The notes below the pieces were generated by a model that made no database searches, was not told the DNA's origin, and was given only the letters and a program-made list of their open reading frames with translations. 64,000 nt of DNA from Planctomyces sp. SH-PL62 (GTDB lineage: Bacteria; Planctomycetota; Planctomycetia; Planctomycetales; Planctomycetaceae). The stretch lies in assembly GCA_945893045.1 (NCBI GenBank), contig CAMDEA010000013.1, positions 1 to 64,000 on the forward strand, given 5' to 3'. Both the position numbers and the translations under genes were made by a program. Positions within the stretch are counted from its first letter, which is position 1; each line of letters starts with the position of its first letter. Below, in pieces: positions 1-64,000 of the stretch.

Positions 1-1155
1 GTAGATCGCTCCGCCCGTGAGTTGCGTGTACGCGACGGGATTCCACGCCCATTCCTGAAGCACATCGAGCCGCCACAAGTCGCCTCGAAGCTGCTGCGTC
101 AGCAGTTGGTAGTCGACTTGGTTCTCTCGGCTGAGCGACTTCTTCTCGAACTTTGCCAGTTCGGCAAGCAAGCGTTGGGAGAAGGTTCGCTCGCGTTGCC
201 GCGCCGCATCGCTGACGTCGTCCACCATCGAATCGAACCGATGATCGCCGAGCGTCGTTGCGCCGATCGGCGACAGAGCTGGTGACTCGTCGGTGTATCG
301 TTTCGCGATTTGCTCGAACCGCAGGTCAGGAGTCAGCGCGAAGCCACGAATCTCATCCGCCAATTCGAGCGGATAGTCAGTGAGGATGCCGTCTGTGCCG
401 GCTTGTATCGCAGTCAGCCAGTTGGCTCGCTCAATGGCAACCACGGTCGGCCCGGCAATGAACGCTCGCTTGCCGGCCAGGCGGACACGAGAAATCTCTT
501 CGCGGGAGGGAACAAATCGCAGATAGGCCCAGTCCGAATCCGTGTCAGCAATCGCCGCGTCCAGATCCTTCGCTGTTTGAGCGAGACACGCGACGTGCGT
601 CGCCGCATCGGTCTTTCGGAGCTTGCGGCGAACCTTGGGATCGTCGATCGCGTTGCCGATGAACAGCAACTGGCCGAGCACTCCTTTGGCCTTCGCCCCC
701 TTCGCGCAGTCCGCTTCGATGTCCTGAGCCTTGAGGTCGATCGCCATCAACACTGGCTCGCGGCCGTGCTTCTCGATCACGGCGAGCACTTCGTCGAATG
801 TCGGAATCCGTTCGCTGGCAAATGTGGGACTGAACCACGCTCCGGCATCGAGCCGTTTGAGCTGTTCCAGCGTCATCTCGCTGACCGCTCCACGTCCGTT
901 CGTCGTGCGATCGACGGTGTCGTCATGCACGCAGACGAGATGTCCGTCTTTGGTGCGTCGCACATCGACCTCGAATCCAAACCGTAGTTCCAAGCACGCT
1001 CGGAAGTTTGACAGCGTGTTTTCTGGCGCGTGCTTGAGCAGCCCACGATGCGCCACGGCCAATGCCTGCGCGGTCGCTGGCGGGTCGTCGGCCACAAGGC
1101 TCCGCGGAAGCGAACAACTCAGACACGCCAGCGCAATCAGGAATTTGTTGGGCAT
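1..1155 (-). CDS. Glycerophosphodiester phosphodiesterase fused to DUF885 domain (C-terminus off the window)
   Basis: The frame opens at ATG 1155 and stays open for 385 codons to base 1, so the 3' end is missing. A signal peptide covers about the first 22 residues (MPNKFLIALACLSC). The GDPD domain follows (about 30-265), with AHRG at 35-38, PENTLSNF, EVDVRRTKDG and CVHDDTVDRTT, the usual acid/base and metal ligands of the TIM-barrel family, closing with GILTDYP. From about residue 280 the sequence turns helical with GDHRFDSMVDDVS and QVDYQLL, which resembles the start of DUF885 proteins. GDPD enzymes release glycerol-3-phosphate from glycerophosphodiesters; the role of DUF885 is not established. 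The fusion is inferred from one uninterrupted frame. Confidence is high for GDPD and moderate for DUF885. It is divergent from the amidohydrolase at 1389, with a palindrome between them. Confidence 0.85.
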   Translation of the reverse strand, partial: MPNKFLIALACLSCSLPRSLVADDPPATAQALAVAHRGLLKHAPENTLSNFRACLELRFGFEVDVRRTKDGHLVCVHDDTVDRTTNGRGAVSEMTLEQLKRLDAGAWFSPTFASERIPTFDEVLAVIEKHGREPVLMAIDLKAQDIEADCAKGAKAKGVLGQLLFIGNAIDDPKVRRKLRKTDAATHVACLAQTAKDLDAAIADTDSDWAYLRFVPSREEISRVRLAGKRAFIAGPTVVAIERANWLTAIQAGTDGILTDYPLELADEIRGFALTPDLRFEQIAKRYTDESPALSPIGATTLGDHRFDSMVDDVSDAARQRERTFSQRLLAELAKFEKKSLSRENQVDYQLLTQQLRGDLWRLDVLQEWAWNPVAYTQLTGGAIY

Positions 1156-1181
1156 GATGATCCTCAATCGAGCCGTCAGTG

Positions 1182-1290
1182 GTGGGGCAGGTTTTCAACC
1201 TGCCCGGTCATGGTTTGTTTTCAGTTTCCGATGAAACATCGAATCGCGGCATTCTGAGGACTTGACGGGCAGGTTGAAAACCTGCCCCAC
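1182..1290. repeat. Inverted repeat, 25-nt perfect arms, between divergent genes
   Basis: The arms 1182-1206 and 1266-1290 are perfect reverse complements separated by 59 nt. Each arm is itself a hairpin (GGCAGGTT, loop TTC, AACCTGCC) preceded by GTGG. A related hairpin lies inside the DUF1553 gene at 18946. The element occupies most of the divergent upstream region, so it could influence expression of either gene; no promoter could be picked out. Confidence 0.85.
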
Positions 1291-1388
1291 GATTTCGCTG
1301 GGCCTTGTCGCGGAGTGTTGGCGGTTTCCGTAAAGTGAGTGCCGATGATCGCGGTTGGCGATCACGTCACGTTCCGAAAAGGAAAACC

Positions 1389-3149
1389 ATGTCAACGCGC
1401 TGGCAGCTCTGTGTGAATTGTCTAACCGCTTGGGCCATGTCGGTCTCAACGCTGCTGGCGGCTGAACCTGCGGACTTAGTGCTGTCGGGCGGAAAGATCG
1501 TCACGCTGGATGGGCAACTGCGCGTGGTCGAAGCGCTCGCGGCGCGCGGCGGCAAGATCATCACAGTGGGGAGCAACGCTGACGTACAGCCGTTGATTGG
1601 GCCGAAGACCGAGGTCATTCGTCTCGAGGGCAAGATGGCGCTGCCGGGTTTTATCGAGTCGCACTGTCACGCGGTTGGGGTCGCGCGGGGAATGTTGGAT
1701 CAGACCTATGCCGAGCTGACAAGCATCGCCGAGATGCAGGATTGGATTCGGCAGGCGGCGCGTGACGTGCCGGCCGGGCGCTGGATCGAAGTCCCGCGCA
1801 ACGAGATCACTCGCTTCAAGGAGCGTCGCTTTCCGACGCCGGCCGAGATGGACGCTGCCTGCACGACGCATCCAGTGCTCTTCAACTCGGTGTCGAACAA
1901 ATGGGTGCTCAACACAAAGGGTTTCGAGATGCTGGGACTGCTCGACCACAGCAGCAAGTTGGAGGATGGCGAGGTAGTGCGCGACGAATCCGGCAGGCCA
2001 ATCCTGTTGCGCGGCGGCACCGGGACCATTCGCAAGCACACGCCGAAGAATCCGGAGCACTCGCAAGACGAAGTGCTCGCGGCGTTGGCCAAGGTGTTGC
2101 GAACGTATAACCAAGTCGGCATCACCAGCATCTTCGAGCGTGCGACCGATCCCGGTAGCCTCAATCTGTTTCGTGAATTGCAGAAACGCGACCAATTGAC
2201 GACGCGCGTGACCGGCACGTTTCGATTCTCGGCGAAGACTGTCGAGGGCGTCGAAAAATATGTCGCGAGCCTCGGCCTCAAACCGGGCGAGGGAGATGAA
2301 TGGATCAAAGCCGGGCCACTGAAGATCACGATCGACGGCGGCATTCATTGGGGAACGACACGTTTGTCGGAGCCTTATGGCACAAAGCGAATCGCGTTCT
2401 ATCGGCTGACCGATCCGGAGTATCGCGGCGAGCAGTTCTTCTCGCTGGCAGAAATGCAGACGGTCTTCGCAACGGCCGAGAAGCTCGGCTGGCAGATGAG
2501 TTGCCACGTCTCCGGCGACGAAGGGACGCGGCAGGTCTTGGAAGCTCTCAGCCGCGTCGCCGCCGAACAGCCTGACGTGCGGAAGCGCCGCTTCACGCTG
2601 ATTCACGCTTACTTCCCGGCACCGGACATCGTGCATAAATGCCGCGAACTCGGCGTGTGCGTCGATACGCAGGGCTACCTCTACTACAAGGACGCGGACA
2701 CGCTGGCTCAGGTTTACGGTCCCGAATGGGCGTCGCGATTCATCGGACTGGGCGATTGGGTCCGCGGTGGCGTTCCAGTCGCGGTGAACTCCGATCACAT
2801 GATCGGCCTCGATCCGAATCACGCGATGAACTCGTTCAACCCACTGCTGATGCTGTCGATCGCCGTGACGCGCAAGACGCTCGATGGCCATGTGCATGGT
2901 CCGCAACAAGCTCTCTCGCGGCTGGATGCTCTGCGAGCCGTCACTCAATGGCCGGCGTATCTCAGCTTCGACGAACAGAAACTCGGCACCCTTGAAACCG
3001 GCAAGCTCGCCGACTTGATCGTGCTCAACGGCGACTACCTGACAGGCCCCGAGTCGGGCATCTTCAATCTCGCTGTCGAGCGAACGATTGTCGGTGGCAA
3101 AACGGTCTTTCGGCGGGGTGAATCGCCGCACGCGAAGTTGTCGCAATGA
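1389..3149 (+). CDS. Secreted amidohydrolase family 3 (YtcJ-like)
   Basis: This is a metal-dependent amidohydrolase of the Amidohydro_3/YtcJ group, about 586 aa. The start at ATG 1389 gives a signal peptide (hydrophobic stretch WAMSVSTLLAAEP), whereas an in-frame start at 1305 would add 28 unrelated residues. Family landmarks run in order: LVLSGGKIVTLDG (N-terminal beta sandwich), ALPGFIESHCHAVG with the HxH metal motif at about 92-94, IDGGIHWGT, CHVSGDEG, LIHAYF, VAVNSDHMIG near the C-terminal metal ligand, and KLADLIVLNGDYL where the strand returns to the sandwich. The substrate cannot be told; relatives act on formamides, N-acyl compounds or hydantoin-like rings. It appears monocistronic, followed by 197 nt without recognisable features. 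Confidence 0.9.
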   Translation: MSTRWQLCVNCLTAWAMSVSTLLAAEPADLVLSGGKIVTLDGQLRVVEALAARGGKIITVGSNADVQPLIGPKTEVIRLEGKMALPGFIESHCHAVGVARGMLDQTYAELTSIAEMQDWIRQAARDVPAGRWIEVPRNEITRFKERRFPTPAEMDAACTTHPVLFNSVSNKWVLNTKGFEMLGLLDHSSKLEDGEVVRDESGRPILLRGGTGTIRKHTPKNPEHSQDEVLAALAKVLRTYNQVGITSIFERATDPGSLNLFRELQKRDQLTTRVTGTFRFSAKTVEGVEKYVASLGLKPGEGDEWIKAGPLKITIDGGIHWGTTRLSEPYGTKRIAFYRLTDPEYRGEQFFSLAEMQTVFATAEKLGWQMSCHVSGDEGTRQVLEALSRVAAEQPDVRKRRFTLIHAYFPAPDIVHKCRELGVCVDTQGYLYYKDADTLAQVYGPEWASRFIGLGDWVRGGVPVAVNSDHMIGLDPNHAMNSFNPLLMLSIAVTRKTLDGHVHGPQQALSRLDALRAVTQWPAYLSFDEQKLGTLETGKLADLIVLNGDYLTGPESGIFNLAVERTIVGGKTVFRRGESPHAKLSQ

Positions 3150-3346
3150 ACGCCACAATAGCCGTAGGCGAAACGCGGATTGTCCGTGACGCATCGTACG
3201 CAGCATCGGTAGCGTGCCGTGCTGATGTGTTCGAGGTTTCAAAGTGGCTGTTCTCGATCTGGAGGTTCGTTTGGCTCGCACATCGCGCCATGCGCGAATA
3301 CTCTGATTGAAGGTCGCCTTCGCTCAACGCTCGGTTTCAGACTTCT

Positions 3347-6300
3347 ATGACAAAGTCGGGCCAATCTTTGCCGCCGGAACTGCTCGCGCGAGTTTGCGAG
3401 GCCGTCGAACAATTCGGCGCGGCGTGGCAGGCCGTCGCTGAAGGTGAGAGGCCCCCCTGGATCGAGGACGCCTTACGAAAAATTTCCGCCACCGATCAAC
3501 CCGCCTTTCTGCGTGAGCTTCTGGTCATCGACCTGAATTGCCGCCGGCGCTTCGGCGAGCAACCGATCGTGAAGGATTATGCGGCACGATTTCCCAAGCA
3601 CGCGAAGCTGGTCGATGAGGTCTTCGAAGTTTTCCACGAAGCGCAGCATGATCAGGCCTCCCAAACATTGGCGGCGCGATCTTTCGTCGAAGGAACTGGT
3701 GTCGACCCACAACGGCCACCGACGCCTGAAATCAATCCGCAATTCGCGGATCTCGCCTTCAGTCCAGGTGACGTGTTGCATGACTATGTGCTGCTCGAAA
3801 AGCTGGGCAAAGGTGGCATGGGGGTCGTCTTCAAGGCACAGCATTCGCGATTGAAGAAGATCGTCGCGATCAAAGTCCTTTTGGAGCGGCGAACCTCTGA
3901 TCCCAATGCGATCGCTCGGTTTCAACGTGAGATGGAGGCGGTCGGCCAGTTGCGTCATCCGCATGTCGTCGAGGCTTACGATGCTGGTGACGCGGAGGGC
4001 ACGCATTATCTCGTCATCGAATACGTCGCGGGGATGGATGTTTCCACGGTGATCCGGTCGATCTGCGGGTCAGGGCTTGGTTCGCAGCGCGAGTCCGAAT
4101 TCGACACGGGGATCACACCGACCCACGGTTCGCAGAGCCACGACACCCTGGACTCCGCGCCACCCGCGTCCGATCCGCTCTCCGCATCGGATGTGCTGGC
4201 GACACAACCCACCCAGAAAGCGGCACCGACGATTTCGTCCGCCGATGCCTGTGAGATCATTCGGCAGGCCGCGCTCGGCTTGCAGCACGCGCACGAGCGC
4301 GGTCTCATCCACCGTGATGTCAAGCCGTCGAACTTGCTGCTCTCGACGGAAGGCGTTGTCAAAGTGCTCGACTTGGGACTGGCACGTCTGCAGACCGAAC
4401 ATATCAACTCCGCGCTCACCAGCTTTGGCATGGTCATGGGGACCATTGATTACATCTCTCCCGAACAGGTTCTGAATTCGCATCAGGTTGATGCTCGAAC
4501 CGACCTCTACAGTCTGGGATGCACGATGTATCACTTGCTGGCCGGTCATCCGCCGTACCACGGATCGGAGTACTCGTCGGCCTATCAAAAAATGAAGGCT
4601 CACGAGATCGCCACGCCACCGGCCATTCCCCGCCAGGACATCCCGTCTGGTGTGCTGGCCATCCTCGACAAACTGCTGCGCAAGCAACCGGCGGAGCGGT
4701 TCGCTTCGGCGGGAGAAGTGTCCGCCGCGCTGGCTCCCTTCACCGCCGGTTGTGATTTGATCCGACTGCTCGACGTTGCGAACGGCGCGGAACCCATCGC
4801 GTCAAATTCCCCGATGGCTGGCTCCGCCGTTCCGCTGACCGCCGAACTCACCGAGGCAACCGCACTGCGACCTCCACACCGAACCATGAACCGCTCGTGG
4901 CCCCGATGGGTGACGTGTGCAATGTTATTGCTGGCGTTCGTGGTGTGGGGGATCAAATTCCAGCCGACCATATTCTGGGCGAAGGGGTCGCGCGTTCAAA
5001 ATTCAAAATTGGCGGGGGAGGATTTGGTGAGTCCAACGACTCCTGTGCCGCCAATTTTGAATTTTGAACGCGCGACCCTTACTGAACCGCCGCCGTGGCC
5101 GTTGGGGCCGAGCGAGAATGTGATTCCAGGGATCGTGACTCGGCCGACGGCTTTGCCGGGGATCGAGCGGTGGCAGGTGACGACGGTGTTGCCGCGCAGT
5201 CCGGTGCCAAGTGTCTCGTGGAGTAAGCAGGGGTTGCTGGCGGTTGGGTCTCTCGAGGGGATGGTCCGAGTCTACGACGCCCAGACCATGCAACTGCGGC
5301 ACCTGCGGGGACCGCATGACCGGAAGCGAAATGACCATCCGCGAACGCATCTGACTTGGAACCCACAAGGAACTTGGCTGGCCTCAACCAGTCGTGATGG
5401 CTTGCGATTGTGGAAGTCCGATGGCGCGCCGGGGCCGGTCTTCGACATCAGCTATGCCTACTCTGCGGCTTGGCATCCCGCTGGAGAATTGTTGGCGGTT
5501 CGCGATCTGGCTCACGTCCATTTCTGTCGCGTTGACGGAACTCGCGGGCCAGTGATTGATTCCCACACGGAATGTCTCGCGTGGAGTCCCGATGGCTCGC
5601 GCTTGGCGATTGGCGGCGCACAGGGGAAGGATGGGATTCGATTCTGGAAACAGGATGGCTCGGCCGATGGCGAAATCTCAAACGTCCCCGGCCCGACGAC
5701 CAGCTTGGCGTGGAGTCCCGCAGGGGACCGCCTGGTGACGGGGAGTCGGAACGGACTCGTACAGATTTGGAAGACCGATGGGACATCGGGGCCAGTCATC
5801 GCCGAAGCCACTGCCGGTCTCGGAGCGATTTATGATTTGCAATGGAATCCCGATGGTCAGCACATCGCCGCCGCTACGGATGGAAAGGGGGGCCAAGTAT
5901 GGAATCTCGACGACCTGTCTGTGGTTGGCATTCGGTTTCAAAACTTCAACATGGGGTGTGCCAGCCTCGCGTGGAGTCCGGATGGACAATTGCTGGCCGT
6001 AAGTCAGACCGATAACAATTCAACGTTCGGGATTTGGGATCTAAAGGGGAATCGCCAGGCGTTCCATGATGCGAGCCACGCTAGTCATCCAAATGGGCTC
6101 GCGTCGAATGCCGATGGGAAGACGCTGGCAGTGCCCGATGGACTCGGTCGCATTCGTTTTTGGAATCCGAACGGTGAGCAAACTTCGATCTCGAAGTTCA
6201 CAGGCGACGGCGTTTTGCATCAGGTGCAATGGCATCCGCAACTCGCCGACCGGATGTCATGGCGCGATGGCACTCATGCTGGCTTCAACCTCTGGTCAAA

Positions 6301-8200
6301 TCTCTCAAAGATCAGCACCGAATGCACAGCCTCAAGCACTACCACAAGTAGTCTGGCATGGAGTCCGACCGGGGATCGCGTGATTGCATCATCCGATGGG
6401 CGGGTCTCACTTTGGTCCGAAGGTGGAACCAAGCTGAGGGACATCTCTTTGCCGGAACCTACGATCCGGATTGCGTGGAGTCCGAAGGGAGATTGGCTCG
6501 CCGGGAAGATCGGCGGCGAAGTGCGGCTGTTTCAACTCGACGGTTCGGTGACTCCGCTGCCGCACAGCTCCTTTCAAATAGTCGAAGCCTTGGCGTTCGA
6601 TCCGACAGGGCGATGGTTGGCGGCGAGTACCGATAGTGTGGGGCTTCTCGCCCATCAGCAAGGAATCCGTGTTTGGCCGATCCCCACTGGCGAGCCGATG
6701 ATTCTGGCCGGCCACGACGTCACACCATTTTCGCTCGCGTGGCATCCCACGGAGCCGTGGCTGTATTCGTCCAGTTATGACGGTCGCGTGATGAAGTGGG
6801 ACGTGACCACCGGTGCGTCGCGAACGTTCGAGATGTCGAACGAACAGTTCATCGCCGTCGATTGCAACCGCGTGGGAGCCGTGCTCACGGCACGCGGTTG
6901 GAACAACTCACTGTACCGGCTGGACCCGGTCACGCTGGCTCCCGTCTGGTCGGCCGTGCTGCTCAACGACGACGCCTACGCAACCTTCTCTCCGGCCGGC
7001 GAACTGCTGCACGGCGATGCTGAACAAGTCGAGAAACAACTCATCTACATCCTCGACACCGCAGACGGTCGCCGCGAACTGCTCAAGCCCGCCGAATTTC
7101 AGCAACGCGTGACCGATGCTCTCAAACCAAGGCCCGCCGTGAAGACGACGACAAAAGACCAAGATCGCGCCGCCGCCGAGTGGGTGTTGTCGGTCGGTGG
7201 CGAAGTGGCGATTCAAGTGGGAGACGACCAGAAAAACATCAAGCAGTTGACTGATCTGCCGCCGGGGCTGTTTCAGACAAAGTTTATCGCGATCGATGGT
7301 GGCAACGTCACCGACGATGGGCTGCTGAATCTGCGCGGGCTGCGTGCGCTCAATGGCCTGCGTCTGGCGAACACGCCGCGTGTGGCCCCCAAGGGAATGC
7401 AAGTTCTGACTTCACTCCCCAACCTGCTCTCGGTGATTCTCGACGGAAAGAACTTCACCGATGAGCATCTCGCGGCGCTGCGTGACTGCGCGAGACTCAC
7501 CCGGCTCGTCCTCAATACTCCGTCGATCACGGACGCGGCCGTGGAACCACTCACGCAGTTGCCGGAACTGGTCTACCTCAACTTGATTTACTCACCGATC
7601 ACGGACGACGGACTGAAGCGTTTGCTTTCCGTTCCGAAGTTGTCCGAGTTGGTCGTCGCCAACACGAAGGTCACGGACGATGGGTTGAAGCTGCTCGCCA
7701 ATGATTCCCGTTGGAAGGCGTTGTCGATCGGGTCGCCACAGACCGCCAAGGGAGTTGACCACTTGGGACAGTTACCCAACCTGTGGTTTCTAGACTTCGC
7801 CGCCGAATGCCTCCCTGATCGTGCATTTGAAGTCTCGCGATTTCCTAAACTTCAAACGGTCGCCGTCAATGGTGACTTCATTCGAGCGGGCGTCGTCGGC
7901 CAGGGACCGCTGACGGAAAATCACTGCGCGCGAATTGGACGATTCCAGCAAATCGAAAGCCTAAGTTTGGGTTTCTTCAACCGTCTTGAGTCGGCGGGCT
8001 TGGCCGAGCTGTCGAAGCTCGACCGCCTGACGTCGATCAAGTTCGAGGCCATACCGCTGACTGACGAAGGGCTGGCTCAGTTGGCCAATCACCCGTCGTT
8101 GAAGCAAGTGACGCTGCTACGCACGCAAGTCACCGCCGCTGGCCTCGCCAAGTTCAAAGCCGCCCGGCCGGATGTGATGATCGAGACCGACATTGATTGA
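3347..8200 (+). CDS. Transmembrane Ser/Thr protein kinase with WD40 propeller and leucine-rich repeats
   Basis: A 1617-aa, planctomycete-style signalling protein. A helical N-terminal region (1-145) precedes a Hanks-type kinase (about 147-470): glycine loop KLGKGGMGVVFKA, VAIKVL lysine, HRDVKPSN near 322, LDLGLA in place of DFG near 342, and SPEQV. A 60-residue Ser/Thr/Pro-rich insert sits between VIEYVAGMDVS and the helix before HRD. One membrane helix (about 520-540, CAMLLLAFVVWGI) puts the kinase in the cytoplasm and the rest outside. About twelve WD40-like repeats (LAWSPDG, IRFWN) fill 590-1230, and LRRs with the ITDDGLKRL pattern fill 1310-1617. Residues 547-578 are encoded by a palindrome identical in its arms to one just after the stop. 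Ligand and substrates are unknown. Confidence 0.93.
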   Translation: MTKSGQSLPPELLARVCEAVEQFGAAWQAVAEGERPPWIEDALRKISATDQPAFLRELLVIDLNCRRRFGEQPIVKDYAARFPKHAKLVDEVFEVFHEAQHDQASQTLAARSFVEGTGVDPQRPPTPEINPQFADLAFSPGDVLHDYVLLEKLGKGGMGVVFKAQHSRLKKIVAIKVLLERRTSDPNAIARFQREMEAVGQLRHPHVVEAYDAGDAEGTHYLVIEYVAGMDVSTVIRSICGSGLGSQRESEFDTGITPTHGSQSHDTLDSAPPASDPLSASDVLATQPTQKAAPTISSADACEIIRQAALGLQHAHERGLIHRDVKPSNLLLSTEGVVKVLDLGLARLQTEHINSALTSFGMVMGTIDYISPEQVLNSHQVDARTDLYSLGCTMYHLLAGHPPYHGSEYSSAYQKMKAHEIATPPAIPRQDIPSGVLAILDKLLRKQPAERFASAGEVSAALAPFTAGCDLIRLLDVANGAEPIASNSPMAGSAVPLTAELTEATALRPPHRTMNRSWPRWVTCAMLLLAFVVWGIKFQPTIFWAKGSRVQNSKLAGEDLVSPTTPVPPILNFERATLTEPPPWPLGPSENVIPGIVTRPTALPGIERWQVTTVLPRSPVPSVSWSKQGLLAVGSLEGMVRVYDAQTMQLRHLRGPHDRKRNDHPRTHLTWNPQGTWLASTSRDGLRLWKSDGAPGPVFDISYAYSAAWHPAGELLAVRDLAHVHFCRVDGTRGPVIDSHTECLAWSPDGSRLAIGGAQGKDGIRFWKQDGSADGEISNVPGPTTSLAWSPAGDRLVTGSRNGLVQIWKTDGTSGPVIAEATAGLGAIYDLQWNPDGQHIAAATDGKGGQVWNLDDLSVVGIRFQNFNMGCASLAWSPDGQLLAVSQTDNNSTFGIWDLKGNRQAFHDASHASHPNGLASNADGKTLAVPDGLGRIRFWNPNGEQTSISKFTGDGVLHQVQWHPQLADRMSWRDGTHAGFNLWSNLSKISTECTASSTTTSSLAWSPTGDRVIASSDGRVSLWSEGGTKLRDISLPEPTIRIAWSPKGDWLAGKIGGEVRLFQLDGSVTPLPHSSFQIVEALAFDPTGRWLAASTDSVGLLAHQQGIRVWPIPTGEPMILAGHDVTPFSLAWHPTEPWLYSSSYDGRVMKWDVTTGASRTFEMSNEQFIAVDCNRVGAVLTARGWNNSLYRLDPVTLAPVWSAVLLNDDAYATFSPAGELLHGDAEQVEKQLIYILDTADGRRELLKPAEFQQRVTDALKPRPAVKTTTKDQDRAAAEWVLSVGGEVAIQVGDDQKNIKQLTDLPPGLFQTKFIAIDGGNVTDDGLLNLRGLRALNGLRLANTPRVAPKGMQVLTSLPNLLSVILDGKNFTDEHLAALRDCARLTRLVLNTPSITDAAVEPLTQLPELVYLNLIYSPITDDGLKRLLSVPKLSELVVANTKVTDDGLKLLANDSRWKALSIGSPQTAKGVDHLGQLPNLWFLDFAAECLPDRAFEVSRFPKLQTVAVNGDFIRAGVVGQGPLTENHCARIGRFQQIESLSLGFFNRLESAGLAELSKLDRLTSIKFEAIPLTDEGLAQLANHPSLKQVTLLRTQVTAAGLAKFKAARPDVMIETDID
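4985..5078. repeat. In-frame palindrome inside the kinase gene, 31-nt perfect arms
   Basis: The arms 4985-5015 and 5048-5078 are perfect reverse complements around a 32-nt spacer. They contain direct TTCAAAA repeats and a GC-rich foot (GGGTCGCGCG). The element is translated as the linker after the membrane helix (SRVQNSKLAG ... PPILNFERAT). The same 31-nt arms recur at 8202-8296, so this is a mobile or copied unit rather than a chance fold. Confidence 0.95.
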
Positions 8201-8201
8201 G

Positions 8202-8296
8202 GGGTCGCGCGTTCAAAATTCAAAATTGGCGGAGTTGACGCTATGGTGATTTCCACACGCTTCGTCCGCCAATTTTGAATTTTGAACGCGCGACCC
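8202..8296. repeat. Palindrome directly after the kinase stop codon, same arms as at 4985
   Basis: The arms 8202-8232 and 8266-8296 match the arms at 4985-5078 base for base, but the 33-nt spacer is unrelated. It begins two bases after the TGA and fills most of the gap to the convergent methyltransferase gene, where it could act as a bidirectional transcription stop. Confidence 0.95.
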
Positions 8297-8361
8297 TTTC
8301 CCTCGATAAGCTGATCGAGGTCGTCTGCTGGTGATGAGCGTCAGCCGATTTGCAACGACTT

Positions 8362-9543
8362 CTAGGTGCGACCCGAACGCTTTCGCGCTGCCACGATCGA
8401 GTATTCACGCAGCGGATGGATTTCGACGTCCGACAAGACAAAGGGCAGATTGTTGCGATACCAGTTGGCGTTTTTCGTGACGAGGAACAATCGGCCGCCC
8501 GGCTTCAGCGCGCGGGCCGCAGCCTCCACGAAGATCGCGGTGATCGCCCAATCCGAGTAGTACGGCGGATTGGCGACAACCAGATCAAAGCTTCCCGGTT
8601 CGCACACATGCCCGGTGGCGTCGAGCTGAATCGAAAGCGATGAGGGTTCACCTTCGGAAACCGAGTCCCCCTGAACGGTCTTGACCGGCTGATTGACGAC
8701 CGTGAGACCATTCAATTCCGCCCCATGCAGAGCGCATTGCAGGGCGCGGGGATTTGAGTCCATCGCATGGACGTGAACTCCGGGCTTGCGCATCGCGAGA
8801 GCGATGCCGACGACACCTGATCCGCAGCCAAGGTCGAGAATGCGGCTGCCCGGTTGAACCGCGCGAGTGGAAACGACGGCCTCGATCAACGCCCGCGCGC
8901 CGATGTCGAGTTTGCGGTGGCTAAAGACACTGGGACGGCTGACAACATGGACCAGGCGTTTGCCGTCGCGGAAGGCGAAATTGGCGGTGAAATTCCGCAC
9001 GCGCCGCAACGCGTGAGTTTTCAGCGCGAGGTACAACACGCCGCGCGACTGCGGTCGCTTGGTGACTTTCTCAAAAATCAATTGCAGTTGCTCGTGCAGC
9101 CAAGTGTCGTTCGGGTTGTCCGTGCTGACGATCAACCGGCCGCCGATGTCCAATCGCTCGTGGGCTTGTTGCAGCAATTCGCGAGTCAGTTCGGCTTCGC
9201 CATTTTTCAGAAATGGCATCGCAACCGTGTCGAACGGTCCTTCCGGGAAGTCGGTCTCGCAGACGACGGAAACGTTGGGACGCTTTCGCCCGATCTCGTC
9301 CAACGTCTGCTTCGCCAGGAAAACGTCCAGGAAGAAGCAGGTCACTTCGTTGTCTGGCGAGCGGTCGGCGACGGCGGCCGCGAATTGGCCGCGACGCAAC
9401 GAGGTGCAGAGCACGCGATGGCCCAGGACGTCGTCCAGCGCGTCGAGCAGCAACGACTCCTTGGACGGAGCGGTCCCCTTGGCCGAAGAACGGCGAGGCA
9501 CCTTCGCGATGACGTCTTGCAATAATGAAGTGGTACGCGGCAT
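8362..9543 (-). CDS. RsmC/RlmG-like rRNA guanine-N2 methyltransferase
   Basis: A 393-aa class I SAM-dependent methyltransferase with the two-domain build of RsmC/RlmG. The first half (1-190) resembles a degenerate Rossmann fold. The second half carries motif I ILDLGCGSGVVGIAL (about 235) with AMDSNPRAL downstream, and the catalytic-pocket motif NPPYYSDW (about 325), where RsmC-type enzymes have NPPFH. Known members methylate the exocyclic amine of a guanine in 16S or 23S rRNA (G1207, G1835). Which site is used here cannot be decided, and the substrate could differ. The start at ATG 9543 has no clear ribosome binding site. It converges with the kinase gene across a palindrome. Confidence 0.8.
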   Translation of the reverse strand: MPRTTSLLQDVIAKVPRRSSAKGTAPSKESLLLDALDDVLGHRVLCTSLRRGQFAAAVADRSPDNEVTCFFLDVFLAKQTLDEIGRKRPNVSVVCETDFPEGPFDTVAMPFLKNGEAELTRELLQQAHERLDIGGRLIVSTDNPNDTWLHEQLQLIFEKVTKRPQSRGVLYLALKTHALRRVRNFTANFAFRDGKRLVHVVSRPSVFSHRKLDIGARALIEAVVSTRAVQPGSRILDLGCGSGVVGIALAMRKPGVHVHAMDSNPRALQCALHGAELNGLTVVNQPVKTVQGDSVSEGEPSSLSIQLDATGHVCEPGSFDLVVANPPYYSDWAITAIFVEAAARALKPGGRLFLVTKNANWYRNNLPFVLSDVEIHPLREYSIVAARKRSGRT

Positions 9544-9611
9544 CGTCGGTCAACCGTCATACGATTTGAGCATCGTTCGAACGCGATCAGCGGTCATGGC
9601 GCTCAGCAAAA

Positions 9612-11735
9612 CTACTTTTGTGCCGCCTGAGGATTCTTCAACATCGTGGCGTAGTCCAGCGCGATTTGCAGCACTTCGTTGTTGTAGGTTCCGTTGAGAC
9701 CATCGTCCGGGAAAATGGGGGCGTCGTTGCCGCGCACCGAAGGGTCATCCTTGTCGGTTTCCGCCTGCTCCTTCTTGTCCTGATTGCGTTCGGATCTCAA
9801 GACCGACTCATTGAGCGAGATGGACTTGCGATTCTTGCGATCCACGTAGCGAGCGATGTCTTTCTTGATCTCCGTAAACTTCTCGTCAACGGAGACACGC
9901 TTGTCCGAGCGGTCGCGGAGATGCGAGATCAACTTCTCGCTGGCCATGTCCGCCGAGGCGTGTGAGGCCGGGGGAATGCGGTCGAATTCCAGAGCGTTGT
10001 CCAGCGACGTTTCACCGAGATCCATCTTGTCGATCAAGGAGGGGAGCACGATGTCCGACTTGACGCCATCCCGCTGCGTGCTGTCGCCATTGACGCGATA
10101 AAATTGTTGGATGGTCAGCTTCAGCGCACCACGATCCTGACGATTGAAGATTGCCATTCCCGTTGTCACGGGCATCACGTTTTGAACCGTGCCTTTTCCG
10201 TGTGTGGTCGAGTCGCCGACGATGATGCCCCGCTGATAGTCCTTGATGACGGCCGCGAAAATCTCCGAGGCGGAAGCGGAGAGCCTGTTGCAAATCACCA
10301 CCAACGGTCCACTGTAGGCGACGCCGTCGATGTCATCGTCGTGCGACTTGATCCGGCCGCGTTCGTCTTTGACCTGCACGATCGGACCTTTGTCGACGAA
10401 CAAACCGGAGACGTCGATCGCTTCGCTGAGCGCACCGCCGCCGTTGGTCCGCAGGTCAATCACCAGCACATCGACGCCCCCTTGTTTCTGAAACTTCTGC
10501 AACACGGTCTGCACGTCGCGAGCAGTGCTCTTGGCATTGTCGGCACCCTCTTGGAACGCTTGGAAATCTCGATAGAAGGAGGGGATGTTGATGACGCCGA
10601 TCTTCCCTGTGCGGTCACCAAACCGCTTGTCGGCCTGAATGATTTCCCCTTTGACTTCCTGATTGGTCAGCTCGATCTTCTTGCGAGTCAATTCGTAGAG
10701 CACGACTTCGCTGGTGTCTCCCTTCTTGATCTGCAGGCGGACTTTGGTGCCGCGCTTGCCGCGAATCAGGCGGACGACCTTGCTGAGCTTCATTTCCATG
10801 ATGTCGATCATCTCGCCGGTCTCTTGGCCAACCGCCAGGATCTTGTCGCCGGCTTTGAGCCGGCCGTCTTCGGAGGCGGCTCCCGGTTTGACGATCTCGT
10901 TGATGATCGTGAAGCCGTCTTCGGAACGGAGTTGTGCTCCGATGCCGTCGAGGTTGAGGGCGATCGCGATCTTGAACTCTTCCTCCGACTGCGGCGACAT
11001 GTAGCTGGAATGCGGATCGAAGCAGTGCGTCAACGAGGAGAGGTACATCTCCAGCTTCTCGGCATCCTCGGTTTCCTTCGCGGCCTTTTGGAACACCTTA
11101 TACCGCTTGTGCAGCCGCTCCTGCGGATCGACCGGTGCGGTGCTGGCCGGCTCCCGGCCAGGGAGGGCAGCTTTGGGTTTCGTCTTGCCAGAGGCGAGAT
11201 CCTCGTTGTCGAGCTTCGCGTTGAGCAGTTCAAATTTGATACGTCGCCGCCAACGGTCGTTCAATTCGTCCTGGTTTGCGGCCCAGGCGATCTTGTCGGG
11301 GTCAACTTCGATGGACTCGTCCACCGTGTAGTCGTGCGGCGTGTCGATCAGCTTGTGAGCGATCTCCAACTGACGTTCGAGGCGTTGCGAATACATGTCC
11401 CACACGTCGTAGGCGAACTGAGTGTTTCCCGCCTTCACCAGATCATCGAGCGTGGTCTTGTACTTCAGTAATTCGGTGATGTCCGGCTGCGTGAAGTAGA
11501 GCTTCTGCGGATCGAGTGTCTTCATGAATCGATCCAGCAGCTTCCCTGAAATCTGATCGTCGATCGGGTGCTGACTGATGTGAAACTTCTGGATCATGCT
11601 GCAAACGAGCTTCGTCGTTTGCTCGTCATTCGGGTGATTCGCCGCCAGGCGATCAGCGAAGCCAGTGACTCCGGCCAGAAGGAATAGTCCCGCACACAAA
11701 GTCCACGCGGTTCGAGACGGGTTCGTCAGCTTCAT
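9612..11735 (-). CDS. prc: Tail-specific (C-terminal processing) protease
   Basis: A 707-aa periplasmic S41 protease of the Prc/Tsp type, close to the length of E. coli Prc. A signal peptide (LCAGLFLLAGVTGFA) is followed by a long helical N-terminal domain (PQKLYFTQPDI, typical of Prc), a PDZ domain (about 255-345, IGAQLRSEDGFTIINEI and GRLKAGDKILAVG) and the S41 core. The core has DVLVIDLRTNGGGALSEAI, SASASEIFAA with the nucleophile near 488, and HGKGTVQ with the general-base lysine near 512. The C-terminal region (KEEDIARY-like KKDIARYVDRKNR) matches the extra domain of the family. It degrades or trims proteins from their C-termini in the periplasm. GGAAG lies 7 nt before ATG 11735. Confidence 0.93.
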   Translation of the reverse strand: MKLTNPSRTAWTLCAGLFLLAGVTGFADRLAANHPNDEQTTKLVCSMIQKFHISQHPIDDQISGKLLDRFMKTLDPQKLYFTQPDITELLKYKTTLDDLVKAGNTQFAYDVWDMYSQRLERQLEIAHKLIDTPHDYTVDESIEVDPDKIAWAANQDELNDRWRRRIKFELLNAKLDNEDLASGKTKPKAALPGREPASTAPVDPQERLHKRYKVFQKAAKETEDAEKLEMYLSSLTHCFDPHSSYMSPQSEEEFKIAIALNLDGIGAQLRSEDGFTIINEIVKPGAASEDGRLKAGDKILAVGQETGEMIDIMEMKLSKVVRLIRGKRGTKVRLQIKKGDTSEVVLYELTRKKIELTNQEVKGEIIQADKRFGDRTGKIGVINIPSFYRDFQAFQEGADNAKSTARDVQTVLQKFQKQGGVDVLVIDLRTNGGGALSEAIDVSGLFVDKGPIVQVKDERGRIKSHDDDIDGVAYSGPLVVICNRLSASASEIFAAVIKDYQRGIIVGDSTTHGKGTVQNVMPVTTGMAIFNRQDRGALKLTIQQFYRVNGDSTQRDGVKSDIVLPSLIDKMDLGETSLDNALEFDRIPPASHASADMASEKLISHLRDRSDKRVSVDEKFTEIKKDIARYVDRKNRKSISLNESVLRSERNQDKKEQAETDKDDPSVRGNDAPIFPDDGLNGTYNNEVLQIALDYATMLKNPQAAQK

Positions 11736-11875
11736 GAGGTGCTTCCGGTGAACAAGAGCGACGGAAATGTTGAGCGAATAAGCTCATTCTGAAACGCCAA
11801 AGCGATAGTAGTTCAACCCCCGAAACGGGACAAGAGGTTGTCTGCGAGAGCCAACGCGAGTGCGGTCTTCCCTCA

Positions 11876-11975
11876 AGTAACCCGCAGCGTCAGCGAGGGC
11901 TTGCGCTCATCACCGCGAACATTCCGAAACCAAAGTCTCATGAAGTGTTCGCCCTCGCTCACGCTTCGGGTTACT
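11876..11975. repeat. Inverted repeat between prc and the alpha/beta hydrolase
   Basis: The arms 11876-11900 and 11951-11975 pair at 23 of 25 positions. Each reads AGTAACCCGMAGCGTSAGCG, that is GTAA followed by a small GC stem. It lies upstream of prc and ends 7 nt before the stop of the next minus-strand gene, so it fills the 246-nt intergenic gap. Confidence 0.8.
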
Positions 11976-11981
11976 TCGAAC

Positions 11982-13970
11982 TCATTTGGATTCGACGCGA
12001 CGCGGAGCGACCAATGCCTGCAACTGCGGCACATCAAAATGCTCCAGCAGACCGAAGCAGAACAACTCAGCGGCTTCGCTGACTCCGCGATTCTGCTCGA
12101 TCACAAATTGCTTGAGGCTCACCATCGCGTCACGCTGAATGACATCCCCGACCGCTTGCGGTTCCAGCGCGGCGGCGACGAGCGTGATGAGGCTCGCACG
12201 CGGCCCGACCGAGTGCAGCGTCACCGTGCGTCCCGCGCGATCGGTGTCGTGAGCATGTCGCGCGATCGCCACCAATTGACTGGCCTGCACGCCGAGCGGT
12301 CGGTCCCCCACGGTGTCGAGCATCAGTCCCCACAGCCAGTCGCGCGATGCGTACTTCGATTCGCCGAAGAACAGCAGATCGACCGCGAGCACTCGTTGCC
12401 CGCCTGCCAGGAGTTTTTCGATGTCGTCCACAACTGCGGCTCGGCCCGCATCGGCAACGACGACCGTGGTCCCTTTCGATTCGCCGCGTGTCAGTTCCAC
12501 GACCGGGACCGTCCATGTATTACTCAGTCGCAAGCGAAAACGCTGAATCTGGGTCGCCGCGTTGGCGGACGGCGAGTCGGCTGCGACGACCGGTTCGGCC
12601 TCCACGTCGTAATCCTTGGCGGCCACGATTTGGGCAAGCCGCTTGCGTCGCTGAGCTTGCCACTCCTGCTTTGCCGATTTGTCGGCGGGGGCTTCGTCCG
12701 GGTGGGGCAACGTCGCGGCGAGCGATTTCGCCAGCGAGGTGAACGTCGCGTTGTTCTCCGGGACGGTGACGAGCAACTCGTCGAGTGTTTTGATTTCGTC
12801 TTTCTCGCCGACGATTTCTTTCGCATCGAAATCTTTCGAGCCGTTGTAGAAGAACGCTCCGACCGCGCGATAAAAGGCTTCGCGGTTGTCTTGGCCGAAG
12901 TTGTGATCGCCGGGGACGTGATTGACGTGCGAGACCAGCCGGTCCGTCTCACCGAAGAGGGCATAGACCGGGCGACAACTCGCCAGCAGCGGCGGCAGGG
13001 CGTGGCCGGCGGCGAAACAACAATTGTCGTGCGCGTTGAACGTCAGCAAGGTCGCTCGCGGAGCACGCATCGCCGTCAGATGGATGTAATCGACGTACTT
13101 GCCGAGATCGCACGGCGTTTGCTCTGAATCGCCAAGATCGCTGCCGTAGCGGGCACGTGTGAGGTAACTCGAATAGCCGGCGACCGGATTGGCCAACGTC
13201 ACGCGCGGATCAAGTCCGCTGATGAAGATCGTCTGCCAGCCACCGCCCGACAGGCCGGAGACGGCAACTCGATACGGATCGGCGTTCGGGAGAGTCAGCA
13301 ACAGGTCGATGCCTTTCGACATCGCCAGATAAAACGGAGCAATACCGCTGCTGCCGCACAGGTCGAGCTGATTCATTTTCACATGGCTGAAGCCGTCTTG
13401 TTTGAGTTGCCCCATGCCAAACCATTCCGTGTTGAGCACGATCATGCCGCGCTTCACCAGATTGATGCAGCGAATCTGCTTGTAGTCGGCCGCCTTGCCC
13501 TTGCCGTCATGGCCGTTGACATTGAGCACGACCGGCACTTCGTCGCCTCGCTTCCGGACCTGTCGATCGACGAGTTTTTCCGGCAAATACAGCAACGCCG
13601 GAATCCACATCCCCGGCAAGCACTCATAACGCAGTTTTTTCACGACGTAACCTGGTCCACGCATCGGCTCGCCGACATATTCGATCCCCAGCGGATGATC
13701 ACGCCACTTGGCGGCCTCGCCACGAAAGACAACTTTGTCGAGCACTTCCTGTCGCCACTTCGCCGCGAGCGCATCCCAATCCTTCGTGGTCTTCACCTCC
13801 GGAAGCTTCGGGATGCGGCGTTCGAGATAGACCTGCGTTTCTTCCAGCGACGTCTGCGGAGTGATGATCGGTCGAGACAATTCCGCCTTGAGGTCCAACG
13901 GTTCGGCCGCGAACAACGCGCGACTCGTCATGAGGGTTAAGCAGCAAATTGCGATCAAACAGAAACGCAT
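11982..13970 (-). CDS. Secreted alpha/beta hydrolase (acetyl xylan esterase-like), two hydrolase-like halves
   Basis: About 662 aa. I chose ATG 13970 because it opens the signal peptide MRFCLIAICCLTLMTSRALF and follows AAGGAT; starts 4 and 8 codons upstream are possible. The first half has the esterase pattern: PVVLNVNGHDG (oxyanion region), the nucleophile elbow GLSGGGW with Ser near 241, LLTFNAHDNCCFA, and an acid/histidine pair probably in LFGETDRLV and PGDHNFG. The second half (about 480-660) has a weaker alpha/beta-hydrolase look (TTVVVADAG, LAVDLLFFGES, LHSVGPRA), suggesting a degenerate duplicated domain. Such planctomycete proteins are often annotated as acetyl xylan esterases or dienelactone hydrolases; the substrate is unknown. 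Confidence 0.8.
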   Translation of the reverse strand: MRFCLIAICCLTLMTSRALFAAEPLDLKAELSRPIITPQTSLEETQVYLERRIPKLPEVKTTKDWDALAAKWRQEVLDKVVFRGEAAKWRDHPLGIEYVGEPMRGPGYVVKKLRYECLPGMWIPALLYLPEKLVDRQVRKRGDEVPVVLNVNGHDGKGKAADYKQIRCINLVKRGMIVLNTEWFGMGQLKQDGFSHVKMNQLDLCGSSGIAPFYLAMSKGIDLLLTLPNADPYRVAVSGLSGGGWQTIFISGLDPRVTLANPVAGYSSYLTRARYGSDLGDSEQTPCDLGKYVDYIHLTAMRAPRATLLTFNAHDNCCFAAGHALPPLLASCRPVYALFGETDRLVSHVNHVPGDHNFGQDNREAFYRAVGAFFYNGSKDFDAKEIVGEKDEIKTLDELLVTVPENNATFTSLAKSLAATLPHPDEAPADKSAKQEWQAQRRKRLAQIVAAKDYDVEAEPVVAADSPSANAATQIQRFRLRLSNTWTVPVVELTRGESKGTTVVVADAGRAAVVDDIEKLLAGGQRVLAVDLLFFGESKYASRDWLWGLMLDTVGDRPLGVQASQLVAIARHAHDTDRAGRTVTLHSVGPRASLITLVAAALEPQAVGDVIQRDAMVSLKQFVIEQNRGVSEAAELFCFGLLEHFDVPQLQALVAPRRVESK

Positions 13971-13999
13971 GATGATTGTCATCCTTTCGGGCAAGCGAC

Positions 14000-14063
14000 C
14001 GTAGCCTGACTCTCCGAGTCGGGACGGTTTCTTTTCGCTCCCGACTCGGAGAGTCAGGCTACG
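14000..14063. repeat. Inverted repeat, 25-nt perfect arms, GTAG-headed
   Basis: The arms 14000-14024 and 14039-14063 are perfect reverse complements around a 14-nt spacer. Each arm begins CGTAG and holds the hairpin GACTC-TCC-GAGTC. It lies between the hydrolase start and the channel gene end, both on the minus strand. Confidence 0.9.
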
Positions 14064-14087
14064 TCGCGGCTGCGTTCGCCGCCAGCA

Positions 14088-15359
14088 TCATGAGGGAAGC
14101 GCCTGCTGCCGGCGCTCGGCTTCTTCGCGGACGAACCCCGCGAAATCGGGGAAGTAGGCCAGGACACGCTCGAACGATTCCTTGTCGAACGAATACATGT
14201 CGCAGAAATCGACCGCTCGAATGCTGGCCGTGCGCGGACGCTGAAACAGCAGGGCGATCTCGCCAAAAAAATCGCCATCGGTCAGCGTGCTCAGAATCGT
14301 CTGGCCGTCCTCGGCGATGACTTCGACGGTGCCGCGGCTGATGAAATACATGTGCCGGCCGATCTCGCCTGCACGAAAGATGTAGTCGCCCGGCGTGAAC
14401 AGCGCGGCCCGCAGCTCGACCGCGATTTCACGGAGGAGCAGCGGGCTGGCTCCGCGAAACAGCGGCACCTTCTCGATGAACTCGCGCTTCATGGCGACCG
14501 CGATTTCAATTCGCAGCGGTTCCGGCAACTCGCTGAGAATGATCGCCTCGTCGTAGCCCAGATGCCGCTCCCACAAGAAGGTGTAATAGTCGTAGATGCG
14601 CCGCTGCAGACCGGTTGGAATTTTGCGGTAGCGCAGAAAGTTCGCCAGCCGATCGAGGCTGGAGTGGTAATGCGCCTGGACCTGATCGATGTTCGCCAGC
14701 ATGTGCGCCACGTTACCGATGCCGTAACCGAACAGCCCGACGCCAAAGAGCATCGTCATAATCGCATACATCATCTGCGGCGCGGTGTCCGGCGTGATGT
14801 CGCCGTAGCCGACCGTCGCCAGTGTGGTGATGGTCCAATACAGCGCCTTCAGATAGTGCATCGCATTATCATCGTCCGGCACGCGATCTCGCAGGCTCGC
14901 CCAGCCACAAGCAATCCAGTGTGCGATCAGCAGCATCCAAAACACGAAGAAAATCAGACGGAGCAGGCTGGCGTTGTGAATGTCTCGCCGCCGCCATTGT
15001 CGCATCATCTGATTCAGACGCGGGAGCTTCATCAGCCGCAGCGCCAGCCAGCCGACCGGTCCGCCGAACAATGCGAGCGGAATCACTCCTGGCAGATCCA
15101 CCAGCAGCCACCAGCGTGACTCGCGGGGCGTGGCGGTCGCCTCCGTTTCGCCGCGTCGTGAAAACAGATGCCGCCAACGAATCCACAAGTCCACCGCAAA
15201 CAGCAAAGTGACAAGCCCCGAGACAACTTTCCCGACCGTTCGCTGATGAGCGCCGAATTCCAATTGCCAAGGGACGTCGATCGCCACCCAGATGATTCCA
15301 GCAGCGAGCAGCACGTCCCAACCGTGGTCTCGTCGTCGTCGATCGTGCTCGTTGGACAT
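14088..15359 (-). CDS. Cyclic nucleotide-binding voltage-gated-type K+ channel
   Basis: A 423-aa six-helix channel. The S4-like segment LALRLMKLPRLNQ carries spaced basic residues, and the pore loop TTLATVGYGD (filter about 182-187) is the K+-selective signature. A C-linker (YRKIPTGLQRRIYDYYTFLW) leads to a cyclic nucleotide-binding domain (about 300-410, GDYIFRAGEIG, GDFFGEIALL, RPRTASIRA with the phosphate-binding arginine). It resembles bacterial MloK1/HCN-like channels gated by cAMP, but the C-linker is longer than in MloK1. AAGGA lies 6 nt before ATG 15359. Palindromes flank the gene on both sides, suggesting it is transcribed alone. Confidence 0.92.
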   Translation of the reverse strand: MSNEHDRRRRDHGWDVLLAAGIIWVAIDVPWQLEFGAHQRTVGKVVSGLVTLLFAVDLWIRWRHLFSRRGETEATATPRESRWWLLVDLPGVIPLALFGGPVGWLALRLMKLPRLNQMMRQWRRRDIHNASLLRLIFFVFWMLLIAHWIACGWASLRDRVPDDDNAMHYLKALYWTITTLATVGYGDITPDTAPQMMYAIMTMLFGVGLFGYGIGNVAHMLANIDQVQAHYHSSLDRLANFLRYRKIPTGLQRRIYDYYTFLWERHLGYDEAIILSELPEPLRIEIAVAMKREFIEKVPLFRGASPLLLREIAVELRAALFTPGDYIFRAGEIGRHMYFISRGTVEVIAEDGQTILSTLTDGDFFGEIALLFQRPRTASIRAVDFCDMYSFDKESFERVLAYFPDFAGFVREEAERRQQALPS

Positions 15360-15385
15360 GGCATCCTTCCATGTTGGATCGGTCA

Positions 15386-15453
15386 GGGGTCAGGCACTTC
15401 GGAATTTCGGAATTGGCCGAGGCCAATTCCGAAATTCCGAAATGCCTGCCCCC
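15386..15453. repeat. Near-perfect palindrome, 33-nt arms with 2-nt centre
   Basis: The arms 15386-15418 and 15421-15453 pair at 31 of 33 positions around the central GA. The arms contain the direct repeat GGAATT.CGGAATT. It sits between the channel start and the gatB end and would form a very stable hairpin on either strand. Confidence 0.9.
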
Positions 15454-15478
15454 GGTGAGTAACCTTGGTGTTACGCAG

Positions 15479-16993
15479 TCACGGCTTGCTAAGTTCGTCA
15501 ACCAGCATCTGCCGGACGACCTTCGCGTCGGCACCTTTGAGTTCCTTCATGATCTGCCCGATCAACGAGCCGGCGGCGGCCTGCTTGCCCGATTTGAAAT
15601 CGGCGACTGGCTTCGGATTGCGAGCGATGACTCCAGCAATGATGGCCGTGATCGCGCCGGTGTCGTTGACGATCGCCAACCCGCGATCGGCGATGAACTT
15701 TTCGGCCAGTGCAGTGCTCAGGTCAACCGCCTCGTGACGTTCGGTCGCGGCGTCATGTTCGGCCAGCAACGCCTCGAAGACTTCGCGAGCACTCTTCACC
15801 GTGAGCTGATTGGCGGTGACACGTTTCAATAAATCGCCCAGCACGGCTGGCGGGATCGGAAAGGCGTCGATGCTCAACGAACGGCTGTTGAGTTCGCGTT
15901 GCACATCCTGCGTGAGCCAGTTGGCCGCTTGCTTTCCGTCGCCGCAAAGCTTCGCGACTTGTTCAAAGTAGCCGGTGAAGTGATCCCCTTGTGAGACGAT
16001 GACGTCTGCGTCGTAATGTGAGAGGCCGAGGTCAGCGCGATATCGGCGACGGCGTGACGCCGGGAGTTCACAGAGTTCGGCTTTGACTTCGGCGAAGAAC
16101 TCATCGCTGACCGTCACCGGTGTGAGATCGGGGTCGGGGAAGTAGCGGTAGTCGCTGGCCTCTTCCTTGCCGCGCTGCGCGAACGTCGTGCCCCGATTCG
16201 CGTCCCAGCCTCGCGTCTGCTTAGCGACGTCGCCGAGCTTCGCATGAGTCCGCTCCCAATCTTCGATTTGCCGAGCAACTTCAAATTCAATCGCCTGCTC
16301 AACACCGCGAAAGCTGTTGAGGTTTTTGACTTCGACGATCGGCGTCGCGATCTTCTGGCCGTCGTCGGTATGAACCCACAAGTTGACGTTTGCGTCGCAC
16401 CGCAGAGACCCTTCCTGCATGTTGCAGTCGGAGACACCGATGTAAGTCAGCAAGAGTTTCAACTCTTCCAAATACGTCTTGGCTTCGGCCGCCGACCGCA
16501 AATCGGGCTGACTGACGATCTCCAACAGCGGCGTTCCCGCCCGGTTCAAATCGACGTGACTGTCGTGGCCACGGCCCGACTCATCATGGATATTCTTTCC
16601 GGCGTCCTCTTCGAGATGAGCACGAATCAGCCGGATCCTTTTCGTCTCGCCCTTTTCGATGTCCGTGTCGATCTCAACAAAGCCGTTGCTGCTGAACGGC
16701 AAATCGTACTGGCTGATCTGATACCCCTTCGGCAGATCGGGATAGTAATACTGCTTGCGATCCCACTTCGTGAACCGAGCGATGTCGCAGCCCAAAGCCA
16801 GCGCCGTTTTCAACGACAGCCGAAACGCCGTCCGGTTCATCACCGGCAACGAACCCGGCAGCCCCAGACACACCGGGCACGTTTGCACGTTGGGATTGTC
16901 CGGATTGAACGCCGACGAGCATCCGCAAAAGATCTTCGTCTTCGTCTGCAATTGGACGTGAACTTCCAGGCCAATGATGGTTTCGTAGTGCAT
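15479..16993 (-). CDS. gatB: Aspartyl/glutamyl-tRNA amidotransferase subunit B
   Basis: 504 aa, the normal full length. The N-terminus [20 protein letters not shown] and the four zinc-ligand cysteines in FCGCSS and [10 protein letters not shown] are diagnostic, followed by [15 protein letters not shown] and RIHLEED-like [10 protein letters not shown]. The helical domain and YqeY-like tail ([24 protein letters not shown]) complete the protein. With GatA and GatC it converts Glu-tRNA(Gln) or Asp-tRNA(Asn) to the amidated form; neither partner is in the window, so the operon is split. Confidence 0.97.
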
Positions 16994-17224
16994 AAGCTCT
17001 TAGGTCTGCCTGTCAAAAATGAAGCCGCGCCCGTCAGGAAGCGGTTGCAAGCCGTTGAAAACACCTGTGACGTCACCCTGATTGCGATTCTGATTCGTCG
17101 TCCTCAGCGCGGCGAGCAAGATACTGGCTGAGTGAGTGCCAACCAAGACCCGGTTCCCGATCGTGATCACTCGGTGGATCCTCCGAAGTCGGTCTCGAGC
17201 GTCCGTCCTTCGTCACGTCTCGAT

Positions 17225-17294
17225 TTTTCGCCCTTCATTTTCTGCCGGCGTCCGACGGCTCTCGGCTGAGGCAGCGAAAAATGAAGGGCGAAAA
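17225..17294. repeat. Inverted repeat upstream of the DUF1549/1553 gene
   Basis: The arms TTTTCGCCCTTCATTTT at 17225-17241 and the reverse complement at 17278-17294 are perfect over 17 nt. The 380-nt gap between the divergent gatB and DUF1549/1553 starts holds nothing else I can identify. Confidence 0.75.
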
Positions 17295-17373
17295 TTAGGA
17301 TTCATTGACCGGCAGAACTTGTGAGCCTCGATATCATCCCGCGACCACGGAATTCCAATTGGAAAGAGCCCCG

Positions 17374-19899
17374 ATGCGATACCTGTTGTTTGCTGTTTGC
17401 TGCCTGAACTCTGTCATCAACGTCTCGAAGGGGCGAGCCGCCGACATCGACTTTGCTCACGACGTGCAGCCGATCCTCAGCAAGCGTTGCGCGAAATGTC
17501 ATTCGGGAACACAACGCAAAGGGGGCCTGTCGATCAACTCACGACAGTCGCTGCTCACCGGCGGTGAAAGTGGTCGAGTCGTCCATCCCGGCAAGAGCGG
17601 CGACAGCCCGCTGATGGCTCGCATCACCGCATCCGACAACTCCCAGCGAATGCCCCCCGAAGGTGAGCCGCTCACGAAACCACAAATCGAAACGCTCCGC
17701 CGTTGGATCGACGCCGGCCTCACATGGGAAGACGGCTTTTCGTTTGGCATGACCTTTACGCGAGCACCACTCGCCCCACGACGCCCCGCTGTTCCCGCTG
17801 GCGAAGGGAATCCAATTGATCGTTTCCTCGTTGATCAGATTTCAAATCTCAAATCTCAGATTTCAAATCCTAAAACACTGACAACCGACCGCATCTTCGT
17901 TCGCCGCGCATTCCTCGATCTCATTGGCCTGCTGCCGACGCCGGCCGAGCTCGATGAGTTCGTCAACGACACCGCTCCGGACAAACGCGACAAGCTGATC
18001 GTTCGCTTGCTCACGGATCGAAGCAACTACGCCGACCACTGGCTCACGTTTTGGAATGACCTGCTTCGCAATGCGTATCAAGGGACGGGCTTCATCGACG
18101 GCGGTCGCAAGCAGATCACCGGCTGGCTGTACGAGTCACTGCTGACCAACAAACCCTATGACCAATTCGCCCGCGAACTGATCGAAGCGGCTCCGGGCGC
18201 GGAAGGTTTTACGTTCGGCATCAAATGGCGCGGCACCGTCAACGAAAGCCAGCGCCGAGAAATCCAAGCCGCTCAGTCCATCAGCCAAGTCCTGCTCGGC
18301 ACAAACCTGAAATGCGCGAGCTGCCACGACAGCTTCGTCAACGACTGGAAACTGACCGATGCGTACGCGCTGGCTTCCGTCTTCGCAGATTCGCCGCTCG
18401 AACTGCACCGCTGCGACAAGCCAACCGGCAAACCGGCAGCCGTTGGGTTCCTGTACCCCGAACTTGGCCAGATCAACGCCACCGCTCGGCCTGAACGCCA
18501 AAAGCAACTCGCCACGCTGTTGACGAAACCGGAGAACGGCCGGTTCGCGCGCGTGATCGTCAATCGCTTGTGGGCGAAGCTGATGGGCCGCGGTTTGATC
18601 GAACCGCTCGACAACCTCGATGCGGATTCGTGGCATCGCGACTTGCTGGATTGGCTGGCCAGCGACTTCGTCGAGCACGGCCACGATCTGAAACACACGC
18701 TGCGGATGATCGCCACTTCGCGAGCGTACCAACTTCCCTCCGTAGGAATCGCCGACGATGCGTCGTCCGACGATCCGTTTGAGTTTCGTGGCCCCCTCAT
18801 CAAACGCTTGTCGGCCGAGCAATTCGTCGATGCCGTCACTTCACTGACGAAGACCTGGCGACCAATCTCGCTGCCGCTGCTGCGCGTGGACGGACGCGGG
18901 CAAGCCGGACAACTCGGCGCGATCGCGCGAGCGATCCACAACGTGGGGCACGTTTCCAACGTGCCCGGACCAAACGCCACGAAGCACGAGCACCTTGGCA
19001 ACGTGTTCCATACGGCCAAATGGCTCTGGTCAAACGCTGACGCCCAGCAAGCTGCGGCAGACAAAGCCGTCTATTTCCGCAAGACGTTGAAGCTCGTCCG
19101 CGACATGCCGTTCGTCTTCCTGACCATCGCCGCCGACAACGAGTGCGACTTCTACATCAACGGCCAGAAAGTCGCGGACGCGAACAACTGGCAACAGCCG
19201 ACGCAGTCGCTTGTTGGCGGGCCGCTCAAGGTCGGCGACAATGTGCTTGCCGCGCGAGTCATCAACAAAGGCAACGGCCCCAACCCCGCCGGCTTCATCG
19301 CCGAGCTATTCGCCTTCGATGCTCGAATGCATCCGCAATGGACACAGACCACCGACGACTCGTGGCTCGCCAACGAGTCGTCCGAAAAAGACTGGGAGAA
19401 GTTCGCCTTCGATGCCTCCCATTGGAAAGCCGCTGTGGTCCTTGGCAATTCTCATTTGGCACCCTGGAACATTGCCGACGTTGTCTCAAAGAGTTCGACC
19501 TTGATGACTCCAGCAACTCTGGCTGCATTGCAAGACGTCCGCTTGCGAGCCGCATTGCTCCCGCAGGACCAACTGCAATCCGCGCTCGGCCGCCCACACC
19601 GCGAGCAAGTCGTTTCGCACCGCGAGTCCCTCGCAACAATGCTGCAAGCCCTGGAACTCACCAACGGCTCCGCCCTTGATGAGCAACTCCAACAAGGAGC
19701 CGATCATTGGCTGCGCGAAACCGGCTCCGATCCGAACCGACTCGTATTGTCCATCTCTCTCGCCTCCCTCGGCCGCGAACCCACTTCCCGCGAACAAACG
19801 CTCGCGGCAGAATTACTCGGCAACCCACCGACGAAAAACGGTGTCGCCGATTTGCTCTGGACGATCATCTTGCTTCCTGAATTTCAATTGGTGCCATGA
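17374..19899 (+). CDS. PSCyt1-DUF1549-DUF1553 cytochrome-like protein with inserted beta domain
   Basis: About 841 aa. ATG 17374 follows GGAAAG and opens a signal peptide (LLFAVCCLNSV). A planctomycete cytochrome c domain comes first (VQPILSKRCAKCHSG, heme motif CxxCH; QRMPPEGEPL with the possible axial Met). DUF1549 follows (NPIDRFLVDQI, RRAFLDLIGLLPTPAEL, SNYADHWLTFW) with a second heme-like CASCH motif. DUF1553 (FARVIVNRLWAKLMGRGL, LLDWLASDFVEH, RAYQLPS) is split near residue 525-700 by a beta-rich stretch (AVYFRKTL, CDFYINGQKV) that resembles a galactose-binding fold, before it resumes at ALGRPHREQV. The pair with DUF1501 is common in planctomycetes; its function is unproven, though an exported redox role is likely. 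The end overlaps the next gene by ATGA. Confidence 0.92.
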   Translation: MRYLLFAVCCLNSVINVSKGRAADIDFAHDVQPILSKRCAKCHSGTQRKGGLSINSRQSLLTGGESGRVVHPGKSGDSPLMARITASDNSQRMPPEGEPLTKPQIETLRRWIDAGLTWEDGFSFGMTFTRAPLAPRRPAVPAGEGNPIDRFLVDQISNLKSQISNPKTLTTDRIFVRRAFLDLIGLLPTPAELDEFVNDTAPDKRDKLIVRLLTDRSNYADHWLTFWNDLLRNAYQGTGFIDGGRKQITGWLYESLLTNKPYDQFARELIEAAPGAEGFTFGIKWRGTVNESQRREIQAAQSISQVLLGTNLKCASCHDSFVNDWKLTDAYALASVFADSPLELHRCDKPTGKPAAVGFLYPELGQINATARPERQKQLATLLTKPENGRFARVIVNRLWAKLMGRGLIEPLDNLDADSWHRDLLDWLASDFVEHGHDLKHTLRMIATSRAYQLPSVGIADDASSDDPFEFRGPLIKRLSAEQFVDAVTSLTKTWRPISLPLLRVDGRGQAGQLGAIARAIHNVGHVSNVPGPNATKHEHLGNVFHTAKWLWSNADAQQAAADKAVYFRKTLKLVRDMPFVFLTIAADNECDFYINGQKVADANNWQQPTQSLVGGPLKVGDNVLAARVINKGNGPNPAGFIAELFAFDARMHPQWTQTTDDSWLANESSEKDWEKFAFDASHWKAAVVLGNSHLAPWNIADVVSKSSTLMTPATLAALQDVRLRAALLPQDQLQSALGRPHREQVVSHRESLATMLQALELTNGSALDEQLQQGADHWLRETGSDPNRLVLSISLASLGREPTSREQTLAAELLGNPPTKNGVADLLWTIILLPEFQLVP
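17835..17869. repeat. In-frame repeat of a 14-nt AT-rich unit inside the DUF1549 region
   Basis: TCAGATTTCAAATC occurs at 17835-17848 and again at 17856-17869, separated by a related 7-mer. The AT-rich patch in a GC-rich gene encodes the low-complexity linker QISNLKSQISNPK between the cytochrome-linked segment and the DUF1549 core. Its composition is unlike the neighbouring codons, which suggests an inserted element. Confidence 0.7.
18946..18966. repeat. In-frame single hairpin unit inside the DUF1553 gene
   Basis: GGGCACGTT (18946-18954), loop TCC, AACGTGCCC (18958-18966) is a perfect 9-bp stem, preceded by GTG. It encodes GHVSNVPG at the border where the extra beta domain begins. It is the same architecture as the arms at 1182-1290. 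Confidence 0.75.
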
Positions 19900-21392
19900 T
19901 GGAACAGACTCGATTTGATTCTGATCGCGCTTCCCGCCGCGAGTTTCTCACTCGTTTGGCTGGTGGTACGTTGGCCGCCGGGACTGCGTTCAACGCTTTC
20001 GCGGAATCAACCGGTTTATCCAATCAGCAATCCAAGCGTCCCGCGTTTCCGGCAACGGCCGACACACTGATTGTGCTCTGGATGGCCGGAGGAATGGCTC
20101 ACACGGAGACGTTCGATCCAAAAAGGTACGCGCCCTTCGAGCCAGGCATGAAGGCAGACGATGTGCTCTGCACATTTCCCTCAATTAAGACAGCGGTGGA
20201 TGGGATTGAAATCACCGAAGGCTTTGAGAAAGTCGCCAGTGTGCTAGACCGAGGGACGTTGATCCGATCGCATGTGCTCGGCGACCTCGGCACGATTCTG
20301 CACTCGCGGCATCAGTATCACTGGCACACCGGTTATGAACCGCCGCAGAACGTCGCAGCTCCGCATCTAGGAGCGTGGATCGCTCACGCGCTGGGGCCGA
20401 AGAATCCGGCGATCCCAGCATTCATCGACATCGGCCAAGGCTACGAAGGCAACGGCGAGTCCGAGGAACTCAAAGCCTTTCAAACCGGCGGCTGCCTCGG
20501 TGCGGAGTTCAATCCATTCCGAGTTCCTGACCCTCGGCAAGCGGTCAACATTGTGAAGCCACCGGCGGGGATGAGCCTCGAACGATTCCGCCGGCGTTAC
20601 GACACGTTCCGCAAAATGGTGTCCGATGGTAACTCGCTCTCGCCGAGAGCGGACCAAACTCCGCTCTCGGCGAGAGCGGGCTACACCGACGCGCAGCGTG
20701 ACGCATTACTCCGTTCGGTTGAGCAAGCCCATCGGCTGATGGATTCGTCTGCGGCAAAAGCGTTCGACCTATCGCTCGAACCGAAAGAGTCCTTCGACAC
20801 CTACAACACTTGCAAGTTCGGCCTCGGCTGCTTGCTGGCAAGACGGCTGGTTGAAGAGGGTGCCCGCTTCATCGAAGTGACCACCGAATACGGCCCGTTC
20901 CTCCAATGGGACACGCACGACAATGGACACACCCGCCTCGCGAAGCTGAAGTCAGAGATCGACGCGCCAATCGCGCAATTGGTACTCGACTTGGAGCGGC
21001 GCGGACTGCTCGACCGCACGCTGATCGTGCTGGCCAGCGAATTCAGTCGCGACTGTTTGCTTGAAGGCAAACCCGAAAAGCCCGTCGGCAATCAAGTCGA
21101 ACAGCCTGCGGTGCTCAAGGAACTCAAGCACTACGGCATGCACCGCCACTTCACCGGCGCGTCGAGCGTTTTGATGTTCGGCGGAGGCGTGAAGCGCGGC
21201 TTCCTGTATGGCAAGACGGCCGACGAACGTCCTTGTACAACAATTGAGAATCCCATCAACGTGATGGACCTGCATGCCACGCTTCTACACGCCCTCGGCA
21301 TCGCTCCGGATTACCAAGTCACCGTCGAGCAACGACCGTTCTATGTCACGCAAGACGGCCACGGTCAGGTTCATGCCAACCTAATCCAGTAA
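19896..21392 (+). CDS. DUF1501 protein (sulfatase/phosphatase-fold), Tat-exported
   Basis: 498 aa, translationally coupled to the DUF1549/1553 gene (ATGA overlap at 19896-19899). The N-terminus SRREFLTRLAGGTLAAG is a twin-arginine signal. Family marks are [69 protein letters not shown] and DLHATLLHALGI. DUF1501 proteins share the alkaline-phosphatase/sulfatase-like fold and are nearly always next to DUF1549/1553 genes in planctomycetes; no substrate is established. Residues about 247-261 are encoded by a palindrome. Confidence 0.93.
   Translation: MMEQTRFDSDRASRREFLTRLAGGTLAAGTAFNAFAESTGLSNQQSKRPAFPATADTLIVLWMAGGMAHTETFDPKRYAPFEPGMKADDVLCTFPSIKTAVDGIEITEGFEKVASVLDRGTLIRSHVLGDLGTILHSRHQYHWHTGYEPPQNVAAPHLGAWIAHALGPKNPAIPAFIDIGQGYEGNGESEELKAFQTGGCLGAEFNPFRVPDPRQAVNIVKPPAGMSLERFRRRYDTFRKMVSDGNSLSPRADQTPLSARAGYTDAQRDALLRSVEQAHRLMDSSAAKAFDLSLEPKESFDTYNTCKFGLGCLLARRLVEEGARFIEVTTEYGPFLQWDTHDNGHTRLAKLKSEIDAPIAQLVLDLERRGLLDRTLIVLASEFSRDCLLEGKPEKPVGNQVEQPAVLKELKHYGMHRHFTGASSVLMFGGGVKRGFLYGKTADERPCTTIENPINVMDLHATLLHALGIAPDYQVTVEQRPFYVTQDGHGQVHANLIQ
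20635..20678. repeat. In-frame palindrome inside the DUF1501 gene, 19-nt perfect arms
   Basis: The arms 20635-20653 and 20660-20678 are perfect reverse complements around CCAAAC. Each arm is itself a hairpin with stem CCGCTCTC, loop GCC, GAGAGCGG (or its shortened form). It encodes SPRADQTPLSARAG, a surface-like linker before a helix. Confidence 0.9.
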
Positions 21393-21421
21393 GTCAGCAG
21401 CGGCGAAACCGCAAAGTAGCT

Positions 21422-21575
21422 GAGTCACTCCGTGACTCGATTCTAAGTGGACCCGCAGAGATGCCTAGGGAGCAACGTTTCGCCAGAACGCGGGTGAATG
21501 GCCGAAAATCCGCGTTCTGGCGAACGGCGGATACCCAAAGAAATCCTTCCGGTCCAATTAATCACGGAGTGACTC
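21422..21575. repeat. Nested palindromes in the gap between convergent genes
   Basis: Three pieces are visible: the hairpin GAGTCAC-TCC-GTGACTC at 21422-21438; an inner pair TTCGCCAGAACGCGG 21479-21493 with its complement at 21510-21524; and TCACGGAGTGACTC at 21562-21575, which pairs with the first piece. The outer family recurs at 29384 and 53095, and the inner CGCCAGAACG family recurs at 42415. This looks like one element inserted within another. Confidence 0.8.
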
Positions 21576-21656
21576 GGCGACTTTCGCTCGCGGCTCGGTA
21601 CCGATTTCGACGTTCACACGATCGCACGTCGGAGGCCAGGCACATGCCGCGACGCG

Positions 21657-22799
21657 CTATTCCTCAAAAATCACCGTGCATTTTTTCTGCCGCCGTCGAA
21701 ATTCTTGAACCGAGCTAAGAGTGCAACTCGTTTTCGTGAGGTTCAACTGGCTGAGTTCAGTCAGTGTTGAAAGCGATGCCAACATTTGCGCAGTCACCAT
21801 TGGATTTCTCTGCAAATCAAGATTCTCGAGATTCCGCATAGTCTTGATCGTCAGCCCAGACGCCGATGTCAAGTTGTTACCAGCAACCGACAACGTCTTG
21901 AGGTTCGTGGCCCCTTTGAGTTCGAAGAGAAGCTGATCGCTCAATTGAGAGGAGGCAAATTCAAAAACCTCAAGACTGCCAATTTTCTTAACATTGCTCA
22001 TCCCCTCTCGGGTCAGTGCGGTGCCTGAAGCGTAGAGGCCCCGCAAACCCGGCTGCCGCTTGCTCTGAACAAAAGCCTTGAGTCCAGATCCGTTGATCTG
22101 CCGGTTCCCCTGAATTCGCAAAACTTCGAGGTTCTCCAACTTTGCCAATTGATTCAACGCGGCATCAGTCAATGAATTGCCGCCGATGTTGAGTTCTTTC
22201 AGCCCCGTCATCGTGACCAACGAGGAGACATCGGCTTCGGTGATGTTCGTCAAGGACAGGTCCAACATCTCCACTTGCGACAACCTACCGAGACGTTCCC
22301 AGCCTGTGGACGATCCCATTTGCACGGAAGCCATCCTCAATACTCTGAGATTCCCCAGCAGTTCCAGTCCTTCGATCCCCGCTCCGCTGATATTCAAAGC
22401 TGATAAGTCCGCTTGCGTTATTGCGGTAAACTGACCGAGCAATCGAACACCTTCGTCGGTCACAGCGCTTCGAGAGATGTCAAGCGTTTTGAGCTCTGCA
22501 ACGATACTGGGAACCTTGGTGGCGCGCACGATGTCACGATCCGCCACCTGCGCACCAGACTTACCCGTCAGTCCGGCGAGGACTTCTACCGGATCATCGA
22601 TGACGGGAGGCTGCTGAATCGGCGGGACTTCCACAGCAGCCTTCTGCGGTGTCACTGTGGGTGCCGCAGAGTTCACAACGGCTGGTGGGTTCTTGTTGGC
22701 TTCTTGCCCGGTGATCTCTTGAAACGTGGGAACTTTTTCGCACCCGATCGGTAGGAACCCCAACAAAGTGGCGAGCATTATCGAGAGACGTGGACTCAT
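21657..22799 (-). CDS. Leucine-rich repeat protein, probable lipoprotein
   Basis: About 380 aa from ATG 22799. The N-terminus MSPRLSIMLATLLGFLPIGC looks like a lipoprotein signal, though Pro at -3 is atypical for a lipobox. A proline/alanine-rich spacer (40-75) leads to about ten LRRs of the VTDEGVRLLGQF and LTDAALNQLAKL type, the same subtype that closes the kinase at 3347. These repeats form a protein-binding arc. The partner is unknown. TTG 22820 is an alternative start but leaves a charged N-terminus before the signal. Confidence 0.85.
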   Translation of the reverse strand: MSPRLSIMLATLLGFLPIGCEKVPTFQEITGQEANKNPPAVVNSAAPTVTPQKAAVEVPPIQQPPVIDDPVEVLAGLTGKSGAQVADRDIVRATKVPSIVAELKTLDISRSAVTDEGVRLLGQFTAITQADLSALNISGAGIEGLELLGNLRVLRMASVQMGSSTGWERLGRLSQVEMLDLSLTNITEADVSSLVTMTGLKELNIGGNSLTDAALNQLAKLENLEVLRIQGNRQINGSGLKAFVQSKRQPGLRGLYASGTALTREGMSNVKKIGSLEVFEFASSQLSDQLLFELKGATNLKTLSVAGNNLTSASGLTIKTMRNLENLDLQRNPMVTAQMLASLSTLTELSQLNLTKTSCTLSSVQEFRRRQKKCTVIFEE

Positions 22800-22883
22800 G
22801 ATTCTCAAACCTGGTTCCAAGAGAGAAAGTTGTTTTTCGCCAGAAGGACGGACAACACCCCGCTCGCGTGTCTGGATTCATTA

Positions 22884-22965
22884 GTAGGTCAGCCTTTCCA
22901 GGCTGACCGGATCAACGAGCGACGTGGTTTTGCCAATTCGAGTCAGGCTAGAAAGCCTGAGCTAC
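22884..22965. repeat. Two inverted GTAG hairpin units upstream of the LRR gene
   Basis: The first unit, 22884-22908, is GTA followed by GGTCAGCCT, loop TTCC, AGGCTGACC. The second, on the other strand (22941-22965), starts GTAGCTCAGGCT with loop TTCT. The two are inverted about 32 nt apart. The same family flanks the convergent genes at 50168-50256. Confidence 0.8.
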
Positions 22966-23061
22966 AGTTTTGAAACAGCTTCTAATAAGTTTTTGAAGAG
23001 TTTTTGTTTTGCATCGAGGCTTGAGTTTGGCAAATCGTCGGCACTTCAAGAAGTAGGCATG

Positions 23062-23092
23062 AAAAACCCCTCGAAACAACGTTTCGAGGGGT
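23062..23092 (-). terminator. Rho-independent terminator of the DUF1559 gene
   Basis: On the minus strand a 12-bp perfect stem (23066-23077 with 23081-23092, 3-nt loop) is followed at once by a run of five T. It lies 40 nt past the stop of the DUF1559 gene. Confidence 0.9.
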
Positions 23093-23131
23093 CACGAATT
23101 GCCTTGCTAGAGGTAACCCAATCGCCAACAG

Positions 23132-24340
23132 TTAGAAGTCGTCGACTGTTTCACCACTTGCGATCGTTCCAATGGCACCCCAAATTCCAAAGGGGCTTCT
23201 GCCGTTGCAGGCAGTCGCTCCGCTGCCAGCCGAATCTGCGGCCGATTGTCCATTACCGGTCGTGGAGGTGCAGCTCGAAACGGTGTTGAGTGTCTCGTTG
23301 ACAAATCGAACGGTTCCGTCGCCCATGAGGCAATGAACGCCACCAGTGTGCCGGCTGCTCGGTGTGAAATACCCAGTCTGGACAGCATTCGATGATGTGG
23401 AGACCAAATCAGCCGAAGTGACTGGGGTCGTCATACAGGACGCGCCGTTCGGTGGTACGGAGATTGTCACGCCGCTGAAGTACGGCAGCCCACAAGCCCA
23501 CCGTTCACTCATCAATGGGTTGGCAAGAGTAATTGTTGGACTAGCAGCAGTATAAAAACCACTTGTTTGGAGGGCGGTACAAATTGCGGGGTTACCCGAC
23601 GCTGTGCTCGCGGCACCAGTCTGTACACGACCGAGGATGTCTCGGTTGTTGGACGGATTTCCTAAGTCTCTTTCAGCCATCAAAATGGTGTTGCTCATCC
23701 CATCCAGGATGTCTCGAATCTTCATGGTTCGATTGAGTGTAAACGGACCACGGTTGCCGTCACCTCCAAGATTCAACATGACAGCAGTTCCCGAAATCTG
23801 TGCGGCCCACAGGTCGTGTGACCCGCTTGTTCCGGAGCGATCCCCAAGGTTGAAGCAATAACTTCGCTGGATCGCAATGTTCGGCGATTTGGTTGAGGAC
23901 GGACATTCAAAAACCTCAATCGCTCCCGGTGCGCCAAACATTGCCGCTTGAGGAAGCCCCGCAGTCGCAGCGGGAAGGCTTGTAAAGGTCACTCCATTGC
24001 AGGGATTGCCGCCCTGAGTCCCCGCTGAAGTCTGTACGGAGATGAGATCCCACAATGGGCCTTGTTCGAGTTGCGGGAGCAACATCACCACTCCGCTTAA
24101 GAGACCTTCATTGGAACCAATTCCGGAAAAGTTAGCACCGCCTGACATCGGGCAAAAGTTGTTGGACACGTCGTGGTAGTTGTGCAGAGCCAACCCCCAC
24201 TGTTTCAGATTGTTCTTGCATTGCGACCGACGAGCGGCTTCGCGAGCCTGCTGAACGGCTGGCAGCAAGAGAGCGATCAGGACTGCGATGATCGCAATCA
24301 CGACCAACAATTCGATCAAAGTAAAACCACGTCTCTTCAT
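23132..24340 (-). CDS. DUF1559 protein with type IV pilin-like N-terminus
   Basis: 402 aa from ATG 24340, preceded by AAGGAG at 8 nt, the clearest ribosome binding site in the window. The N-terminus is a prepilin signal: MKRRG / [19 protein letters not shown], with cleavage expected after Gly5 and Glu at position 5 of the mature protein. The following helix ([18 protein letters not shown]) and the globular part ([32 protein letters not shown]) are DUF1559. Planctomycete genomes carry many such pseudopilin-like proteins. Surface or secretion-system roles are proposed but not settled for this protein. A terminator ends the unit. Confidence 0.95.
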
Positions 24341-24849
24341 GATCCTGACTCCTTGAAAATGAAAAATGGACTGAAAACAAAACAAGACACTGAACTAGGA
24401 ACAAGAAAACAAAAAACAACCCTGAATCTGCCCTCCTCTTCCAAAGGAACCGGAAACGAACGCCGTTTGCCGGAAGACTGTGGACTGGTCCGTGTGTATC
24501 GGAAAGAAAACTCGTCAACGTCCAGAAAACTTAAGACCCGATGAAGACGCTCACACTCGCGGATTGAAATCCTACAACTTAATTTCGAGCCATGCACGCT
24601 TCATTTAGTCGGTTTCCAAGACGTTGTGAATTATTTCCTCTCGAAAAACTAAAAATCAACGACAAAGCGGAGATATTCTGGACTTTCGGAACAATTGCAG
24701 AACGTTTGAGCCAGCCGAGTTCGCCTTCGCACGGCCATCTTTGGATTGAGACATTCGGGTGTGCGGGGCGGCTTCAACCCTTCCTTACATTCGCCGCCGG
24801 ACCGGGGGGGCTAACGCCCAATGGCCCTCACATTGTCGGAATCGTAGCA

Positions 24850-24904
24850 GGCACATTCCATGTGCCGTCCGCAGTTTTCAGGCTGACGGCACATGGAATG
24901 TGCC
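24850..24904. repeat. Inverted repeat, 20-nt perfect arms, with outer partial arms
   Basis: The arms 24850-24869 and 24885-24904 pair perfectly; each holds the hairpin GGCACAT-TCC-ATGTGCC. On the right-hand strand the foot is GTAG, and on the left it reads GTAGCA. A second, outer pair GCCCAATGGC (24814-24823) and its complement (24925-24934) encloses it. Confidence 0.9.
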
Positions 24905-25097
24905 TACGACTTTCTAAAGTGAGTGCCATTGGGCTGACGCCGCCCCGCTCGCCTGTTTCGTTCATGGCCGTGCGAAGTCACGAAAATCAAAAGCGTCCAT
25001 TTTCGATTGGTGTGGCGAAATGTTCGCGCTATGGCAAATTTGAACTTTGAATCATTTGGCGATTTATTGATCGGTTCCGAAGAAGCGCTCGACTGTT

Positions 25098-25126
25098 TTG
25101 CACTGTCGAACCAATTTGCATAGAAC
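25098..25126 (+). promoter_or_regulatory. Possible sigma-70-type promoter of gnd
   Basis: TTGCAC (25098-25103) and TAGAAC (25121-25126) are spaced by 17 nt and lie about 80 nt before the gnd start. Each box matches the consensus at four of six positions. Suggestive only. Confidence 0.3.
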
Positions 25127-25207
25127 TAATCTCGTGTGCTCTGGGCCTGTTTGGTTTAGCCATCCCTGAGCAATGCTGCGGGTTCGGAACACTTTAGGAA
25201 GCATCAA

Positions 25208-26680
25208 ATGTCAAAACACGAAATCGGTTTAATTGGATTGGCCGTGATGGGACAGAACTTGGTTCTCAACATGGCCAATAGTGGGTTCTCGGTTGGCGTT
25301 TGGAATCGGACGGCTAACACGACCGACGAATTCGAGAGCAGCATCCGCGCGGCATCTGCGGACAAGGTGCATCCGGGGACCGCTGAGCGGATCAGCGGCT
25401 ACCACAAGATCGAAGACTTCGTCGCCAACCTCAAGACGCCTCGCCGAGTCATGATCATGGTGAAGGCGGGGGGGCCAGTCGATGCGGTGATTCAACAACT
25501 TCGTGGCGTGCTCTCGCCGGGTGACATCATCATTGATGGAGGCAACTCGGACTTTCGCGACACGAATCGTCGCCATGAAGAACTGAAGGCGGCGGGCTTG
25601 CGATTCCTCGGAGTGGGAGTCTCTGGCGGAGAAGAAGGTGCCCTGAAAGGTCCAAGCTTGATGCCGGGCGGTCACCTCGAGGCTTGGCCGTTCGTGAAAG
25701 ATGTTTACCAAAAGATCTCGGCGAAGGTTGGTCCGAACAACGACATTCCGTGCTGCGAATGGGTGGGCGATGCTGGTGCCGGGCACTACGTCAAGATGGT
25801 CCACAACGGCATTGAATACGGCGACATGCAGCTCATCTGCGAGGCGTACTTCATTTTGAAGAATGCGCTGGGTCTCACCAACGAAGAGTTTTACAACGTC
25901 TTCAAGAGCTGGAACGAAGGCGAATTGGAAAGCTATTTGATCGAGATCACGCGCGACATCTTCAAGGTGAAAGACAAGGAGTCCGGCGAGTACCTCGTGG
26001 ACAAGGTGATGGATACGGCGGCACAAAAGGGAACGGGCAAGTGGATGAGTCAGCACGCGCTTGATCTGGGTGTGCCGACGACGCTGATCACCGAGGCCGT
26101 GTATGCCCGATGTTTGTCGGCCCAGAAGGATGCTCGCGTGCGTGCGTCGAAATCTCTGAAAGGACCGGACGCGAAGTTCACGGGCGACAAGCAGCAATTC
26201 ATCGAGGATGTGCGACAGGGATTATACGCGTCGAAGCTGTGCAGTTACGCACAGGGCTATGTGCAACTGGATGCCGCCGCCAGGGAGTTTGGCTGGAAGC
26301 TCAACAACGGAAACATCGCGTTGCTGTGGCGTGGCGGCTGCATCATTCGGTCGCGATTCTTGGGGGACATCAAGACGGCGTTTGATAAGAACCCGACTCT
26401 TGAAAACTTGCTGTTGGATGACTTCTTCAAAGCGGCCGTCGAGAAAGCTCAGCCGAGTTGGCGGCGTGTGGTGGCGACTTCCGTGCAATTGGGCTTCCCA
26501 ATCCCGGTCTTCACCACGGCTCTGAGTTATTACGACGGCTATCGTCAGGCCCGCTTGCCGGCGAACCTGTTGCAAGCCCAGCGCGATTACTTTGGGTCGC
26601 ACACTTACGAGCGAACGGACAAGCCTCGCGGTCAGTTCTTCCATACCGATTGGATTTCCGAAAGTCGCAAGGCGCAATAG
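25208..26680 (+). CDS. gnd: 6-phosphogluconate dehydrogenase, decarboxylating
   Basis: 490 aa, full length for the long-form enzyme. It oxidises 6-phosphogluconate to ribulose-5-phosphate and CO2 with NADP+ in the oxidative pentose phosphate pathway. The Rossmann motif GLAVMGQNLVLNMA opens the protein; GVSGGEEGALKGPSLMPGG is the substrate loop; HYVKMVHNGIEYGDMQLICE contains the catalytic Lys and Asn; RGGCIIRS lies in the helical domain; the tail (FGSHTYERTDKPRGQFFHTDW) completes the active site. AGGAAG stands 6 nt before ATG 25208. It is a single gene with its own terminator. Confidence 0.98.
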   Translation: MSKHEIGLIGLAVMGQNLVLNMANSGFSVGVWNRTANTTDEFESSIRAASADKVHPGTAERISGYHKIEDFVANLKTPRRVMIMVKAGGPVDAVIQQLRGVLSPGDIIIDGGNSDFRDTNRRHEELKAAGLRFLGVGVSGGEEGALKGPSLMPGGHLEAWPFVKDVYQKISAKVGPNNDIPCCEWVGDAGAGHYVKMVHNGIEYGDMQLICEAYFILKNALGLTNEEFYNVFKSWNEGELESYLIEITRDIFKVKDKESGEYLVDKVMDTAAQKGTGKWMSQHALDLGVPTTLITEAVYARCLSAQKDARVRASKSLKGPDAKFTGDKQQFIEDVRQGLYASKLCSYAQGYVQLDAAAREFGWKLNNGNIALLWRGGCIIRSRFLGDIKTAFDKNPTLENLLLDDFFKAAVEKAQPSWRRVVATSVQLGFPIPVFTTALSYYDGYRQARLPANLLQAQRDYFGSHTYERTDKPRGQFFHTDWISESRKAQ

Positions 26681-26715
26681 TTTCGTCGAATGGAATGGGT
26701 TCAGAGATGATGACA

Positions 26716-26747
26716 GCACCGGCCACACAGTGGCCGGTGCTTTTTTT
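26716..26747 (+). terminator. Rho-independent terminator of gnd
   Basis: A 10-bp GC-rich stem (26716-26725 with 26731-26740, loop CACAG) is followed by seven T. It starts 36 nt after the gnd stop. Confidence 0.95.
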
Positions 26748-26919
26748 GTCGAAGTCGTGTTGAGTTTTGGAGCAAACCAGCCCACCGCGCGTCCGGAACA
26801 TCCGCTGCGACCGGTGCCTTTGAAGGCGAGTGGTGCGGGAGTTTGATCCGTGGGTTTGGCCAGGTGAGCAGTCTTGACCTAGGTTTCCTCAGCCGTTTTT
26901 GGCGGGATTGAGGTACCCC

Positions 26920-28659
26920 ATGATTGCGGAACTTGTCACGTCGGTTTCTGGTCCGCGGATTGCCGACCTGGCGGAAACACTCTCGTTCATTCAATTGGAC
27001 GTGCAGGCCGAGCACGAACCGGCTGAGTGGACGATGCTGCAATACGCGCGACTCTCGGGCTTGCCGTTTTGGTGTGTCACTTATGGAGACGAAGGGCCTC
27101 GAATTGAAGCGGCCAGCGGGGATGGCTTGGCGTTGATTCCCAGCGTTCAAGCGTCCGTGTTCCGCGAAGCGGACGGTCCGCGAGTGGTGCCCTTGGAGTC
27201 CGGGTTGACGTTCTATTCGTTACCGCTCCCGCCACGGCACGGAACCTCTTGCGTCGCATTGGGCTGGGTACGTTTGCGTCCGGACCGACGGCCCGATGAT
27301 CTGGTGCTCGCGGCGGTCGCGGCCGGTTGGACGAAACGGCGTGTAGATGAGTGGCTCCGCGAACAACCGTTTGCGTCTCCTGAGCTTGTCCAACGATTGC
27401 TCGAAGCAACTTGGGCCCAGGTGAACTCTGAAACTCGCGAGCGGCAATTACGGGATGAGTTGGTTAATGTCGGTGAGGAAATCGAGCAAACTTACGAAGA
27501 GATCACGCTGCTGCATTCGCTCACTGGCAATTTGGAGCTAACTCGGTCGCCGGATGACGTGGCCGAGTTGTGTCTGTCTCGCGTGCGTGAGTTGACGGGA
27601 GCTGAAGGTGCCGCGATTTGGATGGAAGACCATCTCGGCAATTTCCGACTCTTGACCGATGGAGAGTTGCCGCTCGATGAACGGGGATTGGCGCGTCTGT
27701 GTCAGCGGTGCGATCGTCGAGATTGGTCTCGGCCGTTTGTGAAAAACCGGTTGGCGGGCACGCCGTTGGAACGCGAGATTCCCAATCTGCGAAACTTTGT
27801 GCTGTGTTCCATCGGCGATCCAGGTCAGCAGTTTGGCTGGCTAATTCATTGCAACGCTCCGGACGAATTCGGCAGCGTGCAGGCCAGTTTGCTGCAATCC
27901 ATCGCCCGCATTCTCGGCACGCACATGCGCAATCGCGAGCTCTTCCAGCAGAACGAAGACTTGGTGATGAGCTTCGTGCGGTCGATGGTCTCGACGATTG
28001 ATGCCAAGGACACTTACACGCGCGGTCACAGCGAACGAGTCGCCCTCGTCGCGAAGTGCATCAGCGAAGAAATGGGTTTGCCGGCCGACGAGACCGAGGA
28101 CATTCACCTCTCCGGGTTGCTGCACGACATCGGTAAGGTCGGTGTCGATGATCGGATTCTGCGCAAGGAGACGCGACTCGACGATGAGGAGTTCGAGCAG
28201 ATCAAGAGGCACCCAGAGATCGGCTGCCACATCCTCGCCGGATTGTCCAATCTCGAACGAGTTCTGCCTGGTGTGCGGAATCATCACGAGTCGTTCAATG
28301 GAGGCGGCTACCCGGATCGCTTGCAAGGAGCCGAGATTCCGCTGATGGCGCGGATCATCGCGGTGGCCGATTCTTACGACGCGATGGGCAGCGACCGCCC
28401 CTACCGTGTTGGCATGCCGCTGGAGAGGATCGAGGCGATCTTCCGAGCGAACGTCGGCCCGCAGTGGGATCCGCAAGTGATCGCCGCGTACTTCGCGGCC
28501 CGCGTTAAGATTCGCAAACTCTGGTCGGCGCATCGGCCGACCGATCTCCAGTCGCTGTCTTCCAACTCGGCGATTGGACGTTCGCGGTATTTTTCGCAGC
28601 GTGCAGCCGCGGACGATCACACCGCAGCGAGTGGCCTGACCGCGCCGATCCATTCGTGA
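26920..28659 (+). CDS. GAF/HD-GYP domain protein, probable cyclic-di-GMP phosphodiesterase
   Basis: 579 aa from ATG 26920 (GAGG 7 nt upstream). An uncharacterised N-terminal region (1-175) and a coiled coil (REQLRDELVNVGEEIEQTYEE-like, about 175-205) lead to a GAF-like sensor (about 210-345). The HD-GYP domain (about 350-545) is complete: RGHSERV, GLLHDIGKVG with HD at 402-403, KRHPEIG, NHHESFNGGGYPD (HHE 455-457, GYP 463-465), IIAVADSYDAM. These residues bind the di- or tri-metal centre and c-di-GMP, so hydrolysis to pGpG/GMP is likely. There is no membrane helix, so it should act in the cytoplasm. The Ser/Arg-rich C-terminal 40 residues are unassigned. Confidence 0.92.
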   Translation: MIAELVTSVSGPRIADLAETLSFIQLDVQAEHEPAEWTMLQYARLSGLPFWCVTYGDEGPRIEAASGDGLALIPSVQASVFREADGPRVVPLESGLTFYSLPLPPRHGTSCVALGWVRLRPDRRPDDLVLAAVAAGWTKRRVDEWLREQPFASPELVQRLLEATWAQVNSETRERQLRDELVNVGEEIEQTYEEITLLHSLTGNLELTRSPDDVAELCLSRVRELTGAEGAAIWMEDHLGNFRLLTDGELPLDERGLARLCQRCDRRDWSRPFVKNRLAGTPLEREIPNLRNFVLCSIGDPGQQFGWLIHCNAPDEFGSVQASLLQSIARILGTHMRNRELFQQNEDLVMSFVRSMVSTIDAKDTYTRGHSERVALVAKCISEEMGLPADETEDIHLSGLLHDIGKVGVDDRILRKETRLDDEEFEQIKRHPEIGCHILAGLSNLERVLPGVRNHHESFNGGGYPDRLQGAEIPLMARIIAVADSYDAMGSDRPYRVGMPLERIEAIFRANVGPQWDPQVIAAYFAARVKIRKLWSAHRPTDLQSLSSNSAIGRSRYFSQRAAADDHTAASGLTAPIHS

Positions 28660-28733
28660 ACGATCGTCGTCGGATTTGTCTCGCACCTTGGGCCTGATTA
28701 GCCTGAGGACCACAAACTTGGGAGACAAATCTG

Positions 28734-29378
28734 ATGAAGACGGAAACGTGCTGCGGACGGGTGCTGGGGTTCGCCGAGAGTGACGCGGAATTGCGAGCCT
28801 TGTATGGCCCACCCTCGGAGATTGCCGCTCGCAAGAGTTTGCAGCGGCTCGATGAACATTGCCGTAATTTCATCGTGCGGTCTCCGTTCTTGTGCCTGTC
28901 GAGCGCGGCGGTCGATGGCACGGCGGACGTTTCGCCGCGCGGAGACGCTCCGGGATTTGTCCGCGTGCTGGACGACCACACGCTGTTCATTCCGGATCGG
29001 TTGGGAAACAACCGCATCGACAGCTTGTTGAACCTGGTGCAAAACCCGCACATCGGTTTGCTCTTCTTGATTCCCGGCGTCGATGAAACGCTGCGTGTGA
29101 ACGGGCTCGCGCGGGTGGTGCTGCGTTCGGAGTTGCTCGACGAGTGCGCGGTCAACGGAAAGACGCCGCGCACCGGTCTCTTAGTCGAGGTTCGCGAAGC
29201 GTTCTTGCAGTGCGCTAAAGCGCTGCGCAGGTCGCGGCTCTGGTCTGACGACTCCCGACTGCCGCGCGATCAGTTTCCGACACTCGGCAAGATTCTCGTC
29301 GATCAGATCGGCCTCGACACTCCGGTCGCCGAACTCGAAACGCTGATCGAAAAAGCTTATTGCGAAAAACTCTACTGA
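28734..29378 (+). CDS. Pyridoxamine 5'-phosphate oxidase-like FMN-binding protein (MSMEG_1061 type)
   Basis: 214 aa with a PPOX split-barrel: FIVRSPFLCLSSAAVDG, ADVSPRGDAPGFVRVLDD, TLFIPDRLGNNRIDSLLNL, NPHIGLLFLIPG and TLRVNGLARV. The pattern SPRGDAPGFV and DRLGNNR is the FMN phosphate site of the MSMEG_1061 subgroup, which is usually annotated as a general-stress-like flavoprotein with unknown substrate. GGGAG stands about 10 nt before the ATG. It converges with the symporter gene across a palindrome that starts 6 nt after the stop. Confidence 0.88.
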   Translation: MKTETCCGRVLGFAESDAELRALYGPPSEIAARKSLQRLDEHCRNFIVRSPFLCLSSAAVDGTADVSPRGDAPGFVRVLDDHTLFIPDRLGNNRIDSLLNLVQNPHIGLLFLIPGVDETLRVNGLARVVLRSELLDECAVNGKTPRTGLLVEVREAFLQCAKALRRSRLWSDDSRLPRDQFPTLGKILVDQIGLDTPVAELETLIEKAYCEKLY

Positions 29379-29383
29379 AAAAA

Positions 29384-29433
29384 TAGACGAGTCACTCCGT
29401 GACTTGAATTCGAGTCACGGAGTGACTCGTCTA
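29384..29433. repeat. 50-bp near-perfect palindrome at convergent gene ends
   Basis: The arms 29384-29404 and 29413-29433 pair perfectly; the centre is GAATTC with one mismatched pair. Each arm is TAGAC plus the hairpin GAGTCAC-TCC-GTGACT. The complement of its last three bases is the TAG stop of the symporter gene. It shares its arms with 53095-53146. Confidence 0.95.
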
Positions 29434-31335
29434 CGATGTGGCTTCCTTGTCGAACATCTTTGAGACCAGCGCCTCGTCCGGTGGTGAGGTCAACAGGCTC
29501 ATGCCGATGCTGCACAGACTGGAGACCAGCACGCCCCACACGAACGGATCGACTTCGCACAAATAATACGGACGGAAGCTGGTGAGTTGCCCGATGCGTT
29601 GTTCGGGCGTCTTTTCAAGGATGCCGAGCAAGTACAGGGACAGCACCGTTGAGGCTCCACCAATCATGCCGGCCAGCGCACCGGCGACTGTGGCCCGTCG
29701 CCAGTAGCAGGCCATGATGGCGGGAATCAGGAACGTCGCGGCCGAGCCGGTCGCGCTGAAGACGATGAACGCTTGCAGATACGCGACCGGGCTGATGTTG
29801 ACCACCACCGCCACGGCACCGACGAAAATCATCGAAATGTACGCGGCCTTGCGAAGCTCGCCCGGTGCCGCCTGCGGACGGATGAAGCGTTGATAGATAT
29901 CGCGCACGAGGCCCGACGACAACACGACCAGATACGAACTGACCGTGGACATCACTGCTCCGAACGGAGCGGCCAGGATCATGCCGGCGATCAGCGATCC
30001 GCCCGGCCAATCCTTGGTCGCCAGCAACGCCATGCGTGGCACGATCTCGTCGGTTTGTCCTGGCAGTTCGGGAATCAACGCTCGACCGCAGATGCAGATC
30101 ACGATCAGTGGCAGATAGATCCCCAAGTTGTAGACGCTCAGCAAATAGATCGAACGGCGGATGACGTGCGTGTTCTGGCTGGCCATCAGCCGCACCAAGC
30201 TCGCGGGAGAACCGACGCCGCTCCAGACCCACACACAGAAGAACGACAGCGCCAGCGACAGCGGCAGAAACTGGCGAGGCACCTCGGCGTCATAGGCCAT
30301 GCGCGGCGCGGTCTTCGCGTTCGGCGCGGCCTTCGGTCCCTCGAACCGATCGTCGTAGCCGGGACCGTAGACATAGCCCGGCCCCGTGTTTTTCAAGGCC
30401 GTGCGAGTCGCATTGTCCAAACCGCCGGCCTGATACAACGACGCGAACAGCAGCACCATCACGCCGAAGAACATCAGCACGCTTTGAAACATGTCCGTCC
30501 ACACGGCTGCGAGGAAGCCTCCCATCAGCGTGTAGGCCACGACCGTCAGCGAGAAGATCGCCAAGCCATAGAGGTAGAGCCGGTCCAATTGTTTGGACCG
30601 TTTGACGATGCGGTCTTTGGACTCGACCAACTCGTCGGCGGTGAGCAGCGTTTTGAGTTGCGTATTCAAGTCCCGCTCGGTGGAGAAACCGTGGCCGACC
30701 AAGGGGGCCAACTTTTCGATAACCGCGTCGGGGACACGATCCTCCTTCAAGGCACTCAAAGAATTGCCGGAGAGTGCGAACGGCTTTTGATCTTCGTTGA
30801 CCGACAGCACGCCGGAGCCGGGCCAAGCGGTCTTCATCACGATCGCACCCGCTTTGAACTGCGCGAACATCATGAAGGACAAATACAGCAGAATGAACAA
30901 CGACGCGACGAGTCCCAGAGCCGGGCTGCCGAATCGCGTACGAAACAGATCGGGGACGGTAATCGCCTCGGTACGGCGACTGAGTTGTGCGAGTCGTTTG
31001 CCGAGAATTCCAAAGCCGGTGATCGGCACCACGATGTAGCCGCCGATCCACAGCGCGACGATCCAGCCGTGTGTGTAGACCAGCGACGGGAATCCCATGA
31101 ACGTGCCGCCGCTTTGCACGGTCGCCGTCAGCGCCAGCGCCCACGCTCCCAAGCCGCGATTGCCCAGGAAGAACCCGGTCATGAACGAGCCTTCGCGCGT
31201 CTTGCGATTGGCCAACGCGCCGATCCACAAGCTCGCGAAGATGAAGACCACGAGCGCGATCAACGCGCCGTAGCCGACGCTGGGCATCGTGGCCGCTTCG
31301 CCTGCGGCCAATAAAGCAGAGGGGAGATTGATCAT
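29431..31335 (-). CDS. Sodium:solute symporter family transporter
   Basis: 634 aa with about 13 predicted membrane helices of the SSS (LeuT-fold) family. Motifs include SFMTGFFLGNRGLGAWALALTA, TVQSGGTFMGFPSLVY (helix 1 unwound region), VAYTLMGGFLAAVWTDMFQ and the sodium-site helix SYLVVLSSGLVRDIYQRF. An extra hydrophilic loop of about 80 residues (GSGVLSVNEDQKPF to KRSKQLDR) lies between helices 5 and 6 and is unusual. The overall pattern is near PanF/pantothenate-like symporters, and the small partner gene fits that, but the substrate is not settled. Its start lies 2 nt past the stop of the small upstream gene, so they form one operon. The TAG stop lies inside the palindrome. Confidence 0.9.
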   Translation of the reverse strand: MINLPSALLAAGEAATMPSVGYGALIALVVFIFASLWIGALANRKTREGSFMTGFFLGNRGLGAWALALTATVQSGGTFMGFPSLVYTHGWIVALWIGGYIVVPITGFGILGKRLAQLSRRTEAITVPDLFRTRFGSPALGLVASLFILLYLSFMMFAQFKAGAIVMKTAWPGSGVLSVNEDQKPFALSGNSLSALKEDRVPDAVIEKLAPLVGHGFSTERDLNTQLKTLLTADELVESKDRIVKRSKQLDRLYLYGLAIFSLTVVAYTLMGGFLAAVWTDMFQSVLMFFGVMVLLFASLYQAGGLDNATRTALKNTGPGYVYGPGYDDRFEGPKAAPNAKTAPRMAYDAEVPRQFLPLSLALSFFCVWVWSGVGSPASLVRLMASQNTHVIRRSIYLLSVYNLGIYLPLIVICICGRALIPELPGQTDEIVPRMALLATKDWPGGSLIAGMILAAPFGAVMSTVSSYLVVLSSGLVRDIYQRFIRPQAAPGELRKAAYISMIFVGAVAVVVNISPVAYLQAFIVFSATGSAATFLIPAIMACYWRRATVAGALAGMIGGASTVLSLYLLGILEKTPEQRIGQLTSFRPYYLCEVDPFVWGVLVSSLCSIGMSLLTSPPDEALVSKMFDKEATS

Positions 31336-31337
31336 GG

Positions 31338-31637
31338 TTAGCCCCCCAATCCGAGTTCATCAGCTTCTTCCGGCAGCTCTTCCCCCAGATCGGCATCGTG
31401 GACGAACAGCACACCGAAGATCCACGAGATGATGACGCAGACCACCCACGGTACGGCGACGCCCCAGAACGTCCATTCGGGGAAACCCCAGATCAATTTC
31501 AATTCTTCGACCGGGCGGTTGTAGCCCAGCCGATAGCTGGTGGTGACGGACCACATCCCCGCCGTCAACCAAATGCCGACCACGATCAGCGCTTCGCGCC
31601 GACCAGTGCGGACCACGGGATCAGTGTTGTCTCTCAT
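31338..31637 (-). CDS. Small two-helix membrane protein, DUF997/YhdT-like symporter partner
   Basis: 99 aa from ATG 31637 with GAGG 4 nt upstream; an in-frame start at 31721 would add 28 residues. RREALIVVGIWLTAGMWSV and FWGVAVPWVVCVIISWIFGVLF form two membrane helices joined by a loop with NRPVEELKLIWGFPEW. This resembles YhdT (DUF997), the small protein encoded just before panF in enterobacteria. An acidic tail (GEELPEEADELG) follows. Its position directly before the symporter supports a subunit or assembly role, which is inferred. Confidence 0.75.
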   Translation of the reverse strand: MRDNTDPVVRTGRREALIVVGIWLTAGMWSVTTSYRLGYNRPVEELKLIWGFPEWTFWGVAVPWVVCVIISWIFGVLFVHDADLGEELPEEADELGLGG

Positions 31638-31754
31638 GAAACCTCGCCGCCAAAGTTGCTGAAGAAATTGCTCAGCCAAATCAGAGGGCGGCATGGTATC
31701 GCGATCCGCCAAGCAATCCACTCGGCAGGGCGATGAGTTTTTGAGCCGCGTCCG

Positions 31755-33833
31755 TCACGCGCACTTCTTGATGTCGCTCAAACCGGGCGGCCGTTCGGCT
31801 TCGGATTCGTAGCGGTGATAGAGCGTGCGATGTGGGAACGGCAATTCGATGCCAAGTTCATCGAAGCGGTTCTTGATGCGCCGCAGCAGTTCACGCTTCA
31901 CGGCGAGTTGCTGATTCGGTTTCGTCTTGAACGAGAACTTAAGCGTGACCGCGGAATCCCCCAAGGCTTCGACGAACGGTGGCAGCGCGTCTTCGATGAT
32001 CATCGGGCCGAAGGTATTGTCGGCACGAAGCTCTCGCGACAGCTCGATAAGCACACCCATCGCGCGATCGACATTCTCTTTGTAGGCCACGCCGACTTCG
32101 ACGATCGCTCGCGACCAGCCGTGGGTTTCATTGCTGACGCTTGTGATGGTCCCGTTCGGGATGAAATGCACGACGCCGCTGCCGTCTCTCAGCACTGTCA
32201 TGCGTAGTGTGATCCGTTCGACTTGCCCAGTCATCTCGCCGATGCGAATCGTGTCGTTGAGCATGTACTGGTTCTCCAACAGCATCACGAAACCAGAGAA
32301 GTAGTCCTTGATTAAATTCTGTGCTCCGAACGCGACCGCCAAGCCAAGAGCTGCCACGCCGCCGACGAGGACGGTGATGTTGGCTCCACACTCTTCCAGA
32401 ATCATTAAGGTGCCGATGATAAAAATGGCGACCGTGCAGGCGTTCTGAAACACGCCGACCAGCGTGCGGGCCCGGTTCTCGCGTTCGATGGGGGAACCGC
32501 GGCCCGTGCCGCCCGCAACCAGATTGATCGTCCGGCTGGAGAAGAAGTGCGAGAGATAATTCATCACGAACATGCCCAGCACCAGCAACAGCACACGCGG
32601 ACCATGATCGAGCAGCCACTGCGAAATGTTGCGGAGCGTGAACGGGTTTCGGAGTTCGTCCACCGTTTCCTTGGCCGCCTCGGCCGCCAGTCGCGTCTGC
32701 GCCGCATCCTGCAAGACGAGAATTTGTTCCGATTGCAGTGAGGCCAACTCGGATCGCCGATCATTGAGCCGATCGGTTGCTTCGGTCACGTCCGCTTGAG
32801 CCGCCGCGAATCGTTGTCGAGCCTCCATTGCTCCCGTTCGCAGTTCTTGAAGCTCCGCAGCGACGGCTCCCTCTTTCTCACGCTTCACCAATTCCGATTC
32901 GAGTTCCGTCCGCGTCGCCTGAGCCAGCTCCGCCTTCTTGCGAGCCAGCGTGAGCATCTTCTGCTGCTGCACGATGAGCTTCTGCAAATCGGCAATGCGT
33001 GCCGCGATGGATCGGGTTTCTGCCTGAGCCTCGTCGGCTTCCTCTTCTTTCTGGCGAGCCTCTTCCTCGGCCTGCATCAACTCCGGGTCATCGTCATCCG
33101 GCTTCTCCTGCGAAGCAGCGTCGGCCTGTTTGTCTTTCGAGTCGCTCGCCTTCTCAGCTTCTGGCTCCGAGTCCTTAGCATCCGCCGGCTTCTTGACGGG
33201 ATCGTGTTCCTTGTCCGAGGATTTCGATTCCTTTTCCGGCTTCGGCTTCGCGCCGGTCAATTCATCCAAAGCTTCCTGATCGAGCTGCGTCTTACGCCGC
33301 AACGTGGCGACTTCCTCACGCAATGCTTTGCGTTCCTCAAGCGCCAGTTCAAAGAGTTCTTTTGCCCGCTTGCGTTGTTTCTCGATGGACACGATTTCCT
33401 TTTGCAACGCGGTCGCTTCAGCCGATTTGCCGTCGGCCTGGAGCTTCTCCAGCAACTCCCGCTTCTGTTCCAGCTCGCGATCGAATCCCTGAAACTCTTT
33501 TTCCGCCTTCGCATATTCGCTGGCAGGATCGTTGAGTTCGGATTCCAAGTCTTTGAGCCGGGCCTGTTCGTCTTCGAGCGTCTGCCGAAGATCGGCGATG
33601 CGTTCGACCTCGGACGTTTCCGCTTTCGGAGCGGCGGCCTTCGGCTCTTCCGCTTGAGCGGTCGCAATCGCAAGAACAACGAAACAGACATAGAACAGGC
33701 AACAGACGCAAAAACGCCCCTTCCGCTGTGGCTGGTCCGTGCGTGCGTCGGCATCAAGCTCCGCCTTGGGAACTTGTCGGAGGCGTCGCAACAGACCGTC
33801 AAAGTCGCCGACAGGTTGGAGTTGATTGGTCAT
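31755..33833 (-). CDS. MscS-family mechanosensitive channel with long periplasmic coiled coil
   Basis: 692 aa. An N-terminal hydrophobic segment (FCVCCLFYVCFVVLAIATAQA) acts as signal or anchor. Residues 70-385 are highly charged coiled coil (RLKDLESELNDPASEY, RELEQKRELLEKLQ) with a Lys/Glu/Asp-rich low-complexity insert near 200-260. Membrane helices follow (VLLLVLGMFVMNYLSHFF, TVAIFIIGTLMILEECG) and the pore helix ALGLAVAFGAQNLIKDYFSGF, the MscS TM3 signature. The beta domain has DTIRIGEMTGQVERITLRMTV and FIPNGTITSVSN, and the C-terminus is LPFPHRTLY. The architecture resembles KefA/MscK and YbdG-like proteins. It should relieve osmotic pressure. Confidence 0.93.
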   Translation of the reverse strand: MTNQLQPVGDFDGLLRRLRQVPKAELDADARTDQPQRKGRFCVCCLFYVCFVVLAIATAQAEEPKAAAPKAETSEVERIADLRQTLEDEQARLKDLESELNDPASEYAKAEKEFQGFDRELEQKRELLEKLQADGKSAEATALQKEIVSIEKQRKRAKELFELALEERKALREEVATLRRKTQLDQEALDELTGAKPKPEKESKSSDKEHDPVKKPADAKDSEPEAEKASDSKDKQADAASQEKPDDDDPELMQAEEEARQKEEEADEAQAETRSIAARIADLQKLIVQQQKMLTLARKKAELAQATRTELESELVKREKEGAVAAELQELRTGAMEARQRFAAAQADVTEATDRLNDRRSELASLQSEQILVLQDAAQTRLAAEAAKETVDELRNPFTLRNISQWLLDHGPRVLLLVLGMFVMNYLSHFFSSRTINLVAGGTGRGSPIERENRARTLVGVFQNACTVAIFIIGTLMILEECGANITVLVGGVAALGLAVAFGAQNLIKDYFSGFVMLLENQYMLNDTIRIGEMTGQVERITLRMTVLRDGSGVVHFIPNGTITSVSNETHGWSRAIVEVGVAYKENVDRAMGVLIELSRELRADNTFGPMIIEDALPPFVEALGDSAVTLKFSFKTKPNQQLAVKRELLRRIKNRFDELGIELPFPHRTLYHRYESEAERPPGLSDIKKCA

Positions 33834-33940
33834 TCTGAATTTCCCATTGAAAACAGGCCAACGTGCCGCGCTAAAACCGAGCGTCTGGTTGCCGAGCCAG
33901 TCTGTCCCGCAGCCCAGTGCTGTGTGACGTCTTGATTTTC

Positions 33941-34020
33941 GGGTTCAGTCAATCAGCCGGATCGCGCTAGCGTCCGGTTCTCACCGTAGGCTAGCGCCCA
34001 GCGGCTGATGGGCTCAACCC
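33941..34020. repeat. Imperfect palindrome with GCTAGC-containing arms
   Basis: The arms 33941-33972 and 33989-34020 share GGGTT, ATCAGCCG and GCGCTAGC in inverted orientation with several mismatches between. It lies in the 335-nt gap between the porin end and the MscS start, which otherwise holds only the porin terminator. Confidence 0.65.
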
Positions 34021-34051
34021 AAGTTTTTGGCGGTGACGCAGCACGAGTACC

Positions 34052-34092
34052 AAAACAAAAACTTCCGAAGTCTCGAAGACTTCGGAAGTTTT
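34052..34092 (-). terminator. Rho-independent terminator of the FadL-like gene
   Basis: A 15-bp perfect stem (34058-34072 with 34078-34092, loop of 5) is followed on the minus strand by TTTTGTTTT. It lies 77 nt past the stop of the porin gene. Confidence 0.85.
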
Positions 34093-34168
34093 GAGGTGAG
34101 GCCGTGTCGTCGTGCAAAAGCCCGCGAGCCACTGAGGCCAGCTCAGTGGAGTCGCTGGATTGAGAGAG

Positions 34169-35365
34169 CTAGTACTTCACGCTGACACCGGCGAGCAACG
34201 AATGCGCGGAGATCTCATTGGAAATCGTCCCTGTCGGAGTCGAGACGCTGTTGTTGACGAGATACACATAGGCCGCATTGAGGGCGACCTGGTTCGTAAA
34301 CATGTAAGTGGCACCCGTCGAGAAGTTCATATCCTGGATCAACGGTGAAATCAGATTCGTCGCCACCGCACCGGATTCAATCGGGTTCTGATTGAAGTTG
34401 TACCCGAATCGTGCGGAGAGCCGATCGGTCGCACGATATTGGACACCGACCGCTCCGGCGAAGACGCTGCGCCAGCCCAGTTCCCGGTAACCGTCGGTGT
34501 GTTCATAGTCGAAATAGCGGCCGTCGATGGCGAAGGTCCAATTCTCCATGCCTGTGTAGGACAGGCCAAGTGAAACGATCGTGGGGTAATCGAGATTGAA
34601 AGTGACTCGGCCTCCCGCCGTTTGGAAATCCAGTGTCTCAATCCATTGCTTGCTCTTAAACGTCGCTCCAGCGTTGATCCCATACTCGCTGCGGTAGTAG
34701 GCACCGACCTGGAATCCACCACCCCAGGCCATGCGATTGCCTTGGGCATCTGTGATCGCCGCCGTAATGGGTGGGCCGAGTGGGTCCAGAACCACTGTTT
34801 GGGTGGTGATCGTCGGTGCTAAGCCCACCGAAAGTCTGTCGGTGAGTTGGTACGACAGCGTCGGTGCAATCTGCAAGATCTCTGCCGATCCAAAGGCCGG
34901 ACCAACGCCAGGGATGGTCGTGCCGTCCAACACGGGATTCGTCAGATCCCTCGGCATGTTGTTTTTGAACCCAGCGACTCCGTAGATCCCCATGCCGATG
35001 GTCATGGGAGTGCCGTCCAGGTGATGCACCCAGCCGATGGTCGGAATCGCCGCCCAACCCGCATCGCTGTTCGTCGAGCCGGACGCTCCAGGGCCGAAGT
35101 TTGATGACAGAGTGATGCTGGCGCTCAGCAATTCGGTTCCGAAACCGATTTCATTGCATTGCAGCGCGCTGATCGAGCCCGGATTCCAGTGCAAGGCTCC
35201 GATGGCGTCCAACGGAGCGGCCGTGCCGGCACCACCCATTGACCGATTGACGGGACCAACGCCCGTCACGGCGATGCCCTGCGCCTGGAGCTGACTCAAT
35301 GGAGCGAGGGCCGTCAGGATCAGCACCGTGCAGACGAAGAGGCGAGTAAACACTTTTTTGAGCAT
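34169..35365 (-). CDS. FadL/OmpP1/TodX-type outer membrane transport protein
   Basis: 398 aa with a signal peptide (LFVCTVLILTALAPLSQLQA). The mature start GIAVTGVGPVNRSMGGAGTAAPLDAIGALHWNPGSIS is the plug region of the FadL family (typical GxxxAGRGGA..A.DD....NPA). Alternating beta strands (WTFAIDGRYFDY, LSARFGYNFNQNP, NAAYVYLVNN) run to the C-terminal aromatic residue (SVKY), as expected for an outer-membrane barrel. Homologues take up long-chain fatty acids or hydrocarbons; specificity is not readable here. It supports a genuine outer membrane in this organism. Confidence 0.9.
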   Translation of the reverse strand: MLKKVFTRLFVCTVLILTALAPLSQLQAQGIAVTGVGPVNRSMGGAGTAAPLDAIGALHWNPGSISALQCNEIGFGTELLSASITLSSNFGPGASGSTNSDAGWAAIPTIGWVHHLDGTPMTIGMGIYGVAGFKNNMPRDLTNPVLDGTTIPGVGPAFGSAEILQIAPTLSYQLTDRLSVGLAPTITTQTVVLDPLGPPITAAITDAQGNRMAWGGGFQVGAYYRSEYGINAGATFKSKQWIETLDFQTAGGRVTFNLDYPTIVSLGLSYTGMENWTFAIDGRYFDYEHTDGYRELGWRSVFAGAVGVQYRATDRLSARFGYNFNQNPIESGAVATNLISPLIQDMNFSTGATYMFTNQVALNAAYVYLVNNSVSTPTGTISNEISAHSLLAGVSVKY

Positions 35366-35869
35366 GGTTATCTCTCTTAGACAAGTGGAAGGGATCCTGA
35401 GGGTCGATGGGAATAATCTCGGTCCAACGATGGTGACGTTTTTTCATCGACCGGTCGGGCGGATATTCGGTATGAGCCTTGTCGATGGCGCAAAGAACAA
35501 GCGTGTTGTTTGATGCAATACCTGGAGAATTGATACAAACGTTAAACTCTGGCGCGTGATCTGGCTCAATTGGCTCAGTGATTCAGGCACGAAACTGGCA
35601 ACGGGATTTGGCCGACCGAACCGCGAGCGAGCGTATTGTCGGACTGCTCCGCACAACCTCAGGGATTGGCAAAATTGCTGGGCGACTGGCTCGGCTTTCC
35701 GTGTTTTGTAGATTCTTTGGCCGGAATTGAGCGCAGAGTACGCACTTAGTCTTGGAGTGCATTTCGTGGAAAGACTCGTGATCTCTGTTTTCCACCACCG
35801 TCCGCTGTGCCTGCCATGTCATGTGCAGGTGGGGTGGAATGACGTCGTCTCCTGCGTGGAGAAGCATTG
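35366..35869. other. 504-nt divergent intergenic region, no gene seen
   Basis: This region separates the divergent porin and first kinase-ATPase starts and should carry both promoters. It has stretches of lower GC (35500-35545), but I find no convincing -35/-10 or -24/-12 pair, no palindrome and no coding frame with support. Confidence 0.4.
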
Positions 35870-38800
35870 ATGCCCCAGTTGCTGTGCCACCACGGCCACC
35901 GATTCGACGTTGCGACACCGACCGATCAACGGGTCGTCTGCCCTTTGTGTGGCTCGGTCACGACCCCCAAGGCCGAGATGCACACGCCGGCTCCAGGGCC
36001 GCTCGATCGGACAATGGTGTCTCGCGAAGCCGCACCGGTCGAAAGCCCGCGCAGTTCGGCCCTGACCCATGTTTCGGGTCAGACAATCATCACAGAGGCA
36101 CCAAAACCGTTCGCTCCCACGATGGACCTGCCGGCGATCGCGGAAGAACCAAAAGTCTTCGCGCCGACGATGGACATGCCGGCGATTGAGGAAGAGCCAA
36201 AAGTCTTCGCGCCGACGGTGGATCTGCCCGCGCCTGTGGAGGAGCCAAGAGCGTTTTCTCCCACGATCGACCTGCCGCCACCGGCGGAAGAGCCACAGGG
36301 GTTCGCTCCCACAATGGATCTGCCGGCTCCGGTGGAAGCGTCTCCATTATCCACGATGGCGAACGTCGGGAATCGAACCTTCATCGTGGAAGCCGCGGAT
36401 CTTGAAGCGATCGCACTCGAACACGGCGTCGATGAGTCTCCGGCAGCACCTGACGCGAACCCATTGAGTCCGCCATCAGGCTCCGAGGTGGAGAAGTCTC
36501 AACCCGCGGACGTTGCTCCTCGCTCCGCTCCGACGATCAGTTCCGGGGGCGTTACGGGAACCCTTCAAAAGTCGTTCTCGGGAATTCGCACGACCTCCGC
36601 AATGCAGACGGAAGTCGAAGTCACCGAACCGCCGAACCTGCCCGGTTACAAAGTGGTCAGTGAATTGGGCCGCGGCGGCATGGGGGTCGTCTATCGAGTC
36701 TACGACGAGAAGCTGGATCGGGAGGTGGCGCTCAAGACGTTGCAGCGGATCAGCCCTGTCGGCTTGCAACGCTTCAAGCAGGAGTTCCGCTCGTTGGCTG
36801 ATGTCTCTCATCCAAATCTTGCAGGCCCTTACGATTTGCTTTCGGACGGCAAGACGTGGTGCTTCACGATGGAGATTCTCGAAGCGGTCGATTTTCTCGA
36901 GTTTGTCTGGTCGGGATTCGAGAAGCTGAATCGCAGCGAGTCACGGAAGCTCATCGGCAAAGTTCCGAAAGCCGGCCCGCGGTTGTCGCTGGCGATCTTG
37001 CAGCGTTTGTCTGAAGGACTGAGACAGTTGGCGTTGGGATTACATGCACTTCACGAAGCTGGCGTGTTGCACCGTGACATCAAGCCCTCCAATGTCCTCG
37101 TGACCACGGAAGGCCGCGTAGTGCTGGTCGACTTCGGATTGGCGGCGCAGATCGAAGGGGATGGGCGGCCGCAGGGGATTCAGGGGACTCCCGATTACAT
37201 GGCCCCCGAACAAGCCGCTGGCCGGCCGGTGACGCCGCCCAGCGATTGGTATGCGGTTGGAGTCATGCTCTATGAACTGCTGACAGGGCGAATGCCCATC
37301 GAAGGCAAAGCGCTGCAAGTCATTTTCAAGAAGCAGAAGGAGACTCCCAAAGAGCCGCGCGAACTGGAGCCGACGGTCCCTCAGGAATTGAATGACCTCT
37401 GCGTCGCCTTACTTCAGCGAGACGCCACGAAGCGTCCCACGGTGTTCGACATCTTGCGACTGATCGGCGCGGATGACGCAATCGAAACGCTGCGTGGTCA
37501 GTCCGTGAAGCGCACTGGGCAGGTCGTGGAGTTGGTCGGTCGAGAACGCCACCTCGCCGCGCTGCACGACGCATTTGCTCAAGTCAAAAACGGCTCCACT
37601 CGGAGCGTGTTCGTGCATGGCAAGTCGGGCATGGGAAAAAGCGTTTTGATTCAGACCTTTCTGGAGGACATCAAGACTCAAAAACAAGCGGTCGTTCTGA
37701 CGGGCCGTTGTTACGAACAAGAATCGGTGCCGTTCAAGGCGCTCGACAGTTTGATTGATTCGCTGGCCGGACATCTCGAAAGGCTCCCGGTCGAGGTTCT
37801 TCGACAGGCCGTGCCGGAAGATAGCCTGCCGCTCGTGCGACTGTTTCCGGTTCTCGGCCAGATGCCCGGAGCGACCGATGCGGGCAAGCCCTCGATCGAC
37901 AATGTCGATCAACAGGAACTCCGTCAGCGAGCGATGAACGCTCTGCGCGAGCTGTTGAGATGGCTCGGCACGCGGCAGCCGGTCGTGCTGTATATCGACG
38001 ACTTGCAGTGGGGCGACGAAGACAGCGCGGAGTTGCTGGGCGACCTGATGCGACCGCCGGAATCGCCGCGAGTCCTGCTGCTGGGTTCCTATCGCAGCGA
38101 ATACGTCGGGACCAGTTTGTGTCTGAAGGCGTTGGACACGGCCTACACCACGGGTCAGGCGCATCCGCATCGGCAAGAGCTTCCCGTTGAAGCATTGGAA
38201 GAGCACGACGCAACTCAGTTGGCGTTGATGCTGCTCAAACGCGATGACCTGGATTCCATCAAATTCGCGGCCAAGATCGCCCATGAATCCGGGGGCTGGC
38301 CGTTCTTTGTGTGGGAGTTGGTGCAGCACGTTCAAGAGGCTCCCGAAGCGGCCGACCAGGCTTTGGAACTCGATGAAGTCATTTGGAAACGAGTGAGTCG
38401 TTTGCCCGAAGAGACGCGCCGGCTGTTGGAACTGATCGCCGTCGCGGGTCGCCCGATCGTTTCGGCCGAAGCCTATCGAGCGCTGGCGGTCGGAGCCAAA
38501 GGACAGAACCTGCTCGTGCAATTGCGGACCCGCAACTTCATCCGCGCCACCGAATCGGGCGATGAATCGACCGTCGTCGAAAGTTATCACGATCGCATCC
38601 GCGAGTCGGTCGTGAACCATTTGGAAGCGAGCACCAAGCAGGTCTACAACCTGAACCTCGCCGAGACGATCCTGCAGCTCAGCGGCATCTCCGTGGAGAG
38701 CGTGCTGGCTCATTTGACGAACGCGACTCCCTTCGCCGAGCCGACGGAATTCTTCCGCCTGGAACGTCAACAATGGCGACGTGTGTTTGATCTAACGCAT

Positions 38801-40393
38801 TACCTGTCCGCCGCGGGTGACAACGTCCGGGCGCTGCCGCTGGCCGTGATCGCCGCCGAGCAGGCGCGTCAGCAAAACGCTCTGGAAGTGGCCGAGCAGC
38901 AGTATCGAATCGCCCTGCGTGGAGCGAATGAAGTGGCTCCGGCCCTCCGCTTCCGCATCCTGGAAGGGCTGGGTGATGTCCTCGTGCTGCGTGCCAAGTA
39001 CCTCGAAGCCAGAGAGCACTTTGCGGCGGCTCAAGTCTTGAACCAAGACAACTTGATCAGCGCGCGGCTGAGTTGGAAGTTGGGGACCGCCTCGTTCAAA
39101 AAAGGAGACATGGGGGATTCACTGGCCTATCTCGAAAAGGCGATCGCGGAAATTGATAACCGACCTCCCTCCGTCCTGACCGTGGTTCCCCGTCTCGTCA
39201 AAGAAGCTGTTGCCCAAGTCCTGCACACGAAGTTTCCCACGCGGTTCGTTGGCAAGAGGGATCCGCAGTCTCCACAGGGTCAGATGGATCTGTTTCGCGC
39301 CCGCATCTATGACAACCTGACGCTGACGTATTGGTTCACGCGAGGGATGAAGTTTGTCCTCTGGTCCCACATGCGACAGATGAACTTGGCCGAGCTGTAT
39401 CCGCCGTCTCAGGAACTGGGACGAACCTATGCCTTTCACGCGATCGCCATGACGGGGCTGCCGCTGGCGAAACGCGGCATCAATTACGCCGAGCGGGCCT
39501 ATCAGATCGCGGTCAACAATGGAGACCTGTGGGGCCAGGGAAAGGCACGCAGCTTCCACACGTTCTCGTGCATTGTCCTGGGGACTTTCCAGGAGGGGAT
39601 CCGAACGGGAGCGGAAGCAGTCCGGTTGCTCGAGGGAGCCGGCGACGTCTGGGAAGCCAACATGGCCCGCATGATCAGGAGCGTGCCAATGTATCACGCG
39701 GGAGATCTCAAGGGTGCGTATCGCGAAGCCCGCAAAGCCTACGAGATTGGGATCGAGACGGGTGACTACTCGGCCGCGTGCATCTCGCTCTTGTTTTGGA
39801 TGCCGGCTGCGCCCCACTTGGTTCCACCGGGCGCGATCAAGACGGAAATGGAACGAGATCGCGTCGATCCCTTGGCGATCACCTCGACCTTCTTCACGCG
39901 CGGTCTGGAACTGCTGCTCTGCGAAGACAAGCCGCAAGAGGCCGCGGACATGCTCCAGAAAATGCTGGATGAGGCCAATCGCCGCGAGTTCCGCGACTGC
40001 TGCCTGTTCGCCGCCAAGACGTGGAAAGTCACCGCGCTGCGGATCGTCGCCGAACGAGCCGCCGAGGGTTCCGATCGCAAACGGGCGCTCCGCAACGCGA
40101 AACGCGCGCTCGGCGGCGCGTTGAGCATCACCAAGAGTTATCGCGCTTGTCGTCCCCATGCGCTGCGAGAAGCCGGCATTCTGGCTACGCTGGAAGGCAA
40201 CGAGCCGCAAGCTCGGTCGTTCTTCGAGGAAAGTCTGGAATTGGCTCAGCAGCACGCAGCGCTGTTCGATATCGCTAAGACCGAACTGGCTCGCGGAGAA
40301 GCCGGGATCAAGTTCGGTTGGCCTGACTCGGAGGAACAAGTCCGGAAAGCGCGTGCACAGGTTGCTGAGATCGAAAACGTCGAGGGGAAATAG
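35870..40393 (+). CDS. Ser/Thr protein kinase with AAA-type ATPase and TPR-like region (paralogue 1)
   Basis: 1507 aa from ATG 35870, with GGAG upstream. A small N-terminal zinc ribbon (CHHGHRF and CPLCG) leads to a Ser/Thr/Pro-rich linker with five 16-residue repeats. The kinase (about 260-535) is complete: ELGRGGMGVVYRV, VALKTL, HRDIKPSN near 401, VDFGLA near 420, APEQAA. A PknK/predicted-ATPase module follows: LVGRERHLAALHDAF, Walker A GKSGMGKS (583-590), Walker B VVLYIDDLQWGDEDS (about 705). The C-terminal 600 residues are helical and TPR-like (LEVAEQQYRIAL, ARSFFEESLELAQQH). No membrane helix is seen, so it should be cytoplasmic, integrating a signal through the ATPase/TPR part. It has a tandem paralogue at 40776. 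Confidence 0.95.
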   Translation: MPQLLCHHGHRFDVATPTDQRVVCPLCGSVTTPKAEMHTPAPGPLDRTMVSREAAPVESPRSSALTHVSGQTIITEAPKPFAPTMDLPAIAEEPKVFAPTMDMPAIEEEPKVFAPTVDLPAPVEEPRAFSPTIDLPPPAEEPQGFAPTMDLPAPVEASPLSTMANVGNRTFIVEAADLEAIALEHGVDESPAAPDANPLSPPSGSEVEKSQPADVAPRSAPTISSGGVTGTLQKSFSGIRTTSAMQTEVEVTEPPNLPGYKVVSELGRGGMGVVYRVYDEKLDREVALKTLQRISPVGLQRFKQEFRSLADVSHPNLAGPYDLLSDGKTWCFTMEILEAVDFLEFVWSGFEKLNRSESRKLIGKVPKAGPRLSLAILQRLSEGLRQLALGLHALHEAGVLHRDIKPSNVLVTTEGRVVLVDFGLAAQIEGDGRPQGIQGTPDYMAPEQAAGRPVTPPSDWYAVGVMLYELLTGRMPIEGKALQVIFKKQKETPKEPRELEPTVPQELNDLCVALLQRDATKRPTVFDILRLIGADDAIETLRGQSVKRTGQVVELVGRERHLAALHDAFAQVKNGSTRSVFVHGKSGMGKSVLIQTFLEDIKTQKQAVVLTGRCYEQESVPFKALDSLIDSLAGHLERLPVEVLRQAVPEDSLPLVRLFPVLGQMPGATDAGKPSIDNVDQQELRQRAMNALRELLRWLGTRQPVVLYIDDLQWGDEDSAELLGDLMRPPESPRVLLLGSYRSEYVGTSLCLKALDTAYTTGQAHPHRQELPVEALEEHDATQLALMLLKRDDLDSIKFAAKIAHESGGWPFFVWELVQHVQEAPEAADQALELDEVIWKRVSRLPEETRRLLELIAVAGRPIVSAEAYRALAVGAKGQNLLVQLRTRNFIRATESGDESTVVESYHDRIRESVVNHLEASTKQVYNLNLAETILQLSGISVESVLAHLTNATPFAEPTEFFRLERQQWRRVFDLTHYLSAAGDNVRALPLAVIAAEQARQQNALEVAEQQYRIALRGANEVAPALRFRILEGLGDVLVLRAKYLEAREHFAAAQVLNQDNLISARLSWKLGTASFKKGDMGDSLAYLEKAIAEIDNRPPSVLTVVPRLVKEAVAQVLHTKFPTRFVGKRDPQSPQGQMDLFRARIYDNLTLTYWFTRGMKFVLWSHMRQMNLAELYPPSQELGRTYAFHAIAMTGLPLAKRGINYAERAYQIAVNNGDLWGQGKARSFHTFSCIVLGTFQEGIRTGAEAVRLLEGAGDVWEANMARMIRSVPMYHAGDLKGAYREARKAYEIGIETGDYSAACISLLFWMPAAPHLVPPGAIKTEMERDRVDPLAITSTFFTRGLELLLCEDKPQEAADMLQKMLDEANRREFRDCCLFAAKTWKVTALRIVAERAAEGSDRKRALRNAKRALGGALSITKSYRACRPHALREAGILATLEGNEPQARSFFEESLELAQQHAALFDIAKTELARGEAGIKFGWPDSEEQVRKARAQVAEIENVEGK
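36101..36340 (+). repeat. Coding tandem repeat, five copies of 48 nt (16 residues)
   Basis: The units follow PKxFAPTxDLPAxxEE: PKPFAPTMDLPAIAEE, PKVFAPTMDMPAIEEE, PKVFAPTVDLPAPVEE, PRAFSPTIDLPPPAEE, PQGFAPTMDLPAPVEA. Each has one threonine in the fixed context PTxDLP, which could be an autophosphorylation site. The paralogue at 40776 has only one degenerate copy (AFAPARDLPAPVKE) without the threonine. Confidence 0.9.
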
Positions 40394-40470
40394 GGCTCGT
40401 CTTGTTCTTGGCGACTGCGCTGGTCGCTAGGCAACAACTCGCAATTGATCTTTCATGAAGCCCTAAACTC

Positions 40471-40552
40471 CCCACGGATGGCATAGCAATACCACGGATG
40501 AAAAAACGAGCAGCACTTTGATTATCCGTGGTATCGCCATGCCATCCGTGGG
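40471..40552. repeat. Inverted repeat, 29-nt arms, between the two kinase-ATPase genes
   Basis: The arms 40471-40499 and 40524-40552 pair at 27 of 29 positions; both mismatches would be G-U pairs on one RNA strand. The remainder of the 382-nt gap has no recognisable features. Confidence 0.9.
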
Positions 40553-40775
40553 ACTCATCGGTCCAAGATTCACGTTCTGATTAGCAGGCTGGAAGCGATG
40601 GTTCTGGTGGAAGGTTATTTCCGATCCGTGGCACAAGCATCAAAGGGCTGACAGAAAAAAGATTGAGACTTCACTTTTTGCGACCGGACGCTGAGGAGCA
40701 GTGATTGGCGAGTTTTTCTGTCCCCATTTTTATGTCACCTTCCGACTTCATCAAAATCAACGCCGAGTCAATTTG

Positions 40776-43700
40776 ATGAACCAACTGCAGTGCTACCACG
40801 GTCACCGATTCGACGTTGTGACTTCCGCTGATCAGCAAGTCGTCTGCCCGCTGTGCGGGTCGGTCACGACACCGAAGGCCGAGTTGAACACGCCGAGACC
40901 GGGGCCTCTCGACAGAACGCTGGTGTCCCCCGAACCCGCACCGGTCGAAAGCCCATTCGCTTCTGAACGGACTCATGTTTCCGGCCAGACGGTCATCGTC
41001 GAAGCGCCGCCAGCGTTCGCTCCCGCGCGGGATTTGCCGGCTCCGGTGAAAGAAACGCCGTTGCCACCGGCAGAGCACGCTGGAAACCGAACGGTCATTT
41101 TTGAAGCGGCAGTTTCGGAAGCGGACAAGTCCGAGCAAAGAGAACCCATCACAGAGCGATTGAGCACGCCAACTCCTGATGCCGATGTGGCGAACTCCCT
41201 CACGGGTGATGTTCGACCCGGATCACTCAGTTCCACTGCGGGAGTTGCTTCCGGCAGCTTGTCGGGAACAGGCTCGAAGTCGTATTCGGGGGCGCGCACG
41301 AAGACGGCGATGCAGACGGAAGTCGAAGTCACCGAGCCGCCGAATCTGCCCGGATACAAAGTCGTCAGCGAGCTGGGCCGGGGCGGGATGGGTGTCGTCT
41401 ATCGTGTCTTCGACGAGAAGCTCGATCGGCACGTCGCGCTCAAGACGTTGCAGCGGATCAGCCCGGTTGGCTTGCAACGCTTCAAGCAGGAGTTCCGCGC
41501 GCTGGCGGACGTCTCGCATCCGAATCTCGCCGCGCTTTACGACTTGCTGTCCGATGGCAAGACGTGGTGCTTCACAATGGAGGTGCTCGATGCGGTGGAC
41601 TTTCTCGAATACGTCTGGTCCCGATTCGAGCGGCTGAATCGCGACAAGGGGCGGAAGCTCATTGGCGAAGTTCCGAAAGTGGGCACGCGGCTGTCGCTGG
41701 CGATTATGCAGCGGCTCTATGACGGACTGAAACAATTGGCGCTCGGTCTCCATGCGCTGCATGAAGCCGGCGTGCTGCACCGAGACATCAAGCCGTCCAA
41801 CATCCTTGTCACCAAAGAGGGGCGCGTGGTGCTGGTCGACTTTGGACTGGCAGCGCAGGTCGAGAGCGATGGTCGGCCACAAGGGGTGCAAGGGACGCCC
41901 GATTACATGGCTCCGGAGCAAGCCGCCGGCAAGCCCGCCACTCCGGCCAGCGATTGGTACGCGATCGGAGTGATGCTCTACGAGGTGTTGACCGGGCGGA
42001 TGCCGATCGAAGGCAAGGCGCTGCAAGTCCTCTTCAAGAAGCAATCTGAAACGCCCAAAGAGCCGCGCGAACTGGAACCGACAATCCCGCAGGAGTTGAA
42101 TGACCTGTGCGTCGCATTGCTGAACCGAGACCCCGCGCAACGCCACACGGTCTTCGACATTCTGCGACTGATCGGCGCGGACGACGTGGCCGAGACGCTG
42201 CGCGGAAAGTCCGGCCAGCGAACCGGTCAGACCATCGAACTGGTGGGACGAGAACGACACTTCGCCACGCTGCGGAACGTCTTCGAGCAGGTCCAGAACG
42301 GTGCGACTCGCAGCCTGTTCGTGCATGGCAAGTCCGGCATGGGCAAGAGCGTGTTGATTCAATCCTTTCTGGAAGAACTCCAGAATCAAGGCGACGGCCA
42401 GCCGAAGACGTCGGGTAGCCATACTCGCCAGAGTGTGGGTTCCCACGTTCTGGCGAACGTGGCTACGGCCGTGGTGCTGACCGGCCGTTGCTACGAACAA
42501 GAATCGGTCCCGTTCAAGGCGCTCGACAGTCTGATTGATTCGCTCGCTGCGCACCTCAGCAAACTTCCCACGGAGTCACTGCGACAGGCGCTGCCGGAAG
42601 ACAGCCTGCCATTGGTTCGACTGTTTCCCGTGATGGGACAGTTGCCCGGTGCGACCGACGCCGGCAAGCCGTCGATCGACAACGTGGATCAACAGGAACT
42701 TCGTCAACGAGCCATGAATGCTCTGCGCGAAATCTTGAAGTGGCTCGGCACGCAGCGACCGGTGGTGCTGTATGTCGATGACTTGCAGTGGGGCGACGTG
42801 GATAGCGCGGTGCTGCTGGGCGATCTGGTTCGGCCACCGGAATCGCCGCGTGTGTTGCTGCTCGGTTCGTATCGCAGCGAGTACGTCGAGACCAGCTCGT
42901 GTCTGAAGGCATTGGCGACAGCCTACACGACGGGACAAGCTCATCCGCATCGGCAAGAGCTGGCGGTCGAGGCGTTACTTGAAGAGGAAGCGACGCGGCT
43001 GGCGTTGCTGCTGCTCAAGCGCGACGACCTGGATTCGATCAAGTTCGCCTCCAAGATCGCCCGCGAATCGGGAGGCTGGCCGTTCTTCGTGTGGGAGCTG
43101 GTGCAGCACGTCCAAGACGCTCCGGAGTTTGCCGATCAGAGCTTGGAACTCGATGAAGTCATTTGGTCGCGCGTGGGCCGCTTGCCCGACGATACGCGGC
43201 AGCTATTGGAACTCATCGCCGTCGCCGGACGGCCGATCGTTCTGGCCGAGGCGTACCGCGCGTTGGAAGTGGGAGCCACAGGGCAGAACCTGATGGTGCA
43301 GTTGCGGACCCGCAATCTCATCCGCGCCAACGAATCCGAAGACGAAGCCACGCTGGTCGAAACCTATCACGATCGCATCCGCGAGTCGGTCGTGAATCAT
43401 TTGGAGGAGCGCACCAAACAGCGCTACAACCTCGACCTCGCCGAGACGATTCTGAAACTCAGCGGCATCTCCGTGGAGAGCCTGTGGGCTTATCTGATGA
43501 GCGCGACCGCGTTCGAGGAACCGACCGAGTCATTTCCTCTGGAACGGCAGCAATGGCGGCGCGTGTATGACCTGTCGCACTTCTTCGCCGCGGCGGGAGA
43601 ACCGGGAAAGGCGTTGCCGTTTGCTCTGATCGCCGCCGAACAGGCACGTCGGCAGAATGCTCTTGAAGTTGCCGAGCAACAGTATCGCATCGCGTTGCTC

Positions 43701-45176
43701 GGCAGCGCGGCATCGACTCCCGCGCTGCGATTTCGCATCCTGGAAGGTCTCGGCGATGTGCTCATCCTGCGCGGACGATACGACGCCGCCAACGAACAAC
43801 TCCAAGCCGCACGCGCGTTGGCCAAAGAGAACGTCACAACGGCCCGGATCGACGGCAAGCTCGGCCGAAGTTCGTTCAACAAGGGAGACATTGGGGACGC
43901 TGGCACGTACTTGGAAAAAGCGCTTACGGCGCTCAACGAACGGCCGCCCGGCAACTTGCTGTCGCTGCTGATTCGCATGAGCAAAGAAGGGGTCGTGCAA
44001 CTGCTGCACACGTTCTTCCCCTCCAAGTTCGTCGGCCGTAAGAGCAAAGACTCGCCGCAAGGTCGCCTGGACCTGTTCCGCGCTCGGCTGTTCGACAACT
44101 TGACGCTGACTTACTGGTTTTCGCGATCCATGGAGATGGTGCTGTGGTCGCACCTGCGGCAAATGAATCTGGCCGAACGCTATCCGCCAACTCAAGAACT
44201 GGGGCGCACTTATTCCTTCCACGCGATCACGATGACGGCGATTCCGCTGGCGCAGCGAGGCATCAACTATGCTCAGCGCGCGTTTGAGATTTCCGTGGAC
44301 GCCGGCGATTTGTGGGGACAGGGGAAAGCTCGCAGCTATCACACGTTCGCCTGCATTGTGCTGGCTCGCTTTCAAGAGGGCCTGCGAACGGGCGCGGAAG
44401 CCGTGCGGTTGCTCGAACAAGCTGGTGACGTCTGGGAAGCCAACATGGCGCGCATGATCGCCAGCGTGCCGATGTATCACTTGGGCGACCTCAAGACCGC
44501 GTACCAAGAAATGAAGAAAGCCTACGAGATCGGTCTGGAAACGGGCGACTACTCGGCCGTCTGCATTTCACTGTTGTTCTGGATTCCATGTGCTCCCCAT
44601 CTGATCCCGCGCGGCGCGATTCAGAAAGAGTTGGATCGGAAGCGTGACGATCCCCTGTCGATCGCCGGAGCCGTTCTCGCCCGCGGTCTCGAATTGCTGT
44701 TGTGCGAAGACAATCCAGCCGAGGCGGCCAAGGTCTTGCAAGACTGTCTCGATCGCGCCAAGAAACGAGGTCTGAAAAACGTCTGCATCTTCACCGCGAT
44801 CACCTGGAAGGCCACCGCATTGCGAATCGTCGCCGAGCGTTGTCCGGAAGGAACCGCTCGTCAGCACGCTGTGCGAACCGCCAAGCAGGCGTGTCGCGCA
44901 GCATTAAAAATCACCAAGAGCTACCTGGCCTGCCGCCCACACGCTCTGCGAGAAACGGGAATCGTCGCCACGCTGGAAGGGAACGAGGAACAAGCGCGTC
45001 GGTCATTCGCCGAGAGCCTGCAAGTGGCCGAGCAATACGAAGCGCGCTACGACCATGCGCAGACACGATTGGCTCAGGCCGAAGCCGGGATGAAATTCGG
45101 CTGGCCCGGATCCGCAGAGCAAGCTGCAGAAGCGCGAGCGGCGATCAAAGAATTGGAAAACGTCGAAGGGACTTGA
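40776..45176 (+). CDS. Ser/Thr protein kinase with AAA-type ATPase and TPR-like region (paralogue 2)
   Basis: 1466 aa from ATG 40776, chosen because MNQLQCYHGHRFDV aligns with the start of paralogue 1. It has the same order: zinc ribbon (C..H..CPLCG), short Pro-rich linker, kinase (about 193-470, HRDIKPSN near 335, VDFGLA), ATPase (Walker A GKSGMGKS near 517, VVLYVDDLQWGDVDS) and TPR-like C-terminus. It is a tandem duplicate, since nearly every block is recognisable in both. Two differences stand out: the 16-residue repeats are missing, and about 24 extra residues after the Walker A helix (539-563) are encoded by a palindrome absent from paralogue 1. Confidence 0.95.
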   Translation: MNQLQCYHGHRFDVVTSADQQVVCPLCGSVTTPKAELNTPRPGPLDRTLVSPEPAPVESPFASERTHVSGQTVIVEAPPAFAPARDLPAPVKETPLPPAEHAGNRTVIFEAAVSEADKSEQREPITERLSTPTPDADVANSLTGDVRPGSLSSTAGVASGSLSGTGSKSYSGARTKTAMQTEVEVTEPPNLPGYKVVSELGRGGMGVVYRVFDEKLDRHVALKTLQRISPVGLQRFKQEFRALADVSHPNLAALYDLLSDGKTWCFTMEVLDAVDFLEYVWSRFERLNRDKGRKLIGEVPKVGTRLSLAIMQRLYDGLKQLALGLHALHEAGVLHRDIKPSNILVTKEGRVVLVDFGLAAQVESDGRPQGVQGTPDYMAPEQAAGKPATPASDWYAIGVMLYEVLTGRMPIEGKALQVLFKKQSETPKEPRELEPTIPQELNDLCVALLNRDPAQRHTVFDILRLIGADDVAETLRGKSGQRTGQTIELVGRERHFATLRNVFEQVQNGATRSLFVHGKSGMGKSVLIQSFLEELQNQGDGQPKTSGSHTRQSVGSHVLANVATAVVLTGRCYEQESVPFKALDSLIDSLAAHLSKLPTESLRQALPEDSLPLVRLFPVMGQLPGATDAGKPSIDNVDQQELRQRAMNALREILKWLGTQRPVVLYVDDLQWGDVDSAVLLGDLVRPPESPRVLLLGSYRSEYVETSSCLKALATAYTTGQAHPHRQELAVEALLEEEATRLALLLLKRDDLDSIKFASKIARESGGWPFFVWELVQHVQDAPEFADQSLELDEVIWSRVGRLPDDTRQLLELIAVAGRPIVLAEAYRALEVGATGQNLMVQLRTRNLIRANESEDEATLVETYHDRIRESVVNHLEERTKQRYNLDLAETILKLSGISVESLWAYLMSATAFEEPTESFPLERQQWRRVYDLSHFFAAAGEPGKALPFALIAAEQARRQNALEVAEQQYRIALLGSAASTPALRFRILEGLGDVLILRGRYDAANEQLQAARALAKENVTTARIDGKLGRSSFNKGDIGDAGTYLEKALTALNERPPGNLLSLLIRMSKEGVVQLLHTFFPSKFVGRKSKDSPQGRLDLFRARLFDNLTLTYWFSRSMEMVLWSHLRQMNLAERYPPTQELGRTYSFHAITMTAIPLAQRGINYAQRAFEISVDAGDLWGQGKARSYHTFACIVLARFQEGLRTGAEAVRLLEQAGDVWEANMARMIASVPMYHLGDLKTAYQEMKKAYEIGLETGDYSAVCISLLFWIPCAPHLIPRGAIQKELDRKRDDPLSIAGAVLARGLELLLCEDNPAEAAKVLQDCLDRAKKRGLKNVCIFTAITWKATALRIVAERCPEGTARQHAVRTAKQACRAALKITKSYLACRPHALRETGIVATLEGNEEQARRSFAESLQVAEQYEARYDHAQTRLAQAEAGMKFGWPGSAEQAAEARAAIKELENVEGT
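42415..42466. repeat. In-frame double-hairpin element inside paralogue 2
   Basis: The arms 42415-42439 and 42442-42466 pair at 20 of 25 positions. Both begin GTAGCCA. The left arm folds CCATACTC-GCCA-GAGTGTGG and the right one (other strand) CCACGTTC-GCCA-GAACGTGG, so the mismatches between arms are compensated within each hairpin. It encodes SHTRQSVGSHVLANVAT. Confidence 0.9.
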
Positions 45177-45335
45177 GCGACTTCTCATCCCCACGCGAAT
45201 TTCGCCGGCATGACAGCGACTTTCTGACCGATCCCATTCAACATCAGCCATCTTTCATTCGTTGGTTGAAGTGATAGACTGCCCCCCGCCGAAACCAAGG
45301 CCAGTGACACTCTTGAACATGACGGAGAGAGAATC

Positions 45336-46709
45336 ATGCTGACGATCGTTGGACCCCGGCAGAATGGCTTTTGCGACCGGCTTGATCGCCGTAGTTTTCT
45401 GCAAATCGGCGGCCTCGCTTTGGGAGCCGCGTCGCTCTCGCTGCCGCAACTCTTGCGAGCCGAACAAGCCGCCGCCGCGACTGGTCAACAACCGACACGC
45501 CACAAAGCGGTCATCAACATTTTTTTGTCCGGCGGTCCTCCACATCAGGACTTGGTGGATTTGAAACCGGATGCTTCGTCGGAGATTCGTGGGGAGTTCC
45601 TGCCCGTCGATACCAACGTCCCCGGCATTCAGATTTGTGAGCTGCTGCCGAAGCTCGCCGCGATGACCGACAAGTTGGCGATCATTCGTTCGCTGGTCGG
45701 TTCGGATGGACGTCACGCCGCGTTTCAATGTCAGACGGGACGCCGCTTTGCCAACCAAATCGCCGGCGGTTGGCCGTCGATGGGATCGTTCGTCTCGAAG
45801 CTGCAAGGAGCCGTCGATCCCGCCGTGCCGCCGTTCGTCGGACTCGCGCCGAAGATGATCACCTCGACGTGGGCCGATCCCGGTCAACCAGGGTTCCTCG
45901 GTCCCAGTCACGCCCCGTTCCTTCCGAATGCGGAAGGTAAGAAGGACATGGTCCTCAATGGCGTCGATACCGATCGCTTCGGAACTCGCAAGTCACTGCT
46001 GAAGAACTTCGACACGCTGCGACGCGACGTCGATGCCAGCGGAATGCTCAAAGGCATGGACAAGTTCACCGAGCAAGCCTTCGGCATCCTGACATCCAGC
46101 AAACTGGCCGAGGCGATTGACCTCGAACGCGAAGACCCGAAGCTACGCGACCGCTACGGCCGAGGCAGCGACAAGCCCGCCGGCTACGGTGACGCAGGCC
46201 CGTTGAACAATGATTATCTCCTGCTGGCTCGCCGCTTGGTCGAAGCCGGAGCCCGTGTCGTCACACTGGCCTACGGCCGCTGGGACTGGCACGGCATGCC
46301 TCATGGCACCAATTTTTCCAATGCTCGCGAGCACTTCCCGATGCTCGACATCGGACTCTCCGCGTTGATCGAAGACCTCGAACGCCGTGATCTGCTCGAT
46401 ACGACAACGGTTCTCGTCTGGGGCGAATTCGGCCGCACACCCAAGATCAATCCGAACGGCGGCCGAGATCACTGGCCCGAAGTCGCCTGCGCAATGCTCG
46501 CCGGCGGCGGACTCCGCACCGGCCAAGTGATCGGCTCGACGAACCGCAATGCCGAGCATGCCAAAGATCGCCCCGTCACGTTCCAAGAAGTCTTCGCGAC
46601 GCTGTATCACTCGCTCGGCATCGACGTGAACACCGCGACGATCAACGACCTCGCCGGCCGCCCGCAGTACGTCATCGACGGAGTGCAGCCGATTCGAGAA
46701 CTGGTTTAG
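45336..46709 (+). CDS. DUF1501 protein, Tat-exported (second copy)
   Basis: 457 aa. The twin-arginine signal [24 protein letters not shown] opens the protein. Marks of the family are [103 protein letters not shown] and [13 protein letters not shown]. The GEFGR..K and GRDHWP motifs fit the metal-site region of the sulfatase/phosphatase-like fold. No DUF1549/1553 partner lies beside it; instead the Uma2 gene starts 2 nt after its stop. Confidence 0.93.
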
Positions 46710-46711
46710 CC

Positions 46712-47461
46712 ATGAGCGCCGTACTTGAGATCGCTGAGCCATCGGACATCGCCACGACGGAAGTGCGCCAGCACCGGCGTTTCTCGTTAGGAGAGTACGA
46801 GAAGATGATTGAGCGGGGCATACTCACCTCGCGGGACAAGTGCGAACTGATTCGCGGAAAAATCTTGGAGAAGCACTGGGAGGGTGACGCGGCATATCCG
46901 CCGTATCACCGTTTTTCTCTCGACCAATATGAGCGGATGATTGAGTCTGGGATCTTGAACAAGTACGACCGTGTGGAACTCATCCGAGGGGAGATCGTCG
47001 AGAAAATGACCATCGGTGAACCTCATGCGGCCTGTGTCATGCGGCTCAATCGGTACTTCACCCGATTGCTTGGCGATCAAGTCCTCGTTGGAATCCAAAG
47101 CCCGATCGTCGCCGCGGAGAGTCGTCCAGAGCCGGACGTCACATTGTTATCGCCACGCGAAGATTTCTACTCGACAGCGACTCCTTGCCCCGCCGACATC
47201 TTGCTGCTGATCGAAGTCGCAGATTCGACGATTGGTTCCGACCGTACCGATAAGTTGTCGCTTTATGCGGAAGCCGGTGTCTGCGAGTACTGGATCGCCA
47301 ACTTGAACAACGACACGGTCGAGGTCTATCGTGATCCGCAGCCGGATGGAACCTACGCCGATGCTCACGTCGCGACTCTCGGCGAAATGTTGACCATCCT
47401 GAGCTTGCCCGGTGTTTCAATCACCGTCGATCAATTCTTCACCGCCCGCCGCGATCGCTGA
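46712..47461 (+). CDS. Uma2-family (DUF820) nuclease-like protein with duplicated N-terminal module
   Basis: 249 aa, starting 2 nt after the DUF1501 stop. The Uma2 fold is a PD-(D/E)XK restriction-endonuclease-like fold: HAACVMRLNRYFTRLL, PEPDVTLL (Asp), LLLIEVADSTIGSDR (Glu) and DKLSLYAEAGVCEYWI. Function is unproven for the family. The N-terminus is odd: the module RFSLGEYEKMIERGILTSRD KCELIRGKILEK is followed by a second copy, RFSLDQYERMIESGILNKYD RVELIRGEIVEK, so about 38 residues are duplicated in tandem. Co-transcription with DUF1501 looks likely from spacing. Confidence 0.88.
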   Translation: MSAVLEIAEPSDIATTEVRQHRRFSLGEYEKMIERGILTSRDKCELIRGKILEKHWEGDAAYPPYHRFSLDQYERMIESGILNKYDRVELIRGEIVEKMTIGEPHAACVMRLNRYFTRLLGDQVLVGIQSPIVAAESRPEPDVTLLSPREDFYSTATPCPADILLLIEVADSTIGSDRTDKLSLYAEAGVCEYWIANLNNDTVEVYRDPQPDGTYADAHVATLGEMLTILSLPGVSITVDQFFTARRDR

Positions 47462-47470
47462 TGGCGACTC

Positions 47471-48136
47471 ATGATTCCGCCCATCGACGAATCCGCGTAC
47501 CTCATTTCGGCACGGCCGGAGGACATGGACCAGCTTTGGGAACGAGGTTGGCGTCACTTCGGCCCGATGTTCTTTCGCTATTCGCACACGTTGTCGGGAA
47601 CCGAATTGCGGCATGTGATGCCCTTGCGTGTGGATCTCGAACGCTTTTCTCTGTCGAAAAGCCAACGCCGAATCCGCCGTAAGATCGCGGACCTGAACTG
47701 GCAAATCTCGCCCACTTTGATCGACGCGGAGCGTGAAGGCTTGTTCGATCTCCATAAGCAGCGATTCACGGAAAACGTTCCGGAATCGCTCGACGTCTTT
47801 CTCGGCCCCAAGCCCAACGGCATCCCGTGCGCGAACCATGAAGTCGCACTCTTCGACGGCAGGAAGCTCATCGCCGCGAGCTATCTCGACTTGGGTGCGC
47901 GCTCCGTCTCCAGCATTTACGGTTTCTTTCACCCGGACCACGCCTGGCGAAGTCCCGGCATCGCCACGATGTTGCTGGAGATCGAGTACGCTCAGCAGCA
48001 CGGCTACCGCTACTACTATCCGGGCTACGCTTTTCGCGAGCCGTCGCACTACGAGTACAAGAAGCAATTCGCTGCGTTGGAGACCTACGACTGGTCAGGC
48101 CGCTGGGTGCCTTTCCAGCGGTCACACAAATCCTGA
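47471..48136 (+). CDS. Arginyl/leucyl-tRNA-protein transferase (ATE/Bpt)-like protein
   Basis: 221 aa. The C-terminal GNAT-type domain of N-end-rule aminoacyl transferases is clear: GKKLIAASYLD-like GRKLIAASYLDLGARSVSSIYGFF, HPDHAWRSPGIATMLLEIEYA, YRYYYPGYAFREPSHYEYKKQF. Family members attach Arg or Leu from a tRNA to protein N-termini for ClpS/ClpAP degradation. The usual N-terminal domain with its CxxC cysteines is missing or strongly altered; no CxxC is present in the first 100 residues. ATG 47471 is out of frame with, and 10 nt after, the Uma2 stop. The last 52 nt overlap the convergent epimerase gene. Confidence 0.78.
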   Translation: MIPPIDESAYLISARPEDMDQLWERGWRHFGPMFFRYSHTLSGTELRHVMPLRVDLERFSLSKSQRRIRRKIADLNWQISPTLIDAEREGLFDLHKQRFTENVPESLDVFLGPKPNGIPCANHEVALFDGRKLIAASYLDLGARSVSSIYGFFHPDHAWRSPGIATMLLEIEYAQQHGYRYYYPGYAFREPSHYEYKKQFAALETYDWSGRWVPFQRSHKS

Positions 48137-49047
48137 GCCGCCTCCGCCCACGACGAGAACTCGAATTCAAATCCCGATGCCAGCAGTCGGCTGGGGATCA
48201 CACGCCGGCTCTTGAGCACCAGTTCGCTTTCAGAGCGCATCAGAAACGTGCCGACCTCCAGCATCCACTCCGTTGTTGGCAAGCCAATCCGACGGCCCCA
48301 AGCGTTCCGCAATTCGCGCATGAACTCGATGTTCGACAGCGGGTTTGGCGACGCAAGATTGACTGGCCCCGCGAGGTCGTGATCGAACAGCCAGTAAATC
48401 GCTCGCACGAAGTCGCGGTCGTGAATCCACGAGACAAACTGTCGGCCATCGCCGTGTTTGCCTCCCATGCCCCAGCGCACCAGACGCAGCAAATAATCGA
48501 AGGCCCCACCACGATCGGGACTCATGGTGATGGCCGATCTCAGCAGCACGAATCGAGTCCGCGGCGTCAGCGCTTCGAGAGCCGCTTGCTCCCACGATTT
48601 CGCGACGTCGATGCTGAACCGCCAAGTGTCGGGAACCTTCGGTTCGTCACCGCCAAGAATTCCGGTCGCTTCGTCATTCGGAGCGTCATAGCGGTGAGCG
48701 TAAATCGTCGCGGTGCTCGCTTGCAGCCAGACTCGTGGGGGATCTGCCGCTTCGGCAATCGCTTGCCCAACCGCTCGCGTGGACTTCACGCGAGACTCTT
48801 TGATCTCGCGCCGATTTCTCGCACCGTATCGGCAGTTGACGCTGCGGCCAGCCAAGTTGATGACGACGTCTGCTCCATCGAACTCCGTCACCCATCGCCC
48901 CAACGACTCGCCGTCCCACTCGACGATTCGCCACGGAGCTGGCCCCGTCTTTCGACTGAGCACCACGACCTCGTGGCCGTCCGCGACAAACGCGCGAGCC
49001 AACACCGTCCCAACCTGACCACTGCCACCGGGGATGACGATCTTCAT
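48085..49047 (-). CDS. TIGR01777-family NAD-dependent epimerase/dehydratase
   Basis: 320 aa from ATG 49047, with GAAGG 8 nt upstream; longer frames to 49341 run through a palindrome and are not used. The extended SDR motifs are MKIVIPGGSGQVGTVLARA (nucleotide-binding), GADVVINLAGRSV, QASTATIYAHRYD and FVLLRSAI; the C-terminal DUF1731 domain closes with LKSRRVIPSRLLASGFEFEF. Members (YfcH/SulA-like) bind NADP(H); the substrate is unknown. It converges with and overlaps the ATE-like gene by 52 nt. Confidence 0.93.
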   Translation of the reverse strand: MKIVIPGGSGQVGTVLARAFVADGHEVVVLSRKTGPAPWRIVEWDGESLGRWVTEFDGADVVINLAGRSVNCRYGARNRREIKESRVKSTRAVGQAIAEAADPPRVWLQASTATIYAHRYDAPNDEATGILGGDEPKVPDTWRFSIDVAKSWEQAALEALTPRTRFVLLRSAITMSPDRGGAFDYLLRLVRWGMGGKHGDGRQFVSWIHDRDFVRAIYWLFDHDLAGPVNLASPNPLSNIEFMRELRNAWGRRIGLPTTEWMLEVGTFLMRSESELVLKSRRVIPSRLLASGFEFEFSSWAEAAQDLCDRWKGTQRPDQS

Positions 49048-49139
49048 GTCGCAAGCCTTCCAACAACCTGTTTGGTAGAGTCCGACCGTCAGAACCGCGA
49101 ATGACGACGGTTCATAACTTATCTTTTGCAAGCAGCCGC

Positions 49140-49243
49140 CCGGCCGAATGCCGATCGCCGAAAGCCGATGGCCGTGATCCTTTTTTCCGAAACCACAAAA
49201 GTGTGATAACGGCTGTCGGCCATCGGCTCTCGGCGATCGGCCG
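49140..49243. repeat. Imperfect inverted repeat of GCCGATNGCCGA units
   Basis: The arms 49140-49180 and 49204-49243 pair with mismatches; both are built of CCGGCCGA, AGCCGATGGCCG and a TTATC/GATAAC end. The same family recurs at 51132-51239, with the GCCGAAAGCCGATGGCCG core in common. It lies between divergent genes. Confidence 0.75.
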
Positions 49244-49260
49244 GAATTGAAAGGGACATC

Positions 49261-50175
49261 GTGAGACTCAACAGACTCTGCCTTGTGTTGTTGTGCGTGC
49301 TCAGCAGCCGAGCCGTTCGCGGCGAGGATGCCATCAAGCATTCGTTCTTCATCGCCGGGCCATCGTTCACCGGGATCATTGACGAGGATGGTCGCGAAAC
49401 ATGGGACTCCGGCCGAGCGGCGGCTCGTGACGGTTTCGTGCTACCGAACGGCAATGTGCTCATTGCCTGGAGCGATGAAGTCAAAGAATTCACGCGCGAC
49501 AAGCAGATTGTGTTTCGATTCGCTCGTTCGGCGGAGGCGAAGGAGATCGGCACGGTCGAGCGACTCGACAACGGCCGCACTCTAATCACCGAGTTGGGGC
49601 CGAAACCACGCCTGCTGGAAGTGGATGCGGCCGGGAAGATCGTGCTCGAATTTCCGCTCAAGCCAGAGACCGACAACGCTCACATGCAAACGCGCATGGC
49701 TCGCAAGCTGCCGAGCGGCAATTACCTCGTGCCCCACTTGCTGGCGTTCAAGGTCAAGGAGTATTCGCCGACTGGCGAAGTGCTCAAGGAATTTCCGACC
49801 GACGCCGACGACCTCGGCGGACGCAAGGCGGAGAACTGGCCCTTCACGGCGATCCGGCTGGCGAACGGCAACACGCTGGTGAATCTCACACACGGAAACA
49901 AGACCGTCGAGATGGATGCCACCGGCAAAGTCGTTTGGCTAGTCGGCAACGATGACTTCCCCAACGAGAAACCCTTCGCTGATCCCTGTGGTGGGCAACG
50001 GTTGCCGAACGGAAACACGGTCATCGCCAGCTACGGTTCACGCGGCGTCATCAAGGTGTTCGAGGTGACTCCCGACAAGAAAATGGTTTGGACCTACACC
50101 GGCAAGCACAACGCGCACGAAATTCAGGTGCTGACAACCAACGGTAAGCCGATCGAAGGGAAGCCGTTGAAGTAG
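49261..50175 (+). CDS. Secreted beta-propeller protein of unknown function
   Basis: 304 aa starting at GTG 49261 with AAAGGGA 5 nt upstream. The signal peptide is LCLVLLCVLSSRAVRG. Repeated blades of the type RLDNGRTLITE, KLPSGNYLVPH, RLANGNTLVNL and RLPNGNTVIAS, alternating with EVDAAGKIV and EMDATGKVVW, resemble the PQQ/arylsulfotransferase-like propellers that planctomycetes export. I see no catalytic motif. The last codons (L-K-stop) lie in a palindrome arm. Confidence 0.8.
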   Translation: MRLNRLCLVLLCVLSSRAVRGEDAIKHSFFIAGPSFTGIIDEDGRETWDSGRAAARDGFVLPNGNVLIAWSDEVKEFTRDKQIVFRFARSAEAKEIGTVERLDNGRTLITELGPKPRLLEVDAAGKIVLEFPLKPETDNAHMQTRMARKLPSGNYLVPHLLAFKVKEYSPTGEVLKEFPTDADDLGGRKAENWPFTAIRLANGNTLVNLTHGNKTVEMDATGKVVWLVGNDDFPNEKPFADPCGGQRLPNGNTVIASYGSRGVIKVFEVTPDKKMVWTYTGKHNAHEIQVLTTNGKPIEGKPLK

Positions 50176-50256
50176 ATCAGCCTTTCCAGGCCGATCCGCA
50201 GCGGATTCGGGGCCGCTGAACCCTTCGGGGCAGGCTGGAAAGCCTGACCTACTTCA
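50168..50256. repeat. Inverted repeat holding both stop codons of a convergent gene pair
   Basis: The arms 50168-50193 and 50231-50256 pair at 22 of 26 positions. Both contain TTGAAGTAG at or near the end, so the plus gene (PLK-stop, TAG 50173-50175) and the minus gene (RLK-stop, TAG 50251-50249) end identically. Each arm folds with a TTCC loop; one arm uses a C-G pair where the other uses G-C. Confidence 0.9.
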
Positions 50257-51115
50257 AGCGCTTGTCGAAGTACTCAAATAGCGCGGCTTCGGCCTTCTCC
50301 GCGTCGGCACCTTTGAAGCCGTGCCCGGCTCCTTCAAGCGTCAGCAGTTCGGCCTCGACGGTCGCGGCTTTCAGCTTGTCAATCAGCCACACCGCTTGCT
50401 CGTGAGCGACGTACTTGTCCTCGGTGCCGTGAATGCAGAGTGTCGGGGCGGCGTTGGGCGTGACCCAATACAGCGGGCTGCCTTGAATGTGCAGAGCTTT
50501 GTGAGTGCTCAAGTCGCCGCCGAACCACAGCGGCAGAACTTCGTGAGCGTCCACGCTCTTGCCATAGGACTTCGTGAAGTCGCTCGGCCCATAGACGTTG
50601 ACGACGCAGGTGACGGCACTCGATTGATTGGCGTTGCCCCCCTGCCCTTCAAACTGAGGAACGCCAGCGGTCACTCCCAAGAACTGCGCGAGATGACCGC
50701 CCGCCGAACCACCCGTCACGCCAAGTTTGTCCGGGTTGATTTTGTATTTCGCGGCGTTCGCTCGCAGCCAACGAACAGCGGCCTTCGTGTCATGAACAGC
50801 CGCCGGGAACTTGTGCTTCGGCGCGAGCCGATACGTCATCGTCGCCGCCACGTAGCCCCGTTCGGCCAGCTTCACACAGAGTGCGTCGTAAGACTCGCGC
50901 TTGCCCGCTCGAAAGCCGCCGCCGTGAATGCAGAGCACCGTTGGGAACGGCCCATTGCCGCTCTTCGGTCGAGCCATGTTGAGCTGCAAGTGCGTGTCTT
51001 CGGGGTTTGAGTATTCGATCGCTTCCTCCCACACGACCGAATCCGGCACCGGCGGCGCGGCGGGAAGCGAAGCGGACAGCGAGACGATTAAGAAGGCTCC
51101 CAACAGATTTCTCAT
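50249..51115 (-). CDS. Secreted alpha/beta hydrolase (BD-FAE-like esterase)
   Basis: 288 aa from ATG 51115, with GGAG 5 nt upstream; longer frames run through a palindrome. The signal peptide is LLGAFLIVSLSASLPAA. Catalytic features are VLCIHGGGFRAG (oxyanion hole), GVTGGSAGGHLA (Ser elbow, GxSxG), LCIHGTEDKYV (acid) and LEGAGHGF (His). It belongs with the BD-FAE/dienelactone hydrolase-like group acting on carboxyl esters, possibly of plant or algal polysaccharides; the substrate is a guess. Confidence 0.9.
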   Translation of the reverse strand: MRNLLGAFLIVSLSASLPAAPPVPDSVVWEEAIEYSNPEDTHLQLNMARPKSGNGPFPTVLCIHGGGFRAGKRESYDALCVKLAERGYVAATMTYRLAPKHKFPAAVHDTKAAVRWLRANAAKYKINPDKLGVTGGSAGGHLAQFLGVTAGVPQFEGQGGNANQSSAVTCVVNVYGPSDFTKSYGKSVDAHEVLPLWFGGDLSTHKALHIQGSPLYWVTPNAAPTLCIHGTEDKYVAHEQAVWLIDKLKAATVEAELLTLEGAGHGFKGADAEKAEAALFEYFDKRLK

Positions 51116-51131
51116 GACGACTCCAGAAATG

Positions 51132-51239
51132 GTCCGGCCGATAGCCGTGAGCCGAAAGCCGATGGCCGTTATCTCACTTTCCCACCGAAGGATTTGGGAT
51201 AACGGCTGTCGGCCACCGGCTCTCGGCTTTCGGCCGGAC
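51132..51239. repeat. Long inverted repeat of the GCCGATGGCCG family
   Basis: The left arm 51132-51176 (GTCCGGCCGATAGCCG...) pairs with 51196-51239 (...CGGCCGGAC) with several internal shifts caused by the repeated GCCGA units. It separates the divergent esterase and redoxin-fusion genes and is related to 49140-49243. Confidence 0.8.
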
Positions 51240-51320
51240 GAGTGAATTTGGTGTTCGTTGCGGGTGAGAATGGTATCCTGCCTCGCCGACGATTCCACTC
51301 GTCGCAGAAGGGGAACCGAG

Positions 51321-53093
51321 ATGCGAGTTTGGCTGGTCTTGTTGGCGCTGATGAGCACGCTCACTCCGGCATTCTCGGACGAACGCACGCCGGCAATTGG
51401 CGATGTGATTGGCGAACTCCGATTCAAAGACATTCGCGGCTTGCAACGTTCGCTGGCGGACTTGGGAAAAAAGCGAGCCTATGTGTTCGTCTTCACGACC
51501 ACACAATGCCCGTTGGTCAAACGGACGTTTCCGAAGCTGATCGAACTCGATGACAAGTTCGGACCACAAGACGTGCAAATCGTCGCGGTCAACGTCGGAG
51601 CGGAAGACACGATTCGGGACATGGCCGCGCAGGCGATCGAGTACGACGCCTCGTTCCCGTTCGTGAAGGACACCGATCTCTCCTGCGTGAAGCGGTTGGG
51701 AATTCAGCGGACTCCGGAAGTCGCGGTGTTGGACGGCAACTCCAAGCTGGTGTATCGCGGCCGAGTCGATGACCAATTGCGGCTTGGTGGAGCGCGGCCG
51801 GAGCCGACGCGACGTGATCTGGAAGAGGCGTTGCGAGAGTTGCTCGCGGGTGACGAGGTTTCGGTCGCGACGACAACCGTCGATGGCTGCTTGGTGACGG
51901 CTCCGGAACCGCTCGCGGCGGATGGCTCCGTTCCGACGTTTCACAAAGAAGTCGCGCCGATCTTGAATCGCCGTTGCGTGAATTGTCATCGCCCCGGCAC
52001 GGCCGCTCCGTTTGCGTTGCTCGATTACAAGGACGCGGCGGCCAATGCGGAGATGCTCGCCGAAGTCGTGATCGATCAGCGCATGCCGCCCTGGTTCGCG
52101 AACCCGAGACACGGCAAGTTTCAAAACGATCCGTCGCTGACACGCGAAGAACGCGACACACTGGTCCGCTGGGTCCGCTCCGGCCGAGCGGTCGGTGATC
52201 CGCAAAACGCACCGCCCGCTCCGAAGTTCGATGATTCCAAGTGGCGCATTGGCGAACCCGATCTCGTCGTCTCGATGTTGCTGGAAGAGTCCATTCCCAC
52301 GACGGGGTATGTGCCGTACCGTCATCTGCTGTTGCCACATGTCTTTCTGAATGACACATGGCTGGAAGCGGTGGAGATTCGGCCGGACAACCCGGCGGTC
52401 GTGCATCATTGCAACATGGCTTACGTGACCGCTCAGGGAGTCGGCATCGAGACCTTCATCACCGGCTATGTGCCGGGAGGACAGCCGCTCGATCTTGGCC
52501 GATTCGACAATGGCGTGGCGTACTTCGTGCCGAAGCTCGCGGGGCTGGGATTGCAAATCCACTTCACGACAACGGGCAAGCCAGAGAAGTGCCGCATCTC
52601 GGTCGGTCTGCGGTTTCCTCGGCGAGTCGTCGAGAAAAAGCTGCATCACTTTTTACTCGATCCACATCGTATCCAAATTCCTCCGGGTCACGGTGCCTAC
52701 GCGATGCGTTCCAGCCGCACGCTGAAGTACGACACGACGCTGCTCGGCTTATTCACTCACATGCACCTCCGTGGCAAGGACATGACTTTCTTCGCCGACG
52801 CGCCCGGCCAGCCACGCGAAACGCTGTTGCAAATTCCCAACTACAACTTTGGCTGGCAACTCGGCTACGAAATCGAACCTGGGACCAAACGACTCCCCAA
52901 GGGAACGAAGGTCGAAGCGATCGCGCATTTCGATAACTCGGCGTTCAACCCGTACAATCCCGATCCCAAACGAACCGTGCCGTGGGGCCAGCAGTCTTAC
53001 GACGAGATGTTCAACGGCTATGTCTTCTATGTCGTCGATGACGAGAAGCTGAACGTCACCGTCGATCCGAAGACGGGACAGGTGCGGCCGTAG
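51321..53093 (+). CDS. Redoxin / cytochrome c / copper type II monooxygenase-like fusion protein
   Basis: 590 aa from ATG 51321, with GGGGAA upstream and signal peptide WLVLLALMSTLTPAFS. Residues 25-185 form a thioredoxin/AhpC-like domain (YVFVFTTTQCPLVKRTFPKL) that keeps one cysteine near 63 in CPLV and lacks the second. A c-type heme domain follows with RRCVNCHRPGTAAPF (Cys219, Cys222, His223) and RMPPWFA. The C-terminal half (about 300-575) resembles the PHM-type Cu-dependent monooxygenase: VVHHCNMAYV (His362-363) and GLFTHMHLRGKDM (His480, His482), plus TGKPEKCRI. The three parts suggest electron delivery from heme to copper in the periplasm; substrate and activity are unknown. Confidence 0.88.
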   Translation: MRVWLVLLALMSTLTPAFSDERTPAIGDVIGELRFKDIRGLQRSLADLGKKRAYVFVFTTTQCPLVKRTFPKLIELDDKFGPQDVQIVAVNVGAEDTIRDMAAQAIEYDASFPFVKDTDLSCVKRLGIQRTPEVAVLDGNSKLVYRGRVDDQLRLGGARPEPTRRDLEEALRELLAGDEVSVATTTVDGCLVTAPEPLAADGSVPTFHKEVAPILNRRCVNCHRPGTAAPFALLDYKDAAANAEMLAEVVIDQRMPPWFANPRHGKFQNDPSLTREERDTLVRWVRSGRAVGDPQNAPPAPKFDDSKWRIGEPDLVVSMLLEESIPTTGYVPYRHLLLPHVFLNDTWLEAVEIRPDNPAVVHHCNMAYVTAQGVGIETFITGYVPGGQPLDLGRFDNGVAYFVPKLAGLGLQIHFTTTGKPEKCRISVGLRFPRRVVEKKLHHFLLDPHRIQIPPGHGAYAMRSSRTLKYDTTLLGLFTHMHLRGKDMTFFADAPGQPRETLLQIPNYNFGWQLGYEIEPGTKRLPKGTKVEAIAHFDNSAFNPYNPDPKRTVPWGQQSYDEMFNGYVFYVVDDEKLNVTVDPKTGQVRP

Positions 53094-53094
53094 A

Positions 53095-53146
53095 GTAGAC
53101 GAGTCACTCCGTGACTCGAATTCGAGTCACGGAGTGACTCGTCTAC
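53095..53146. repeat. Perfect 52-bp palindrome at convergent gene ends
   Basis: Every base from 53095 to 53146 pairs around the centre GAATTC with no spacer. Each half is GTAGAC plus GAGTCAC-TCC-GTGACTC. It starts one base after the stop of the plus gene and includes the TAG of the minus gene (53145-53143). Same arms as at 29384. Confidence 0.97.
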
Positions 53147-54081
53147 ATTGTGTCCCACAGCTCTCGAAGCTTCTGCGAGAACAACCGCACGGCGATTTCC
53201 GGCACCTCGATCTGCGGATGCCACATCTTTTCCCACTCCAAGCTGTACCAGCCGGAGTAGCCGTCGGCCAACAGCCGTTGCAGGCACTCGCGAGCGGGGA
53301 ACTCGCCGCCACCGAAGAGCGCATAGTCCGCGTGTTGATGACCGGTGTTCGTCGCATGCGCCAGTCGCGCAGCCTCCGCGATCTGAGCGGCGACTTCGGC
53401 GGAAACTTCTTGTTGAAGTTCAGCGGGACGAGTCACCGAGTCCTTCCAATGTGTGTGCCGAGTCCACTTCTTCAGGGCAGCCCAAGTGTCGGCGATCGAC
53501 TCACCGTGAAACCGCCACGGGTGGTGCGTGTCCCACAGCACGCCCACCGCCGGGGAGGTGACTCGATTCATCAGCGCGACCATCTTGTCGCTGCGACAGA
53601 AGTCACCGTGAGTCTCGATCAAGATGTCGATGCCGACTGTGCTCGCGTACTCACCCAACGCTTGCAGGCCGCTGGCGATCCAGTCGAGTTGCGGAGCTTC
53701 GTCTTCGTTGGGCCGGATCATGTCGCCAAAGACGCGCACGAAGTGTGCTCCCAATTCACGAGCGAGGTCGCAGTACGCTCGGCCTGCCATGAGCTGTGCG
53801 TCTCGAACAGATTGATCGGTCTCTTCAAAGCGAACGGACGAAGACAAGCCGCAGACTCCGAACCCCGCATCGGCAAGCTGTCTCTTTCGTGACGCCAACT
53901 CCGGCGCACGAAACTCCGGCCGCTTGAGCAGGTCGGTCTCACGCTCGATCAACCGAATCTCAACACCGTCGTAGCCGTACTCAATTCCGCGAGCGACGAT
54001 CTCGTCAAAACTCCAATCGGGACAGCTCAAAGTCGAGAACGCCAAGAGCGGCTGGCCTCGATGGGAAGTGCTTGCGGACAT
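53143..54081 (-). CDS. Sugar phosphate isomerase/epimerase-like TIM barrel
   Basis: 312 aa from ATG 54081, with AAAGG upstream. The xylose isomerase-like (AP endonuclease 2) fold shows in LLAFSTLSCPDWSFDEIV, GYDGVEIRLIERE, HFVRVFGDMI, ILIETHGDFCRSD (metal Glu and His), VLWDTHHPWRFHGE (metal Asp and His), HTHWKDSV and YSGWYSLEWEKMWHPQI. Members isomerise or epimerise sugars such as inosose or hydroxypyruvate. The specific substrate is unclear, and no sugar operon is adjacent. Confidence 0.88.
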   Translation of the reverse strand: MSASTSHRGQPLLAFSTLSCPDWSFDEIVARGIEYGYDGVEIRLIERETDLLKRPEFRAPELASRKRQLADAGFGVCGLSSSVRFEETDQSVRDAQLMAGRAYCDLARELGAHFVRVFGDMIRPNEDEAPQLDWIASGLQALGEYASTVGIDILIETHGDFCRSDKMVALMNRVTSPAVGVLWDTHHPWRFHGESIADTWAALKKWTRHTHWKDSVTRPAELQQEVSAEVAAQIAEAARLAHATNTGHQHADYALFGGGEFPARECLQRLLADGYSGWYSLEWEKMWHPQIEVPEIAVRLFSQKLRELWDTM

Positions 54082-54133
54082 GGTTGCTGGCCTTTCTGCC
54101 AATCGCTAGAAGTTCGCGCGAAGAGAGTTTGAA

Positions 54134-54224
54134 CCGCTAATCGACACTAATTGACGCTAATTCCAAACAACTTCAATCAATTTCTGACCTGACTTGATTA
54201 GCGAAGATTAGCGTCGATTAGTGG
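54134..54224. repeat. AT-rich inverted repeat of CTAATCGACRCTAAT units
   Basis: The arms 54134-54161 and 54197-54224 pair with about three mismatches and are built from repeated GCTAAT. The AT-rich composition contrasts with the flanking GC-rich genes. It sits between divergent genes. Confidence 0.8.
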
Positions 54225-54294
54225 TGTCACAACAAACCATAGAAACTTTGACCGGCCGATTTTCGGCCACAACTTGCCGAGGAGATTTACCGAG

Positions 54295-55287
54295 ATGACT
54301 GCTCCGATTCGTGTCGCTGTGACGGGTGCCGCTGGCCAGATTGGGTACGCCATGATTTTCCGCATCGCGTCGGGTGAGGTCTTCGGGCCGAACCAGCCGG
54401 TGATCCTGCATCTGGTCGAAGTCCCGCCGGTGCTGCCCGCACTGACCGGCGTTCACATGGAGTTGGATGACTGCGCGTTCTCGACCTTGGCCGGAGTCGT
54501 CAAAGCCGACAGCGACCACTTGGAGGACGGCTTCCGCGACTGCAACTTCGTGATCTGCGTGGGCAGCGTGCCGCGCAAAGATGGCATGGAACGTTCCGAT
54601 TTGATCCGCATCAACGGCCCGATCTTCACGAAAACCGGCCAAGCGATTCAGAATGCCGCCGCGAAGGATGTGCGAGTGCTCGTCGTCGGCAACCCCTGCA
54701 ACACGAACTGTCTGATCGCGATGTCGAACGCTCCGAAGGTGCCGCGCGATCGTTGGTACGCGATGACGATGCTCGACCAGAACCGCGCTCAGAGTCAGTT
54801 GGCTCAGAAGGCGGGCGTGCCGGTCGGCTCGGTCAAAGGCTGTAACATCTGGGGCAACCACTCGGCGACGCAGTTCCCGGACTTCTATCACGCCCGGATC
54901 AACGGCCAGTCGGTGACGTCGGTCATCAAAGACGAGGCTTGGTTGAAGACGACGTTCATCGACACCGTGCAAAAGCGCGGAGCCGCCGTCATCAAAGCTC
55001 GCGGAGCCTCCTCGGCCGCGAGCGCTGCGAATGCCGCGCTCGACAGCGTGAAGTGCATCGTCCGTCCGACCGAAGCGGGCGACAGTTTCTCTGCTGCCGT
55101 GTGCAGCAAGGGTGAATACGGCATCGACTCCGACCTGATCGTCGGCTTCCCGCTGACCAGCAACGGCACGACCTGGAAGATCATCCCCGGCCAAGAGCAC
55201 AACGAATTCGCTCGCGAGAAAATCAACCTCTCGGTCAACGAGTTGAAGTCGGAACGGGACGTTGTCCGTGATCTGCTGCCGGGGTAG
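54295..55287 (+). CDS. mdh: Malate dehydrogenase
   Basis: 330 aa from ATG 54295. It oxidises malate to oxaloacetate with NAD+ in the TCA cycle. The motifs [42 protein letters not shown] (substrate arginines), [13 protein letters not shown] and [17 protein letters not shown] (catalytic His) place it in the cytosolic-type (group 2) enzymes rather than the E. coli type. An in-frame ATG at 54274 would add seven residues; alignment of MTAPIRVAV with the family favours 54295. Confidence 0.96.
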
Positions 55288-55351
55288 GCTGCTGAGAACG
55301 CTGAAGTGGCGAGGTCATGTTGAACTCGACACTGTTTTGGGGAGCGAACTC

Positions 55352-55681
55352 ATGTTTGATGTCACCACGTTGGATTCTCTCAAGCAACTCACCGCGGACG
55401 ATCGCCGTGAGTTGGTTGAGGAACTTTGGTTGAGTCTCGCCGACCAGCCATTCTTCCCGGAACTGTCTGACGATTTGAGGCAGGAACTTGTGCGCCGCCG
55501 CGACGAGGTCATCGCGCACCCAGAACGATCGCGTACCTGGGAGGACTTCGTCCCGGAAATCACCGCCGAAGTGAAAGCACTACTTGACGAACGCTTGGCG
55601 GATGACGAGGCCAATCCTGATGACGTCATGACATGGGAGGAAATGAAGGCTGAACTCCGTGCCGAGCGAGGCCAAGCATGA
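55352..55681 (+). CDS. Addiction-module antitoxin-like protein with duplicated C-terminal motif
   Basis: 109 aa from ATG 55352, with GGGAG 8 nt upstream. LKQLTADDRRELVEELWLSLAD and LRQELVRRRDEVIAHPERSRTWEDF resemble the small addiction-module components of the TIGR02574 type (pattern LDRRLAEYEANPDAGSSWEEVKARL). Unusually, the motif occurs twice: the second copy is LLDERLADDEANPDDVMTWEEMKAEL. Such proteins normally precede a ParE/RelE toxin gene. Here only a 20-codon stub follows, overlapping by ATGA. Confidence 0.8.
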   Translation: MFDVTTLDSLKQLTADDRRELVEELWLSLADQPFFPELSDDLRQELVRRRDEVIAHPERSRTWEDFVPEITAEVKALLDERLADDEANPDDVMTWEEMKAELRAERGQA

Positions 55682-55740
55682 CTTGGCCGCTGGTCATTCA
55701 GCGGCTTGTCGAGCGAGTCCTGTTGACCGTTGCCAGGTGA
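55678..55740 (+). pseudogene. Remnant of a ParE/RelE-type toxin start
   Basis: ATG 55678 overlaps the antitoxin stop as in intact modules. The 20 codons (MTWPLVIQRLVERVLLTVAR) keep the typical opening of RelE/ParE toxins (MTWPLVI...AERDL) and then stop at TGA 55738. The rest of the toxin is absent. Short, so only suggestive. Confidence 0.45.
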
Positions 55741-55751
55741 TTCCGTGGAAA

Positions 55752-56741
55752 TCAAGCCGGCGTGGTCGTGTAAAACAGCTCTCTGAAGATCGCCCGCAGT
55801 CGGCCATTCTTCGTGGCTTCGACCGCGGCTTGAACTCGCTGGCGGATGTCGGGGTAAAAGCGGTTCGGGGCGAGTGCTCGCAAAGCAGTTTCGGAAGCCT
55901 TCGTGACGGACGTGAGGACCGAGACCAAAAAGTCCACCGCCAGCACATGGCGTGAGAGACCGAGGCTGATCAGCAGCGATTCATTCAAGTCGCCGTCGTC
56001 GGTCCGTTTCCAAGTTTCGATGAGAATTTGAATCGCATGGGGGCGTCCGCATTCGCCCAGCGCGGCGGCGGCTTCGCAGACGAGCTGCTCGTTCGAGTGC
56101 CGCAGATATCGGGCGACGAACGGAACGGACTCTTCAGGACGCAGACGCAACAGCGCGCTGAAGCAGGCTCCAGTGACTTCGACTTCCGAATCGCCGCACT
56201 GCACTTTGACTCGGAGCAGCGGGATCACGCATTCATGCCCGACATCGGCGATCGCGTTGACGGCATGAACGCGAGCCACTCGTTCGGAGTCCGCCAGCAA
56301 TTCCGTCATCGCGATCAGCTTGTCGTTGACGCCGATCCTCCACGACCGAGCCAGCAGCGCGGCACAACCACCGCGCACGTTGACCGCCGTGTCTGAAGCT
56401 TTCGGCCAGCCAGGCTCGATCTGCACGTACTTCATGCCGGCCAGGCAGAAATCGGGATCGTCGAAGCCGAGCCGCGCGAGCGCATCGACAATCGCTGTCT
56501 TTGCCGTGCAACCACGATCCCGTTCTGGCTCGGAACAGAGTGGCGGCCAAAGTGATTTCAATTCGTCGGTGAACTCGGTGAGTTCCCGCTCGCCGATGAT
56601 CTCCGCTGCTTTCGCAACCACGAGGTTCGACGCCTCGTGCAAGCAACGCCGCAGGTCGGCGTGAGCGGCTTCCGAGTCAGGCTCGTTGGTGAGTTCCGCG
56701 AGTCGCTTCAGTCGGGCATCAATGGGATTGGCTTTTACCAT
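55752..56741 (-). CDS. HEAT-repeat protein
   Basis: 329 aa from ATG 56741; a longer frame to 56801 has a less family-like start. Alternating helix pairs (ADLRRCLHEASNLVVAKAAEI, VARVHAVNAIADVGHECVIPLLRVK, VTGACFSALLRLRPEESVPFVARYL, LVCEAAAALGECGRPHAIQILIETW) are HEAT or PBS-lyase-type repeats that form a protein-binding solenoid. There is no signal peptide, so it should be cytoplasmic. No partner is evident. Confidence 0.8.
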   Translation of the reverse strand: MVKANPIDARLKRLAELTNEPDSEAAHADLRRCLHEASNLVVAKAAEIIGERELTEFTDELKSLWPPLCSEPERDRGCTAKTAIVDALARLGFDDPDFCLAGMKYVQIEPGWPKASDTAVNVRGGCAALLARSWRIGVNDKLIAMTELLADSERVARVHAVNAIADVGHECVIPLLRVKVQCGDSEVEVTGACFSALLRLRPEESVPFVARYLRHSNEQLVCEAAAALGECGRPHAIQILIETWKRTDDGDLNESLLISLGLSRHVLAVDFLVSVLTSVTKASETALRALAPNRFYPDIRQRVQAAVEATKNGRLRAIFRELFYTTTPA

Positions 56742-56872
56742 CGTCTGACTCTCGCGCTTGTAGGGTAGGACAAGCGGCACTTCGCCGCGCCGGCCCACCA
56801 CCCGGCGAACAACGCCATTATTGAAACCGAGATTGGTGGGCTGATGCTTGTACTAACCATTCGTGTTTGAGT

Positions 56873-56933
56873 TCCGATCCGTGTGCGAAGTGCGTTCGCC
56901 CTGAATTCGAACGCACTTCGCACACGGATCGGA
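56873..56933. repeat. Inverted repeat, 26-nt perfect arms, CACACGGAT family
   Basis: The arms 56873-56898 and 56908-56933 are perfect reverse complements around 9 nt. A shorter echo (CACACGGATC) follows at 56939. The family recurs at 60301-60392. The rest of the 315-nt gap (56742-57056) has an imperfect GTAGGACAAGC-type inverted repeat but no gene. Confidence 0.9.
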
Positions 56934-57056
56934 CCTTCCACACGGATCAAAACACATTTCCGAATCACCACCGAGAATCAGTCCTTCAAGTGCCAGACTT
57001 ATTGCGACCTGTCACTGCAACCCGAAAGCCCGACAGAATGATTCTCGGATGGATTG

Positions 57057-58814
57057 TTACGGCGCAACCTGCTTCCGTTGTTGTTCGTACTCTTTGGCAA
57101 CTCGCTCTGACGGCCAAGCGACTAACGTGAGGCGGACTTCGTCGAGTTGTCCGTGAAACATCTGCGTCTTGCTGGCGACGTAGTGGCCGAACTCCAGCGG
57201 ATGACCGATGGCCGCTCCGATCGAGCCGTCCGAGCGGGGCGATTCGGCCGAGAGTTTTCCGTTGACGTAGATCCGTTTGTGACCGGCTTTCGGATCGAAG
57301 ACGACCGTCACCATCGACCACGACTTGGCGGGCAGCGGTTGTTTCGCCGCGAGCGTGTCCCAGGCTTTGTCTTCGGCGGTGCGGGTTTCAAAGCGGGGGA
57401 TTGCATCTGTGCCAAGGTAAATGTTCCAGCCATGCTTCGACACGAGATAACCGTTGCCGGTGATGGACTCCGGCCGCACCCACAGCGAGATCGTGAGCGG
57501 GCCGGTCAATCTCAGTGACGTTACATTGCCGGCGGAGGCGACGCTGGTTTTGCCGTCGAAAAGCAGTGCCGATCTGCCGGTCGCGGTGCTGATCGGCTTG
57601 GCACCTTTCAATTCCAACGGATGCCGGCCGGCAGAATCTTTCGCGGTCGAGGACTGATCGGTCAACTCGTCGAACGAGTAATGCAGCACAAGTTCGTCGG
57701 CCAGTTTCGGCGCAGGCTCAGTTGGTTTCGCTGCCGGTTTGTCAGCGACGGCCAGTTCGATCGGAACCGGCATGCGATAGATGTCGAAGCCGCCGTCGCG
57801 CATCGAAACGAACGCGAGCGATTTTCCATCCGGAGACCACGCGGCTTGATCGTCGGTCGCGGAATGCCGAGTTAGATTCAGCAGGTCGCTGCCATCGGCT
57901 CGCATGAGCCAGATGTCGTAGTTGCCTGAACGATTCGAGGTGAAGCTGAGCCAGCGGCCATCGGGCGACCAGCGCGGATGCGTGTCCAGACCGGGCGATT
58001 TCGTGAGCCGAGTCAACTCGGTGCCGTCGGGGCGGACTTTGTAGATCTCGATGTTGCCATCGCGATCGGTGGCGAATGCGATCCACTCGCCATCCGGGGA
58101 CCAATCGGGTTGATGGCAATACGAGCCATCGACCTGCACGATTTGTGCGAGGTTCTTGCCATCAGCATCGACGACAAACAACCGCTCGGTCGTGCTGACC
58201 GCGCAGATCCGTTTGCCATCGGGCGACCAACACGGTTCTTCGCCAATACTCACTCCTTGGCTGGGGATGAGTTTTCGCAGTCGCGACGCTTTGAACTCGA
58301 GATCGACGTCACAGACGAACGTGTCCTTCGAGGAGTTGCCGGTGTCGTTGCCGCCGCCGGAGAGGACCAGTTGCTTGCCGTCGGGCGACCAGGCCGGATG
58401 CTCTTGGATTTGCACTTCGCGATCGAATTCGGCCAGCAGCCGCCGGTCATCGGTGCCGTCTGCTTTGACGAGATGTAACCCGACCAGAATCTGATTAGAC
58501 GCTCGCCGATTGGCGTAGTGCCGCGAGTAAACAATGTGTGTGCCGGTTGGCGAATACCGTAAGAAGAATTTGGAGAAGTGCGTCTTCGTCAGACGCGTCG
58601 CTGGAGCAACAGACTCTTGAGCAGTCATGACCTTCGGCAGTCCGATCGCCCATAAGAGCGTCGCCACGAACAACCAGCCGCACGACTGCTGCCGCCCCCC
58701 ATTCCCTTGACCACATTCCTTTGATTGCCAATCGCGAATCAAAGGAATGTGGTCAAGGGAATGGGACGAGCGGGCGACTGCCGGATTCATGGCCGAGGTC
58801 ATCATCGGACTCAT
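57057..58814 (-). CDS. TolB-like beta-propeller protein with C-terminal LamG domain
   Basis: 585 aa if it starts at ATG 58814, which overlaps the DUF1501 stop by ATGA and implies coupled translation. Residues 17-39 are encoded by a palindrome. The hydrophobic export segment comes only after it (CGWLFVATLLWAIGLPKV), so the signal peptide has a long leader. Six WD40-like TolB blades follow (HPAWSPDGKQLVLSGG, EPCWSPDGKRICAVS, QPDWSPDGEWIAFATD, HPRWSPDGRWLSFTSN, QAAWSPDGKSLAFVS), then a LamG/concanavalin-like domain (LHYSFDE, LTISLWVRPESI, HKRIYVNGKL, GQLDEVRL). It is probably an exported binding protein paired with DUF1501. Confidence 0.85.
   Translation of the reverse strand: MSPMMTSAMNPAVARSSHSLDHIPLIRDWQSKECGQGNGGRQQSCGWLFVATLLWAIGLPKVMTAQESVAPATRLTKTHFSKFFLRYSPTGTHIVYSRHYANRRASNQILVGLHLVKADGTDDRRLLAEFDREVQIQEHPAWSPDGKQLVLSGGGNDTGNSSKDTFVCDVDLEFKASRLRKLIPSQGVSIGEEPCWSPDGKRICAVSTTERLFVVDADGKNLAQIVQVDGSYCHQPDWSPDGEWIAFATDRDGNIEIYKVRPDGTELTRLTKSPGLDTHPRWSPDGRWLSFTSNRSGNYDIWLMRADGSDLLNLTRHSATDDQAAWSPDGKSLAFVSMRDGGFDIYRMPVPIELAVADKPAAKPTEPAPKLADELVLHYSFDELTDQSSTAKDSAGRHPLELKGAKPISTATGRSALLFDGKTSVASAGNVTSLRLTGPLTISLWVRPESITGNGYLVSKHGWNIYLGTDAIPRFETRTAEDKAWDTLAAKQPLPAKSWSMVTVVFDPKAGHKRIYVNGKLSAESPRSDGSIGAAIGHPLEFGHYVASKTQMFHGQLDEVRLTLVAWPSERVAKEYEQQRKQVAP
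58698..58765. repeat. In-frame palindrome near the 5' end of the TolB-LamG gene, 29-nt perfect arms
   Basis: The arms 58698-58726 and 58737-58765 are perfect reverse complements around 10 nt. It encodes HSLDHIPLIRDWQSKECGQG between the coupled start codon and the export segment. Confidence 0.95.
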
Positions 58815-60184
58815 CCCAGTTCGCTGATTGGCGTGCCCAGGACTTCGGAGCCTTTGACGAACAACTCGAGCTTGTCGAGGCCCATCTTTTCGAGCACCGT
58901 CACATGGAGATCGACGGGGTGGATCGGACGCGACGCGGGATAACCGCCGTCGGGAGTGCTCGAACCGATCACTGTTCCGCCTTGCGTGCCACCACCCGCG
59001 ACAACCACCGAATAGCCGAACGGCCAATGTTCTCGGCCGCCGATGCTGCTGATCTCTGGGCTGCGGCCGAACTCCCCCATCGCGATCACCAGCGTGGAAG
59101 CCAAAAGACCGCGCGATTCGAGATCGGTTAGCAACGCAGTGAAGGTGCGATCGAAGATCGGGCAGAAGCGATCCTGCATCCGCTCGAACAAGCGATAGTG
59201 CAGATCCCATCCGCCGTCGCCCCCTTGCTGTTCGTCTTCCGCATCGCCACTCCAATTGACTTGGACGAACGGCACGCCGGACTCGATCAATCGGCGGCCG
59301 AGCAAACAATTCTGGCCGAAGACCGTGTGGCCGTATCGCTCGCGAAGTTGGTCCGGCTCTTCGCCCACATTCAACGCACGCTTCGCGCTGGCAGAGGTCA
59401 GCAGTCCGAAAGCTTTGCGTTGCAGGTCATCGAATCGCGACGCATCCGCGGCTTCGGTGCGCCGCTGAATGTCATCCAATCCGGCAAGCAGCGTTTTGCG
59501 ATCGGTCAACCGCGATCCGCCGATCCCGGCGAGCGGTTCAATCGACGGCGGAATCTTGAAGCCGTCTTCATGAGTGAAGCTGTCGATGCGGAAGGGATCG
59601 TGAGCGGCTCCGAGCGCTCCGGCCAATTGCCCGCGCAGATCGGCACCGCTGACTTTGCAATTCGGACCGATGGCCGTGAACGCCGGCCAATCCCCCGATC
59701 GGCGACGAGTCAGATACGACACCAGCGAACCCATGCTCGGCCGGACACGACCGGGGAACGGCACGGCCCCCGACGCCTGCGAGCCATTCGAGCTGCCGGT
59801 CAACGCAACCGTGCCTCCCTGATTATGGTCCTTCATGTCATGAGCCATGCTGCGGATGATCGTGAACAGCCGCGAGTTCTCCGCGCACATCGGCAACAGC
59901 TCGCTGATCTGCATCCCCGGCGACGCGGCCGCGATCGGCCCGTAGCAACCCCGAATCTTTGACGGGGCATTCGGTTTTGGATCCCACATCTCATAGGAGC
60001 TAGGACCACCCCACATCCAGAGCAGCAAAACGGACTTCACCGCCGGACTCGATTCCGCGGCCGCACTCCGCGCCAACAGTTGTGGCAGCGAAAGGCCGAT
60101 CGCCGAGCAGGCTCCCATTTGCAACAACGCTCGGCGGTTCAGGCCCTGGCAATCGCGAGTTGTCCTTCGTCCGAGTTCAATCAT
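58811..60184 (-). CDS. DUF1501 protein, Tat-exported (third copy)
   Basis: 457 aa from ATG 60184, preceded by a strong GGAGGTG 4 nt upstream; the in-frame extension to 60421 crosses a palindrome. The twin-arginine signal is LNRRALLQMGACSAIGLSLP. Family motifs are LLLWMWGGPSSYEMWDPKP, MQISELLPMCAENS, FTIIRSMAHDMKDHN, LLGRRLIESGVPFVQVNW, VIAMGEFGRSPEISSIGGREHWP and HPVDLHVTVLEKMGLD. It is coupled to the TolB-LamG gene by ATGA rather than to a DUF1549/1553 gene. Confidence 0.93.
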   Translation of the reverse strand: MIELGRRTTRDCQGLNRRALLQMGACSAIGLSLPQLLARSAAAESSPAVKSVLLLWMWGGPSSYEMWDPKPNAPSKIRGCYGPIAAASPGMQISELLPMCAENSRLFTIIRSMAHDMKDHNQGGTVALTGSSNGSQASGAVPFPGRVRPSMGSLVSYLTRRRSGDWPAFTAIGPNCKVSGADLRGQLAGALGAAHDPFRIDSFTHEDGFKIPPSIEPLAGIGGSRLTDRKTLLAGLDDIQRRTEAADASRFDDLQRKAFGLLTSASAKRALNVGEEPDQLRERYGHTVFGQNCLLGRRLIESGVPFVQVNWSGDAEDEQQGGDGGWDLHYRLFERMQDRFCPIFDRTFTALLTDLESRGLLASTLVIAMGEFGRSPEISSIGGREHWPFGYSVVVAGGGTQGGTVIGSSTPDGGYPASRPIHPVDLHVTVLEKMGLDKLELFVKGSEVLGTPISELG

Positions 60185-60300
60185 GCCGCACCTCCACCGG
60201 GAGACTGCTGGTTCGTAGCGGGCACCACGATGCCGAATTCTCTGCGGCCAATCAAGACTGTGTGCGGAAATTTGGCGGATGGGAGGGAATCTCGGGGAGA

Positions 60301-60392
60301 ACTTCGCACACGGATGCGAGAGCCGCACACGGATAAACGATGCAACTACCTTGTCTTCATCCGTGTGCGCCTCTCGCATCCGTGTGCGAAGT
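60301..60392. repeat. Inverted repeat, 34-nt arms with one mismatch
   Basis: The arms 60301-60334 and 60359-60392 pair at 33 of 34 positions around 24 nt. CACACGGAT occurs twice in each arm, linking it to 56873-56933. It lies between the divergent DUF1501 and M28 genes. Confidence 0.95.
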
Positions 60393-60482
60393 GCATGCTC
60401 TTCGATCTCGCCAGAACTCACCCCAACCGCGACAACTCCCCGATCATAAAGTCACCCGGCCAACGCCAACTGAAGCGATTTC

Positions 60483-62126
60483 ATGAAACTCAGAATGTCC
60501 GCTCGACTCCGATCGGTGGCGATTTCCATCGCGGGATTGCTCGCGATCGAGCTATTGATCTGCTGGCTGTATCGCGGCCCGCAACCAATTCCCGATGAGC
60601 CGCCCGACGAGCAGATGCCTCTCGATTCCCAAGACTTCTCCGCCGAGCGGGCCGTCAGCATTCACGAAGAACTGTTTCCGCCAAAGCCGCACCCGGCGGG
60701 GTCGGTCGAGAATTTGCTCGTACGTGACCGGTTGGTCGAACTGCTGCGGCAACGGCATTGGGAAGTCGAAGTCCAAACGGCGATTGTCGAGTCGGATGCC
60801 AAGGTCGTCATACACAATGTGCTGGCGCGAATCCCCCAGTTGGATCACTGGAAAGATCGCCGTCCACTCGTCCTCGCGACTCATTACGACTCCTGCCGAA
60901 CTGGACCTGGGGCTGGAGACGCCGGTAGTTGTGTGGCGGCTGTGATCGAATCCGCTCGCGCGCTCCTCTGTACTGACACAAGTTTTGGTCCCGGTTTTCA
61001 ACGGCCGATTTATTTGCTCTTCACAGACGGCGAAGAGTTGGGATTGCTCGGAGCGCACCAGTTCGTGAAGCGGCATCCCTTGTCGGCGCGAAAGCCGATC
61101 GTGCTGAACTTCGACGCGCGCGGGACCAGCGGGCCGGTGATGATGTATGAAACGCACCACGGCAATCGAGCGGCCATCGAAGCTTGGTCGAACGAATTGA
61201 CGCGACCTCGGATCACCGGATCGCTATTCACGGCGGTGTATCGGACGATGCCCAACAGCACCGACTTCACGGTGTTTCAACAGGCGGGCTGGCAGGGATT
61301 CAATTTCGCGATCGGCGACGGAGCACATCGCTACCACCAGCCGGAGGACACGCTGGCGAACCTCGACCGCCGCAGCTTGCAGCACTTTGGCGAGCAGGCC
61401 CTGAACCTGTCGCGACGGATTGCCACGACCGATGCCGAATTACCGACGACGGCGGGCGACGCGGCGTTCTTCGATGTGCTCGGCTTGTTCGTGGTCCATT
61501 ACCCGTTGTCATGGTGTCTGCCACTGAGCATCGCGGCTTGCGTACTCCTCTGCGTGATCAATCGCCGGACACTGCTCACGAGAGATTGCCACCGCGCGCG
61601 AATGTTGTTTGCCGCGACAATTCTCGGCGTATTGATCGCCAGCGCGGGAATCGGTTGGTTCTTGAGCCGGCTGATGCAAGACGTTGGGCTGTTGCCTCGC
61701 AACTTTGTGTGGTACGGACACGCGCTGAGCGCCGCGTTGTGGTTGGTCTCCACGGCGAGTAGTTTCGGGCTCGCCTCGTGGTTGCTGCGGCGCTGCTCGG
61801 CGGAAGCGTTGTGGAGCGCGCTGTGGTTGTGGGGATCGTTGGCGGGGATCAGCGTGGCGGGAATCGCGCCAGAGTTCAGTCCATTGTTTCTCTGGCCGGC
61901 GATACTCGCGGCAGGGTTGTCGATGACTCGGTGGAGCGTCGCGACTCGAACGATCCTCGTGACGCTGGGCAGCGCGGTGTTGCTGGTGCCGGTGCTGCAC
62001 TTGTTGTCGATTGCGCTCGGACCAGCAGCGGGAGTTCTGCTCTGTCCGGCATTCGCATTGGCGTTGATGCCTCTTTATTCTGCGTTGGGGTTGCCCGCTG
62101 TGAGATCAAGTTCTGCATGCGAATGA
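60483..62126 (+). CDS. M28-family metallopeptidase with C-terminal membrane domain
   Basis: 547 aa. An N-terminal anchor helix (SVAISIAGLLAIELLICWLY) precedes the M28 peptidase domain (about 60-330): VLATHYDSCRTGPGAGDAGSC (zinc His134 and bridging Asp), LLFTDGEELGLLGAHQFV (catalytic Glu and zinc Glu), VLNFDARGTSG (zinc Asp) and HRYHQPEDTLANL (zinc His). About six to eight membrane helices follow (FVVHYPLSWCLPLSIAA, FAATILGVLIASAGIGWFL, TILVTLGSAVLLVPVLHLL). The build resembles the ER metallopeptidase/Fxna-type M28 proteins. It probably trims peptides at the outer face of the membrane. Confidence 0.9.
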   Translation: MKLRMSARLRSVAISIAGLLAIELLICWLYRGPQPIPDEPPDEQMPLDSQDFSAERAVSIHEELFPPKPHPAGSVENLLVRDRLVELLRQRHWEVEVQTAIVESDAKVVIHNVLARIPQLDHWKDRRPLVLATHYDSCRTGPGAGDAGSCVAAVIESARALLCTDTSFGPGFQRPIYLLFTDGEELGLLGAHQFVKRHPLSARKPIVLNFDARGTSGPVMMYETHHGNRAAIEAWSNELTRPRITGSLFTAVYRTMPNSTDFTVFQQAGWQGFNFAIGDGAHRYHQPEDTLANLDRRSLQHFGEQALNLSRRIATTDAELPTTAGDAAFFDVLGLFVVHYPLSWCLPLSIAACVLLCVINRRTLLTRDCHRARMLFAATILGVLIASAGIGWFLSRLMQDVGLLPRNFVWYGHALSAALWLVSTASSFGLASWLLRRCSAEALWSALWLWGSLAGISVAGIAPEFSPLFLWPAILAAGLSMTRWSVATRTILVTLGSAVLLVPVLHLLSIALGPAAGVLLCPAFALALMPLYSALGLPAVRSSSACE

Positions 62127-62135
62127 GGAGTTGTC

Positions 62136-62798
62136 ATGACACGTTGTTCGATCGGCTTGCTGTTGCTCGTTTTGGGATGCTCGCGCACACCCACGCTGAC
62201 TCCAAGCAGCCCGCCAGATCCGGGCTTCACGGAAACCGCGACGAAGTCCGAGCCGGTTGCCGAGGACACGAATGCTCCGCCCGCGCTGACCGTTGGATCG
62301 GCCGCTCCGGCGTTGAAGGTCGGACGATTCCTCAAAGGCGAGCCAGTGACGTCGTTTGAGCCAGGCAAGATCTACGTCATCGAGTTCTGGGCGACCTGGT
62401 GCCGCCCGTGCATTAAAGCGATGCCTCACATTTCCGAGTTACAAAAGCAGTTTCCCGAAGTGACGTTCATTGGCGTCAATGTCTGGGAAGAAGAAGTGTC
62501 CGAAGCGGAGGAAGTTTTCAAGAAGATGGAATCACAAATTGAGTATCGGATCGCCGTCGACGACGTCACCGACGGCAACCCGGATCACGGTGCGATGTCC
62601 ACGGCGTGGCTGAAGGCGGCGGAGATCAGCACCATCCCCACAGCCATCATCGTGGATGGCCAAGGCCGCATCGCCGACATCACGCATCCGATGGATCTGG
62701 ACGAGACATTGCCGCAGATCATCGCCGGCAAGTGGGACACCGCCGCGGCCGCCAAGCGGCATCTGAAAAGCGTCTTGAAAGAACGCGAGCAGCAGTAA
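62136..62798 (+). CDS. TlpA/ResA-like thioredoxin-fold lipoprotein
   Basis: 220 aa, with GGAG 7 nt upstream and only 9 nt after the M28 stop, so probably co-transcribed. The lipobox LLLLVLGC places the lipid anchor on Cys15. After a Pro/Thr-rich spacer the redoxin domain has IEFWATWCRPCIKAMPHI (WCRPC, Cys89 and Cys92), FIGVNVWEEEVSEAEE and the cis-proline motif ISTIPTAIIVD. Periplasmic proteins of this kind reduce disulfides, for example during cytochrome c maturation. Confidence 0.93.
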   Translation: MTRCSIGLLLLVLGCSRTPTLTPSSPPDPGFTETATKSEPVAEDTNAPPALTVGSAAPALKVGRFLKGEPVTSFEPGKIYVIEFWATWCRPCIKAMPHISELQKQFPEVTFIGVNVWEEEVSEAEEVFKKMESQIEYRIAVDDVTDGNPDHGAMSTAWLKAAEISTIPTAIIVDGQGRIADITHPMDLDETLPQIIAGKWDTAAAAKRHLKSVLKEREQQ

Positions 62799-62811
62799 CC
62801 TTGCCGAGTCG

Positions 62812-62894
62812 CTCACGGCGCTCGTAGTGACCCGATTCATCGGGGCAGAATCGCTCTCGACCCCATCAATGGAGTCATTACGAGCGCGCTGACA
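62812..62894. repeat. Imperfect inverted repeat between convergent genes
   Basis: CTCACGGCGCTCGTAGTGAC at 62813-62832 pairs at 16 of 20 positions with 62875-62894; the core GCGCTCGTARTGAC is shared. It is weaker than the other elements and may be an older, decayed copy. Confidence 0.55.
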
Positions 62895-62907
62895 GATTCG
62901 TCTTGGC

Positions 62908-64000
62908 TCATCGCGCGGAGTCGATCTGAAAGCGGCGTTCGATGCGGGACCAATGCCCTTGGCGATCTCGAACCGCCACCTTGAGCGTGCCGGACGGAAG
63001 CCGGCTCAGCGGTGACGACAGCTTGAGCTCCCACACACCTTGCGATTTCTGCTGGAACTTCGACGCCAAGTTGTCACCAGCGGCGAGTCCTTCCAGAGCG
63101 AAGTCGGCTCGGACATCAAAGCTGTCGGTTTCCAACCCGCTGTCGTAATCGTGCATGCCGATCAGGAGGCGAGTGAGCGGAGCATTCGCGCCGGGTTGTG
63201 GCGACGTCAGCGTCAGGATCGGGCGGTTATCGTCGAGCATCCAGCCGAAGCCGCGCTGCTCCGGATGAGCGGGATCGAAGTCAAAGTCGATCGGACAGCC
63301 GAGGTCGATCCAGCGGACGATCGTGAGTCGATCTTCGTCCGAGAGTGCCTCCACTTTGATCGCCTTGCCATCGGGACCGCGCAACTTTCCAGCGACTGCA
63401 TCCGGCGGCGGCATCACGCTGCCAAGATAGTCGAGGTCGTAGGCGTGACGATGCTTCGGCGTCTCGATCTTCTCGCCTTTGATCGCGAAGTATCCGACGC
63501 CCGGTTCCGGTTCGGACGGGTGATCGTCGTTGGAGAATCCATCCAGCCGCTCGCCGAAGATTTTCCAGACGAGCAGACTCCGCCTTGCTTGCATCTTGCG
63601 GATGTAGCGTGAGGCGTTCGGATAGCCCCACGAGTCGTAGCCGATCGGCTTGTGTCCGAACTTCGCCCGTTCGTCCATCGCCAGCCGCAGGTACGTGCCG
63701 GGGAACTTGCCGTGATGCTCGAATTGAATCTGCTCGTCGTCAGCGTCGAGCACTAAGTTGCCGGCCGGTTTGTCCCAAGACTTCGTGTGGCACGCGGTGC
63801 AACTCCGTTTGAGGATCGGCTGGATGTCGCGGAAGTATTCGACAGTGACGGCGCGTTCGGCTTTGGCGAGCCGGAGGGCGTCAGCCCCCGGACGATTCGC
63901 GGTCGCCGTCGTCCGGGGGCTGACGCCCTCCGGCTCACCAACGCGGTTCGTCAGCAACGGCGTCGTGTTGACCAAATCCCAAACGGCGTAATCCGGCTTT
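62908..64000 (-). CDS. Large c-type cytochrome-like protein, C-terminal part (N-terminus off the window)
   Basis: The frame is open to the window edge (first readable residues KPDYAVWDLVNTTPL), so the start is missing. VEYFRDIQPILKRSCTACHTKSWDKPAG is a planctomycete cytochrome domain with one CxxCH heme motif. GYDSWGYPNASRYIRKMQARRSLLVWKIFGERLDG and SVMPPPDAVAGKL, ALSDEDRLTIVRWIDLGCPIDFDFDP carry the conserved region; the C-terminal 90 residues look like an Ig-type beta domain (LKVAVRDRQGHWS). The order resembles the C-terminal part of HzsA-related planctomycete proteins, a low-confidence match. A palindrome encodes the segment just before the heme domain. Confidence 0.75.
   Translation of the reverse strand, partial: KPDYAVWDLVNTTPLLTNRVGEPEGVSPRTTATANRPGADALRLAKAERAVTVEYFRDIQPILKRSCTACHTKSWDKPAGNLVLDADDEQIQFEHHGKFPGTYLRLAMDERAKFGHKPIGYDSWGYPNASRYIRKMQARRSLLVWKIFGERLDGFSNDDHPSEPEPGVGYFAIKGEKIETPKHRHAYDLDYLGSVMPPPDAVAGKLRGPDGKAIKVEALSDEDRLTIVRWIDLGCPIDFDFDPAHPEQRGFGWMLDDNRPILTLTSPQPGANAPLTRLLIGMHDYDSGLETDSFDVRADFALEGLAAGDNLASKFQQKSQGVWELKLSSPLSRLPSGTLKVAVRDRQGHWSRIERRFQIDSAR
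63868..63936. repeat. In-frame palindrome in the cytochrome-like gene, 28-nt perfect arms
   Basis: The arms 63868-63895 and 63909-63936 are perfect reverse complements around 13 nt. On the coding strand it gives GEPEGVSPRTTATANRPGAD and ALRLA, a linker before the heme domain. Confidence 0.95.

Follow-up and report, generated by a model that had tools for sequence, protein, structure and literature searches.

High diversity of REP-like palindromes in a planctomycete genome and a word-in-arm class beyond them

The 64,000-nt stretch of Planctomyces sp. SH-PL62 DNA analysed here (the window) is crowded with inverted repeats of several families, which raises the question of what these repeats are and how they move. 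An initial annotation linked them to REP sequences mobilised by RAYT (Y1-type) transposases. According to our analysis, the genome combines REP/RAYT biology of the known kind, with a high diversity of families, and a word-in-arm class that lies beyond it. Very probably, it contains about 48 clusters of small mobile palindromes, with GTAG/GTGG families that are REPs moved by RAYTs and with several Y1 types side by side.

Inverted repeats of the window and their recurrence

The crowding is real: perfect inverted repeats with an arm length of 16 nt or more number 15 in the window, and each of 20 dinucleotide shuffles contains none. Perfect repeats with arms of at least 12 nt and a gap of at most 150 nt numbered 24 (0-3 in 20 shuffles), and those with arms of at least 14 nt numbered 18 (0-1 in shuffles). 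The assembly is fragmented, with a completeness of 89%; the palindrome counts cover 2.04 Mb (26% of the genome). The count of arms against shuffled controls proposed in the initial annotation supported recurrence: 26 of the 28 window palindromes have at least five other loci in these 2.04 Mb (5-50 each, compared to 0-2 matches in Markov-shuffled sequence). These counts refer to the best-recurring of nine 20-mers from the first 36 nt of each palindrome with up to three mismatches, a choice biased toward high values, and the shuffled control was run with the chosen 20-mer only. The two exceptions are the palindromes at 58698 (no other locus) and 34058 (three others, control one). In total, the 2.04 Mb contain 596 palindrome loci, a density of 292 per Mb that takes up 2.4% of bases, and 48 clusters with at least three arms contained 537 of 695 arms. 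Rfam gave no match to the window at gathering scores.

Sorting by eye assigned 12 of the 28 window palindromes to the GTAG/GTGG type, three to a GGGGTC-like foot, three to a YYAG centre and eight to a footless class with words repeated in the arms; two others remained, namely 34058 and 62805, the latter with a GTAG hairpin at one mismatch (Table 1). Because of this sorting, the claim that many of the repeats share one architecture of foot, stem and loop applies to the GTAG/GTGG type and hence to fewer than half of them. The foot is directly visible in 11 of the 12. A GTAG or GTGG 0-2 nt from a stem of at least 7 with a short loop was seen at 1182, 14001, 18943, 20661, 21416, 22884, 24844, 29411, 42415, 50172 and 53095, at some of these positions with one mismatch allowed, and was not seen at 21479. 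The latter, previously grouped with 42415, is a pair without a GTAG foot, nested between two GAGTCAC units. Likewise, 1182 and 18946 had been joined into one repeated family; 18946 belongs to the sister family GTGGGGCACGTT and is a single hairpin without a pair. At 22884 and 50161 (formerly 50168), each pair combines one GTCAGCCT-like with one GTCAGGCT-like unit.

Table 1 Palindromes and related features of the window. Positions are those of the window; other loci were counted in the 2.04 Mb analysed; G002, G004 and G008 are related genomes.
Position	Strand	Feature	Recurrence or basis
1182..1290	.	GTGG-foot REP pair, stem GGCAGGTT, loop TTC	47 other loci
4985..5078	.	GGGTC-footed palindrome, TTCAAAA direct repeats, in frame in linker of kinase-WD40 protein gene 3347-8200	15 other loci
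8202..8296	.	Second GGGTC/TTCAAAA palindrome, right behind stop codon of gene 3347-8200	15 other loci
11875..11976	.	GTAACCCG..GCGTCAGCGAGGG family palindrome, YYAG centre; gap in G004	50 other loci
14000..14063	.	GTAG REP pair CCTGACTC-TCC; same family at that place in G004	23 other loci
15386..15453	.	GGGGTC-footed palindrome with TTCGGAAT direct repeats	5 other loci
17225..17294	.	Word-in-arm palindrome, AATGAA-type words (class by eye)	7 other loci
18943..18965	+	Single GTGG hairpin GGCACGTT-TCC within gene 17374-19899, without second unit	40 other loci
20629..20684	.	GTAG-type REP pair CGCTCTCGCC within DUF1501 gene; net +30 nt vs G002, G004, G008	Comparison with relatives
21413..21584	.	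GTAGCTGAGTCAC-TCC REP units around nested CGCCAGAACG pair (21479-21524)	Inverted-repeat and hairpin inspection
22884..22965	.	GTAG REP pair, GTCAGGCT-TTCC family (also flanks RAYT gene on contig C27)	39 other loci
24800..24950	.	GGCTAACGCC family arms around nested GTAGCAGGCACAT-TCC REP pair (24844-24910)	Recurrence and hairpin inspection
29384..29433	.	GTAGACGAGTCAC-TCC REP pair, between two converging genes	37 other loci
34058..34092	.	Lone terminator-like hairpin, A/T-flanked, no family; conserved in G004	3 other loci, control 1
40430..40633	.	MITE-like element of about 204 bp, TGCCACAGAT-type ends; core 40471-40552 is CCACGGAT word-in-arm palindrome	Copy comparison
42415..42466	.	GTAGCCA..GCCA REP pair in 72-nt in-frame stretch of kinase-AAA gene 41310-45176, absent in G004 and G008	
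49140..49250	.	GCCGAT/GCCGAAA heptad palindrome, word-in-arm; short remnant only in G004	
50161..50263	.	GTAG REP pair, GTCAGGCT family	27 other loci
51132..51239	.	GCCGAT heptad palindrome, word-in-arm	22 other loci
53095..53146	.	GTAGACGAGTCAC-TCC REP pair; common to G002, different palindrome at that place in G008	37 other loci
54133..54225	.	CTAATCNNCG word-in-arm palindrome, period 10; CCAATG-type repeat there in G004	
56859..56947	.	CACACGGAT word-in-arm palindrome; none seen at that place in G002, G004, G008	
58698..58765	.	CATTCC word-in-arm palindrome, 29-nt perfect arms; other palindromes there in G002/G004 and in G008	0 other copies
60301..60392	.	CACACGGAT word-in-arm palindrome, shared with G002 and G004, not with G008	
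62805..62900	.	GCGCTCGTAGTGACCC family palindrome, outside the sorted types	9 other loci
63860..63944	.	GGAGGGCGTCAGCCCCCGG family palindrome, YYAG centre	48 other loci

Palindrome families and their Y1 genes

Units of most tested families form inverted pairs at near-fixed spacing. The GTAG/GTGG families are many-copied and mostly paired, a tandem arrangement prevails in the heptad families B8 and B11, and copies within genes are numerous for the REP families A2 (12/36) and A4 (23/51). With a GTAG/GTGG foot, a short stem, a 3-4-nt loop, inverted pairs and a mostly intergenic position, the hairpins resemble the REP, REPIN and BIME sequences associated with RAYT (TnpA-REP), as they do in RAYT genes flanked by their own REP and in REPs that change with the RAYT. 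They differ in the number of families per genome, which is above that in the literature passages compared, in nested units and in one site that carries two different pairs in two species.

A search for Y1 genes, also suggested initially, revealed at least 12 in the genome (11 by PF01797 and one more). One palindrome family lies on both sides of 9 of the 11 tested Y1 genes, compared to 13 of 1127 other genes no longer than 800 aa (Fisher p 3e-15); for the genes on contigs C9 and C30, the 12-mer test gave no family repeated on the two sides, and hairpins were seen nearby by eye. Planctomycetes also include R. baltica. The presence of several families side by side, regarded as unusual at this density in the initial annotation, is not new in itself, as passages of Di Nocera 2013 describe a plethora of tyrosine transposase genes with flanking repeats in R. 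baltica.

Among NCBIfam models, NF047646 (REP-associated tyrosine transposase) matches the C27, C155 and C31 proteins best, with scores of 78.7, 78.8 and 66.5 that fall below its cut-off of 80. RAYT genes flanked by their own REP were found for GTCAGGCT, GTAGCCCGACCCC (in a gene with a stop inside) and GTGGCGCACGCGG. The proposed RAYT link holds for the GTCAGGCT-TTCC family of the window (22884, 50161), and is not supported for the word-in-arm families, which flank none of the 11 Y1 genes tested. For the GAGTCAC, CGCCAGAACG, GGCACAT and CCTGACTC families, no Y1 partner was found within 200 nt in the 2.04 Mb examined.

Among 122 loci encoding relatives of the C27 RAYT, 80 were kept and 72 had enough flank. 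GT[AG]G hairpins occurred within 250 nt at 61 of these 72 loci but at only 41 of 360 control positions, and on both sides at 43 of the 72 loci compared to none of the 360 controls. Because hairpins with the reversed tag G[AG]TG were also present on either side of 24 of the 72 loci, part of this signal reflects hairpin density near RAYT genes. REPs are partner-specific in these relatives: within the 20 of 80 loci listed, six of the seven closest named relatives (53-83% identity) carry REPs similar to those of C27, of the GTAGGTCAG type, and more distant ones carry other REPs.

We propose that the GTAG/GTGG hairpins are REPs that would travel mostly as inverted pairs (REPINs/BIMEs). A RAYT-kind Y1 (HUH) transposase would recognise foot and hairpin as single-stranded DNA and move or copy the pair; a guide role of the tetranucleotide for the transposase is described in passages of PMC6006769. 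Cleavage would take place on the single strand at the foot, pairs would be copied, and enzymes of this genome may be active at present. The predicted substrates of the C27 RAYT are GTAGGTCAGGCT hairpins. Several Y1 types side by side would each have their own palindromes, and therefore several families could expand at once.

A second Y1 type is indicated by the GGGGTC-footed palindromes, a set of which flanks the C155 Y1 gene and which appear to be the repeats of a TIRYT-like gene. The TTCAAAATTGGCGG family is likewise outside the GTAG type and has a GGGTC foot like this kind. A Y1 gene that has a Bac_DnaA_C match at its C-terminus and lies between GGGGTC-footed inverted repeats is similar to the TIRYT with terminal inverted repeats GGGGWSAS in the passages compared (Di Nocera 2013; subclass 2.1 of Quentin 2018), whereas the match to this C-terminal helix-turn-helix is weak (25.8 against a gathering cut-off of 31.5) and the present repeats fall into several sub-families that contain short direct repeats. 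Furthermore, the C2 and C8 Y1 proteins contain a YxLEAQ motif and have repeated palindromes on their flanks, and at least two YYAG-centred families are probably repeats of such short Y1 genes. In passages of Quentin 2018, class 3 Y1 proteins of Planctomycetes, Acidobacteria and Proteobacteria have a Y----Q motif, which YxLEAQ resembles; this likeness concerns the motif and the flanking palindromes.

Word-in-arm palindromes

The eight word-in-arm palindromes of the window (CACACGGAT, GCCGAT, CTAAT, CATTCC and others; assigned by eye) have no GTAG foot and carry a short word that is directly repeated in each arm. CACACGGAT, GCCGATGGCCG, CTAAT and CATTCC had been counted among the REP-like families and do not qualify as REPs, having no GTAG/GTGG foot, no hairpin within the arm and no flanked Y1 gene that was found. 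By eye, the foot was not seen in copies of nine word-in-arm families, which have no common foot. Among 286 distinct arms of at least 20 nt, 41 contain a direct repeat (2.2 in shuffled sequence; some GGGGTC families are included), 78 a hairpin (6.5), none both and 167 neither. Elsewhere, direct-repeat arms were found at 1 of 27 planctomycete and 1 of 64 acidobacterial loci.

The CATTCC pattern occurred in 3 of 248 genomes of the class, a draw that included only two other genus members, and ATTCGCGC and CATCCGTGC in 4 and 3 of 12 genus genomes, respectively. These three patterns, searched widely or genus-wide, are confined to the genus or family, and their sites vary by species. In behaviour, with inverted units, near-fixed spacing and species-level presence or absence, word-in-arm families and REPs look alike. 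Covariation between the two arms gave opposite outcomes: free spacers were identical in 25 of 38 ATTCGCGC pairs compared to 4.8 in shuffles, a contrast inflated by using listed pairs with both arms fitting the pattern, dropping partnerless matches and keeping related copies, and identity at free sites of CTAAT arms was 0.48 versus 0.44 (p 0.26; 14 pairs, two overlapping). TAACTGA repeats of marine Beggiatoaceae are likewise short, intergenic and lineage-limited words; in the passages of PMC4679880, however, almost all are direct repeats, whereas here the words stand in both inverted-repeat arms. Of the literature matches to six element words, those listed appear unrelated by title, and titles and abstract beginnings of the papers listed for planctomycete MITEs and Rhodopirellula palindromes contained nothing on these elements, except PMC3733652.

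TIRYT-like Y1 enzymes whose cognate gene was lost or lies outside the sequence examined may move these families, which we consider plausible, if short of probable. The GGGGTC families likewise have direct repeats in their arms, one of them flanks the C155 gene with its DnaA-like match, and transposase genes and repeat families are not always found together according to the literature passages. Against this route, none of the 11 Y1 genes of the genome is flanked by a word-in-arm family, no listed CTAAT match lies within 2 kb of a listed Y1 match (12 genus genomes, by eye), none of the words occurs in perfect inverted repeats of 27 same-genus Y1 loci, and the families share no foot. Tentatively, word-in-arm families might form a separate class of tiny mobile elements that is recognised by its repeated words and moved by a factor outside the known Y1 enzymes, with one arm in some families being copied from the other; in the layout of this conjectured class, words would be repeated in each arm at a step of 7 to 20 nt and inverted between arms.

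It is rather doubtful that these families are MITEs of ordinary DDE transposons, with the palindromes merely their centres or ends. The CCACGGAT family (40471) forms the core of an element of 174-204 bp whose inverted ends are 19 nt long (up to five mismatches), and two of its five copies, sited at the centre of other palindromes, have CTAG on both sides. As in DDE-transposon MITEs, this suggests a duplication, and at least one word-in-arm family lies in a MITE-like element. An autonomous partner, however, was not found in the 2.04 Mb examined. For most other families, on most sides over half of the copies lose their best-matching similarity within about 15 nt of the palindrome, although it extends for 58-85 nt in single copies and for 500 nt in three CTAAT copies, and CCACGGAT copies contribute to the CATCCGTGC figures. 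Moreover, ORFs flanked by one family (63 entries, including overlapping frames and Y1 genes) yielded no transposase among the 12 scanned in Pfam: ten comprised an FGGY kinase, an HHH protein, a weak deacetylase match and seven without match, and two beside ATTCGCGC gave DUF1552 and no match. The wide converging pairs noticed (C8 29101/30839; C4 28666/30190/31507) enclose an FGGY kinase, a DUF1552 protein and one ORF that matches nothing in Pfam.

Gene positions and comparison with relatives

Some sites filled here are empty in relatives: G004 and G008 lack the 72-nt in-frame stretch with the REP pair at 42415, and all three relatives lack the pair at 20629. Across 66 gene gaps common to G004, 29 palindromes here correspond to the same family there in 9 cases, to another in 8 and to none in 12, where a shared 9-mer within palindromes defined the same family, possibly generously. 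When the three relatives were pooled, families differed in 17 of 36 gap comparisons with a palindrome in both species. Re-occupation of the same slot was not significant against G004 (8/20 versus 9/37, p 0.24) and reached p 0.04 in the pooled, non-independent rows; palindrome-bearing gaps are also the longer ones (median 232 versus 120). This is too weak to serve as proof of function.

Only 106 of 596 palindrome loci lie inside called genes compared to 83% of random positions (simple gene caller, all palindromes together), and their median distance to a 3' gene end is 61 nt (random 157). Immobile transcription terminators or other selected hairpins at gene 3' ends, which these positions and the exchanged families at shared gaps would suit, are a very unlikely explanation, given T-runs beside only 3 of 537 repeated-family arms (random 0.4%, so no enrichment), in-frame palindromes within genes at 4985, 20629 and 42415, and the weak re-occupation signal. 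Repeated families were thus rejected as intrinsic terminators; T-runs stand beside 10 of 158 lone or paired-only palindromes, and 34058 looks like an intrinsic terminator.

With dozens of tiny palindrome families on one chromosome, several with their own Y1 enzyme, this genome is a natural system for studying REP family competition, place exchange and transposase pairing. The word-in-arm class raises the concrete question of its mover, and an enzyme of its own would mean a new kind of small-element mobility.

Recurrence and architecture of the palindromes

The window (positions 1-64000 of contig C13) stems from a 7.83-Mb assembly (251 contigs, 89% complete). It is assigned to the planctomycetes by the planctomycete-type proteins PSCyt1, DUF1501 and DUF1559 that it encodes and by the Planctomycetota origin of the closest named RAYT relatives. 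The initial annotation had described about 26 REP/BIME-like palindromes of several families, and this dense, repeated population proved to be sound. An independent search revealed 24 perfect inverted repeats whose arms reach 12 nt or more, where 20 dinucleotide shuffles gave 0-3; for arms of at least 16 nt the count was 15, with 0 in every shuffle. Furthermore, within the 2.04 Mb of this genome that were searched, the arms of 26 of 28 window palindromes recurred at 5-50 other loci; shuffled sequence gave 0-2 matches. The two exceptions are the terminator-like palindrome 34058 and palindrome 58698, for which no further copy was found in these 2.04 Mb.

Throughout the same 2.04 Mb, 695 perfect inverted repeats (arm at least 13 nt, gap at most 150 nt) were detected and merged into 596 loci, which corresponds to 18.7 per 64 kb and 2.4% of bases. 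Grouping by shared 12-mers, a crude clustering that may split or merge families, yielded 48 clusters with at least three arms, which take in 537 of the 695 arms. The same test gave 21-26 inverted repeats per 64 kb in stretches of three same-genus genomes and 1.3 in 50 kb of E. coli K-12. Named RAYT-centred loci, which are a biased sample, showed 27 if they came from other planctomycetes and 9-12 if they came from other phyla.

Of the 286 distinct arms that are 20 nt or longer, 78 contain a hairpin (6.5 expected from shuffles) and 41 a direct repeat of at least 7 nt (2.2 expected); no arm combines both, and 167 have neither. The hairpin class includes the GTAG/GTGG families noted initially. The direct-repeat class comprises CACACGGAT, CTAAT, ATTCGCGC, CATTCCTCTG, CAATCC and others, together with some GGGGTC-footed families. 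In most families tested, the units are arranged as inverted pairs whose starts are a near-constant distance apart (GAGTCAC mostly 26-29 nt, CCACGGAT 48-54 nt, TTCAAAA 62-64 nt), and the units of the heptad families GCCGAT and ATTGAAA are mainly tandem. CCACGGAT is located in a MITE-like element of 174-204 bp with 19-nt inverted ends, and two of five copies have CTAG on either side and are centred in other palindromes. An autonomous copy was not found in the sequence examined. CTAG duplications may point to an IS5-like origin.

Features with coordinates in the window, in contigs (C) of this genome (G000) and in individual loci (L)
Feature	Location	Observation
94-nt palindrome	window 4985-5078	translated as an in-frame part of the linker region in a kinase-WD40 protein (gene 3347-8200); second copy directly after the stop codon
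Nested palindromes	window 21413-21584; 24800-24950	one family between two units of another
LRR and DUF1559 genes	window 21657-24385	lower G+C (55%); missed by a simple gene caller
~200-bp element	L082:9951-10154 (G000 C15); also C3 of same-genus genome G004	flanked by CTAG at each end; sits in the middle of other palindromes
Y1 gene	L017:609-1565	319 aa; weak DnaA C-terminal HTH match; GGGGTCAGGTC palindromes on its flanks
REP pairs	C18:20571-20659 (L092:571-659)	different pairs at one site here and in G004, with matching flanks; look as if swapped at their feet
CATCCGTGC arms	C22:61193-62153 (G000)	two diverging arms ~0.9 kb apart

Y1 transposase genes and their flanking palindromes

Eleven Y1 genes were identified in the genome by profile and a twelfth by protein query. 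Nine of the 11 were flanked on both sides by one repeated palindrome family; among the 1127 other called genes no longer than 800 aa, 13 were (p = 3e-15). The families concerned are ATAGCCCAGGGC (three genes), ATTAGCCGGTGG, GTAGGTCAGGCT, AGCACGACGCGCCAGCGAG, GAGCGGCACGGCGCTAGCC, GTAGCCCGACCCC and the GGGGTC family; by this test, the genes on C9 and C30 had no one repeated family on both sides. The GTAG foot at the C27 gene includes its stop codon TAG, the C11 gene is broken by a stop, and the twelfth gene, on C31, lies between GTGG/GTAG-CGCACGCGG hairpins. The best NCBIfam match of the C27, C155 and C31 proteins is the REP-associated tyrosine transposase, under its cut-off in all three cases, and that of the C217 and C9 proteins is the IS200 transposase, over the cut-off.

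The closest named relatives of the RAYT belong to the Planctomycetota. Relatives of the C27 protein were encoded at 122 loci, of which 80 were kept; in 72 of these, each flank was 150 nt or longer. At 61 of the 72 loci, a GT[AG]G hairpin was present no more than 250 nt away on either side (controls: 41 of 360), and at 43 on both sides (controls: 0 of 360); the reversed tag occurred on either side at 24 of the 72. Among the 20 loci inspected out of these 80, six of the seven closest relatives had GTAGGTCAG hairpins like the window family, one locus (L199) had GTAGGTCGGGC hairpins, another (L201) none, and more distant relatives had other hairpins. In these sequences, the REP changes along with its RAYT. 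Two RAYT loci, L212 (Verrucomicrobiales) and L243 (Planctomycetota), contain REPs of the GTGGGGCAGGTC type, which resemble the family at window position 1182 and suggest a candidate partner for it.

Palindromes with a word repeated in each arm

Palindromes without a GTAG foot in which a short word is directly repeated in each arm are rare in other named loci. Among arms of at least 20 nt they account for 1 of the 27 from other planctomycetes, 1 of the 64 from Acidobacteria, 2 of the 9 from Bacteroidota and neighbouring groups and none of the 5 from Chloroflexi; within the genus the counts are 12 of 52 (G004), 3 of 16 (G002) and 0 of 10 (G008). Of the 12 genomes of the genus, this one counted, 11 have the CTAAT pattern; elsewhere in the family it was detected in 3 of 13 genomes, and in the rest of the class in none of 15. 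The CATTCC pattern was detected in 3 of 248 genomes of the class, and one of these lies outside the genus. ATTCGCGC has 65 occurrences here; three further genomes of the genus have 5-18 each, and the remaining eight have none. Its free spacer is identical in both arms of 25 of 38 pairs (4.8 expected), which would be compatible with arm-to-arm copying or pairing; such identity was not seen in CTAAT pairs. No transposase was found among the 12 ORFs scanned between two arms.

Differences between genomes and known systems

The three same-genus genomes align over most of the window with roughly 72-95% identity. G004 and G008 lack a 72-nt stretch of a kinase-AAA gene that contains the REP pair at 42415, and at 20629 a DUF1501 gene is 30 nt longer through a REP pair than in G002, G004 and G008. 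The word-in-arm element 60301 is shared with G002 and G004 and is absent from G008. Because a short remnant of element 49140 persists in G004, loss or contraction may have occurred there. Of 66 gene gaps common with G004, 29 contain a palindrome here, with the same family (a shared 9-mer) in G004 in 9, a different one in 8 and none in 12; 9 have a palindrome in G004 only and 28 in neither genome.

The GTAG, GGGGTC and class-3-like parts are new representatives of kinds already described in two studies. GTAG and CGTC REPs occur in many phyla including Planctomycetes, with several families per genome; RAYT genes are flanked by their own REPs and TIRYT genes have GGGGWSAS repeats, and R. baltica contains a plethora of such transposase genes and repeats (PMC3733652, Di Nocera 2013). 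Y1 subclasses have been defined, among them the TIRYT subclass with a DnaA-like helix-turn-helix and a class 3 from Planctomycetes whose repeats are atypical (PMC6006769, Quentin 2018). Searches of open-access papers listed no description of word-in-arm palindromes. The proposed link to RAYT or Y1 transposases holds in part: it is right for the GTAG/GTGG and GGGGTC types and probably for the YYAG types. By visual sorting these types comprise 18 of the 28 palindromes in the window, and a partner gene was found for only some of their families. Two of the remaining palindromes are of other kinds, and eight represent a different, unexplained class.
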